A DNA stretch of 64,000 bases. It comes from Neospora caninum Liverpool. Taxonomy: Eukaryota; Apicomplexa; Conoidasida; Eucoccidiorida; Sarcocystidae. The stretch spans positions 620,001-684,000 of the forward strand of contig NC_018393.1 in NCBI RefSeq assembly GCF_000208865.1, read 5' to 3'. Positions within the stretch are counted from its first letter, which is position 1, and each line of letters starts with the position of its first letter. Shown one piece after another: positions 1-64,000 of this stretch. The translations under genes were made by a program, and so were the position numbers. Under the pieces are notes generated by a model. That model was not told where the DNA came from, did not search any database, and saw nothing but the letters and a program-made list of their open reading frames with translations.

Positions 1-3000
1 GAGTTGCCTGCCTTCCCTTGTGGCGCTTCTCCAGCAATTGCCAGTAGGAACGCTGCGGCCTGAAAGAGCCTCGGCGTGACGCGCACCGTCTCTTGTCCGT
101 GTATTGGTAGCGTCGTGGCGCCGGAGCGTCAGGTCTCCGAACCTCCACGGACGGCAGCGACAAAGGGAACACTGTCGAGCAGCGGCTGTAGATGGTGCGT
201 AGATTGTCAGGTGGTGTCCGAGCGCGTGTGGCGTCATGGGGGCAGGCCGAATAGGGGATGCGGGGAGCCACTGATCCAAGTGTTCTCTGCGCCAGTTGTG
301 TCCCATGCTTCTGCACAGAAGGCCGTACGCTGCGACGCTTGCTGGCGGACCTCTGCCACCACTTCTGCTCTAGCATACGACGGTTGCCTGCGGGAGGCTT
401 TGGTGTTGAGACTGAGAAGCAGTAGATGCGTCTCATGATAATTGTATGGGCGGGCGACGTTCTGTCATGAGCCGGGAGGAGGCGGGCGGGGCCGCGCCCA
501 TCTCTCACCAGGACGAAAACGGCCGAGTCGCCTGTGATACCTCGGCAAGTTATGTCACGGATTCGTGTTTTTGCCGAGACGCTGGGAGCCAGAACTGCTG
601 GACCGGAGACGGTGTGGAACTGGAGAGGGTGGTGAACGGAGTCGTTGAGGAGGGGTTCTGTGAATTTCCATTTTGCTTCCGGCCGGTGGGGAAGGAGACG
701 AGAAGCAAACAGGACTATGGCAGCCATGCTAGTTGCTTGCTCCTCTGACTGGAACAGACGCGTATTCCTTCGTATCTGGTATTTGGCTTTTACCTGCATC
801 CAACCAGTTATGTTTCGCGCCAGTGAGGCCCATCCTCATAGCGTCTGTCACTCGGCTTCGCACACACAATGCGACGTGATGCTACCGGTCCCAACAACCC
901 ATCCATGGGGAATGCGGATGGGGAGTCAACGCGGGTTGCGGCTCATATATATTAGGTGACTGAGGCAAGCGTGGGCGTCGGTGACGCTTGTGAAGACGCC
1001 GTCTACACCGCGTGTCTCCTAACATGTCGGTCCACTCGTTGCTGTTGATGTTTGAGAGATTGAATGCATGTCCACCGGGCATCGCAGAAGCGTTATAGAC
1101 GCGACTGTGCTGTGTCCGCTCTACGTTCGTAACCAGGACGAGGCTGTAGGGTCCTTGGGTCGTGCAGTGCTTGTGGGCCGCTGTAGTGTACGAGGTCTGC
1201 GGGGTCTCGTGTGGCTCCTCACAATAATCATAAACTCTTGCTGGAGCGTGATCGCGGCTACAGCTGCAGCAGCGACCAGAGTGTTGGCGTCGTGTTGGTT
1301 GTGGGGAGCGCGACTTTGTCCGTCAGCTGGCAGATACTCAGCGGGATCGTGCTGGCTGGGCGCTGGGGACGCGCGTCAGCGCGACTTGGTCCTACCACAC
1401 CACTTCCCATTCCTGAATGTTTTGCCTTGATTTTTTGGCGACTGGCCAGGATGGGGAGTGCCATACCAAAATGGTGATGTCGTCTGCTGGCGTTCCACAC
1501 GCCGTAGTGCTGGACGAAGGGCTGCATGCGTCGGTGGAGGGGCATCTGCATCCACGAGGCAGGTGACCGACGAAGACGGGTTCGGCTTCAGGAACTACCT
1601 GCCCGATCCTCCTTCCCGCTTCCGTCGGCATGCTGCGGTGATGTGGACCGTTGGAGTTGCCTGCCTTCCCTTGTGGCGCTTCTCCAGCAATTGCCAGTAG
1701 GAACGCTGCGGCCTGAAAGAGCCTCGGCGTGACGCGCACCGTCTCTTGTCCGTGTATTGGTAGCGTCGTGGCGCCGGAGCGTCAGGTCTCCGAACCTCCA
1801 CGGACGGCAGCGACAAAGGGAACACTCTCGAGCAGCGGCTGTTGAAGGTGCGTAGACTGCCAGGTGGTGTCCGAGCGCGTGTGGCGGCATGGGGGCAGGC
1901 CGAATAGGGGATGCGGGGAGCCACTGATCCAAGTATTCTCTGCGCCAGTTGTGTCCCATGCTTCTGCACAGACGGCCGAACGCTGCGACGCTTGCTGGCG
2001 GACCTCTGCCACCACTTCTGCCCTAGCATACGACGGTTGCCTGCGGGTGGTTTTGGTGTTGAGACTGAGAAGCAGTAGATGCGTGTCAGGATAATTGTAT
2101 GGGCGGGCGACGTTCTGTCATGAGCCGGGAGGAAGCGGGCGGGGCCGCGCCCATCTCTCACCACAACGAACACGTCGAGTTGCCTGTGATACCTCGGCAA
2201 GTTATGTCACGGATTTGTGTTTTTGCCGAGACACTGAGAGCCCGAATTGCTGGACCGGAGACAGTGGGAACCGCAGACGGTGGAGACGGGAGACGGTGGG
2301 AACCGCAGACGGTGGAGACCGGAGTCGTTGAGGAGGGGTTCTGTGAATTTCCATTTTGCTTCCGGCCGGTGGGGAAGGAGACGAGAAGCAAACAGGTCTA
2401 CGGCAGCCATGCTAGTTGCTTGCTCCTCTGACTGGAACAGACGCGTATTCCTTCGTATCTGGTATTTGGCGTTTACCTGCATCCAACCAGTTATGTTTCG
2501 CGCCAGTGATGCCCATCCTCATAGCGTCTGTCACTCGGCTTCGCACACACAATGCGACGTGATGCTGCCGGTCCCAACAACCCATCCATGGGGAATGCGG
2601 ATGGAGAGTCAACGCGGGTTGCGGCTCATATATATTAGGTGACTGAGGCAAGCGTGGGCGTCGGTGACGCTTGTGAAGACGCCGTCTACACAACGTGCCT
2701 CCTAACATGTCGGTCCACTCTCTGCTGTTGATGTTTGAGAGACTGAACGCATATCGACCTGAGATCGCAGAAGCGTTATAGACCTGACTGTGCTGTGTCC
2801 GCTCTTTGTTCGTAACCAGGACGAGGCTGTAGGGGCCTTGGGTCGTGCAGTGCTTGTGGGCCGCTGTGGTGTACGAGGTCTGCGGGGTCTCGTGTGGCTC
2901 CTCACAATAATCATAAACTCTTGCTGGAGCGTGATCGCGGCTACAGCTGCAGCAGCGACCAGAGTGTTGGCGTCGTGTTGGTTGTGGGGAGCGCGGCTGT

Positions 3001-6000
3001 CCGTCAGCTGGCAGATACTCAGCGGGATCGTGCTGGCTGGGCGCTGGGGACGCGCGTCAGCGCGACTTGGTCCTACCACACCACTTCCCATTCCTGAATG
3101 TTTTGCCTTGATTTTTTGGCGACTGGCCAGGATGGGGAGTGCCATACCAAAATGGTGATGTCGTCTGCTGGCGTCCCACACGCCGTAGTGCTGGACGAAG
3201 GGCTGCATGCGTCGGTGGAGGGGCATCTGCATCCACGAGGCAGGTGACCGACGAAGACGGGTTCGGCTTCAGGAACTACCTGCCCGATCCTCCTTCCCGC
3301 TTCCGTCGGCATGCTGCGGTGATGTGGACCGTTGGAGTTGCCTGCCTTCCCTTGTGGCGCTTCTCCAGCAATTGCCAGTAGGAACGCTGCGGCCTGAAAG
3401 AGCCTCGGCGTGACGCGCACCGTCTCTTGTCCGAGCATTGGAGGATTCGGGGCGCCGCAGCGTGATATCCCGGAACACATAGGCGCGGAAGCACCGAAGG
3501 GCAAACTCTCGAGCAGCGGCTGTAGATGGTGCGTAGACTGCCAGGTGGTGTCCGAGCGCGTGTGGCGTCATGGGGGCAGGCCGAATAGGGGTTGCGGGGA
3601 GCCACTGATCCAAGTGTTCTCTGCGCACGGTGTGTTCCATGCTTCTGCACAGACGGCCGTACGCTGCGACGCTTGCTGGCGGACTTCTGCCACTACTTCT
3701 GCTCTAGCATACGACGGTTGCCTGCGGGTGGTTTTGGTGTTGAGACTGAGAAACAGCAGATGCGTGTCATGATAATCGTATGGGCGGGCGGCGTCCTGTC
3801 ATGGGCCGGGAGGAGGCGGGCGAAGCTGCGCCCACCTCTCACCACGACGAACACGGTCGAGTCGCCTGTGATACCTCAGCTAATGATGTCACGGATTTGT
3901 GTTTTTGACGAGCCTCTGAGATTCCGAACTTCTGGCCTGGTGACGGTGGGAACCGCAGACGGTGGGGACCGGAGACTGTGGAGACCGGAGTTGTTGAGGA
4001 GGGGTTCTGTGAATTTCCATTTTGCTTCCGGCCGGTGGGGAAGGAGACGAGAAGCAAACAGGTCTACGGCAGCCATGCTAGTTGCTTGCTCCTCTGACTG
4101 GAACAGACGCGTATTCCTTCGTATCTGGTATTTGGCGTTTACCTGCATCCAACCAGTTATGTTTCGCGCCAGTGATGCCCATCCTCATAGCGTCTGTCAC
4201 TCGGCTTCGCACACACAATGCGACGTGATGCTGCCGGTCCCAACAACCCATTTATCAGGAATATGGATGGGGGATCAACGCGGGTTGCGGCTCATATATA
4301 TTAGGTGACTGAGGCACGCGTGGGCGTCGGTGACGCTTGTGAAGACGCCGTCTACACCACGTGCCTCCTAACATGTCGGTCCACTCTCTGCTGTTGATGT
4401 TTGAGAGACTGAACGCATATCGACCTGAGATCGCAGAAGCGTTATAGACCCGACTGTGCTGTGTCCGCTCTTTGTTCGTAACCAGGACGAGGCTGTAGGG
4501 GCCTTGGGTCGTGCAGTGCTTGTGGGCCGCTGTGGTGTACGAGGTCTGCGGGGTCTCGTGTGGCTCCTCACAATAATCATAAACTCTTGCTGGAGCGTGA
4601 TCGCGGCTACAGCTGCAGCAGCGACCAGAGTGTTGGCGTCGTGTTGGTTGTGGGGAGCGCGGCTTTGTTCGTCGGATGGCAGATACTCAGCGCGGTCGTG
4701 CTGGCTGGGCGCTGGGGACGCGCGTCAGCGCGACTTGGTCCTACCACACCACTTCCCATTCCTGAATGTTTTGCCTTGATTTTTTGGCGACTGCCGTAGA
4801 TGGCGAGTGCCATACCACAAGCTGTCATGCTGGACGAAGGGCTGCATGCGTCGGTGGAGGAGTATCTGCATCCACGAGGCAGGTGACCGACGAAGACGGG
4901 TTCGGCTTCAGGAACTACCTGCCCGATCCTCCTCCCCGCTTCCGTCGGAATGCTGCGGTGATGTGGACCGTTGGAGTTGCCTGCCTTCCCTTGTGGCGCT
5001 TCTCCAGCAATTGCCAGTAGGAACGCTGCGGCCTGGAAGAGCCTCGGCGTGACGCGCACCGTCTCTTGTCCGTGTATTGGTAGCGTCGTGGCGCCGGAGC
5101 GTCAGGTCTCCGAACCTCCACGGACGGCAGCGACAAAGGGAACACTGTCGAGCAGCGGCTGTAGATGGTGCGTAGACTGCCAGGTGGTGTCCGAGCGCGT
5201 GTGGCGTCATGGGGGCAGGCCGAATAGGGGATGCGGGGAGCCACTGATCCAAGTGTTCTCTGCGCAAGTTGTGTCCCATGCTTCTGCACAGAAGGCCGTA
5301 CGCTGCGACGCTTGCTGGCGGACCTCTGCCACCACTTCTGCCCTAGCATACGACGGTTGCCTGCGGGAGGCTTTGGTGTTGAGACTGAGAAACAGCAGAT
5401 GCGTGTCATGATAATTGTATGGGCGGGCGACGTTCTGTCATGAGCCGGGAGGAAGCGGGCGGGGCCGCGCCCATCTCTCACCACAACGAACACGTCGAGT
5501 TGCCTGTGATACCTCGGCAAGTTATGTCACGGATTTGTGTTTTTGCCGAGACACTGAGAGCCCGAATTGCTGGACCGGAGACGGTGGGAACCGCAGACGG
5601 TGGAGACGGGAGACGGTGGGAACCGCAGACGGTGGAGACCGGAGTCGTTGAGGAGGGGTTCTGTGAATTTCCATTTTGCTTCCGTCCGGTGGGGAAGGAG
5701 ACGAGAAGCAAACAGGTCTACGGCAGCCATGCTAGTTGCTTGCTCCTCTGACTGGAACAGACGCGTATTCCTTCGTATCTGATATTTGGCGTTTACCTGC
5801 ATCCAACCAGTTATGTTTCGCGCCAGTGAGGCCCATCCTCATAGCGTCTGTTACTCGGCTTCGCACACACAATGCGACGTGATGCTGCCGGTCCCAACAA
5901 CCCATCCATGGGGAATGCGGATGGGGAGTCAACGCGGGTTGCGGCTGATATATATTAGGTGACTGAGGCACGCGTGGGCGTCGGTGACGCTTGTGAAGAC

Positions 6001-9000
6001 GCCGTCTACACCACGTGTTTCCTAACATGTCGGTCCACTCGCTGCTGATGATGTTTGAGAGATTGGATGCATATCCACCGGGGATCGCAGAAGCATTATC
6101 GACCCGACTGTGATGTGTCCGCTCTTTGTTCGTAACCAGGACGAGGCTGTAGGGGCCTTGGGTCGTGCAGTGCTTGTGGGCCGCTGTAGTGTACGAGGTC
6201 TGCGGGGTCTCGTGTGGCTCCTCACAATAATCATAAACTCTTGCTGGAGCGTGATCGCGGCTACAGCTGCAGCAGCGACCAGAGTGTTGGCGTCGTGTTG
6301 GTTGTGGAGAGCGCGGCTTTGTCCGTCAGCTGGCAGATACTCAGCGGGATCGTGCTGGCTGGGCGCTGGTGAAGCGCGTCAGCGCGACGTGCTCCTACCG
6401 CACCACTTTCCATTCCTGAATGTTTTGCCTTGATTTTTTGGCGACTGCCGTAGATGGCGAGTGCCATACCACAAGCTGTCATGCTGGACGAAGGGCTGCA
6501 TGCGTCGGTGGAGGAGTATCTGCATCCACGAGGCAGGTGACCGACGAAGACGGGTTCGGCTTCAGGAACTACCTGCCCGATCCTCCTCCCCGCTTCCGTC
6601 GGAATGCTGCGGTGATGTGGACCGTTGGAGTTGCCTGCCTTCCCTTGTGGCGCTTCTCCAGCAATTGCCAGTAGGAACGCTGCGGCCTGGAAGAGCCTCG
6701 GCGTGACGCGCACCGTCTCTTGTCCGTGTATTGGTAGCGTCGTGGCGCCGGAGCGTCAGGTCTCCGAACCTCCACGGACGGCAGCGACAAAGGGAACACT
6801 GTCGAGCAGCGGCTGTAGATGGTGCGTAGACTGCCAGGTGGTGTCCGAGCGCGTGTGGCGTCATGGGGGCAGGCCGAATAGGGGATGCGGGGAGCCACTG
6901 ATCCAAGTGTTCTCTGCGCAAGTTGTGTCCCATGCTTCTGCACAGAAGGCCGTACGCTGCGACGCTTGCTGGCGGACCTCTGCCACCACTTCTGCCCTAG
7001 CATACGACGGTTGCCTGCGGGAGGCTTTGGTGTTGAGACTGAGAAACAGCAGATGCGTGTCATGATAATTGTATGGGCGGGCGACGTTCTGTCATGAATC
7101 GGGAGGAGGCGGGCGGGGCCGCGCCCATCTCTCACCACAACGAACACGTCGAGTTGCCTGTGATACCTCGGCAAGTTATGTCACGGATTTGTGTTTTTGC
7201 CGAGACACTGAGAGCCCGAATTGCTGGACCGGAGACGGTGGGAACCGCAGACGGTGGAGACGGGAGACGGTGGGAACCGCAGACGGTGGAGACCGGAGTC
7301 GTTGAGGAGGGGTTCTGTGAATTTCCATTTTGCTTCCGGCCGGTGGGGAAGGAGACGAGAAGCAAACAGGTCTACGGCAGCCATGCTAGTTGCTTGCTCC
7401 TCTGACTGGAACAGACGCGTATTCCTTCGTATCTGGTATTTGGCGTTTACCTGCATCCAACCAGTTATGTTTCGCGCCAGTGAGGCCCATCCTCATAGCG
7501 TCTGTTACTCGGCTTCGCACACACAATGCGACGTGATGCTGCCGGTCCCAACAACCCATCCATGGGGAATGCGGATGGGGAGTCAACGCGGGTTGCGGCT
7601 CATATATATTAGGTGACTGAGGCACGCGTGGGCGTCGGTGACGCTTGTGAAGACGCCGTCTACACCACGTGTTTCCTAACATGTCGGTCCACTCGCTGCT
7701 GATGATGTTTGAGAGATTGGATGCATATCCACCGGGGATCGCAGAAGCATTATCGACCCGACTGTGCTGTGTCCGCTCTTTGTTCGTAACCAGGACGAGG
7801 CTGTAGGGGCCTTGGGTCGTGCAGTGCTTGTGGGCCGCTGTAGTGTACGAGGTCTGCGGGGTCTCGTGTGGCTCCTCACAATAATCATAAACTCTTGCTG
7901 GAGCGTGATCGCGGCTACAGCTGCAGCAGCGACCAGAGTGTTGGCGTCGTGTTGGTTGTGGAGAGCGCGGCTTTGTCCGTCAGCTGGCAGATACTCAGCG
8001 GGATCGTGCTGGCTGGGCGCTGGTGAAGCGCGTCAGCGCGACGTGCTCCTACCGCACCACTTTCCATTCCTGAATGTTTTGCCTTGATTTTTTGGCGACT
8101 GCCGTAGATGGCGAGTGCCATACCACAAGCTGTCATGCTGGACGAAGGGCTGCATGCGTCGGTGGAGGAGTATCTGCATCCACGAGGCAGGTGACCGACG
8201 AAGACGGGTTCGGCTTCAGGAACTACCTGCCCGATCCTCCTTCCCGCTTCCGTCGGAATGCTGCGGTGATGTGGACCGTTGGAGTTGCCTGCCTTCCCTT
8301 GTGGCGCTTCTCCAGCAATTGCCAGTAGGAACGCTGCGGCCTGAAAGAGCCTCGGCGTGACGCGCACCGTCTCTTGTCCGTGTATTGGTAGCGTCGTGGC
8401 GCCGGAGCGTCAGGTCTCCGAACCTCCACGGACGGCAGCGACAAAGGGAACACTGTCGAGCAGCGGCTGTAGATGGTGCGTAGACTGCCAGGTGGTGTCC
8501 GAGCGCGTGTGGCGTCATGGGGGCAGGCCGAATATGGGATGCGGGGAGCCACTGATCCAAGTGTTCTCTGCGCAAGTTGTGTCCCATGCTTCTGCACAGA
8601 AGGCCGTACGCTGCGACGCTTGCTGGCGGACCTCTGCCACCACTTCTGCCCTAGCATACGACGGTTGCCTGCGGGAGGCTTTGGTGTTGAGACTGAGAAA
8701 CAGCAGATGCGTGTCATGATAATTGTATGGGCGGGCGACGTTCTGTCATGAATCGGGAGGAGGCGGGCGGGGCCGCGCCCATCTCGTACCACAACGAACA
8801 CGTCGAGTCGCCTGTGATACCTCGGCAAGTTATGTCACGGATTTGTGTTTTTGCCGAGACACTGAGAGCCCGAATTGCTGGACCGGAGACAGTGGGAACC
8901 GCAGACGGTGGAGACGGGAGACGGTGGGAACCGCAGACGGTGGAGACCGGAGTCGTTGAGGAGGGGTTCTGTGAATTTCCATTTTGCTTCCGGCCGGTGG

Positions 9001-10520
9001 GGGAAGGAGACGAGAAGCAAACAGGACTATGGCAGCCATGCTAGTTGCTTGCTCCTCTGACTGGAACAGACGCGTATTCCTTCGTATCTGATATTTGGCT
9101 TTTACCTGCATCCAACCAGTTATGTTTCGCGCCAGTGAGGCCCATCCTCATAGCGTCTGTTACTCGGCTTCGCACACACAATGCGACGTGATGCTGCCGG
9201 TCCCAACAACCCATCCATGGGGAATGCGGATGGGGAGTCAACGCGGGTTGCGGCTCATATATATTAGGTGACTGAGGCACGCGTGGGCGTCGGTGACGCT
9301 TGTGAAGACGCCGTCTACACCACGTGCCTCCTAACATGTCGGTCCACTCTCTGCTGTTGATGTTTGAGAGACTGAACGCATATCGACCTGAGATCGCAGA
9401 AGCGTTATAGACCCGACTGTGCTGTGTCCGCTCTTTGTTCGTAACCAGGACGAGGCTGTAGGGGCCTTGGGTCGTGCAGTGCTTGTGGGCCGCTGTAGTG
9501 TACGAGATCTGCGGGGTCTCGTGTGGCTCCTCACAATAATCATAAACTCTTGCTGGAGCGTGATCGCGGCTACAGCTGCAGCAGCGACCAGAGTGTTGGC
9601 GTCGTGTTGGTTGTGGAGAGCGCGGCTTTGTCCGTCAGCTGGCAGATACTCAGCGGGATCGTGCTGCCTGGGCGCTGGTGAAGCGCGTCAGCGCGACGTG
9701 CTCCTACCGCACCACTTCCCATTCCTGAATGTTTTGCCTTGATTTTTTGGCGACTGCCGTAGATGGCGAGTGCCATACCACAAGCTGTCATGCTGGACGA
9801 AGAGCTGCATGCGTCGGTGGAGGAGTATCTGCATCCACGAGGCAGGTGACCGACGAAGACGGGTTCGGCTTCAGGAACTACCTGCCCGATCCTCCTCCCC
9901 GCTTCCGTCGGAATGCTGCGGTGATGTGGACCGTTGGAGTTGCCTGCCTTCCCTTGTGGCGCTTCTCCAGCAATTGCCAGTAGGAACGCTGCGGCCTGAA
10001 AGAGCCTCGACGTGACGCGAACCGTCTCTTGTCCGTGTATTGGTAGCGTCGTGGCGCCGGAGCGTCAGGTCTCCGAACCTCCACGGACGGCAGCGACAAA
10101 GGGAACACTGTCGAGCAGCGGCTGTTGAAGGTGCGTAGACTGCCAGGTGGTGTCCGAGCGCGTGTGGCGTCATGGGGGCAGGCCGAATAGGGGATGCGGG
10201 GAGCCACTGAACCAAGTGTTCTCTGCGCACGGTGTGTCCCATGCTTCGGCACAGAAGGCCGTACGCTGCGACGCTTGCTGGCGGACCTCTGCCACCACTT
10301 CTGCCCTAGCATACGACGGTTGCCTGCGGGAGGCTTTGGTGTTGAGACTGAGAAACAGCAGATGCGTGTCATGATAATTGTATGGGCGGGCGACGTTCTG
10401 TCATGAATCGGGAGGAGGCGGGCGGGGCCGCGCCCATCTCTCACCACAACGAACACGTCGAGTTGCCTGTGATACCTCGGCAAGTTATGTCACGGATTTG
10501 TGTTTTTGCCGAGACGCTGA
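1..10520. repeat. Satellite class A sub-array, near-identical 1.64-1.68-kb units
   Basis: Six complete units start at the gagttgcctgcc landmark at positions 1, 1654, 3335, 4974, 6628 and 8282, with a seventh starting at 9937. Spacings are 1653, 1681, 1639, 1654, 1654 and 1655 bp. The units at about 4974-9936 differ by only a few bases per hundred or less, which means recent amplification or homogenisation. Class A is recognised by the gaagcaaacagg and cttgctcctctgac segments before the TA marker and by gcgaccagagtgttgg in the second half. No extra 565-bp block is present in this class. The seventh unit changes to class B text at about 10.5 kb. Confidence 0.9.
2257..2320. repeat. 32-bp internal duplication (ggagacggtgggaaccgc) in class A units
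   Basis: Two adjacent copies of a ggagac(a/g)gtgggaaccgc-type element start at 2257 and 2289. The same duplication is present in the units at about 5577, 7231 and 8885. The unit at about 3940 has a shorter, differently arranged form and the first unit (about 607) lacks it. It explains part of the length variation between class A units. Confidence 0.8.
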
Positions 10521-13297
10521 GAGCCAGCGCTGCCAGAGCGGATACGGCGGAGACCGGAGTCGTTGAGGCGGGGTTTTGTGAATTTGCATTTGGTCCCGGC
10601 TGGTGCTGAAGTAGACGGGAACCATGGGATGCTGGTGGCAGCCATGCTAGCAGGTATCTCGACGGAGCGGGCTACACGGTCTCCACTCGTGTCCTGGTCT
10701 TTAGCGTTTACCATCATTCATCCAATTCCGTTTCGCGCCAGTGATGCCGAGTCTCATGGAGCGTGTTCCTCGGCTTCGCGCACAAAATGCGATGTGACGG
10801 CTACCGGTTTCAATACATCCATGGCAAACTGCGGCCCAGGGGGCAACGGGTGTTGCGGCTCATATATATTAGGTTACTGTGGCAGCCACGCGCATATGTC
10901 ACGCTCGGGAGAACGCAGTTTTCACCACGGGTCTCTTAACATGTCGTTCCACTACTGCTGTCGACGAGAGATTGGATCCATATCGACAGGGCATTTCCGG
11001 AACATGATAGACCCGACTCTGTTGTGGCCGCTCGTTGTTCGTCATCACGAACAGGCAGTAGAAGCTGTGCCCATCTAGTGCTTGTGGACCCCTGCAGTGT
11101 ACCAGTCCTGCAAGTGTGTGTGTGTGTGTCTCTTGGGGTTCCTGTCAATGATCATAACCTGTTGCTGGAGAGAGATCTCGGCTACAGGTGCAGCAGCAAT
11201 CAGAGTGTTGGCGTCGTGTTCGTGGGGAACGCAGCTTTGCCCGTCGGATAGCAGATACGTAGCGCAGCCGCGCTGCCGGCGAAAGCGTGTTAATGTGCCT
11301 TGCTGCTACCGCACTCGTTTGCATGCTTGGGATTGCCTGAGCTTTTTGCCAACTGGCCTGGATGGAGAGTGCCGTACCAAAATGTTGATGTTATCTGCTG
11401 GCGTCCTACACGCCATCATCGTTGATGGGGGGTTGCTTGCCTCGATGCACCTGTTCTGCATCCACCAGGCAGGTGATCCACGACGACATTGTCGGCTTGA
11501 GCATTTACCTCCCTGATCCTTCTCGCTCGCGTCGCCATGCTGCGGTCATGTGGACGGTTGGAATGGCCGACCTTCCCGTGTGGTGATTCTCCAGAATTAT
11601 TCAGTAGGGACACAGCGGCTTGCAAGAGCCTGCGCGTTTCGTGCGCCATCACGTGTCCATTGATTGGTGGCATCTGGCCGACGCAGTGTCAGCTCGCGTT
11701 GCCTGGTTGGGCGTCAGGCAGCGACAGGGGGAACACTCTCGAGCAGCGGCTGTAGATGTTGCATAGATTGTCAGGTGGTGCCCGAGTGCGTGTGGCCGCA
11801 TGGGAGCAGGCCGAATAGGGGTTGTGGCACGCCACTGAAATACGTGGTCTCCGCGCACGGTGTGTCCCATGCTTCTGCACAGAAGGAGAGACGCTGCCAC
11901 ACTTACTGACGGGCGTCCGGCGCCTCTTCCGCTCTAGCATAAGACGGTGTCCTGCGGTTGACTTTGCCGTGCAGAATCAGAAGCAGTGGATGCGTGTCAA
12001 CATAACCGCATGGACGGGCGACATTCTCTCATGAATCGGGTGGAGGCAGGCGGGGCTCTGCCCATCTCTCACGACGACGAAGACGATCTAGTGGCATGTG
12101 ATAACTCGACTAGTCATGTCACGGATTTGTGTTTGCCGAGACGCTGAGAGCCAGTGCTGCCAGAGCGGATACGGCGGAGACCGGAGTCGTTGAGGCGGGG
12201 TTTTGTGAATTTGCATTTGGTCCCGGCTGGTGCTGAAGTAGACGGGAACCATGGGATGCTGGTGGCAGCCATGCTAGCAGGTATCTCGACGGAGCGGGCT
12301 ACACGGTCTCCACTCGTGTCCTGGTCTTTGGCGTTGACCCACATCCAACCAATTCCGTTTCGCGCCAGTGATGCCGAGTCTCATGGAGCGTGTTCCTCGG
12401 CTTCGCGCACAAATTGCGATGTGACGGCTACCGGTTTCGATACATCCATGGCAAACTGCGGCCCAGGGGGCAACGGGTGTTGCGGCTCATATATTTTAGG
12501 TTACTGTGGCAGCCATGCGCATATGTCACGCTCGGGAGGACGCAGTTTTCACCACGGGTCTCTTAACATGTCGTTCCACTACTGCTGTCGACGAGAGATT
12601 GGATCCATATCGACAGGGCATTTCCGGAACATGATAGACCCGACTCTGTTGTGGCCGCTTGTGTGTCGTATCCAGGACGAGGATGTAGGGACCGTGGGCC
12701 ACGCACTGCTTGTGGCCCTTTGTATTGTACGAGTTCTCCAGGTGTGTGTGTCGTGTACGGTTCCTCTCAATAATCGTAATTCTTGCAAGAGAGTCATCGC
12801 GCCCACAGCTGCAGCAGCAATCAGAGTGTTGGCGTTGTGTTTGTGCGGGAGCCCGTTTGGCCGTCGAATGGCCGATATGTAGTGCTGCTGGGTCGGCGGA
12901 CGCGCGTCAGTGCGGCTTGCTCGTCGAAATCTTTTCCATGCCTGACTTGCCTTCCTTTTTCTGTTGACTGGCCCGGTTGGAGAGTACAGTACCAAAATGT
13001 TGGTGTCGTTCGTCTGGTGGCGTCCCACACGGCGTCGTGATGGACGACGCGCTGCGCGCCTTGGTGCAGGGGGATCTGCATCCACCAGCCGGGTGATCCA
13101 CGAAGGCAGGTTAGGCTTGAGCAACTACCTGACTGATCCTTCTCTCTCCCGTCGGCAGGCTGCGGTGATGTCGACCGTTGCAATGGCCGGCCCTCCCGTG
13201 TTGTGGTTCTGCGGGAATCTTCAGTAAGCACACTGCGGCGTACATGAGCCTGAGTGTCTCGTGCGCCGTCTTGTGTCCTTGTGTTTGTGGCATCTGG

Positions 13298-13869
13298 GCG
13301 CCGCAGAGTCTCCTGTGGTTCCTCACAACGATCATAAACTCTTGCTAGAGAGTGATGGCGGCTACAGCCGCAGCAGCAATCAGAGTGTCGGCGGCGTGAT
13401 GGTTGTGGAGAGCGCGGCTTTGCCCGTCGGATGGGAGATACCCAGCGCGGCCGTGCTGCCGGGTGAAGCGCGTCATTGTGCATTGCACATCTCACCCTTT
13501 TCCATGGCTGATTTGGCTTCATTTCTTCTGCCGACTGGCGTAGACGGTGAGTGCAGTACCAAAATGTTGATGGCGTTCGTCTGGATGGCGTCCCTCACGG
13601 CGTCGCGCTGGCCTAAGGATTGCATGGCTTGGTACAGAGGATTTTACATCCACGAGCCATGTCGCCCACGACTTATGACGGGCTCGGCTTAAGGAACTAC
13701 GTGCCTGGTCTTCCTCACTCCCGTCGCCATGTTGCGGTGAGGTGGACCGTTCGGATTCCCGACCTTCCCGTATGGTGCTTCTACAGCTAACTGGAATAGG
13801 GGCACTGCGGCTTGCAAGAGCATGCGGGTTTCGTGCGCCGTCTCGTGTCCATCGATTGGTGGCATCAGG
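13298..13869. repeat. Extra satellite block 1 (572 bp)
   Basis: It runs from a gcgccgcag landmark followed by agtctcctg to the next gcgccgcag followed by tgtcagctcg. It duplicates the part of the basic unit between the cagcagcaatcagagtgt segment and the tggaccgtt segment. It lengthens the marker interval 12,485-14,678 to 2193 bp. A near-identical block lies at 23,680-24,250. Confidence 0.85.
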
Positions 13870-15490
13870 GCGCCGCAGTGTCAGCTCGCGTTGCCTGGTG
13901 GGGGCGTCAGGCAGCGACGGGGGGAACACTCACGAGCAGCGCCTGTAGATGTAGCATCGATTTTCGGGTGGCGTCCGAGTGCGTGTGGCCGCATGGCGGC
14001 AGGCCGAATAGGGGTTGTGGGGAGCTACTGATCCAAGTGTTCTCCGCGCACGGTGTGTCCCATGCTTCTGCACAGAAGGAGAGACGCTGCGACGCTTACT
14101 GACGGGCGTCCGGCGCCTCTTCCGCTCTAGCATACGACGGTGTCCTGCGGTTGACTTTGCCATGCAGAATCAGAAGCAGTGGATGCGTGTCAACATAACC
14201 GCATGGACGGGCGACATTCTCTCATGAATCGGGTGGAGGCAGGCGGGGCTCTGCCCATCTCTCACGACGACGAAGACGATCTAGTGGCATGTGATAACTC
14301 GACTAGTCATGTCACGGATTTGTGTTTGCCGAGACGCTGAGAGCCAGTGCTGCCAGAGCGGATACGGCGGAGACCGGAGTCGTTGAGGCGGGGTTTTGTG
14401 AATTTGCATTTGGTCCCGGCTGGTGCTGAAGTAGACGGGAACCATGGGATGCTGGTGGCAGCCATGCTAGCAGGTATCTCGACGGAGCGGGCTACACGGT
14501 CTCCACTCGTGTCCTGGTCTTTGGCGTTGACCCACATCCAACCAATTCCGTTTCGCGCCAGTGATGCCGAGTCTCATGGAGCGTGTTCCTCGGCTTCGCG
14601 CACAAATTGCGATGTGACGGCTACCGGTTTCGATACATCCATGGCAAACTGCGGCCCAGGGGGCAACGGGTGTTGCGGCTCATATATATTAGGTTACTGT
14701 GGCAGCCATGCGCATATGTCACGCTCGGGAGGACGCAGTTTTCACCACGGGTCTCTTAACATGTCGTTCCACTACTGCTGTCGACGAGAGATTGGATCCA
14801 TATCGACAGGGCATTTCCGGAACATGATAGACCCGACTCTGTTGTGGCCGCTTGTGTGTCGTATCCAGGACGAGGATGTAGGGACCGTGGGCCACGCACT
14901 GCTTGTGGCCCTTTGTATTGTACGAGTTCTCCAGGTGTGTGTGTCGTGTACGGTTCCTCTCAATAATCGTAATTCTTGCAAGAGAGTCATCGCGCCCACA
15001 GCTGCAGCAGCAATCAGAGTGTTGGCGTTGTGTTTGTGCGGGAGCCCGTTTGGCCGTCGAATGGCCGATATGTAGTGCTGCTGGGTCGGCGGACGCGCGT
15101 CAGTGCGGCTTGCTCGTCGAAATCTTTTCCATGCCTGACTTGCCTTCCTTTTTCTGTTGACTGGCCTGGTTGGAGAGTACAGTACCAAAATGTTGATGTT
15201 GTTCGTCTGGTGGCGTCCCACACGGCGTCGTGATGGACTAGGGGTTGCGCGCCTTGGTGTAGGGGGATCTGCATTCACCAGCCGGGTGATCCACGAAGGC
15301 AGGTTAGGCTTGAGCAACTACCTGACTGATCTTTCTCACTCCCGTCGGCATGCTGCGGTGATGTCCACCGATACAATGGCCGGCCCTCCCGTGTTGTGGC
15401 TCTCCAGGGATATTCAGTAAGCACACTGCGGCATGGAAGAGCCTGTGCGTTTCGTGCGCCGTCTTGTGTCTTTGTTTTTGTGACATCTGG

Positions 15491-16058
15491 GCGCCGCAGA
15501 GTCTCCTGTGGGTCCTTACGACGATCATAAACTCTTGCGAGAGAGTGATGGCGGCTACAGCCGCAGCAGCAATCAGAGTGTCGGCGGCGTGTTTGTGGGG
15601 AGCGCGGCTTTGCCCGTCGGATGGGAGATACCCAGCGCGGCCGTGCTGCCGGGTGAAGCGCGTCATTGTGCATTGCACATCTTACCCTTTTCCATGGCTG
15701 ATTTGGCTTCATTTCTTCTGCCGACTGGCGAAGCCGGTGAGTGCAGTACCAAAATGTTGATGGCGATCGTCTGGATGGCGTCTCTCACGGCGTCGTGACG
15801 GGACTAGGGGTTGCACGCCTTGGTGCAGAGGATTCTGCCTTTACGAGACATGTGACCCACGACTTACGACGGGCTCGGCTTAAGGAACTACGTGCCTGGT
15901 CCTCCGCACTCCCGTCGCCATGTTGCGGTGATATCGACCGTTCGGATGCCTGACCTTCCCGTATGGTGCTTCTCCAAGTAACGGGAATGGAAACTGTGGC
16001 TTGCAAGAGCCTGTGCGTTTCGTGCGCCGTCTCGTGTCCGTGGATTGGTGGCATCGGT
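15491..16058. repeat. Extra satellite block 2 (568 bp)
   Basis: Same landmarks as the block at 13,298. The right boundary is a gcgccggagcgacag variant, which continues into a unit segment resembling class A at this point. It lies in the 2184-bp marker interval. Confidence 0.85.
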
Positions 16059-17677
16059 GCGCCGGAGCGACAGATCTCGGAGCGTATAGGGGCGGCAGCG
16101 ACAGGGGGAGCACTCTCGAGCAGCGGCTGTAGATGGTGCATAGATTGTCAGGTGGTGTCCGAGTGCGTGTCGACGCATGGGGGCAGGCCGAATAGGGCCT
16201 GCGGGGAGCCACGGATCCACGTGTTCTCCGCGCACGGTGTGTCCCGTTCTTCTGCACAGAAGGATGTACGCTGCGACGCTTGCTGGCGGACTTCTGCCAC
16301 CACTTCTGCTCTAGCATACGACGGTGTCCTGCGGTTGACTTTGCCGTGCAGAATCAGAAGCAGTGGATGCGTGTCAACATAACCGCATGGACGGGCGACA
16401 TTCTCTCATGAATCGGGTGGAGGCAGGCGGGGCTCTGCCCATCTCTCACGACGACGAAGACGATCTAGTGGCATGTGATAACTCGACTAGTCATGTCACG
16501 GATTTGTGTTTGCCGAGACGCTGAGGTCCAGCGCTGCCAGAGTGGATACGGCGGAGACCGGAGTCGTTGAGGCGGGGTTTTGTGAATTTGCATTTGGTCC
16601 CGGCTGGTGCTGAAGTAGACGGGAACCATGGGATGCTGGTGGCAGCCATGCTAGCAGGTATCTCGACGGAGCGGGCTACACGGTCTCCACTCGTGTCCTG
16701 GTCTTTGGCGTTGACCCACATCCAACCAATTCCGTTTCGCGCCAGTGATGCCGAGTCTCATGGAGCGTGTTCCTCGGCTTCGCGCACAAATTGCGATGTG
16801 ACGGCTACCGGTTTCGATACATCCATGGCAAACTGCGGCCCAGGGGGCAACGGGTGTTGCGGCTCATATATATTAGGTTACTGTGGCAGCCATGCGCATA
16901 TGTCACGCTCGGGAGAACGCAGTTTTCACCACGGGTCTCTTAACATGTCGTTCCACTACCTGCTGTCGACGAGAGATTGGATCCATATCGACAGGGCATT
17001 TCCGGAACATGATAGACCCGACTCTGTTGTGGCCGCTCGTTGTTCGTCATCACGAACAGGCAGTAGAAGCTGTGCCCATCTAGTGCTTGTGGACCCCTGC
17101 AGTGTGCCAGTCCTGCAAGTGTGTGTGTGTCTCTTGGGGTTCCTCTCAATGATCATAACCTGTTGCTGGAGAGAGATCTCGGCTACAGGTGCAGCAGCAA
17201 TCAGAGTGTTGGCGTCGTGTTCGTGGGGAGCGCGGCTTTGCCCGTCAGATGGGAGATACGTAGCGCAGCCGCGCTGCCGGCGAAAGCGTGTTAATGTGCC
17301 TTGCTGCTACCGCACTCGTTTGCATGCTTGGGACTGCCTGAGCTTTTTGCCAACTGGCCTGGATGGAGAGTGCCGTACCAAAATGTTGATGTTATCTGCT
17401 GGCGTCCTACACGCCATCATGGTTGATGGGGGGTTGCTTGCCTCGATGCACCTGTTGTGCATCTAGCAGGCAGGTGATCCACGAGGAGGGCTTCGGCTTG
17501 AGCAGCTACCTGCCTGATCCTTCTCTCTCCCGTCGGCATGCTGCGGTGATGTCGACCGTTGCAATGGCCAAATTCGTGTGAGGTTGTTCTCCAGGGTTTT
17601 AAAGTAGGCACGCTGCGGTCTGCAAGAGCCTTCGCGTTTCGTGCGCCGTCTTGTGTCTTTGTTTTTGTGACATCTGG

Positions 17678-18245
17678 GCGCCGCAGAGTCTCCTGTGGTT
17701 CCTTACAACGATCATAAACTCTTGCTAGAGAGTGATGGCGGCTACAGCTGCAGCAGCAATCAGAGTGTCGGCGGCGTGTTTGTGGGGAGCGCGGCTTTGC
17801 CCGTTGGATGGGAGATACTCAGCGCGGCCGTGCTGCCGGGTGAAGCGCGTCATTGTGCATTGCACCTCTTACCCATTTCCATGCCCGGTTTGGCTTCGTT
17901 TCTTCTGCCGGCTGCCGCAGAATGTGAGTGCAGCACCAAAATGTCGATGTCGTTCGTCTGGGTGGCGTCGCTCACGGCGTCGTGACGGGACTAGGGGTTG
18001 CACGCCTTGGTGCAGAGAATTCTGCATTTACGAGCCATGTGACCCACGACATATGACGGGCTCGGCTTAAGGAACTACGTGCCTGGTCCTCCGCACTCCC
18101 GTCGACACGTTGCGGTGATATCGACCGTTCGGATGCCTGACCTTCCCGTATGGTGCTTCTCCAAGTAACGGGAATGGAAACTGTGGCTTGCAAGAGCCTG
18201 TGCGTTTCGTGCGCCGTCTCGTGTCCGTGGATTGGTGGCATCGGT
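17678..18245. repeat. Extra satellite block 3 (568 bp)
   Basis: Same length as, and closely similar to, the block at 15,491. The sequence downstream of both (16,059-16,500 and 18,246-18,690) is practically identical, so block and flank were copied together. Confidence 0.85.
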
Positions 18246-21200
18246 GCGCCGGAGCGACAGATCTCGGAGCGTATAGGGGCGGCAGCGACAGGGGGAGCAC
18301 TCTCGAGCAGCGGCTGTAGATGGTGCATAGATTGTCAGGTGGTGTCCGAGTGCGTGTCGACGCATGGGGGCAGGCCGAATAGGGCCTGCGGGGAGCCACG
18401 GATCCACGTGTTCTCCGCGCACGGTGTGTCCCGTTCTTCTGCACAGAAGGATGTACGCTGCGACGCTTGCTGGCGGACTTCTGCCACCACTTCTGCTCTA
18501 GCATACGACGGTGTCCTGCGGTTGACTTTGCCGTGCAGAATCAGAAGCAGTGGATGCGTGTCAACATAACCGCATGGACGGGCGACATTCTCTCATGAAT
18601 CGGGTGGAGGCAGGCGGGGCTCTGCCCATCTCTCACGACGACGAAGACGATCTAGTGGCATGTGATAACTCGACTAGTCGTGTCACGGATTTGTGTTTGC
18701 CGAGACGCTGAGAGCCAGCGCTGCCAGAGCGGATACGGCGGAGACCGGAGTCGTTGAGGCGGGGTTTTGTGAATTTGCATTTGGTCCCGGCTGGTGGGGG
18801 GGGAACCATGGGATACTGGTGGCAGCCTGCTAGGCGGTGTCTCGACGGAGCGGGCTACACGGTCTCCACTCGTGTCCTGGTCTTTGGCGTTGACCCACAT
18901 CCAACCAATTCCGTTTCGCGCCAGTGATGCCGAGTCTCATGGAGCGTGTTCCTCGGCTTCGCGCACAAATTGCGATGTGACGGCTACCGGTTTCAATACA
19001 TCCATGGCAAACTGCGGCCCAGGGGGCAACGGGTGTTGCGGCTCATATATATTAGGTTACTGTGGCAGCCATGCGCATATGTCACGCTCGGGAGAACGCA
19101 GTTTTCACCACGGGTCTCTTAACATGTCGTTCCACTACTGCTGTCGACGAGAGATTGGATCCATATCGACAGGGCATTTCCGGAACATGATAGACCCGAC
19201 TCTGTTGTGGCCGCTCGTTGTTCGTCATCACGAACAGGCAGTAGAAGCTGTGCCCATCTAGTGCTTGTGGACCCCTGCAGTGTACCAGTCCTGCAAGTGT
19301 GTGTGTGTGTGTCTCTTGGGGTTCCTGTCAATGATCATAACCTGTTGCTGGAGAGAGATCTCGGCTACAGGTGCAGCAGCAATCAGAGTGTTGGCGTCGT
19401 GTTCGTGGGGAACGCAGCTTTGCCCGTCGGATAGCAGATACGTAGCGCAGCCGCGCTGCCGGCGAAAGCGTGTTAATGTGCTTTGCTGCTACCGCACTCG
19501 TTTGCATGCTTGGGATTGCCTGAGCTTTTTGCCAACTGGCCTGGATGGAGAGTGCAGTACCGAAATATTGATGTCGTCTGTTGGCGTCCTACACGCCATC
19601 ATCGTTGATAGAGTGTTTCTCGTCTCGATGCGCCTGTTCTGCATCCACGAGGCATGTGATCCACGAAGACAGGTACGGCTTGAGCAACTACCTGCCTGGT
19701 CGTCCTCACTCGCGTCGGCATGCTGCGGTCATGTGGACCGTTGGAATGGCCAGTCTTTCCGTGTGGTGCTTCTCCAGCAATTTTCAGTAAGGTCACTGCC
19801 GCGCGCAAGAGCCCGCGCGTTTCGTGCGCGGTCTCGTGTCCATTGATTGGTGGCATCCGGGCGCCGCAGTGTCAGCTCGCGTTGCCTGGTGGGGGCGTCA
19901 GGCAGCGACAGGGGGAACACTGTGGAGCAACGGGTCTGGGGCTTGCATAGAGTGTCAGGAGGTGTCCGAGCTCGCGTGGGCACATGTGGGGAGGCTGAAA
20001 AGGTTGTGGGAAGCCACTGAGCCCGTTTTCGCCGCGACCAGTGTGTTGCATTCTTCTCCAAAAGCCGGTACGCTGCAACGCTGACTGGTGGGCGTCCTCC
20101 ATTTCTTCGGCTCTAGCATACGACGGTGTCGTGCGGGTGACTTTGCTGTGGAGAGTGGGAAGCCGTGGAGACTGAGCAGCCGTGCATGCGTGTCAACATA
20201 GTCGTACGTACGGGAGAGGTTTTGTCGTGAGTTCGGTGGAGGGGGGAGGGGTTCTGCCCGTCTAGCACGACGACGAAGATGATCTAGTGGCATGTGATAA
20301 CTCGACTAGTCGTGTCACTGATTTGTGTTTTTGCCGAGACGCTGAGGTCCAGCGCTGCCAGAGTGGATACGGCGGAGACCGGAGTCGTTGAGGCGGGGTT
20401 TTGTGAATTTGCATTTGGTCCCGGCTGGTGGGGGGGGAACCATGGGATACTGGTGGCAGCCTGCTAGGCGGTGTCTCGACGGAGCGGGCTACACGGTCTC
20501 CACTCGTGTCCTGGTCTTTGGCGTTGACCCACATCCAACCAATTCCGTTTCGCGCCAGTGATGCCGAGTCTCATGGAGCGTGTTCCTCGGCTTCGCGCAC
20601 AAATTGCGATGTGACGGCTACCGATTTCAATACATCGATGGCAAACTGCGGCCCAGGGGGCAACGGGTGTTGCGGCTCATATATATTAGGTTACTGTGGC
20701 AGCCATGCGCATATGTCACGCTCGGGAGAACGCAGTTTTCACCACGGGTCTGTTAACATGCCATTCCGCTGGCTGCTAGTCGACGAGAGATTGGATCCAT
20801 ATCGACAGGGCATTTCCGGAACATGATAGACCCGACTCTGTTGTGGCCGCTCGTTGTTCGTCATCACGAACAGGCAGTAGAAGCTGTGCCCATCTAGTGC
20901 TTGTGGACCCCTGCAGTGTACCAGTCCTGCAAGTGTGTGTGTGTCTCTTGGGGTTCCTCTCAATGATCATAACCTGTTGCTGGAGAGAGATCTCGGCTAC
21001 TGGTGCAGCAGCAATCAGAGTGTTGTCATCGTGTTCGTGGGGAACGCAGCTTTGCCCGTCGGATAGCAGATACGTAGCGCAGCCGCGCTGCCGGCGAAAG
21101 CGTGTTAATGTGCCTTGCTGCTACCGCACTCGTTTGCATGCTTGGGATTGCCTGAGCTTTTTGCCAACTGGCCTGGATGGAGAGTGCAGTACCGAAATGT

Positions 21201-23114
21201 TGATGTCGTCTGTTGGCGTCCTACACGCCATCATCGTTGATGGGGGGGTTGCTTGCTTCGATGCGCCTGTTCTGCATCCACCAGGCAGGTGATCCACGAC
21301 GACATTGTCGGCTTGAGCATTTACCTCCCTGATCCTTCTCGCTCGCGTCGCCATGCTGCGGTCATGTGGACGGTTGGAATGGCCGACCTTCCCGTGTGGT
21401 GATTCTCCAGAATTATTCAGTAGGGACACTGCGGCTTGCAAGAGCCTGCGCCTTTCGTGCGCCATCACGTGTCCATTGATTGGTGGCATCTGGCCGACGC
21501 AGTGTCAGCTCGCGTTGCCTGGTTGGGCGTCAGGCAGCGACAGGGGGAACACTCTCGAGCAGCGGCTGTAGATGTTGCATAGATTGTCAGGTGGTGCCCG
21601 AGTGCGTGTGGCCGCATGGGAGCAGGCCGAATAGGGGTTGTGGCAAGCCACTGAAATACGTGGTCTCCGCGCACGGTGTGTCCCATGTTTCTGCACAGAA
21701 GGAGAGACGCTGCCACACTTACTGACGGGCGTCCGGCGCCTCTTTCGCTCTAGCATAAGACGGTGTCCTGCGGTTGACTTTGCCGTGCAGAATCAGAAGC
21801 AGTGGATGCGTGTCAACATAACCGCATGGACGGGCGACATTCTCTCATGAATCGGGTGGAGGCAGGCGGGGCTCTGCCCGTCTCTCACCACGACGAAGAC
21901 GATCTAGTGGCATGTGATAACTCGACTACTCATGTCACGGATTTGTGTTTGCCGAGACGCTGAGAGCCAGTGCTGCCAGAGCGGATACGGCGGAGACCGG
22001 AGTCGTTGAGGCGGGGTTTTGTGAATTTGCATTTGGTCCCGGCTGGTGCTGAAGTAGACGGGAACCATGGGATGCTGGTGGCAGCCATGCTAGCAGGTAT
22101 CTCGACGGAGCGGGCTACACGGTCTCCACTCGTGTCCTGGTCTCTGGCGTTGACCCACATCCAACCAATTCCGTTTCGCGCCAGTGATGCCGAGTCTCAT
22201 GGAGCGTGTTCCTCGGCTTCGCGCACAAATTGCGATGTGACGGCTACCGGTTTCAATACATCCATGGCAAACTGCGGCCCAGGGGGCAACGGGTGTTGCG
22301 GCTCATATATATTAGGTTACTGTGGCAGCCATGCGCATATGTCACGCTCGGGAGAACGCAGTTTTCACCACGGGTCTCTTAACATGTCGTTCCACTACCT
22401 GCTGTCGACGAGAGATTGGATCCATATCGACAGGGCATTTCCGGAACATGATAGACCCGACTCTGTTGTGGCCGCTTGTGTGTCGTATCCAGGACGAGGA
22501 TGTAGGGACCGTGGGCCACGCACTGCTTGTGGCCCTTTGTATTGTACGAGTTCTCCAGGTGTGTGTGTCGCGTGCGGTTCCTCTCAATAATCGTAATTCT
22601 TGCAAGAGAGTCATCGCGCCCACAGCTGCAGCAGCAATCAGAGTGTTGGCGTTGTGTTTGTGCGGGAGCCCGTTTGGCCGTCGAATGGCCGATATGTAGT
22701 GCTGCTGGGTCGGCGGACGCGCGTCAGTGCGGCTTGCTCGTCGAAATCTTTTCCATGCCTGACTTGCCTTCCTTTTTCTGTTGACTGGCCTGGTTGGAGA
22801 GTACAGTACCAAAATGTTGATGTTGTTCGTCTGGTGGCGTCCCACACGGCGCCGTGATGGACGAAGCGTTGTGCGCCTTGGTGCAGGGGGATCTGCATCC
22901 ACCAGCCGGGTGATCCACGAAGGCAGGTTAGGCTTGAGCAACTACCTGACTGATCCTTCTCACTCCCGTCGGCATCCTGCGGTGATGTGGGCCGTTACAA
23001 TGGCCGGCCCTCCCGTGTTGTGGCTCTCCAGGGATATTCAGTAAGCACACTGCGGCATGGAAGAGCCTGTGCGTTTCGTGCGCCGTCTTGTGTCTTTGTT
23101 TTTGTGACATCTGG

Positions 23115-23679
23115 GCGCCGCAGAGTCTCCTGTGGTTCCTTACAACGATCATAAACGCTTGCTAGAGAGTGATGGCGGCTACAGCTGCAGCAGCAATCAG
23201 AGTGTCGGCGGCGTGTTTGTGGGGAGCGCGGCTTTGCCCGTTGGATGGGAGATACCCAGCGCGGCCGTGCTGCCGGGTGAAGCGCGTCATTGCGCATTGC
23301 ACATCTTACCCTTTTCCATGCCTGATTTGGCTTCATTTCTTCTGCCGACTGGCGTAGCCGGTGAGTGCAGTACCAAAATGTTGATGGCGTTCGTCTGGAT
23401 GGCGTCTCTCACGGCGTCGTGATGGACTAGGGGTTGCGCGCCTTGGTGCAGGGAAATCTGTATCCACCAGCCGGGTGATCCACGAAGGCAGGTTAGGCTT
23501 GAGCAACTACCTGACTGATCCTTCTCTCTCCCGTCGGCAGGCTGCGGTGATGTCGACCGTTGCAATGGCCGGCCCTCCCGTGTTGTGGTTCTGCGGGAAT
23601 CTTCAGTAAGCACACTGCGGCGTACATGAGCCTGAGTGTCTCGTGCGCCGTCTTGTGTCCTTGTGTTTGTGGCATCTGG
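23115..23679. repeat. Extra satellite block 4 (565 bp), first of a doublet
   Basis: Begins at gcgccgcagagtctcctg and is directly followed by another block with the same start. Together they give the 2760-bp marker interval 22,301-25,061, which is a basic unit plus two blocks. Confidence 0.85.
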
Positions 23680-24250
23680 GCGCCGCAGAGTCTCCTGTGG
23701 TTCCTCACAACGATCATAAACTCTTGCTAGAGAGTGATGGCGGCTACAGCCGCAGCAGCAATCAGAGTGTCGGCGGCGTGATGGTTGTGGAGAGCGCGGC
23801 TTTGCCCGTCGGATGGGAGATACCCAGCGCGGCCGTGCTGCCGGGTGAAGCGCGTCATTGCGCATTGCACATCTTACCCTTTTCCATGGCTGATTTGGCT
23901 TCATTTCTTCTGCCGACTGGCGTAGACGGTGAGTGCAGTACCAAAATGTTGATGGCGTTCGTCTGGGTGGCGTTCCTCACGGCGTCGCGCTGGCCTAAGG
24001 ATTGCATGGCTTGGTACAGAGGATTTTACATCCACGAGCCATGTCGCCCACGACTTATGACGGGCTCGGCTTAAGGAACTACGTGCCTGGTCTTCCTCAC
24101 TCCCGTCGCCATGTTGCGGTGAGGTGGACCGTTCGGATTCCCGACCTTCCCGTATGGTGCTTCTACAGCTAACTGGAATAGGGGCACTGCGGCTTGCAAG
24201 AGCATGCGGGTTTCGTGCGCCGTCTCGTGTCCATCGATTGGTGGCATCTG
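23680..24250. repeat. Extra satellite block 5 (571 bp), second of a doublet
   Basis: Near-identical to the block at 13,298-13,869, including an unusual agcatgcgggtttcg variant near its right end. The right boundary is a gccgacgcagtgtcag variant. Confidence 0.85.
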
Positions 24251-27200
24251 GCCGACGCAGTGTCAGCTCGCGTTGCCTGGTGGGGGCATCAGGCAGCGAC
24301 GGGGGGAACACTTACGAGCAGCGGCTGTAGATGTTGCATCGATTTTCGGGTGGCGTCCGAGTGCGTGTGGCCGCATGGGGGCAGGCCAAATAGGGGCTGT
24401 GGGGAGCTACTGATCCAAGTGTTCTCCGCGCACGGTGTGTCCCATGCTTCTGCACAGAAGGAGGGACGCTGCGACGCTGACTGGTGGCCGTCCTCCACCT
24501 CCTCGGCTCTAGCATACGACGGTGTCGTGCGGGTGACTTTGCTGTGGAGAGTGGGAAGCCGTGGAGACTGAGCAGCCGTGCATGCGTGTCAACATAATCG
24601 TATGTACGGGAGAGGTTTTGTCGTGAGTTAGGTGGAGGGGGAAGGGGTTCTGCCCGTCTATCGCGACGACGAAGACGATCTAGTGGCATGTGATAACTCG
24701 ACTAGTCGTGTCACGGATTTGTGTTTTTGCCGAGACGCTGAGGTCCAGCGCTGCCAGAGTGGATACGGCGGAGACCGGAGTCGTTGAGGCGGGGGTTTGT
24801 GAATTTGCATTTGGTCCCGGCTGGTGGGGGGGGAACCATGGGATACTGGTGGCAGCCTGCTAGGCGGTGTCTCGACGGAGCGGGCTACACGGTCTCCACT
24901 CGTGTCCTGGTCTTTGGCGTTGACCCACATCCAACCAATTCTGTTTCGCGCCAGTGATGCCGAGTCTCATGGAGCGTGTTCCTCGGCTTCGCGCACAAAT
25001 TGCGATGTGACGGCTACCGGTTTCAATACATCCATGGCAAACTGCGGCCCAGGGGGCAACGGGTGTTGCGGCTCATATATATTAGGTTACTGTGGCAGCC
25101 ATGCGCATATGTCACGCTCGGGAGAACGCAGTTTTCACCACGGGTCTCTTAACATGTCGTTCCACTACCTGCTGTCGACGAGAGATTGGATCCATATCGA
25201 CAGGGCATTTCCGGAACATGATAGACCCGACTCTGTTGTGGCCGCTCGTTGTTCGTCATCACGAACAGGCAGTAGAAGCTGTGCCCATCTAGTGCTTGTG
25301 GACCCCTGCAGTGTACCAGTCCTGCAAGTGTGTGTGTGTGTGTCTCTTGGGGTTCCTGTCAATGATCATAACCTGTTGCTGGAGAGAGATCTCGGCTACA
25401 GGTGCAGCAGCAATCAGAGTGTTGGCGTCGTGTTCGTGGGGAACGCAGCTTTGCCCGTCGGATAGCAGATACGTAGCGCAGCCGCGCTGCCGGCGAAAGC
25501 GTGTTAATGTGCTTTGCTGCTACCGCACTCGTTTGCATGCTTGGGATTGCCTGAGCTTTTTGCCAACTGGCCTGGATGGAGAGTGCCGTACCAAAATGTT
25601 GATGTCGTCTGTTGGCGTCCTTCACGCCATCATCGTTGATAGAGGGTTTCTTGTCTCGATGCGCCTGTTCTGCATCCACGAGGCATGTGATCCACGAAGA
25701 CAGGTACGGCTTGAGCAACTACCTGCCTGGTCGTCCTCACTCCCGTCGACATGAAGCGGTGATGTGCACCGTTGGAATGCCCGACCCTCCCGTGTGGTGC
25801 TTCTCCGTCTCACGGGAATAAGGACACTGCGGCTTGCAAAAGCCTGCGTGTTTCGTGTGCCGTCTCGTGTCCATTGATTGGTGGCATCTGGGCGACGCAG
25901 TGTCAGCTCGGGTTGCCTGGTGGGGGCATCAGGCAGCGAGAGGGGGAACACTCTCGAGCAGCGCCTGTAGTTGTTGCATCGATTTTCGGGTGGCGTCCGA
26001 TAGCATGTGGGCACATGCGGGCACGCCGAATAGGAGTCGAGGCGAGCCACTGAACTAAGTGTTCCACGTGGAGATCTGTCGCATGCTTAGGCACAGTCGG
26101 GCGTACGCTGTGACGCTTACTAGCGAGCGTCTGCCACATCTTCTGCTCTAGCATACGACGGTTTCCTGCGGGTGGCTTTGCCGTGGGGACTGAGAAGCAG
26201 TAGATGCGTATCACATATATTCACGCGTACGAGCGACGTTCGGTCATGACTCGGGTGGAGGCCGGGCGGGGTTCTGCGGGTCTCTCGCCACGACAAACAC
26301 GATCTGGTAGCATGTGATATCTCGGCTAGTCACGTCACGGATTTTTGTTTGCCGAGGCGCTGAGAGCCAGCGCTGCCAGACCGGCGACGGCGGAGACCGG
26401 AGACGTTGAGGAGGGGGTTTTGTGAATTTGCTTATTGGTCCCGACCGGTGGCGAAAGAGACGAGAAGCATACAGGTCTATGGGCGCCATGCTAGCTGCTT
26501 GCTCGTCTGACCGGAACAGACGCGTATTCGCTCGTATCCGGTATATGGCGTTTACCAGCATCCAACCAGTTATGTTTCGCGCCAGTGAGGCCCATCCTCA
26601 TAGCGTCTGTTACTCGGCTTCGCACACACAATGCGACGTGATGCTACCGGTCCTAGCACATCCACGGGGAATGCGGATCGGGGGGCAACGCGAGTTGCGA
26701 CTCATTATATTATGCGAATGTGGCAAACATATTCCTCGATGACGGGTGCGAAGGCGTTGCCCACACTACGGGTCTCTTAACATGTCGGTGCACTCGCTGC
26801 TGTTGACGAGAGATTGGATCCATATCGACCGGGGATCCCAGGAGCATTATAGGCCCGACTCTGCTGTCTCCGCTCTTTGTTCGTAATCAGGACGAAGATG
26901 TAGGGACTTTGGGCTACGCTCGGCTCGTGGCCCTCTGTAGCGTACGAGTCCTGCAGGTGTGTGTGTGTCTCCTGTGGTTCCTCTCATTGATCGTAAACTC
27001 TTGGTGTAGAGTGATGCCGGGTACAGCTGCAGCAGCAATCAGAGTGGTGGCGGTGTGTTTATGGGAGCGCAGCTTTGCCCGTCGGATAGCAGATACCCAA
27101 CACAGCCGTGCTGGAGGCGGAGGCACGTCTGTGCGCCTTGCTTGTCGATCGCCTTTCCATATGTGACTTGCCTTGATTTCTTTTGGCCGACTGGCCTGGA

Positions 27201-27516
27201 TGGAGGGTGCAGTACCAGATTGTTGATGTCGTCTGCTGGCGTCCCACATGGCATCGTGATGGTTGAAGGGTTACATGCCTTGGTGCAGGGGATTCTGCAT
27301 CCAGCAGGCATGTGCTCTGCGAAGAGGGGTTCCGCTTAAACAACTGCTTGCCTGGTCCACATGACTCCCATCGAGACGCGGCGCCGGTGTGGACCGCTGA
27401 AATGGCCGGTCGTCCCACTCGATGCTTCTCCAGCGAGTATCAGTAGGGATACTGCAGCGTGCAACACTCTCCGCGTTTCGTGCGCCGTCTTGTGTCTTTG
27501 TTTTTGTGACATCTGG

Positions 27517-28075
27517 GCGCCGCAGAGTCTCCTGTGGTTCCTCTCAATGATCATAACCTGTTGCTGGAGAGAGATCTCGGCTACAGGTGCAGCAGCAATC
27601 AGAGTGTTGTCGTCGTGTTCGTGGGGAACGCAGCTTTGCCCGTCGGATAGCAGATACGTAGCGCAGCCGCGCTGCCGGCGAAAGCGTGTTAATGTGACTT
27701 GCTGCTACCGCACTCGTTTGCATGCTTGGGATTGCCTGAGCTTTTTGCCAGCTGGCCTGGATGGAGAGTGCAGTGCCAAAATATCGGGCTGCATGCTGGC
27801 GTCCCACACGCCATCATGGTTGATGGGGGGTCTCTTGTCTCGATGCACCTGTTCTCAGTCCACCAGGCAGGTGATCCACGAAGACAAGGACGGCTTAGGC
27901 AACTACCGGCCTGATCCTCCTCGCTCCCGTCGACATGCTGCGGTGATGTGGACCGTTGGAATGGCCGGCCTTCCTGTGTGGTGGTTCTGCAGCTAGGTTC
28001 AGTAGGAACACTGCGGCCTGCAAGAGCCTCGCCGTCTCGCGGGCCGTCTCGTGTCCGTGGGCCTGTGGCACCTGG
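27517..28075. repeat. Extra satellite block 6 (559 bp), first of a triplet
   Basis: First of three consecutive blocks in the 3307-bp marker interval. Its left part carries the cataacctgttgctgg version otherwise found in the class B patch. Much of it (from about 27,555) matches the sequence at 31,950-32,460 at a distance of 4397 bp. Confidence 0.8.
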
Positions 28076-28641
28076 GCGACGCACAGTCTCGTTTGGTTCC
28101 TCACAATAATCATAAACTCTTGCTGGAGAGTGGCCGCGGCTACAGGTGCAGCAGCAATAAGAGTGTCGGCGTCGTGTTTGTGGGGAGCGCCGCTTTGCCC
28201 GTCGGATGGCAGATACTCAGCGCAGCTGTGCTCCTTGGGGCGCTGGGAAAGCGCGTCAGTGCGACCTGCTCCTACCCCAACCTTTTCCGTCTTCGCGACT
28301 GTCTTCCTATTTTGCCGCCCGGCCGGGATGGAGAGCGCAGTACTCAAATGGTGAGGTCGCTTTGGCGTCCCACACGCCGTCTTACTCGATAAGGGGTTGC
28401 ATGCCCCGATGCAAGTGTTCTGCACTCACCCGGAAGGCGATCCACGAAGAGGGGTTCCGCTTAAACAACTGCTTGCCTGGTCCACATGACTCCCGTCGAG
28501 ACGCGGCGCCGCTGTGGACCCCTGAAATTGCCGGTCGTCCTATGTGGTGCTTGTCCAGCATTCATCAGTAGGGATACTGCGGGGTGCAAGACCCTGCGCG
28601 TTTCGTGCGCCGTCCTGTGTCCGTGGATTTGTGACATCTGG
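28076..28641. repeat. Extra satellite block 7 (566 bp), second of a triplet
   Basis: Begins at the gcgacgcacagtctcg variant of the boundary landmark and ends at gcgccgcagggtctcc. Its interior differs clearly from the blocks on either side, so the triplet is not three fresh copies of one block. Confidence 0.8.
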
Positions 28642-29205
28642 GCGCCGCAGGGTCTCCTGGGGTTCTTCTCAATAATCATAAACTCTTGCTGGGGAGTGAT
28701 CGCGGTTACGGCTGCAGCAGCAATCAGCGTGTTGGCGTCGTGTCTGTAGGGGCGCCGGTTTTCCCGTCGGATGGCAGATACTCAATGCAGCCGTGATTCC
28801 GGGGGAAGCCCGTCTGTGCCGCTTGCTTGTCGAACGCCTTTCCATGCCTAACAGGCCTTCCTTTTTGTGCCGACTGGTGTAGACGGTGAGTGCAGTACCA
28901 AAATGGTGATGCCGGTCGTCCGGTGGCGTCCCACACGGCGTCGTGATGGACGAAGGGTTGCACGCCTTGGTGCAGGGGATACTGCATCCACCAGATATGT
29001 GATCTGCAACGACGGGTTCGGATTCAGCAACTAACTGCCTGAGCGTCCTCGCTCGAGTCGACATGAAGCGTTGACGTGTGCACCGTTGCAATGCCCGACC
29101 TTCCCATGTGGTGCTTCTCCAGCTGTCGAGAGTATGGACACTGCGGCTTGCAAGAGCCTGCGCTTTTCGTGGGCCTTCTCGTGTCCATCGATTGGTGGTA
29201 TCCGG
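28642..29205. repeat. Extra satellite block 8 (564 bp), third of a triplet
   Basis: Begins at gcgccgcagggtctcctg and ends at gcgacgcagtgtcag, where the ordinary unit resumes. It contains the cagcagcaatcagcgtgtt variant of the conserved segment. Confidence 0.8.
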
Positions 29206-32200
29206 GCGACGCAGTGTCAGCTCGCGTTGCCTGGTGGGGGCGTCAGGTAGCGACAGGAGGAACACTCCCGAGCGGCGCCTGTAGTTGTTGCATCGATTTT
29301 CGGGTGGGGTCCGAGGGAGTGTGGCCGCACTAGGGCACGCTGAATAGGGGTTGTGGCGAGCCACTGAACTAAGTGTTCTTCTGTCAATGCTTCGGCACAG
29401 TCGAGCCTACGCTGTGAAGCTTACTAGCTAGCGTCTGCCACATCTTCTGCTCTAGCATACGACGTTTTCCTGCGGGTGACTTTGCCGTGGAGACTGAGAA
29501 GCAGTAGATGCGTATCACATATATTCACACGTACGAGCGACGTTCGGTCATGAATCGGGTGGAGGCCGGGCGGGGTTCTGCGGGTCTCTCGCCACGACAA
29601 ACACGATCTGGTAGCATGTGATATCTCGGCTAGTCACGTCACGGATTTTTGTTTGCCGAGGCGCTGAGAGCCAGCGCTGCCAGACCGGCGACGGCGGAGA
29701 CCGGAGACGTTGAGGAGGGGGTTTTGTGAATTTGCATTGGTCGCGGCCGGTTCTGAAGGGGACCACGAGCACTGAATGCTGGTGGCAACCAAGCTAGCAG
29801 GTATCTCGCCGGACCGGGCCAGACGGGTTTCCACTCGTCTCCAGGTATTTGGCGTTTACTAGATACCATTCAATTACGGTTCGCGGCAAGGATGCCCATT
29901 TCCTTGGAGTCTGTTACCTGGCTTCGCGCACGCAGTCACTTGTGAGGGCTGCCAGTCCTGACACATCCATGACACACTGTGGCTCAGGAGTCCACTGGTG
30001 TTGCGGCTCATATACATTAGGTGACTGTGTCAAGCATATGGGCGTCAGCAACGCTTGGGAAGACACCATCGACACCACAGGTCTGTTAACATGCCATTCC
30101 GCTGGCTGCTAGTCGACGAGAGATTGGATCCATATCGACAGGGCATTTCCGGAACATGATAGACCCGACTCTGTTGTGGCCGCTCGTTGTTCGTCATCAC
30201 GAACAGGCAGTAGAAGCTGTGCCCATCTAGTGCTTGTGGACCCCTGCAGTGTACCAGTCCTGCAAGTGTGTGTGTGTGTGTCTCTTGGGGTTCCTGTCAA
30301 TGATCATAACCTGTTGCTGGAGAGAGATCTCGGCTACAGGTGCAGCAGCAATCAGAGTGTTGGCGTCGTGTTCGTGGGGAACGCAGCTTTGCCCGTCGGA
30401 TGGGAGATACTCAGCGCGGCCGTGATTCCGGGGGAAGCGCGTCATTGTGCATTGCACATCTTACCCTTTTCCATGCCTGATTTGGCTTCGTTTCTTCTGC
30501 TGACTGGCGTAGCCTGTGAGTGCAGCACCAAAATGTTGATGGCGTTCGTCTGGGTGGCGTCTCTCACGGCGTCGTGATGGACTAGGGGTTGCACGCCTTG
30601 GTGCAGAGGATTCTGCTTCCACGAGACATGTGACCCACGACTTCCGACGGCCTCGGCTTATGCAACTACCTGCCGGGTCGTCGTCACTCGCGTGAACATG
30701 GTGCGGCGATGCGGACCGTTGGGATGCCTGGCCCTCCCGTTTGGTGCTTCTCCATCTAACTGGAATAGGAACACAGCGGCTTGCAAGAGCCTGTGCCTTT
30801 CGTGCGCGGTCTCGTGTCCATCGATTGGTGGCATCCGGGCGACGCAGTGTCAGCTCGCGTTGCCTGGTGGGGGCGTCAGGCAGCGACAGGGGGAACACTC
30901 TCGAGCAGCGCCTGTAGATGTTGCATCGATTTTCGGGTGGCGTCCGAGGGCGTGTGGGCCCATGAAAGCAGGCCGAATAGGGGTTGTGGCGAGCCCCTGA
31001 TCCGAGTGTTCTCCGCGGAAGTTGTGTCCCATGCTTGTGCACAGAAGGGAGTACGCTGCGATGCTGACTGGCGGGCGTCCGCCAGCTCTTCTGTTCTAGC
31101 ATACGACGGTTTGCTGCGGGTGGCTTTGCCGTGGGGACTGAGAAGCAGTAAATGCGTGTCATCATAATCGTATGGACGGGTCAGGTTCTGCCATCAGTTA
31201 GGTGGAGGGCAGATGGGGCGGGCTCTGTCCATCTCTCACGACGACAAAGACGATCTAGAGGCATGTGATCACTCGACTAGTCATGTCACGGATTTGTGTT
31301 TGCCGAGACGCTGAGAGCCAGCGCTGCCGGACCGGCGATGGTGGAGACCGGAGTCGTTCAGGCGGACTTTTGTGAATTTGCATTTTGGTCGCAGCCGGTT
31401 CTAAAGGGGACCACGAGCACTGAATGCTGGTGGCAACCAAGCTAGCAGGTATCTCGCCGGACCGGTCTAGCGGGTATCCACTCGTCTCCAGGTATTTGGC
31501 GTTTACTATCTACCATTCAATTACGGTTCGCGGCAACGGTGCCCATCCTCATGGAGTCGGTTACTCGGCCTCGCGCATGTAATGCGTTGTGAGGGCTGCC
31601 AGTCCTAACGCACCCATGGCAAACTGCGGCTCGGTGGGCAACTGGTGTTGCGGCTCATATACATTAGGTGACTGAGCCAAACATATGCGTCGACGGCGTG
31701 TCCCAAGGCGTTCCCTACACTACGTGTCTCTGAACATGTCGCTCCACTCGCTGCTGTCGACGAGAGATTGGATCCATATCGACAGGGCATTTCCGGAACA
31801 TGATAGACCCGACTCTGTTGTGGCCGCTCGTTGTTCGTCATCACGAACAGGCAGTAGAAGCTGTGCCCATCTAGTGCTTGTGGACCCCTGCAGTGTACCA
31901 GTCCTGCAAGTGTGTGTGTGTGTGTCTCTTGGGGTTCCTGTCAATGATCATAACCTGTTGCTGGAGAGAGATCTCGGCTACAGGTGCAGCAGCAATCAGA
32001 GTGTTGGCGTCGTGTTCGTGGGGAACGCAGCTTTGCCCGTCGGATAGCAGATACGTAGCGCAGCCGCGCTGCCGGCGAAAGCGTGTTAATGTGCCTTGCT
32101 GCTACCGCACTCGTTTGCATGCTTGGGATTGCCTGAGCTTTTTGCCAGCTGGCCTGGATGGAGAGTGCAGTGCCAAAATATCGGGCTGCATGCTAGCGTC

Positions 32201-32471
32201 CCACACGCCATCATGGTTGATGGGGGGTCTCTTGTCTCGATGCACCTGTTCTCAGTCCACCAGGCAGGTGATCCACGAAGACAAGGACGGCTTAGGCAAC
32301 TACCGGCCTGATCCTCCTCGCTCCCGTCGACATGCTACGGTGATGTGGACCGTTGGAATGGCCGGCCTTCCTGTGTGGTGGTTCTGCAGCTAGGTTCAGT
32401 AGGAACACTGCGGCCTGCAAGAGCCTCGCCGTCTCGCGGGCCGTCTCGTGTCCGTGGACTTGTGGCACCTG

Positions 32472-33016
32472 GGCGACGCACAGTCTCGTTCGGTTTTTCT
32501 CAATAATCATAAACTCTTGCTGGAGAGTGGTCGGGGCTACAGGTGCAGCAGCAATCACAGTATTGGCTCAGGTTTTCCCGTCGGATGGCAGATACGTGGC
32601 GCAGCCGTGATTCCGGGGGAAGCCCTTCTGTGCGGCTTGCTCGTCAAACATCTTTCCATGCCTCGCTTGTCTTCCTTTTTGTGCCTGCTGTCGTAGACGG
32701 TGAGTGCAGTACCAAATGGTGATGTCGTTCGTCCGGTGGCGTCCGACACGGCGTCGTGCTGGACGAAGGGTTGCACGCCTTGGTGCAGAGCCTTCTGCAT
32801 CCACGAGGCATGTGATCCACGACGACGGCCTCAGCTGAGGGAACTCCCTGCCTGGTGCCCCTCACTCCCGTCGACCTGAAACGGTGCTGTGAACCGGTGG
32901 AATGCCCGACCTTCCCACGTGGTGCTTCTCCAGATATCGAAAGTATGGACACTGCGGCTTGCAAGAGCCTGCGCGTTTCGTGCGCCGTCTCGTGTCCACT
33001 GATTGGTGGCATCTGG
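32472..33016. repeat. Extra satellite block 9 (545 bp)
   Basis: Begins at gcgacgcacagtctcg and ends at gcgacgcagtgtcag. It is about 20 bp shorter than the others because of an internal deletion near 32,560-32,580, where the tgttggcgtcgtg text is missing. It accounts for the 2178-bp interval 31,653-33,831. Confidence 0.8.
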
Positions 33017-34874
33017 GCGACGCAGTGTCAGCTCGCGTTGCGTGGTGGGGGCATCAGGCAGCGACAAAGGGGACACTGTCGAGCAGCAGCGGCTGTAGAT
33101 GTTGCATCGATTTCCTGGTGGCGTGCGCGTGCACGTGGGCGCATGAGGGCACGCCAAATAGGGGTTGTGGCGAGCGACTGAACTAAATGTTCTCTGCGCA
33201 CGATCTGTCGCATGCTTCTGCAACAAAGGCGGTACGCTGCGACGCTGACTGGCGGGCGTCCGCCACCTCTTCGGCTCTAGCATACGGCGGTTTCCCGCGG
33301 GTGCGTTTGCCGTGGAGACTGAGAAGCGTGGATGCGTACAACACATATTCCCACAGATGAGCGACGTTCGGTCATGAATCGGGTGGAGGCCAGGCGGGGT
33401 TCTGCGGGTCTCTCGCCACGACAAACACGATCTGGTAGCATGTGAAATCTCGGCTAGTCATGACACGGATTTTTGTTTGCCGAGGCGCTGAGAGCCAGCG
33501 CTGCCAGACCGGCGACGGCGGAGACCGGAGTCGTTCAGGGGGGGTTCGGTGAAATTGCATTTTGGTCGCAGCCGGTTCTGAAGGAGACGGGGAGCACTGA
33601 ACGCTGGTGGCACCCGTGCTAGCCAGTGCGTCGCCGGACCGAGCTAGACGGGTTTCCACTCGGATCCTGGTATTTGGCGTTTACTAGCAACAATTCACTG
33701 ACGGTTCGCGGCAAGGATGCCCATGTTCGCGGAGTCTGTGACCTGGCATCGCCCACACATTGCAATGTGGGAGCTGCCAGTCCTGACACACCCATGACAA
33801 ACCGCGCCTCAGGGGAAACCTGGTGTTGCGGCTCCTTTATAGTAGGCGACTGTAGCGATACGGGCATCAGCGAGGCTTCTGAAGACACTGTCGACACCAC
33901 GGGTCTCTTAACATGTCGTTCCACTACCTGCTGTCGACGAGAGATTGGATCCATATCGACAGGGCATTTCCGGAACATGATAGACCCGACTCTGTTGTGG
34001 CCGCTCGTTGTTCGTCATCACGAACAGGCAGTAGAAGCTGTGCCCATCTAGTGCTTGTGGACCCCTGCAGTGTACCAGTCCTGCAAGTGTGTGTGTGTCT
34101 CTTGGGGTTCCTCTCAATGATCATAACCTGTTGCTGGAGAGAGATCTCGGCTACAGGTGCAGCAGCAATCAGAGTGTTGGCGTCGTGTTCGTGGGGAACG
34201 CAGCTTTGCCCGTCGGATAGCAGATACGTAGCGCAGCCGTGATTCCGGGGGAAGCCCGTCTGTGCGGCTTGCTCGTCGAACGGTTTTCCATGCCTGACTT
34301 GCCTTGCTTTTTTTGTGCCGACTGGCCTGGATGGAGAGAGCAGTACCAAATGGTGATGTCGTTCGTCCGGTGGCGTCCGACGCGCCGTCGTGCTGGACAA
34401 AGGGTTGCACGCCTTGGTGCAGAGCCTTCTGCATCCACGAGGCATGTGATCCACGACTTCCGACGGCCTCGGCTTATGCAACTACCTGCCGGGTCGTCGT
34501 CGCTCGCGTGAACATGGTGCGGCGATGCGGACCGTTGGGATGCCTAACCCTCCCGTTTGGTGCTTCTCCATCTAACTGGAATAGGGACACAGCGGCTTGC
34601 AAGAGCCTGCGCCTTTCGTGCGCGGTCTCGTGTCCATCGATTGGTGGCATCCGGGCGACGCAGTGTCAGCTCGCGTTGCCTGGTGGGGGCGTCAGGCAGC
34701 GACGGGGGGAACACTCACGAGCAGCGGCTGTAGATGTAGCAACGATTTTCGGGTGGCGTCCGAGTGCGTGTGGCCGCATGGGGGCAGGCCGAATAGGGGT
34801 TGTGGGGAGCTACTGATCCAAGTGTTCTCCGCGCACGGTGTGTCGCATGCTTCTGCAACAAAGGCGGTACGCTG

Positions 34875-37265
34875 GCATGGGTTACTGGTCGCGGACCCGC
34901 GCGAGTGCGGCACTCGCATAAGAGACGGGGCTGGAGTATATATTCTGCCGGCGCATAGGGGAAGTGGCTTGTCGTCTCTGCAGGGATAGAGCGGTTCACG
35001 GGGAGGTCCGCCGCTGGACGATTAACTTGAAACACGAAGCCACGTGTTTGTTAACGGCGTGAGGCCGGAACCCTCTCGGCAAACGTCACATTGCAGCCTC
35101 CTAGGCATGCTGCGTTGTTTCTTATTTTTGTTTTTCGGTTGAATCACGAGCGTCTCTCCTCGGCATTGAGCGCTGCGCAGCCATGAGAGTCTGGCCTGGG
35201 TGTGCGTCAGTGATGCTCTATTAGAGCGTGCTGTCATAGCGACTCGCCTTAAGTGTGCCGGTGTGTGCCATCGTGGACAGTTTGTCTGCATCTCGACGTG
35301 CCTACACCGTTATGACGCGCCACGTCCTGATGAGACGTTTTGTCCTTGGTGGTGGTGTCCAGAAGAAAATAGTGAGTACATTGATCTGGAACGCGTTGGG
35401 GGGGTCGTTGGTTTGGATTTAGAGCGGCGTCGCTCTGAGAAGGAAGCTGCAAATGTGCATTTCCAGCTTCTTAGGAGGATGAGAGGCATAGTGACTATGG
35501 TTTCGTGATTAGGAGGGCAGTGAAGCTATGTGCATCATTCGTATCCATAAGAGGAGTGTGTTGAGGTTTGATTTGTTGTAGGGTGTCGGAAGCCGCAAGG
35601 GTGAGGGGTGTAGGCGGTGGCAGGACACGGCTGCACGTATTGGCAGTTAAGCGTGGTAGGTGCATTTATCCGGTTGAAGGCTACGGGAGGTAGGTGGGAA
35701 CGCGTTACGAACGGTAGATCTCTGCCTCAACTCGGGGAGCCTCTCAGTGTCACCGGCTGCACATATGCAATTTGTTGTGTTGTGTGCTTTTTAAGAAAAA
35801 AGTAGGGGCTCTTCGTCGTCAGCACGAGATTCGACAGCGTGACGACACGAAGGAATCGGTGTCCGCAACGAGTAGTGTGCAGCGCAGCATCACATATCCC
35901 ACAGCGTATACTACCAAACGGGGTCATGATGTGCTCCGAAGTGTGCGGCATGAGGTTCTGGAGCAGGCATCGCTCCCCATGCCTGCCGCTCCGTAACTTT
36001 AGGAATTGCAACACGGGCAAGTCAGAGGCGGGGAGCCGCAGCCGTCCGGGGGGTCACATTAGACAAGCCGTTTGCCTTATGTTCGTGAAACTCGTGTCGG
36101 GGTACCTATCAACGTGGCGATGCGCGCACGTGAGCCAAAACAGACTATTGCGACCGTGTCGCTTAACCCTGAACTGGGGAGGTCGTATCAGCGTGTATGC
36201 GGCGTCAGCGATGTTGTTGTGCGCTTCAGTACGCAGCGTTGTCAGCGGGTCCGGTGCCTCTAGCAAAATAGCCTGCGTTTTCTGGTGCCTCTCCGGTAAA
36301 TTTCCACGTCGTATTTCTTTCGGTTCAAGGGATACAGGCATAGCTGTCCCGATGATGGTTTCAGCTTCCGTTCCTGACTTGTTTTCCACTTTACTCGGTT
36401 CCTTCGCCTACCGCCGTTCCTAGTCTGCATCATTGCACGGGCGGCGTGAGGGCTGCAAAATTACTCCACTCCTTTTTCGCTTTACGGTCACGGCCGTGAG
36501 ACGCTAGCAGTCAATTATGGGAGTCTGCAGATAATGGGCAGAGTAGAGGAGAGACACACGAGATCGGCAATAGGTGTGAGAGTGTCTGGCCAGGTAGTCG
36601 ATGCTGTTTGTGTGGGGATTTGTTGCAAGTTGTTGCGTGGCCACGGAAGGAGATATCATGCAGACAGCACGCGATCACCCGAGTTTGCTCATATGCCGCA
36701 GTGGCTGACGTGAATGTACTGTCTTGCCTGTTCCGGTGACGGAGTAACAGACAGACTGCAGCAGGTTAGGGAGGCAGTGGCGTAATGGATGCTATCCAGC
36801 ATATCAACTGGACGTGGGTCTCTGTAGCGTGATTGAGATTGTCGTCCGCCTCACCTAATTCCGCTGCTACAAATGCTCGCCCATCGTAAGGTTGTTTTGC
36901 CTAGCATTCGCGCCTGTCGGCAGATTTTTCACTATGGCACTCCGTCGGCAAGCCTCTACCCTTCCTCTTTGTGTTCAGTTTTTCCCGGTAAGAACGTTGC
37001 TTCCTACAGGCGTATGATCGGGTGCAACGACGAGAAAAGGACAGGAGACGAGAGCGTGGGAGGCGGTCCTTTGCAGGGTGGGTGAGCACCTGGCGTTTTG
37101 AGGCTGGCAACTCCTGTCTCTGGTTCTACATGTGGAATGGCCACATTTTTAGGGGCCACTTGTAGTCGTACCTGGCTGGTGAGGCACCAATGGTAGCGCT
37201 TTGTGATTGGCTCTGTCATCACACTGCAACGTCTGTTCAGGTCAAGAAGGTACGCGGCGATTCTA
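34875..37265. other. Unique, gene-poor stretch next to the array
   Basis: The sequence is no longer repetitive and has lower GC than the array. Open frames are short and overlap on both strands, for example 35,839-36,423 plus (194 codons) and 36,054-36,389 minus (111 codons). Neither shows a domain, signal peptide or conserved motif that I recognise. I find no RNA gene or mobile element. A small multi-exon gene cannot be excluded. Confidence 0.6.
34891..34917. other. Stem-loops at the satellite boundary
   Basis: About 17-27 bp beyond the last recognisable satellite sequence lie GCGG-AC-CCGC (34,891-34,900) and then GCGAGTG-CGG-CACTCGC, a perfect 7-bp arm with a 3-nt loop (34,901-34,917). They mark the junction from repeat to unique DNA. 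A role in array formation is only a possibility. Confidence 0.5.
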
Positions 37266-37900
37266 AAGGCCAACCAAGGTAGCAGGCGCATCTACCTCAT
37301 CTGCCTGCTCCATACGAGGGCCAGTCAGCTCCAGGTAGAGGTACACGAGAGATCAGCGACGGCGTGCGTCGTCAAGGCGTCTGTGTATTGTCCGTGACTG
37401 CGGTGCAACACAGCAGGTGTTGTCTCTTATACATCCGGACGTCATCCGTTCGTGACAGCAGAGAGAAAATGGGTACCCATGGCGGTGTTCCCTTTGTGCC
37501 CTTTTTATGGGCTGTTCGAAACCGCGCCGCGAAAGCGCGGTACACGAGCTGACCTGTCCTGATGACGTGTGACGGCTCATTGTGATGTTTTTCCATTTCC
37601 AGTCTAAGAGTGTACGTTGTAGTTATTAAAGTCAATAAAGGCAGCAGGCTTCAGTTACGTCATACGCCTGCTCCATACGAGGTCCCCTCAGCTCCAGGTA
37701 GAGGTACCAGAGAAATTTGCGAAGGCATGTATCTTCACTCTGTTTGGGTATTGTCCGTGTCCGCGATCCATCACAGCCGGTGTCGTCTGTGCATCACGAC
37801 ATCGTCCGCTGTTGCCCCACCAGAGCAAATGGGCGCCCAAATGGGGTTTCCTCTGGGCGTTGTAGTTGCCCTCTGGTTTCCCCTGTCGTGGCTCGGCATT
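37266..37900. repeat. Decayed 363-bp tandem duplication
   Basis: Landmarks recur at a constant distance of about 363 bp: agcaggc at 37,281 and 37,643, ctgctccatacgagg at 37,305 and 37,668, ctccaggtagaggtac at 37,329 and 37,692, attgtccgtg at 37,387 and 37,750. Between them the copies differ at many positions. The second copy is open on the plus strand (37,610-38,038) and would encode a hydrophobic stretch near its end. The first copy is not open over the same region, so coding capacity is doubtful. Confidence 0.75.
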
Positions 37901-38040
37901 CTCTTTTGGTCCGCATGCTTCCGGTACCAGCGTCGCGTAGAGATCAGAGGGCAGCGTAGCCGAGGTGTTGCCTGGTCTTCCGTGGCCGTCTCCCTTGTTC
38001 TGCTTGCCAGTCTGGGTTACACTTGTTTTCGTGTGTGACG

Positions 38041-41000
38041 TGTGTTATAGTAGTCGTGTGCTCGTTGGGCAAGTCTCTCTGTAACCGTATTAATCTCCAG
38101 TTGCCGTCTACTTCCCACTGATGTCGAGGGGTACGCGTTCATTGGACTGGTAGATGTGTTATTCAAGGCAAGAAGTCTGCGTTGTCTAAGTGAGCAGATA
38201 AATTATCTGTTGAGAACCACATGTACAGTCACCGGGGTAGAAAGTGTCGAAAGAAGCTAATGGACAGTGGCGATTGATAACTAGACACATGTCTGCCTAC
38301 ATGCAGTAGGTGCCCCCATACGGCAAAGAATGTGCCTGTGGTAACCGCGCCACTCTGGTTTGCAGACGCCACCGCACGTAATGTCTGTCATGCTTTAAGT
38401 TGTATTTATGCGCGCATGCACATACCAACCTAAATATGGATATCTGTATATGGCGCTGGTAAAGTGTGTGCGGAGAAGCCGGTTTTCTCCTGCTACCAAC
38501 AGGATTCGTCGGAATGGGTGGGGGAGAAGCCGCTCACTGGTGAATGAAGTCTCGACCGGGAAGCGAATCAGAGTTGAATCAAGCATAGTTGTTGCGGATG
38601 AGTGTGAATCACGTGTCGATGGCACAGCACCGAGGCTGTGCTCTGTCACCTGTGGCTCCTGGTGAGATTGTCGGCACAAGCATTTGTTTGATGCGCGTCT
38701 CCCTCTGGCGTCCTCAGTCGAAATCCGTAGGTGACTCGAAGATGAGTCGACGGCTTAGCAGCTAGGGTCCACTGTAACATCACAAACGAGCAACACATCG
38801 AATACGGGCACTAACGAACACAAGGTGTGTTCCTTATGAATCTTGTCGTAACGTAAATATGATGAGTAGTGGCTACACCTGATGTGGCGCCGCGATCGCT
38901 ACGAGATGAATTTGCAACATATATTCCGTCATTACTCGCTGTGGTAATCCGGTATGGGCTTTGATATTGCTCTCGTCACGCCATATCCCCAGAGCGACCA
39001 TGGCATACCACAGGGAGGCCTGACGAGGATTTATGGAGACCCTAGCACGCCGAGAAATGGGTTTTTCCGTCGGCAGGGCACTACCAAGGAACCTAGATCC
39101 GGCGTTGGAACTAGACCTTACTTAGATCCAGATATTTATGGTCGGTGTGCTAGGGCGATGGACCGCGGATTCTGGCTGAAAGGTGGCCAGTTTCATAGCT
39201 TGAATAGCGGGACTCGCGTGTGTTAGAAGCCTGCCACTGCAGTGAAGTAGTCGCTATCCAACTTATCACGTTCGTGCTTCCTTTTTTCTTCGCAATAGGA
39301 CGTGAAAGAAGGATATAGCTCCTCGAGCAAGAGGGTCTTCAATCTCATCCATATTTTGTCACGTGCTGACTTATTTTTCTGCCGCAATTGTGTTGTCAGG
39401 AACTTGAATAGGCTTCAGAGGGCAACCAATCTTATGCATATCTGCGATATTCGGAGGACGTGACAACGATACAGAGGGATACGTTTAAGCGGCAAAACGT
39501 GACGCTGCGGGTGAGAATGTTAATGTAATATTATTAATAGTTTTACGGAGATCTGTCAAGCTTGGTTTCAGTAAGAAGAACGACAGTCCCGTCTACATTT
39601 GCACAAGGAAGAAGGAAATGCTGAAGTAGAAAGGAATTGTGGGAAGGAGAGTTGGTTTCTGTCTCTCGTATGGTGCCTCGTGTCTGTCCTGGGTAATCGG
39701 CGGGTCGTCGTCCTCCTCGACTTCCCGACAGCTGACAGTGGAAAGATAAGTCCGGAGAAGGGGACGTTAAACGAAATACGGAAGAATATAGGGGACCACA
39801 AACGGAAGGAGTTGCGGTTTCAGTCTACAGTGATTGACTAAGATATCGGAAGTGACGTATGCTGACAGGAGCATGTGGTTAAATCTCTTCTTTGGCGACA
39901 TATTATTTCTACATGCCTTTCTTGCTCCATCCTTCTCTCTTCTTCGCCCTGCGATAATGCAGAGGAAGATCGATATGACGAGGAACAGAGGCATATGTTG
40001 TGTCACTAGCGTAAAAGACAATCAGTTTCATACGTTGTGGCAAAATATGGAAAAATGTTAGTGACGAAGCGATGAAATGTTTGCTTCAATGTAGGTGGAA
40101 GCATTGTCAAGGCAAGGCCAGGCGCTGTCTTTTACGGTGTTCCTTTGTGAAGTGCAGGCCTGTGTGTTGCGATATTTGGAGAAAAGAGAGTCTTGTCTCT
40201 TTAAGGGGGTAGTGTATACGTGATTCCTTTTCCTAGTACGTAAATTGTCGCCGCCAGATAGTCAGAAAATTGTGAAAACGAGTGAGCTATTTTCAGAGAA
40301 TGTCTTGGTTTTTATCATCATCAAATAATGTAGGAAATTGAAAAAAGAGAATCACTATTCACATACTATTTTTCATGTGGCCAAATATTGCGACAAATTG
40401 GCAAAAAGGACGGCAAGCGGTTTGGTGGAACGCCGAGGGAAGAGCCTTACAAGAGTGACGAATTTCCCGGGATAAAGGGGGATCGTACGTATTCAGCCAC
40501 GAGTTCCGCTTAAGAAAACCTTCCAGACGGTATATCAAAATCAATGAGGACGAGAAGCAAGGAAGACGCCCACCTGTGTAGGACAACCCCCCCATTAAAT
40601 GTGGCCCCGCTTTTCTCCTGAAAGTGTGCTCATATGTGTGGAGTTGAACCACGTCGTGATGTTGTGTACAGATGTCCGGCTGTGTCAAACTCCTGGGGCT
40701 ATCACTGGGCCTGAAAACGAAAATGTTTGAATGGTGTAAAGTCTTTCCCCCCGTGTTCGTGCATCCGGAGAAAACTCCTCAACCGAGCGCCCTGAGCTTA
40801 GCAGCGCGCTCCGTTTCCGTGTCCGACGACTGCACCCGATCGGTAAAACCCACCTGGACATGCAGTCAGAGCTGTTGCAACTGAGATCTCGAGATATGCA
40901 TTTGTAGGTGGATTTCGTAAAGAGTCGCTGGTAGGAGGAGCCACGACGTTTGTCGCATTAGACCATCATCAGACGCTGCTTAAGGGCGTGTTCAGCTAGC

Positions 41001-43430
41001 GGCTGAGGATGTTGCGATACTGGCCGCCGTGTGATCCCCCGTCCCGTGGCCCCCCGTAGGCAGAGACTGTGTGCATAGGCAGCTGAGAAACCTGCAGCTA
41101 GGAACAAAGTGCAGCAGAAGACGCACATACCATTAGCCGTAACATCATGCACCGTGCAGACTCCGCACTGACCGCCCCCTTGCATTCACTACATCTCTGC
41201 AGACTGTATCACCTTTTTCAATGTTTAGATTGTTTTGGGTTTATCAGTTGAGATCGGCGACCCACAGTAATATCCGGACACTACTGATTCGGCAACGTGG
41301 GCTTGGAGACACATACTAAGCGTAAAGGCTTTAGTCCACTGTGATGCCATATCGATTCTCCGGACTTCATATGTGGTGGTAACCATTCGAGAGTGGATAA
41401 ATGAGTTTCGCCCTTCTGTGCGCGGGGTGGCTCTAGCCCAATCAACTGTGGCCAGCCGTTGCCGGAGAAACCTAAGCCAGGGTTTTTTTTCTCTCCCGGT
41501 AACTCCACTGCAACTCTGCCCAAGCCTCGTGTTGAGCTAAAACTTGCACATCATTGGAACACGACAGTTGACAAGGATGGATGCTGTCAACCACTTTTCC
41601 TCTATCCGTCTCGGTCGTCGTTCTATGAAATATGGGTCTCCACCAACTGGCAAAAGACGGATGTCACTACGACACAATTCGTGCTCTCGTGAGCGTGCAC
41701 TCTCGCTCCGTTTGCAGTTTTTTGTTAACGGGAATTGTCACTTCTGACGTGAAAGGAGAAACAAAATGCATCTTGAAAGAATGAACAATGCTCAGCCCTT
41801 GAACTCGGACGAAGAGCGGCTCAGCACAACCGCTGACCAACGTGATTTTCCGGTTTGTTGTCCAGCAATTTAATGCACGTCGCCATCGATTCGCACAGGG
41901 AATCTGGTGCAGAATGATCGCACCTCCAAGGTTAGCGGCTCGAGATGGTGACATCAGAGGAACCACACGTGCACTGTCTTCACGCCAGCGATACCAAAAG
42001 TAAAACGGCAAACCATGTATCCTGTTGTGAGAGCATCGGAAACACACACAGCCGTTTTGCCATGGCTTTCACGACGTGCATACACTAAAGCTGGGCGGTT
42101 GTGGCTCCTGCCATGGGGTACGGCAGTACGCAGATGCCCCATCGAAAATCTGCCTCCTAACGAAGTTTCGAAACATCTGCCAATTGGAACCACAAGTGGA
42201 GGTGGCTATATTATGCGGTTTCGACAATTTTCTGCCAAAAGGGGTCCCTACAATCACAGCCCCAAAGCGTCTGGCTTCTTCAGTGGCTGCCTCAGTTTTA
42301 CACAAAGGAACAGAGCCTCCAGTATATTTGCGCTAGCAAGACATGAAGTAACCGAAAGTGGCAACACTCGGAGCCTCACAGTTAACTTCATGCATACAAT
42401 TGTGGCCTCCGTATTAGCCAATGTGCAAGTCTTTCCCAACGACGCTCATGTCTACTTCTAGGGCCGGTGACTGGGATCGAGCCTTCGGATAAGAGAGACA
42501 GGATAGAAATGTGGGCGTGAACAACCTCAAAGAACGGAAGCAGACCTTCGCTGCTGAGGAGAAACAGATTTTTATGCGAGTGCCACATTCGAGGAAACGA
42601 CCTGAGTGGCCTCCCTCATGCAGAGAAATGGAATTGCTGGAAATAGCAAGAGTCTTGGGTCTTTGCTCTGATGGATGTGCGACGACCCGGCGTTACTGGA
42701 TATCTAATATATCTCTGATTCTTGACATTAAAACTCATTCCGCTCTAATCAGTGATTCAAGGTATACTGTAAACCACGGGTGTATACACATCACCTCGTG
42801 GATTTATTCCTCAGAAAGACAAATTCCGCGAACTGAAACTGAGTTGGACAAGCCTGTGTCATGTGACTGTGCGTTATTATGTTTGTGAAACCAATTCGTA
42901 TCTATCATCGATAGCGTTTTGGACACCTATATGACCCGAAATTATGCCAGGCATTCCGTCTGGTGGTAGGGTTGACCTTATTTTTCGACTATGCAGGCCC
43001 AAGCATCTACGCATAGCCGCTGAGTCGAGTATTGACAACTGTGGTCTTAATTGAACGATAAATGCTGCGGATTTTGCCACGCAACTGCTGAGGAACTCAT
43101 CGCGACAAGTCGTCTTGCACATTGCTGAGTTTGAATGCAATACTAGCGTACTTCGCCAAATTCTTGTAGCCGGGACACCACAGATTTTTTTCGCTGGCTA
43201 AAAGGAAGTATTGCTCGGAGTGATTCGCTTCAAACTCCTTCCTCCGGGACCATGCCCATAGTCAACTAAAATACTTGTCGCTGTTTTTCCATGGCTTTTG
43301 TTATCCAGGGGGATCCACGCTCTTCCTGTTAGGAAGCGTTTTTTCCGCATCCACGCCTCAAGCCTGACAACATAGTCACACACACGGCCACAGTGGATTT
43401 AGACTCCTTCTATACAGTTCTACATAAAAG
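38041..43430. other. Gene-poor stretch with unassigned short open frames
   Basis: This 5.4-kb stretch has AT-rich patches (for example about 40,200-40,400) and only short open frames. The plus-strand frames 38,954-39,226 (90 codons) and 42,511-42,888 (125 codons) have no recognisable domain. Because the neighbouring LamG gene is split into exons of 31-223 nt, genuine exons here could be equally small and would be missed by inspection. I cannot support any gene call except the weak one at 41,459. Confidence 0.5.
41459..41692 (+). other. Possible coding exon, function unknown
   Basis: The frame is open for 77 codons from an ATG to a TGA. The second half reads like an ordinary protein with aromatic and hydrophobic clusters (KDGCCQPLFLYPSRSSF, then EIWVSTNW) rather than like a shadow frame. 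I do not recognise a family. The opposite strand over the same interval is also partly open, including 41,281-41,523, so the call is weak. Confidence 0.2.
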
Positions 43431-45130
43431 TCAGGCATCACTGCAGCATAATGCTGTTCCTTTCGCTGGCATTGCGGATCCTGCTGCAACTAGCGATGTC
43501 CCGAGAGAAAGCTTTCGAGCAACCTGATATCCTCCAATGTACAACTCCAGTTTGTCTGAAACAACCAGCCGTTGTACGACAACAGGAAAAGCATAAGACG
43601 AAAACTATACCGCAAAGATGGTAGCCATTCGGGCACGCTGTTGAGGCTTCGTCTTTGCTGAAGTCAGATGGTGGACAGTCACTGTCAGCACACCAAGACT
43701 GACAATCTCGGCGCTTACTTGCAATCAACACAGCCGATGTGTATGAATGACGGCTCAACCCCGGCCAGTGAGATCGAAGCTGGTCGTGACGATGGGTCAG
43801 TCTCGTTCCACTGCAACAGTGTGCTCTCGTTGCTTACCCTCGGCTTGGATGCTATCCCTTCCTAGCGCCTGCATGCGATTAGAGGCACGTGTGGACAAGT
43901 ACGGAAGAAGCGTTTGACACACGTACGTAGGAATACACTTTGAGTTCATCCATAAGGAGTGGCATATCACAAACATCCTCAGCATATGGCGTCGAACCGA
44001 TGTACAGTGGGATGTCGTTTGTTCGCGTAAGGCCTGCCCGAGAAGCTACGTAGGATGGTGGTTTCCACATGAGCAGCAGTATAGGGAGTCTTACTTTGTG
44101 TTATCATTGTAGAGTCAAAAATTCCATCGACGTAAAGATACACTCGGTTCATGCGGCGGACCACTGCTTCCGGTTCTTTATTATGCCAAGTAGTTCATGC
44201 ATCAGAGAGAGGGTACGGGCTCACCAGCAATGTGATACCACTGGTGAGGCTTCATTCTCGAGTTGCTCATCATTTCCTCCCCCGCTGTTTGAAAAGCCTT
44301 GCCATGATCTCACGACATAGCATTCTGTCAAATGCGCCTACGAGTGTCAGGGTTTTGCGAGGTAGCGACAACAACCTTGATTCTGCCGTCCTTTTCAGAA
44401 AATAGTGAAGTCCATCGGTTACGCGGGCTTCAAAAAGAAGAGAGTCTGCATACCCTTGGATTGACGAGTATCGCAGGAGCCGCCTCTTGCACATCCTCCT
44501 TCATAATGCCCTGCAAACGTGACACCGATTTTAAAGCCACAGTCTCCCATGTTGACAACACAGGGGACAGCGTTTTTACCTTATGAAGTAACGGACAGAA
44601 TTGGTCATGGAGTTGGTTGTTCGCCCTATACACAAAATGTAACGGTTTACTCGTGATAACGGGTGAAAGAATGTTAGGCACCTAGACTCCGCATCCTCAA
44701 GTAAGTACGCGAAGAATGTGTAGCTAAAATCTACAGTCTGTAACCCGTCTGCAGTAGGGACGTATACGTAGTTGCGTCGGAAAAGGCCCGAGCTGCCTGA
44801 ACCTCCTATGCCATTTGCAGCCATCACCTCCCCGGAGGCATGGTTTCTCTTGCCGCTTTCATCGAGCGGCCTGATGCTGTCAAATGTGATGTGAAGTTCA
44901 AGCCCTGAAAGACACGCATTCGGAACAGAGAGAATATCCAGTCGGTCTCCTCACAACTTACCATACGGCTGAGCGCTAGGAAGCAAAACTTTCTGCTCCC
45001 CGTGCAGACAGAGAGCAGATTGAACGGCCACATCGCAAACTGGGTAAGTTGTGTAGGGATACTCCGCTCTGCCGCGTGCAAAAGCGGCGATGCCGTAGGA
45101 GGCAACAGCAGCAAAAAAACATGCCCTCAT
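43431..45130 (-). CDS. Secreted LamG-like domain protein with C-terminal cysteine module, 12 exons with micro-introns
   Basis: Exons on the minus strand: 45130-44962, 44904-44682, 44625-44580, 44510-44454, 44390-44342, 44284-44225, 44163-44095, 44033-43927, 43868-43838, 43779-43719, 43657-43611 and 43555-43431. Together they give 1044 nt with every phase matching, i.e. 347 residues plus stop. All eleven introns are GT...AG and 55-69 nt long. Residues 1-22 (MRACFFAAVASYGIAAF) look like a signal peptide. A LamG / concanavalin-A-like jelly roll follows, with the strands HITFDS, NYVYVP, FSYTFFAYL, DGRIKVVVATSQ, HQWYHIAVV, VYLYVDG, PLYIGSTPY and MDELKVYSY. The C-terminal module has FIHIGCVDC, CPNGYHLC, YIGGYQVAR and a terminal LCC. 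LamG folds bind glycans or proteins, so an extracellular adhesive role is inferred. The start has a good signal peptide, but upstream exons cannot be excluded. It lies head-to-head with the SIN3-type gene. Confidence 0.8.
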
Positions 45131-46456
45131 CTTCGCATGCTACAGACCGTTTGAGTAGATGGCGTAGTTGACAAGAAGGGGGGTCCAGTGTCGATGAGAC
45201 GCAAAAAGTTTGATGTTTAACCGGAGCTCTGGGACGAAAGTGTCTGTCTGTACACCCGAACAAATGTGCGGCCATGATGTATCCATCTTACCAAAAGGCG
45301 ACAGCAAAATCTCACAGCCCCTCTTCATGCGGTGCTTTAACTGCTACTATGTGCCGAAATGTTCTTCGGGTTATCTCGAGTACGAGGTTCTCCTGACGCT
45401 GAACACAGGTGGATGTGTTGCAACTGGTGGTCGATATACCAGGGCCTTGTCTGGTATGATCCCTGACGCGTAAACTCTCTAACACTGTGCCAGAGAAATC
45501 TAGAGCTAACAATCAGCTGTAGCTTCGGTAACGAAATGGTTTTTTGTGAAAGGGTCGATGCTGATGAAATCTGCTGTGCCCTTTGCTGCTGTAGTAGTGA
45601 TGTACCGTCTCTTCCGCAACTGCAGGCAACCCGCACTGAGCTGTCTTAGTGTGTCTTCGTCCACCCTCAGTCCTAAGATTGCATTTTCACCGTCCAGGGG
45701 TGTTGAAACACGTTCTGTCTATAATATTTCGTCTTATTTTTGCACGTAGTGGAAATTCAAGTAATTTAGCCACATGATACATCGCCTACATCGACTCTCT
45801 ACTACCGTATGCCCCCACCAAAGACACTCGCATCCGATGAGAGCGGGCGCATGCCGGAACGTACTACGTCGATGCATGCAGCCTTGTTTTTCACATTGCG
45901 TTCAACTCATGTTTTTTTTCGGCTCACTCTAAATAATCCTACTGCTGCTATTGTTGAGCTGTATCTCTGTGCTGCTCTGAGCTTTGCAAGTCTTGCTTAG
46001 AATTCGCGTGAGCACTGGGTGGTGGGCCAGTGGCAGTTGCGCAGTCGTTCTAGATTCTTTCAGCCCAGTTTTTCAGCGGCTGCCACTGGAGTGCGAGCAA
46101 GACACCATTTTTCTTTTCAACAAATTACGGGCAATAGTTGGTCACACAACCGGACTGCGGTAGTGTTTTCTGGACAAACAGGACGCCACCACAAGGAAGA
46201 AGTGCCTTCGAGCGATCAATAATTGGTGTCAGAAGAGCGGTCCTGCCCTCTTCCATTTCCTTCTTATCACGCAGAGAAGTGCTTCTGATATGATAAACAT
46301 AACAGCGACCGCAGAAGCATCCCTGGGTGACTTATGCGGTCAGGATGCATACATGGGGCTGGAACTGGTGACCTCGTGTTATGGACTCAGTTTGGAATAA
46401 TCAACCCCAGTGTGGACAACAGCATGCTACTCTGACCCCTCAGGTTGGTGTCCAAA
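45131..46456. promoter_or_regulatory. Divergent intergenic region between the LamG and SIN3-type genes
   Basis: About 1.3 kb separates the two start codons and should hold both promoters and 5' untranslated regions. I see no TATA box, as is usual in coccidia. A palindromic TGCATGCA lies at 45,873-45,880; TGCATGC-type sites are known ApiAP2 targets in apicomplexans. A possible 3' splice site (ctgacccctcag) ends at 46,443, so the first SIN3 exon may be non-coding and lie inside this region. The short minus-strand frame 45,140-45,328 may be an untranslated leader or an extra exon of the LamG gene. Confidence 0.4.
45195..45201 (+). promoter_or_regulatory. TGAGACG element upstream of the LamG gene
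   Basis: TGAGACG begins 65 bp upstream of the LamG start codon. It matches the WGAGACG element described in T. gondii promoters, which is reported to work in either orientation. A heptamer of this kind also occurs by chance, so position is the only support. Confidence 0.35.
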
Positions 46457-49400
46457 ATGGGAGGGCTCTCTGATGGTGCTGTTCCTCGTCAGTGCCATGA
46501 CGGAAAAACTGGCTCGCGCTTTAGTGTCGGCTGTACATCAGTGGGCTCGAGAACGACAGCTACCTTCAAGCAGGGTCAAGATTTCGCAGTTCTATGGCGG
46601 CAGTTTGAGACTTTCCTGGTCAAGAGGTTCATCAGCGAGCCGGAGCGCCTGATATCCTTCACCAGAATCGTTGCTCAATACAGAACACAAAGCCTGAGAG
46701 TGGAAGAACTCGCATTTCTGGTGGGATATTACTTTTCAGATTGTCCTGAGGTTCTCCTGTGCTTCTCCCTGTTCTTGCCTGACGGAATTGTTCTTGACGC
46801 TGGCAGCCCGGCTGCGGCCATGTGCGCACTAATACAAAATGTCGCTCCGGACAAATACATTATTTTCAGCGGAATTCTCAAGACGTGTGTCAGCCAGACA
46901 CATGAAAGAGGAAGCAGAGATCTACTTCTCCCGAAAATGCAGGCTCTTTTCCATGGTCATCGTCTTGTCACCCGAGGATTGAGGAAACTTCTCGTACAGC
47001 AATTTTGCATGGAGAGAAATAGTGGCATTCAGTTTGTCAACAAACCTGTCGAAATTCTTCGGCCAAAAGATGATGATCCTCTACAGGTGAGAGCCTAACG
47101 TGTCCCCGGCCTCCCGGGGACACGACAGCCACTCATTCCAATTGCCGTTCGGTCGGGTTGAATCAGACGCTCTAGGCCACCTGTGGGTTGTGATTGATGG
47201 GGCATACCTTTTTCATAGTCGAACCATTTCGTAGAGAACCTTCTTGTGGCGCGGTGCGACAAGACATACACGTTTAGTGACCTACCATCCCCTTCCGATT
47301 GCGCTTTGGCCTTGTCTGCTTTGTTTTGTTGCGCAGCTGCATTCTGTCTACAACATGACCTTTCAGGTAGCCCTTCTGGGGGGAGATCGAAGTCGTGCCT
47401 GTGCGCTAGCCTCAAATGTATTACATTTGACGCGGTTGTATATCCGCGGGGCCTTGTCGTTCGAGCAAGTCAACGATGAGTTGGATAGAGTGTGGTGTGG
47501 GTACCCGGGCTGGCATCACGTTCTCCGATTGAAGGAGCTGATATTATCCGTTGCGCCGGAGGACTTCGAGAAGAATCGGCGAGTCACCATGCTCATGAAT
47601 CTTTTGGATGATAAACAAGGTACGTGGACTTGACGATGGCAAGATACGACTGAACTTGAGGACACAGGCGTGGACAATTTTGAGCGTGGGCTTCTCGCCA
47701 AACACGGTGGCCACACCTCGTGGTTCCGTCGAATCACTAGGAGTGGGGACGCCAATTTGGCGAGCATTTTCGTCTCTAACGGTCCAGTCATGAGCACCAG
47801 CACAAGTGGATTTGTTGGTCAGCATCGTTCTGAGGAGCGCATATGGGTGTAGTATCTGTAGGACCCAGCGAGGATAAGAGGGGCTATGGCTGTGCAGGCT
47901 CCTGTGGCTGTCATCTGTGAAAGCGAATACCGTTTCTTCAGAAAGTCACTTCTCAGTAGGATGGCTGACTTGGCAAGAATTGGTGTCGGTGCAGCGTTTC
48001 ACTGGCATAAACGAAGCCTCACAACTGGGTGATCAGGCCTCCGGACCCCGTCCTCCACGCTTTCGGATTTTTTGATCCGAACATTCGTGCTGTTGTCGGC
48101 TCTCTTTAACCGTGCAGCGCGGGGTTCTCATTTTGCCTCTGACGGCCTCCGAGCTGCTTGTGAGCTTTTCCTCCAAGATTTGGAAAATCGGTCCCCGACT
48201 CTTCGCCTAGAGGTTGACCATCTGGTGAAACGATCGTTGAGGGAGGCTTTTCCTCCCGCCTCTACGATGCAGCGGCTGGCTTCCTTGCTCGGGAAGCACC
48301 CACATAGTTGTGAGAAGCTTGGCGTCCTCACTCGTCTTGCCATTGACCTTAGAGCGAAAGGTTCTTGCAATTCCAGGAAGCGGAGGCGGCAGGACTTCGA
48401 GGAGGGACTGTCTGACATTTTGAAGCACGAGAGATGCGCGAGTCAGGTAAGGGTTAGATTGGTCCAGTTCAGTGCCAAACCGCAAACATCGATGAATGCT
48501 TGTTGAAAGGACCGCCCAGCGCCGCTACTGGGCTGAACTGTCGCGGAAGACGCCGCTGTGCTGACGTTGTCGAGTGTTTGCATAGACATCGCGTGGTGTG
48601 CACCGAACGCTCATGTACCAGTTTAGCATCAGGAAAAACGGGGTACTCAGCAATCCACACTTTTCCAGTGGATGGAGTTTTTGGGCGAGCAAAGATTCAA
48701 CGGTCAAACGCGCTAGGCCTGATGATTACGGGCCAGACTCGCTACCGATGAAGGCCGATTGCTGCTGTTCACAGCGTCGTCCATGTTTTTGTGTTATTCA
48801 GAAGAAAGCGAAGGCTGACATGACAGAGGCGTCCACTGCAGCCGCTGTTGCAGCAGGATTTATAACCGACTACTTACCGACTCTTTTGCAGTCAACCGCC
48901 GAAACTCTCGCACCTTTCATTGTTCCGGCTCGGTTTCGGAGTCAGCAGCTTCTCATGCAGCTCGTAGGACCGAAATGGCTTCCATTGATTTATATGATCC
49001 TCGACGAATGGAACGACGGTCTCTTCACCAAGGAACAGGTGCGCCAGCCAGCTGGCACGAATGAAATACCCGAAGTCAAAACCTGTCACGGCCTGCCTAT
49101 CCGTCGTCTAGTGCAGTGGCCCAACAGTTGCGGTAGGGGCGTTTGCCTGACGCATTTGAACAGAAAACAAGCAGCATGTAGTGCCTCTCCGTGTCTGCTC
49201 GCTTGTCTGCTTTTATATATGTGTGTATGTACTGACGATCCGGTGCATTGCGGCTGCCGTTGCTTGTCGAAAAAGAGAAACGTTGTACTGTCACGTACGC
49301 GATGGTGTCTTTGGAGCAATTAGCCGATTACGTATTTCGCGAACGCGGGAGCACGCTGCTGCCTTCTGAAGAGAGTAACAGAGACATCCCCACGTTTTTA

Positions 49401-51339
49401 CGTTTTTCGTTTAGGCGATGGATTCACTGACGTGCATTGCTGGCTCTGACTCCAGAGCCCGCAACGCTCTGCGACCGCTTTTCACTTTGCTGGAAAGCAA
49501 GAAGGGCGCCAGGCAACGCCATATGACGGGCTCCCTCAGTCGCCAGTTGTACGATATGTGGGAACGACGAGGTTCTTCCTATCGGCGACTGCCCCCCGAC
49601 TGGCCTTTGCTTGAGTGTAGCGGCCGGGACGCACTCTGCTGGGAGGTGTTCAACGACAGGTACGCGCGCCGTTGCTGCGCTCGATTTCTCGGGTTGCATA
49701 ATGCAGTTTCGTCCCCGCCAGATAACAACGCACTGATAGGCAACGACCAGGTCAACAACAGACCTTATTGCCTTTTTGCCTTTTGCGTGGTCCCGAATTT
49801 CTTCTTTTAGCTTTTGTCTGGCTCGCTGCTGGGGTGTTGCGTCGTGCTGGAACCGAATTGTGGGTTTTCCCTTTTCCCGCGGCTCCCTGAATGTGGCACG
49901 TGGCGTCTACACATTTAGGCGTAACCGAATGGCTCCAAGACGGCTGGGGTGTCGCGATGAACCTCATGCCGTCTGTCGTCCGTCAGATGCATTCGTGTCA
50001 CCTCTCACGTACACCGCGGCTTGCCGGATTCACTGGTGTCCGTGCATGCGTGAGACTCACAGGTGAGCGGTGGCCACTCTAGGTTTCCTGCGACACTTCG
50101 CGGGCCCAATTGCCCCGTGTCGTAGGACCTTGCGGGTCATGGCCAGTTTACGGACTGAGGGCTGGTACCTTTTCCGAAAGTTTGGAGCGCGAATGTTTTC
50201 CGATTATGCGCACTGGACGGAGAACGTGAGACACAGTGTGTCTTCTTGTGCCAGCCTTTTCTCCTCGCCTTTTCAAAATGAAGTGCGCTCCTCGTTCGCT
50301 CTTCTTCCTTGTCATTTTTTCAGTTGGGCGTCCATTCCAGATAGTTCCGAGAGTCAGGCGCGATTCACGAACCGCCACGAAGAGCAGTTGCTTCTTCTAG
50401 AAGACACACGGTATGAGTGGGACCTCCGCATCGGAAGGCTGGAGGCGACTCTTCGACGACTAGAGCGTATCACGGAGCAACTGACAATGATAGCTCCAGA
50501 GAGACGCCGCTGCGCTACAGTTCGTGTTAGTACCTTCAGCCAGCTGGATGCGACCATTCTCAGGACGATCTTCGGGCAAAATACCGAACAGGTAGATTTC
50601 CGCACGAGAACAGAGCTTCCTTTCTTAGTTTGATTGCTTCCCTGCTGCCTGTCTTGCTATTGTCTTTATCAGATTTGTGCGTTAGCTGTCTCACATTCAG
50701 TCTGCTCGTCACCAGGCAACTCCCTGACATTTGGACCAGAGCTACACTTGAAAAGAAACCTACCTTAGACACTGCGCGCTATCGTGATACTGGGACCGTC
50801 AAACCTCTTCCATGCATTCTATGCAGTGTGTAGACTGCAGCGCGGGAGTACAAGGAACAGCAGGTACCGATGGACGTGTTTTAGGACACAGCCATTTTTT
50901 TTCACGTTGTGGGTTTGTGGTTTTCTGTGACCATGTCCTTCATTGAGCTAGTCGCGTCATTCCCGTCGTCAGGTCTTTCATCGAATTTTGCGTTCTTCCC
51001 CGTGTATCCCTTTGACAGGTCGTGTCAAGCATCTGCCTGTCGCCTCTAACCTCAATCCCGATTGTCCACGACACACTGGTGACAAAGCTCAAGCAATGGC
51101 GCGCGATGCGTTACTTCCTCCAGCTTGGCTGGACGCAACAAGAGGCGCCGCACTGGGCAGGAGCGATTGATTTCAAGAAGCGTTTCATTGGTCGCCCGGG
51201 CGCGGAAGAAGACGCGGGGTCTCTTGATCACTCGAGTTCCCGGCCTTCAGGACGGCCGGCTGACCGCATGCAGACGCTCATTCGCTCCGCTGCAGTTGCG
51301 CCGCACTCCAGTGAAGCGCGGTTGTCGATGGCAAGCTAA
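46457..51339 (+). CDS. SIN3: SIN3-type transcriptional corepressor, divergent, 7 exons
   Basis: Exons: 46457-47086, 47337-47619, 48118-48446, 48802-49038, 49415-49659, 50324-50591 and 51019 to the in-frame TAA at 51339. The phases close to 770 residues. Exon 1 holds two paired-amphipathic-helix-like repeats, at about residues 45-95 (LISFTRIVAQYR, then FSDCPEVLLCFSLFLPDG) and 100-165 (KYIIFSGIL, then LFHGHRLV). Exons 5-7 form the HDAC-interaction domain. They contain SYRRLPPDWP followed by ECSGRDALC, the diagnostic SIN3 sequence; NDSWASIP across the exon 5/6 junction; EDTRYEWD followed by a helix ending LERITEQL; and a segment with SIPIVHDTL and KQWRAM. SIN3 scaffolds histone deacetylase complexes in the nucleus. 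Exons 2-4 show only weak PAH-like helices. The usual family length is over 1000 residues. The canonical C-terminal part is not seen, so the 3' end is uncertain: a donor at 51,191 could lead to further exons. The ATG at 46,457 is the first in the exon, and an upstream exon is possible. Confidence 0.82.
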
Positions 51340-53290
51340 TAATACGCCCCTGTCCTTCCTTGTGTCAAAGAACTCTCCAAAATGATCAGCGACCGCGCCT
51401 GTGTGCCTCTTTTCCACGTTGTCTTCTGTTTCCTTCTGACACGTCGAGGTAGTTGATTTCGGTCGGCCAGGAAGAGAACGAACTTGGCTGGGGCGGTACT
51501 AGGGACTGCTCGTTTTTGTCCAGAGTGATGCTCCGGGACGACTCGAGAAAGTGAAGAAACCCTTGTTTTTGGAAACCCCAAGGGCTTCCAGTGTTCAGTA
51601 CTTGGTAGTCTTTACTGCGAGTAGACTGCCGCGAGTGTGGCATATCTGACTCCTGTGTCGAGGATGTGGGGGTTGGCTGCGTTTCTGAAGAGCCTGGCGG
51701 CGGCATTCCTGCACACCACCGGCCTGCGGGACGAACGCGTTGAAAACAAGGCAAGAGAGAAACACTCCGCCGTCAGGTGCAGGTTCTGAGGAGGGCTCTT
51801 CACTGAGAGGAAGGGGACCCCTGACGAGAGGTCGGCGGGTGGCTTTTTCACAGGTCAGCTGTTCCGAGTACTGCGTGGGGAATGATAGGGCTTTTTGGTA
51901 CAAAGACGTGAACATGCAGCCGTGCGTCATGCACACCGCAGGAGTCTCTTCTGCCAGGCAACTGGCGTACGTGGGTCTGAGAGCAAAGAAACGAACCTAC
52001 AGGGAATGCATTGTTGCAAAAACGGCATCTAAGCTATTTGCTAACGTTGCGGATTGGGCCGATTACTCTTCAGCCTTTACCAGGGCTCTAGCCTTGTCAG
52101 AGGGTGTTGCCTCGAAGTTCAGTGGCGTTCGGGCCGTGCAAGGTGTCGGACTTGTCGGAGGTGGAAAGCGACACGAGACGCCAAGGGTTCACAAAGCCAT
52201 GGCTTGGCGGCTTCCTGGAAAACTTCCATCTGGGCGGCTTCAGTCCCCTCACAAACGAGAGAACAGCGCTGCCGGAATGCAATTTCTAGCTGCATTTTCC
52301 ACCATGAAGAGGAAGGTTTCTTGCGTTCAATGAGACTCTTCCGCATCCAGGCTGGGCAGCCGCCTCAAGACTGGAACTCAAATTTGTCATTCAGAGCGCT
52401 TCCGTTGCTTACAATGCCACACGCTTTTCTTTTACTGTCGACGTCTCACCGCACAAGAGCAGACTGCGTCTTAAAAAGCGAGACTGGTATCTAGGAGCGG
52501 CGACAGCCTCCCACTCACGGATGCCGCGTGTGCATTGCTGGGCCATTCATTGTCCAACTTCGCTTGGATCAAGGGCGAGGAACGCGTCTCTTCAGTTGGG
52601 TCCTTCAAACATGCGTCGCCATCCCGGAATCACCCAGGCAGAGAAGAGAAACCACAGGAACACCGAGTTGACACCAAGAAAGGAGCAATTCCGTAAAACA
52701 TGGAACGGAACAAAATATACACAGAACAGAACAAACGTCTTGTGGAGAAGAAGGAAGACAAGTTTGAGAAGTACGTGTCAGCAGGCACACAACAGAAAAC
52801 TGGAATCAGTGGAGGGACGAGAAAATGGATTCAATAACGCAACAGAGCCCTTCATTTTGTGCTGTTTCGAGTTGCCGCCCTTGCCGCACCTAGTCAGTGT
52901 GGCGCAGGAAAAAGCCCCCCACCGTCCTAAGTCTTTCTGGCGTTGAAACTGTTCCCAACGAGGAACGCCTTCAAGACCACGGTCAAGAGGCCCACGACAG
53001 ATGGACTGATACTAGTTTAAAGCGAGCGCTCCATCACTGCGGTCAGCCACCTGGACACAAGTGGACCCAACTCCTGGACCGTTTGTTGGGTGAGCAGCGC
53101 TTGGCGTCCTCCGACCAGGGAGCGTGGAGGATGTCGCACAAATAGCTGAAGCACCTTCGGTGCACGATTTTCACCTTCTGCGAATTGCCGAGAACTCCTC
53201 ACCAGCATGGTCGGCGCGGAGCGAAAGACAAGCGAAAAACGGAAGTCACCCTCGTACTGCGTTTAACAGCATTCCCTCAGGCGTTTCCTC
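51340..53290. other. Region between the convergent SIN3 and EMC1 genes
   Basis: This roughly 2-kb region should contain the two 3' untranslated regions and possibly additional SIN3 exons. A good acceptor (ggctttttcacag) ends at 51,853, and the frame behind it is open to 52,333, but I cannot relate its translation to a SIN3 domain. No repeat or RNA gene was seen. Confidence 0.4.
52308..52946 (+). other. Open frame downstream of SIN3, possible 3' exon
   Basis: This frame is open for 212 codons after a TGA at 52,305, with no ATG until 52,521, so it would have to be entered by splicing. Its first 60 codons read as protein-like (RLELKFVIQSASVAY, then SRLRLKKRDWY). They have a faint resemblance to the LECKF...SYK...YV signature near the C terminus of SIN3 proteins, too weak to rely on. 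Its second half is rich in basic and polar residues and looks less protein-like. It overlaps a competing frame (51,740-52,333). Confidence 0.25.
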
Positions 53291-56200
53291 TTATTTCCAC
53301 TTAGCAGCCAAATCCGCCTCCTTCGCCCGCCAGCGCGTCACAACAACCAAAACAAGAAGGGTCACCATCGCGGCCGCCAAGAGGCCGTAGTTGAATTGAG
53401 AGTTGAGGACGTCGTATCCCTGGAAAGCGCACAACAGAAGAAAATGGTGTTTTATACCAGCAGACACGGGAGAAGTGGCGAAACCGGTTTCTAGAGAAAA
53501 ACAGATCGGAAATTAGTCGGACTCGTCCACACATCGCAGCCACAAGTTCACTCTTCAGTCTCGCCGGACTCAGGGCCGAAACCGTTTCATCGAGCGAGGA
53601 TGTCAAAAAAACCCGATACACGACTGCAGCAATGGAACTACTCGGCGAGGCGTCCTTTGCGGGTTTCCGGACGCTGCCCGACCAAGGAAAAAGGCGGCAC
53701 CGTCACCCGCTCCGTTCGGTGAATACCACAGCTCCGAAAAGCAGGGACAACTGAAGACGAAGCGTTCGACCAGAGTGCGACATGCTGACAGAGTCAACTG
53801 GTTTCTGCCTCACATCGCACACCGGTCCGTCTCCTGCCGCGATTTTCTGTTGTGTCGGCGAGCGTTTGTCTTGTATGCTCTTGCCTTTACGGACAAACTT
53901 CCTGTCCACAGTTGCTATCCGAGCAGGTGAAAGGCAAACGTACCTTGGCAGGTTGCACAGGAGCGAAGAAGAGGTCGAGACCGAAGGCGAAAGTGGAAGA
54001 AGTTGACTCGCGCGCTGTGTGGTGGGCCCCAATGCCCCGCACGTGAAACACCTGCGAACGCCACGAAGCCGCAGAACGGGCCCTCGCCTGAGAACCGTTT
54101 TTTTCCCCTGTGGGAGCTGAAGCTTCACCCCTGTTCAAGAAATCGCGAGGAACGTCCAGCCCCCACCCTCCCAGACGTATCCTTGTCCTCTGAAACGCTG
54201 TTCTACCTCGGGGCAGGCAACGCGACTTGCACGCATATTGCGCAAGGCCTTTCAGTGCACGTAGATTTCACGCGCTTGTCACACTGCCAAGCAACAGTCA
54301 CACCTGTCCAGCCGAGCCCCTTGTTACACAGGAACATATAGACAAGGCGCTGTGTGGCAACAATGCGACAGGATCACGAAGGCGGGTACACGTGAGCAAC
54401 GGGCTGCGCAGAAGTACATGCACAGGCTGAAAAGTGAACCCCCTCAGCTCGGCTCTCTTCTCTTCAACGGCGAAGCGTCGGGAACTCGTCCTCCTGATGC
54501 GCCTTAGTTTTCACGCGTTCGTAGGAGCGAACGAAGATGCCTCGATTCCACTGCCGCGGCGATGTCTTGCGGAAACAGATTCTCACCTGGTTGTAATACG
54601 AAATGCAGTCGTGAGGAAGGAGAGGCAGGAGCGGATGATACGGAAGAACCCCCTCCTCTTGCTGCCGGGCGGGACTGGCTTCTTTCGGCGGCCGGCCGTG
54701 CTCGTCCACGAGGCGGGGACGCCGCGCATTGGCCAAACGCGTAGACATGGAGTAAACCTGATGGGACGATGAGGTGGCCTGAATGTCAAGGAGACACAAT
54801 CGGCTCCGGCATCCGGCAATCTCGCTCTGGGCACAGTGAACGGATCACTTCAAAGTGCAGCTTGGACACCTGGCGTCGCAACACGACGCGGATGTTTTGC
54901 CTTCAATACAGCACAGTCAAGTCCTTCCAAAGCAGAACTGAGGTGCGACAGATATCACCTATGTTTTTTCAGCACACAGAACTCCCCTACTTCAATCCGC
55001 GTCTCACACGCGAACGCTGCCGCGACCGCAGAGGAGCTCGACGGAACTGACACGCGCCACCTCGGAGGACAGGGCTTCCATTCCAGGCTGCTTGTCCACC
55101 GCTGCAACGCACACCCCCTTTGGCAGTCTTCGACTAAGAGGCGTTGGAAATCCCTGTGCTACCGGGGGCTTCCACAACTGTGCAAGAACCCCGCGTCGCC
55201 TTCGGCGCTGCTGCTGACACGACATTCTGTGACCCAGGCATTCTTTCGAATGCTCCCCCGGCAGCATATCTCTCACGTTTGAGCAAATCCCCTCCACAGT
55301 GTCCTCTCTGGCATTGCCTCTCGACGAGGGAATTCCTGAGTACCCTTCAAAGGTAGAAAAGCCGTACCAGCAAGATGGCGCGCGTCGTTATGCCCTGTAG
55401 CGTAGCTGTGACGCCGAAGGCGCGTACACCTGTGGGAAGGATGTACGTCTGACTGATCCCAGTGGGAGGCGGCAGCTCAAAGCCTGTCAGTCTGGGCACA
55501 ATGTGTCGGGCTGCAGAGAAAATGATGCTCAAAGGCCCTGAAAAAACACGAACAGAGGCATAGAACCAACTGACACAGAGAGAGGGTGACTGTATGTGTA
55601 AACGAACGGACGCAGAAGACATACCCTCCGCGAGCATCGACAACGCCTACGCTCACCCTGTTACTGTCCACGAGTCTCGTGGCATCTGTCAGACGCCGGA
55701 AGCAACTCACCTTCGTCTTTCTGCGCGTCTTGCAGTTCGACAAAATGGAGTTCGTAGCGAGCGTGTTGGAGGTTCCAGTAGTGCGTCATAACGACGTTGT
55801 CATACATCTGCCAAAGGGTGCGAGGCAGCATCACAAACAAGAGGGATGCGACCTCGGAACCGCCAGGTCTCGTTGGGATCCCTCTCTCAGAATGCGGTGA
55901 GGCACCGTGTTGGCCTCACGGCCCTGTCTCTCGAAGCCGGGGCCCATCCATACGACCACCCACACGCCTCCTGATCCTCTTTACGACGAGCCTCTGCCGC
56001 TGCGGATTTGGGCGCGGTTTCACGGTTCTTCCGACAGTATCCCAACCGCTTTCGTTCTTCTCAATCACGCCCAAGCACGCGACCGCCGACCAGGCCCACA
56101 GGCCGGTGCATGCAGTGGACGTTTTTCATGCATGCAGCTTCCCCCATCCGACACGGGAAAACACGCAGGCAGCCCTTTCCGAGTGCCCTGCGACGAGCAC

Positions 56201-59200
56201 CAGACTGTGTAGACGGAAACTCAACGTGAAGCGGGGGGAAAATCACAAAAGGCTTTCACCGAAAACACGCAACAAGAGTAAATGCTCTCAAACACCGTTG
56301 GCCAAGTCATGAATCGAAGAAACGGCACTCGAATTGAACAAACCTCTGAAGAACTCGGGCCGCGAGTTGCAGCCACCCAAACACAAGTTTCGCGGGCGTA
56401 CCATTAGATGGAGAGGCATGGAGGCGGCACTAGGCAGATACTCCGAGTAGACCACCGAGCCGTCTGTGAGGTTCACTACATGGAGCATGAGCGACGCCCC
56501 TGCTCCAGCGAGTCCTGCGTCGCCCCGCTGTAAGACAAGACCCGCACAAGGATGATGTCCGGCGTTGCTCCACCGTGAGGCCAGTCCCCGGGGTGCGGCG
56601 ATCTTCAGTGAAGGCCCCAGAAGAGTACAGGAAGGGCCTGTCTCGTGACCATAGCAGCCGAGTTCCCCGCTCCACGAAAGCATCCTTAGCTCGGGCCGTC
56701 ACGTAGGCGTCTTGGAGACTTTTCTTCGCGCACTGAACGCAGCCAGTCCAGTCCTCCGTTCCCTTCTGCTATCTGTACCGGCCAAAGCTGCACGCATTCT
56801 TCCCCCCCGAAAGCTAACCGGCCAGGCAACGGCAGCACGAAAAAACCTACACCTCGCAAGGAGACTCGGGGCATCCCGGAAGGAACACGTCTCCTGACTG
56901 GCCGTACCTCTGTCTTCGTGACGACAGCCATGAGATTCGGATTGATGTATTTGTAAACAATCGAAATGTTACTCGTGACTGACACAGGGACGTGAGGGTA
57001 GTCCGAGTGGAGCGGCCGAGCAGCGGCTGAGAGAAACAGAGGAAACACCCACAAAAGAATGCGGAAGGCTCATTTCCTGCCAGAGCACGAGGGCCATTTG
57101 GGCTGCAACTGAAGCGCGCACGTAGACGGTTTCTAGGGCGAAGACGGCCGGCGACCTCCCGCAACAGATTCTGAATGCCGTGAGCCCCGATGTAGCCCGG
57201 AACCCGATATGTGCACGCAAATGCTGCGGAGCACAGCAATCTATAGACCGGTCCTCTTCTCCGTACATCCCTAATGTGCGCCACGGGAATGGCCAAAGGT
57301 AGAAAAAAAAACCGTCTTTCGCCAACTCTGGATCACACGAAATGCGAACCCGACAAATCGCACGACCATTCCGCGCGTAAAATACGGGCGTTATCCGACG
57401 TGCTACACCCGAAGCGAGCAGCTCTGCTTCCTCGCTGTCCACGGTTCCCGCTGACCGGCGAAAGCTAGGACGGAACCCGAGTTTCCCTTTGCCTATTTCC
57501 TAGAGGATACTCCAGTCCCCGCTGCACAACATGCGCAGGCCCTAGGTTGTCCTGGTGTCCTTCAGACCAGCCACCGGTTCCTGTTCCTTCCGTGTACCTA
57601 TCAGAGCTTGGCCCGATCCGCCAAAAGGAACGTTCCACGTTCGCTGTGTCCGGAGGCTACACTGTGCGACCCCGGGCTGGCCACCAGTCTGCAGTTCCTC
57701 AGTGCGCACGAGGAAGCCGAAGAGCTGCTGGCTAGCGACGTCCAACTCGTAGAGACTCAAGTGGTGCGAGAGATGTCTCGCCAGCTTGCAGTGCATCTGG
57801 AGAAGAGAGCGGAAACCGGAAAAGAGCACGGCGCCCATGTATACGCGGTACCGATACAAATGGTGCTGCGTCATTCCCGTGCGTTTCAAGGGATGGAAGG
57901 TCTCAACTTGGTCCTTTTTTTTAAAGGGCGTCGATCCGCCCTTTGTGTGGCCGAAGCGCCTACGTTCGCGGTGTGTGCCGTTTCCCCCATTCGTCATGCT
58001 CCTTCCGGCTTCCTGAGTCGCTCCAACTTTGAAACCGGAACGAGGGCAAACGGCCTAACGCGCGCGCCACACACACACACACACCGCACTCGCCGCGGTC
58101 GTCCTGAAAACCCAGCTTTCCCTTCCGACGTTGTTCTCCCTCCTCACCTTCGTCTCAAGCTCAGTTTCGGTCTCGGCCTTCCTGGGGATAAGAACCGGCG
58201 CTCGGCCGCTGGCGTCGACCACGAGGGCCCCGTTTGTACTCTCGAAAAAGGTCTGAGTGTCGCGCTCCGCTGCGCTGGCCACCTGGTGGTAGGGGTCGAC
58301 AGCCTGGAGCGGGACGACATGCGCTGGAACGAACGGCACCGCGGCCACGTGCAGCACCGTGCCCAGAGACGCGTCCAGCCACACCAGTCGAGAGCTCTGA
58401 GAAAAAGACGGACAGAGGAGACACAGAGGCGCGCTCCACGTGAGCAGGGGCAACATCGTCACTCCTTGGAAAAGGCACGGGCAGACACCCATCTTCCCGG
58501 GAAGGAGCCGTCGCCGAGGGTGTGACAGACGCCGCCTCCAGACTGTGAAGCCTAAAAGCCGTGCAGCCCTCCTTTTTCAGAGAGAAGAAGGCGTCTCTCG
58601 CCATCTTCCTTTAGACCAGGGGCGCTCGAGAAAATGAGCGTCACTGAGCACAATATGACAGGCAGATTGCGACAACGGCTCCAGACGCTAGGGCCACGCA
58701 TTGCCGCCGGCGCACCTTACACGCAGTGACACGAACGGACGCGGGCCGAACTAGATATCGACGCCTGAGCCAGGTCGAGCCTCAAATTGGCCTCCCTGCG
58801 TTCTCTCGGCCTGCGTTTACAAGGCTGTTTGCGACCCTCTCCTGACCTGCTCGGCTGAGTCAACAACCACCACGAGGAGCTCCTTTTTGTGTTCTCCGAC
58901 AAGGTGCATCCCCACGATGCCGCCCGTCTGCAGGGGGCCCTCCGCAAAGCGCGAGGCCAGAGATCCGCCCTGGCTTGGCCCATCCGGGCGCACACGGAGC
59001 ACCGACGTTTTTCGGCCGTTGGTCGCGGACACGCCGACGAAGGGCGAAGAATCCAGCGTGCTGCTCGCTCTGCAGGCTCGATAGGCCGCCCTGTGCGCTT
59101 CGCGGGTCTTCCAGAAACGGAGGCTCTGCTGCCAGATGACCAGGCCCGTTGCCGCATGCAGCGCGTAGACCTGACGACAAAAAGACCAGACCCAGGAAGC

Positions 59201-62200
59201 GGTACAGTCGGGGAGACGGCGGCACCCGCAGCAGAGAAACACTCCCGTAAGAACTCCCGCTGGCGGCGGAATGAGGCCACGCGAAGCTGTTGAAGTCACG
59301 CTCCAACGCATGCCTTCCGCCGCTGGCTGACCTTGCTGGGAACGAGATCCACGGAATGGCTGGTGAGCACGTACCGCCACACAGGCGCCACACACACGCC
59401 AACCGACACTCGTGTTCGGGGGGGGAAAACTAGGCATGGCATTGGCGGTATCACACTACACAGACCGACTACTGCGAAAAACGTGTCTAGAGGAAGCGAC
59501 TGCCGTAGGAACTTGTCTCTTGAACGGTACCGAGCCTGAAGAGCAAGAGATCCGTCTACCAGCTGTGTGGGGGACGGCCAGAGCCTTCGTTCGATCGTGT
59601 ACATTCTCTGGTGTTGAGTCTCTCGACCCAGGGCGCTTCCTCTCGCTTCCCGTGGTGAGATTTACGTCGACGCCTCTTGGGGTACAAGACAGACTCCCCA
59701 GAACCACGTTTTCTGCCTGTGAAAACTCGTTCCCATTCGAAACGTGAACTACAAGAGAATCCCGCGAAGGGAGGAGCGTGCAGACTGTGCGAGGTTGGCA
59801 CCGCACACCGGGCCGCTCTGTGGCGGGTTCGTTTTCTTCTCAGTGAGCGCTTGTGAAACGCGCTGCCACTCTTCGATTTCTGCGGTCGCAAAGCAACCGA
59901 CCTGGTCAGAACATGTCGCGGCGATGATCAACTCCGTCCACCCAAACAGCCGCGGATCGACGTGCACCGCCGGGGCTTTCCGTCCCCGTGGCATCAGCAC
60001 CTCTTCAGCGGCAGCGGCGTTCAGCGCCAGGTCTGCCGTCTCTTCCGACGCTCCCTCGAACGCGACGAAACCCAGCAGACGCAGCTTCGTGTGTGCCGAA
60101 AGCGAAGCGAAGCCGAACGGCGCGAGCGCCGCCCGCTTGCCTGGTCGGAAGCATGCACGCAGCGGCACGTCCTCTGCCGTGAAGAAGCACACGTCAACGG
60201 CGTGTGCAGACGCCGTCCGCCTCACACTCTCGCCCACAAACACAGTCCAACAAGGACACTAGCACACAGGTCACGACGGGAAGAGCTGAGCGGCGGAATT
60301 CCCGAAAGGCTGAAACAACGCACTGGTACAGAGCTCTCTCCAGCGTCCACACTCACATGGCGCACGGAACCGCAGGAGCATTCAGATCCGACCTCGTGAA
60401 AACGCGCGCGGAACCGAAAATGCCCGGAGAAGCGGAGACAGTCACCGAATCGCTCCGTCTCACAGCCACATGCCCAAAGGCATCTAACCCGGATGTCTTC
60501 CTTTGTGGACGTCGAAACCTTCTCACTCACCTCACTCCGCCCCCACAAGGTGCACCCCGACAGAGGCGGCAAGACGTTTGAGCGGGACAGGAACCAGCCC
60601 CCCCGGCTGCGGCGCCCTTCCACAAGGCTGTCCTCCCGGTGGTTTCCCCACACGCCTCCCCCGTCCATGCCATCTTGTCCTTTGCTGGCCGCACCTGGAC
60701 TCTTGGCTGGTGAGCGCCTTACCTGCTCCTTCTCTTGCCCCGGCACGGGCTCCAGAACTCATCTTGAACGCGCGGCGAACGCCCTGGACCGCCTCTCGGC
60801 AGAACGCCACAGTCGCTTCCAGCATCTGCGCAACTCCCAGGACTGCGGAGGCAGTCAGACGCGCCGCTTGAAGCTTCAGGTACTCGGCCCAACTTCGCTG
60901 CGCGGCGGAATCTGAAGGCGACGCGAGCGCAGCCTCCAGGGCCAGCCGCTCCAACCCCGAGGGAAGAAGCGCGGATATGAATGGCAGCGAAGCCCACTCG
61001 CGTCGTTCTGAGGCACAGCCACGTAGGCGAAAAACAGAGACAGAACGAAGCTGAACCCATCGCGGCAGGACAGACAACCTCCAGTTCGCCGTCATCCGTA
61101 AGGGCGTGGTCGGGGCGAGCACTCCCCTTTGCGATTTTTTTGTCGCCACCCCGTTTTCCTGAGCACCAGAGATCCTCAGCCTGCGGAGCCCATCTGTTCA
61201 GCGCGCAGGGATCCGCTGTGCAAACTGGGCCTTGCTAGCGAGATATCAACAATCAGCATGGCGCCAGAAGCGGGCCTTAGTGACTCCGCGCCGCACCCGA
61301 CGGTGAAACCACGCGATCTGAAATGACGAGGTCACTCGTTCAGTTTCAACAGCAGATAAGAGCCTGTATCGTGAGGCAGTGGCTGTGTGCTTCTGAGGAA
61401 GGGATCAAACAAGATTGCCCGGCTGTGCAGAAAACACGTCCACCATGCCTACCAGACGGACGGGTGTGCTGTGCGTGCGACCGCCGACGCCGTCTGTAGC
61501 ACTTGCATATGCACAAGAGAGCGTCGAACCTAGCTGCTGCGAGTTCCTTTGTCCACTCCCGCAGACCACGTACCTGTTGGACGGCTCGCGGTGTACGGCA
61601 TTGCGAACATAACGGTCCCACGAATATCTGCGAGGCCCTCTTCCCGCGACCAGACCCAGTGAGCCCCCGTTACAAGAGAGAGCGACGCATCGGAGGTTAC
61701 AAGCACCGCACGGCGTGCCGACGGATCTTCACCCGCCAGCAGGCGACCATAGATGAGCTCGGCGCTGATGAGGGAAGGCTCCACAAGGCCTGCTGTCGAC
61801 CGCTGCTTGGCCACAGCCATTGCCAGTTTCTGCGCGTCGCTCTTTTGCTGTTCGAAAGGAAGCCTACGCATTCGGACACCCATCAGAGCCGACACTCGAA
61901 AAGGCCGAAATCCGTGATGCAGGAAGAAAGCGATCTGGGAGAAAACACCCTCTGCAGGATAGCTGCGTGCGCGACGCTCGTGGCTGTTGTCACCCTTCCA
62001 CTCTGGCGATTCAAAACTTCCTCTTGACCTCCCAAACGAACAAATGAGTAACCTGGGCCTCCATTCGGGAACCGCTGCTCCAGTATTCGCTGCATGCGTC
62101 GCTGGTCACATTTAGACGGAGTTTCAGCAGATTGCAGGAACCATCCGAGTGGGCGTCGTTCTTTTCACTGGCCACAGCGGACAGGTGGAAGCAAGTTGAA

Positions 62201-63948
62201 CAGCTCACGGTGCACTCCTGGATCGCAGCCGTTCTCCCGTGGCAAAGAAGACAAAACGGAACTGCTGGAGGAGCCACGAACAAGTCCAAGCTCGAGAAGA
62301 GACACACACGGAAACATGGACACGCCGGGGAGTGTCCGTTCGTCGGGGAACTCAGAGTCTTTCAAAATCCCCGGAATCTGAGAATTCCGGCGTGAACCCT
62401 TGGCCCCCGGTTCCACTTACGACAGATAGCGGACCTGCACTCCAGTCCGTGCGTCCATGACGAAGGCACGGAGCGTATCGTTCTCGACCGTTGTCGCAAG
62501 AACCAAACTGGAAAAGACAGCAGACCCACATAACGACACACAACGAGACCGTTACCATGACCAGTCACCTTTTTCGACCGGACTCACGGCCAGGTTCAAT
62601 GTCAGCGGGACCACCGCGGAACCGCGTTTCCTGCGCAGACTGCACGTGAAAGCACTGTTCTTCTGACGGAAAAGTGTAAACGTGCATCACCTGAATCACG
62701 CTACATCGATGTCAAGAACGGCCTGCGCCGTCGAGCACCAACGGGTTTCGGCCGGTCTGTTGGAGCACGGGCAACCCACCCGTTTACTCGCGCCCCGCCC
62801 CGCATATCTCTTGTTGGTTAAACTCCGGGCACGCTTCGTTGCTGACACGTTGCTAGCTTCTCTTCCCGCTCCCATACTTGGCTGCAGAGTTCCTCTCCGC
62901 ACATCAAAGGAGGCTGTCCCCCCTTCCTTTCAGTTCAACAGAGCAATGCGCCGTCAATCCGGTCGTTTATGAGACATCCTGCCCGCGAGAGACAACTCAA
63001 CAACACAGTTGCCAAGGGGGCCTCCGGGGCCTAGATGCGCGTTTGCGATCTGAGAGCGAGCGGCGTTTCGCTCACTCTAGACCATGACTGGCATAGTCGA
63101 CCTTACTCTGAAGGGGCTGACGCCATGTCGCGTCCTCCCAGTTGCGTCCAGATGTCGCTCCCAGTTCGGTTGCCATCGACCAGAAGCTTGCCGAACGCCC
63201 AGTGACCGGCTGCAAGAGTCTGCGTTCATCACAGAACCGGATGGAGAGAAAGGACACGGGAAAAGCTGTTGAAGGTCACAGACGGACTGCCTCTGGAAGT
63301 ATGCACGTCGCAGAATCCCCTCTCAAGTTTCAGTCAGCACATCCGTACTGCGCAACAGAATCGTTCGTTCGTGGTTTCTACACCAACGTCGAAGTTTTTC
63401 TCTTCCTCGTTTGGCTCTCGAGAAGCTCGCGAAACACTGTCCGTCCTCCTCTGCGCCCGACTCGCCGCCCTCGGGACAGCGCGGGGCCTCCTCTTCTCTG
63501 ATGGCGTCTCTTCATTCGCGCTCTGCGCACGGGTGCGACAAAGCGGTAGCTGCCCGCCGCAGCCTTTCCACACGAAGGAAAATAGTGCTTGTCGCAGGCC
63601 AGTCTCAAGGATTTTCCCAGGAAACGTACCACGCCACCGCCTTTCTTCGGGTCCCCCACGAAGCATAGAGCGCGCGAGACAGGGTCCACATGTACGCGCA
63701 CGCGACTCTCGCGTGTAACTCACATAGTGTTGCCGCAGTTGGAACTGCTCGCCCGAGCCTTCGCCGCGCAAGATGACCGTTTGTCGAGAGTCTTCGCCAG
63801 TGACGGCGAAGAAACACCCCGCGACGGGAAGCGCAGCGACGTGGACGGAAGGGGAGACAGCCGACCTCGGGAGCTTGCCGGGGGCTGCCAGAGACAACGG
63901 TTTGCTCACGAAGAAATCTTGGCCGTTCGATGCGACGACGCTCAAAGT
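53291..63948 (-). CDS. EMC1: EMC1, ER membrane protein complex subunit 1 (5' end outside window)
   Basis: Exons on the minus strand: 63948-63724, 63209-63107, 62507-62421, 62233-62053, 61934-61574, 61007-60723, 60694-60536, 60173-59902, 59170-58847, 58396-58148, 57796-57598, 57026-56908, 56527-56402, 55807-55711, 55510-55368, 54778-54587, 54087-53944 and 53419-53291. Phases match at every join except the interval 63,106-62,508, where one exon is probably missing from the model. Family signatures occur in the expected order: WRQPLQS, SREEGLADI, VYALHAATGLVIW, KYINPNLMAVVT, HYWNLQHARYE, SQTYILP, LQGITTR, ARRP and EEGVLPYHP, ESTSSTFAFGLDLFF, then GYDVLNSQFNYG directly before one transmembrane helix and a short basic tail ending at TAA 53,291. 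EMC1 is the large lumenal beta-propeller subunit of the ER insertase for tail-anchored and multipass proteins. Signal peptide and first blades lie beyond the right edge. It converges with the SIN3-type gene. Confidence 0.95.
58068..58084. repeat. CA dinucleotide run in an EMC1 intron
   Basis: A short uninterrupted (CA)n run of about 17 bp lies in the intron between the EMC1 exons 58396-58148 and 57796-57598. It has no evident function and may be polymorphic. Confidence 0.8.
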
Positions 63949-64000
63949 CTGTAAAGACAGGAGTCCACAAAGGCCGAGAACAGAAAGATCAGAGTACCAG

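Follow-up and report, generated by a model that had tools for sequence, protein, structure and literature searches.

An Apparently Non-Coding Nested Tandem Repeat of Neospora caninum with Unit Lengths in One-Block Steps

Introduction

Nested tandem repeats are a general class in which one repeat lies inside another and the inner copy number varies. In alpha-satellite-type higher-order repeats, unit lengths are quantised, and the variants are explained by unequal crossing-over. The closest parallel to the array described here is the intergenic-spacer subrepeats of rDNA in plants and Daphnia; in both systems, a tandem unit varies in length with its internally repetitive part (PMC3036644, PMC5260122, PMC4691072). 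In the cited parts of these papers, the length variation of the rDNA spacer is discussed as unequal crossing-over and gene conversion. Among the parasites of the same group, satellite DNA is represented by Sat350 and Sat529 of Toxoplasma and Neospora (passages in PMC2877743 and PMC9498087). The genome of N. caninum likewise contains the tandem repeat Nc5, with units of ~1.0–1.2 kb, at the start of contig C3 (C3:1-5000).

The array analysed here is on contig C8, and its right-hand part lies in the window, which is the whole stretch of 64,000 nucleotides at C8:620001-684000. It is unlike rDNA arrays in that the window contains no rRNA match, the block is 0.56 kb long and the copies of the block are highly diverged. 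Assignment to rDNA was rejected, as no Rfam family matched within the window at the gathering score. Unlike in alpha-satellite, blocks make up only a part of the unit, and the spacer has no detectable homology to them. Compared with nested tandem repeats generally, the array is distinct in that a domain without inner repeats adjoins a domain with them at a single switch.

Four published Sat350 and Sat529 primers, compared as primer sequences only, had at the fewest 7–10 mismatches to the array, as did shuffled primers. Membership in Nc5 was rejected because the Nc5 loci have no BLAST match in the array at E 0.01. A 44-bp Nc5-like piece matches the left flank of the array (C8:579841-579884, 82%). 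The nested Nc5 primer Np6, as given in the cited part of PMC6238813, has three exact matches in the genome, all at the start of C3, and its reversed control has none. The Np6 matches point to Neospora caninum; against that species, the primer Np21plus has no genome match at up to 2 mismatches. The wider Toxoplasma/Neospora group is indicated by at least 150 matches to the SAG domain (PF04092) among the 150 of 359 candidates that were scored, versus 0 of 14 control genomes. The species is thus very probable, and the strain less so. No published description of the array was recognised in a partial literature search, which included portions of PMC9498087, PMC12690857, PMC3310773 and PMC4395442.

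Location and Extent of the Array

The searched assembly consists of 57,546,354 bases in 14 contigs. The array occupies the following positions:

C8:591524-654877, one orientation: the whole tandem array, 63.35 kb, by self-BLAST repeat coverage
Window 1..34877, + strand: the array part within the window, the right-hand 34.9 kb, by self-BLAST coverage and block matches

An earlier note, made from the window, had described a satellite at positions 1–34,874. This extent holds for the window, and the array continues 28.5 kb leftward beyond it, to C8:591524, within the 60 kb of left flank examined. The left end of the array is inside a block and the right end is in a spacer. Self-BLAST of the array revealed no inverted copies.

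A query of one block against the whole genome found at least 45 matches, this type of count being a lower bound, and every one of them is within C8:591584-654663. Two patterns of 27–28 bases match 34 and 24 times, exclusively within the array, and their controls have 0 matches. Because the matches of the block query and of the patterns are confined to the array, it is one locus among the placed contigs, which make up the searched set.

On the + strand, G exceeds C and T exceeds A throughout the array and ~5 kb beyond it (window 1-39000). An exon-like frame ~15 kb to the right of the array (window 50067-50630, + strand) contains a Sin3 co-repressor domain (PF08295, 31.6 bits, cut-off 25). Window 1-4000 has no match in the plasmid collection.

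Unit Anatomy and Stepped Lengths

Segmentation by 44 block landmarks divides the array into 35 units, U01 to U35, which are arranged head to tail in one orientation. The basic unit of 1.65 kb is composed of a spacer of ~1.09 kb and a block of 0.56 kb. U01–U23, the left domain, have one block each. U24–U35, the right domain, have 1, 2, 2, 2, 1, 1, 3, 1, 4, 1, 2 and 1 blocks. The extra blocks are confined to the right domain (window ~10.5–34.9 kb), where 6 of the 12 units have them, versus 0 of 23 in the left domain. The main features in the window are listed below; the block ends are approximate (start + ~560).

Window 1..10486, + strand: end of the left domain, the tail of U17 and then U18–U23, one block each, ~1.65 kb, by segmentation and pairwise identity
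Window 11128..11687, + strand: U24, single block with a (GT)n tract before it
Window 12749..13867, + strand: U25, two blocks, A-type from 12749 and B-type from 13308
Window 14942..16060, + strand: U26, two blocks from 14942 and 15501
Window 17129..18247, + strand: U27, two blocks from 17129 and 17688
Window 22566..24250, + strand: U30, three blocks from 22566, 23125 and 23690, being A, B/A chimera and B
Window 26967..29212, + strand: U32, four blocks from 26967, 27527, 28086 and 28652
Window 31924..33042, + strand: U34, two blocks from 31924 and 32483
Window 34097..34656, + strand: U35, the last single block

Among the 34 intervals from first block to first block, all 28 of the one-block intervals are 1612–1688 bp long, with a mean of 1649.5 bp; the mean of those in the right domain is 1629.0 bp. 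Two-block units are 2173–2193 bp (n = 4), the three-block unit is 2776 bp and the four-block unit is 3313 bp. Over the right-domain mean, each extra block adds 544–573.5 bp in 6 of 6 multi-block units, and the block pitch within these units is 559–566 bp. The claim that unit length is quantised, with an excess made of extra blocks of ~565 bp, is thus borne out. In self-alignment, the long intervals hold the repeated inner segment and no unrelated insertions.

Neighbouring units within U18–U23 are 94–99% identical. A third level of repeat is seen in the left-domain spacers as a 16/32-bp minisatellite (window 2253-2324, 5573-5644, 7227-7298 and 8881-8952). It probably accounts for the indels of 16, 32 and 48 bp that are seen when neighbouring left units are compared.

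Coding Capacity and Possible Function

The left units share a minus-strand frame of 201 aa. It can be read through, with no frameshift, in 6 of 23 left units, including its source, and in 0 of 11 right units, U35 being dropped for its too short match. Substitutions at codon positions 1, 2 and 3 number 208, 380 and 293 in the left domain and 506, 544 and 453 in the right domain; with no excess at the third position, this is not a coding pattern. Of the 56 indels that separate adjacent left units, only 7 have lengths divisible by 3. In nearly all of the 34 units examined, the longest stop-free frame is longer than the average from 20 mononucleotide shuffles, and in several it exceeds the shuffle maximum, which would favour coding. 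Neither the 201-aa frame nor two other frames of the array have a Pfam match. A tandem family of protein genes was rejected on the few open copies and the codon positions. Searches with Rfam at the gathering score and for tRNA found no match in the window.

Between the left and right domains, identity ranges over 51–83% in the spacer and 54–83% in the block, and no island of sharp conservation is seen. Two patches stand out among the right units. At spacer positions 900-1000, they are 93–96% identical to one another and 73–74% identical between domains. At positions 400-550, the values are 89–93% and 58–78%. As the patches are only weakly alike between domains, we read them as recent homogenisation, not constraint.

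These comparisons bear on the idea that the array is a functional chromosome element, such as a centromere, a nucleator of heterochromatin or a source of non-coding RNA, with its block number under selection. Its presence at a single locus in the placed contigs would fit such an element. Sat350 and Sat529 of Toxoplasma are heterochromatic and have low-abundance small RNAs, evidence that the authors, in the part cited, call correlative (PMC2877743). The lack of a conserved island in either spacer or block is against a functional element, and the highest peak of the right domain looks like homogenisation; we consider this explanation unlikely. Judged from its sequence, the array probably has no sequence-specific function. 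Maintenance by recombination alone is the most likely reading.

The Domain Boundary and Mosaic Spacers

Spacers were typed as left or right with 22 left and 7 right spacers, S32–S35 being dropped. The typing places the boundary as follows:

Window 10486..10516, + strand: domain boundary, switch from left-type to right-type within spacer S24, from 212 diagnostic sites

Among the diagnostic sites of S24, 62 are left-type, 147 right-type and 3 neither, and 7 are misplaced at the best breakpoint. This single clean switch indicates that homologous exchange brought the two domains together, or that one was converted up to this point. Mosaic spacers are not limited to S24: S25 has a left-type stretch at its end, and most of S32 is a mixture. 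U32 (window 26402-29706) has diverged strongly, with a spacer that mixes left and right types; the region at window ~26.48–26.7 kb is 92–93% identical to left-domain units, and the flanking tiles are 79–85% identical.

It can be speculated that the exchanges cluster at the (GT)n tract on the 5' edge of the block, in a long-lived recombination-prone locus, and that this tract gives rise to the homogenised patch and also to the misalignments by one block. Tiles over the tract are mostly 97–100% identical among the P-type units (U24, U28, U31, U33 and U34); the spacer before it in U33 and U34 mostly reaches 77–89%. Against such a hotspot, the patch is absent from A-type units and from U32, and right next to the tract, at spacer positions 1000-1050, the mean identity of the right domain is down to 79%. 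We hold the hotspot to be unlikely. If it were true, block number would be a fast strain marker.

A Chimeric Block in U30

Block 2 of U30 (U30b2) has a best single relative of 85.2% identity, versus 97.3% for a two-part model that joins U26b2 to U25b1. The position of the switch is approximate:

Window 23437..23456, + strand: recombination switch in U30 block 2, from the order of diagnostic sites, B-type on the 5' side and U25 block-1 (A) type on the 3' side

The number of misplaced diagnostic sites depends on the B parent: 8 of 142 with U26b2, 12 of 139 with U27b2 and 9 of 144 with U25b2, for which the best break is slightly further 5'. With U26b2, the union-bound p is 1.1e-29 per triple and 2.1e-27 after correction for 190 parent pairs; the weakest of the three B parents gives 2.2e-24 and 4.2e-22. 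In FastTree phylogenies of 21 right blocks and 3 of the 23 left blocks, the 5' part of U30b2 is inside the B clade (0.961), and its 3' part is sister to U25b1 (0.990).

For tiles of U25, the offset of the best match in U30 moves from 9817 to 10382 at the chimera switch, a step of 565 bp; the step was taken from the tiles of U25 and U26. By the U25 tiles, the exchanged tract continues through the next block and ~150 bp into the spacer. This indicates that misaligned recombination between units alters block number as a side effect. We infer that crossover, rather than long-tract gene conversion, made U30, although the data fit both.

Could the chimera be a product of assembly, through false joins between near-identical repeats that give chimeric units or wrong counts? 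As described in the part of PMC3310773 cited, published Nc-Liv has 61.0 Mb in all, 14 chromosomes and 343 unassigned contigs, was assembled by PHRAP from ~8x Sanger reads, and has its supercontigs ordered on T. gondii chromosomes. This method, if the array comes from published Nc-Liv, would favour an artefact, as would an N gap of 100 bases 12 kb left of the array and the identity of up to 99% among left units. However, the longest identical run shared by the parent blocks of U30 is 13 bases around the switch (alignment columns 270-400) and 19 bases over the whole block, so that an assembler could hardly join reads there; a single read should span the switch, and most right-domain units are diverged enough to be told apart. 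An artefact is thus improbable. The number and order of the left units are uncertain.

Other blocks of the right domain give mosaic signals as well. Each of the 21 blocks was compared with 190 parent pairs, triples with fewer than 30 informative sites being dropped and the displayed pair being picked by identity. Twelve blocks are at the permutation floor (p 5e-5; 0.0095 after 190 pairs), and U32b2, U27b2 and U28b1 are also below 0.05 after correction, although these signals are not independent events. The remaining six are without signal after correction: U26b1, U30b1 (p 1.0), U25b2 (0.076), U30b3 (0.073), U29b1 (0.004) and U35b1 (0.004). In nearest-block painting, the single block of U33 starts out closest to P-type blocks and continues closest to B-type, as expected of a reciprocal product; its best two-part model by identity is U30b2 followed by U35b1, which differs from this painting. 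The block of U35 is painted as P-type, then U34b2/U32b4-like and then U33b1-like, which is not significant after correction. Only one change of copy number, from 2 to 3 blocks in U30, is reconstructed in detail, and the four-block U32 is too diverged to trace.

Origin and Age of the Extra Blocks

Adjacent blocks within a unit are only 72–75% identical in 7 of 9 pairs. The chimeric nature of U30b2 explains the higher values of the other two pairs, U30b1-b2 (83%) and U30b2-b3 (85%). Blocks at the same position in different units are up to 95–99% identical. The low identity of adjacent blocks indicates that the extra blocks are old, not fresh amplifications.

All nine internal block junctions are at one shared point, CGCA[G/C][A/G]|GTCTC. 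This common breakpoint implies that one duplication was probably inherited and reshuffled, and we suggest a single founding block duplication. In the left units compared, the block carries GGTCTC at both edges, a brief common motif that may have been used by the founding duplication. Conversion could have homogenised the junctions, which is an argument against a single duplication.

Independent recent duplications of blocks in separate units by replication slippage, without exchange between units, would account for neighbouring units that differ in block number, but hardly for the coincident breakpoint or for adjacent blocks so much less alike than same-position blocks across units, and they are very unlikely. 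The earlier note had proposed a sub-segment that amplifies independently of the unit containing it. The hierarchy and the separate variation of block and unit numbers stand, whereas independent amplification is too strong a wording in view of the old extra blocks, their shared breakpoint and the exchange tract of U30.

Class of Repeat

Head-to-tail repetition holds for both the outer unit, with its 35 copies, and the inner segment, with 1–4 blocks per unit. When searched with a profile of the 44 blocks, the 34 trimmed spacers give no match even at E 10, and shuffled spacers gave two matches (E 3.1 and 6.5). The two halves of the spacer do not match each other, the best E being 0.88. With a spacer that has no detectable homology to the block, the array is to be classed as a nested tandem repeat, not as a multi-monomer higher-order repeat. 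A higher-order repeat of ~550-bp monomers, in which the basic unit would be a trimer and the longer units 4-, 5- and 6-mers of one ancestral monomer, is suggested by arithmetic (1650/3, 2185/4, 2776/5 and 3313/6 are all ~550) but is most improbable, as the blocks match 0 of 34 spacers, the spacer halves do not match each other and low-stringency self-BLAST offsets below 1450 bp occur only within multi-block units (8 of 8 rows). On these comparisons, the array is a nested tandem repeat at one locus and is apparently non-coding.

Discussion

The array probably evolved as follows. A 1.65-kb unit of spacer and block would have been tandemly amplified, and in the ancestor of the right domain the block would have been duplicated within the unit at the shared junction. 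Misaligned homologous recombination in the register of the unit would then change the number of units and homogenise neighbours. Recombination out of register by one block would yield units of 1, 2, 3 and 4 blocks as well as chimeric blocks, and the trace seen in U30 would be left by a crossover between two units that had paired block 2 with block 1. Unit length would be quantised because the homology that permits misalignment comes in one-block steps.

We have high confidence in this explanation as a whole, that is, a nested repeat, a founding block duplication and later misaligned recombination. Its directly supported parts are the anatomy, the shared junction, the chimeric block with its one-block offset step, the boundary switch and the lack of a conserved frame.

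The process is already known, and the array leaves the understanding of satellite evolution unchanged; it is a well-preserved real example. Since the block types are ~26% diverged, the point of exchange can be placed within ~20–30 bp, which homogeneous satellites do not allow. The array is an unusually readable record of nested-repeat evolution. If block number varies between isolates of N. caninum, it may also be a possible length marker.
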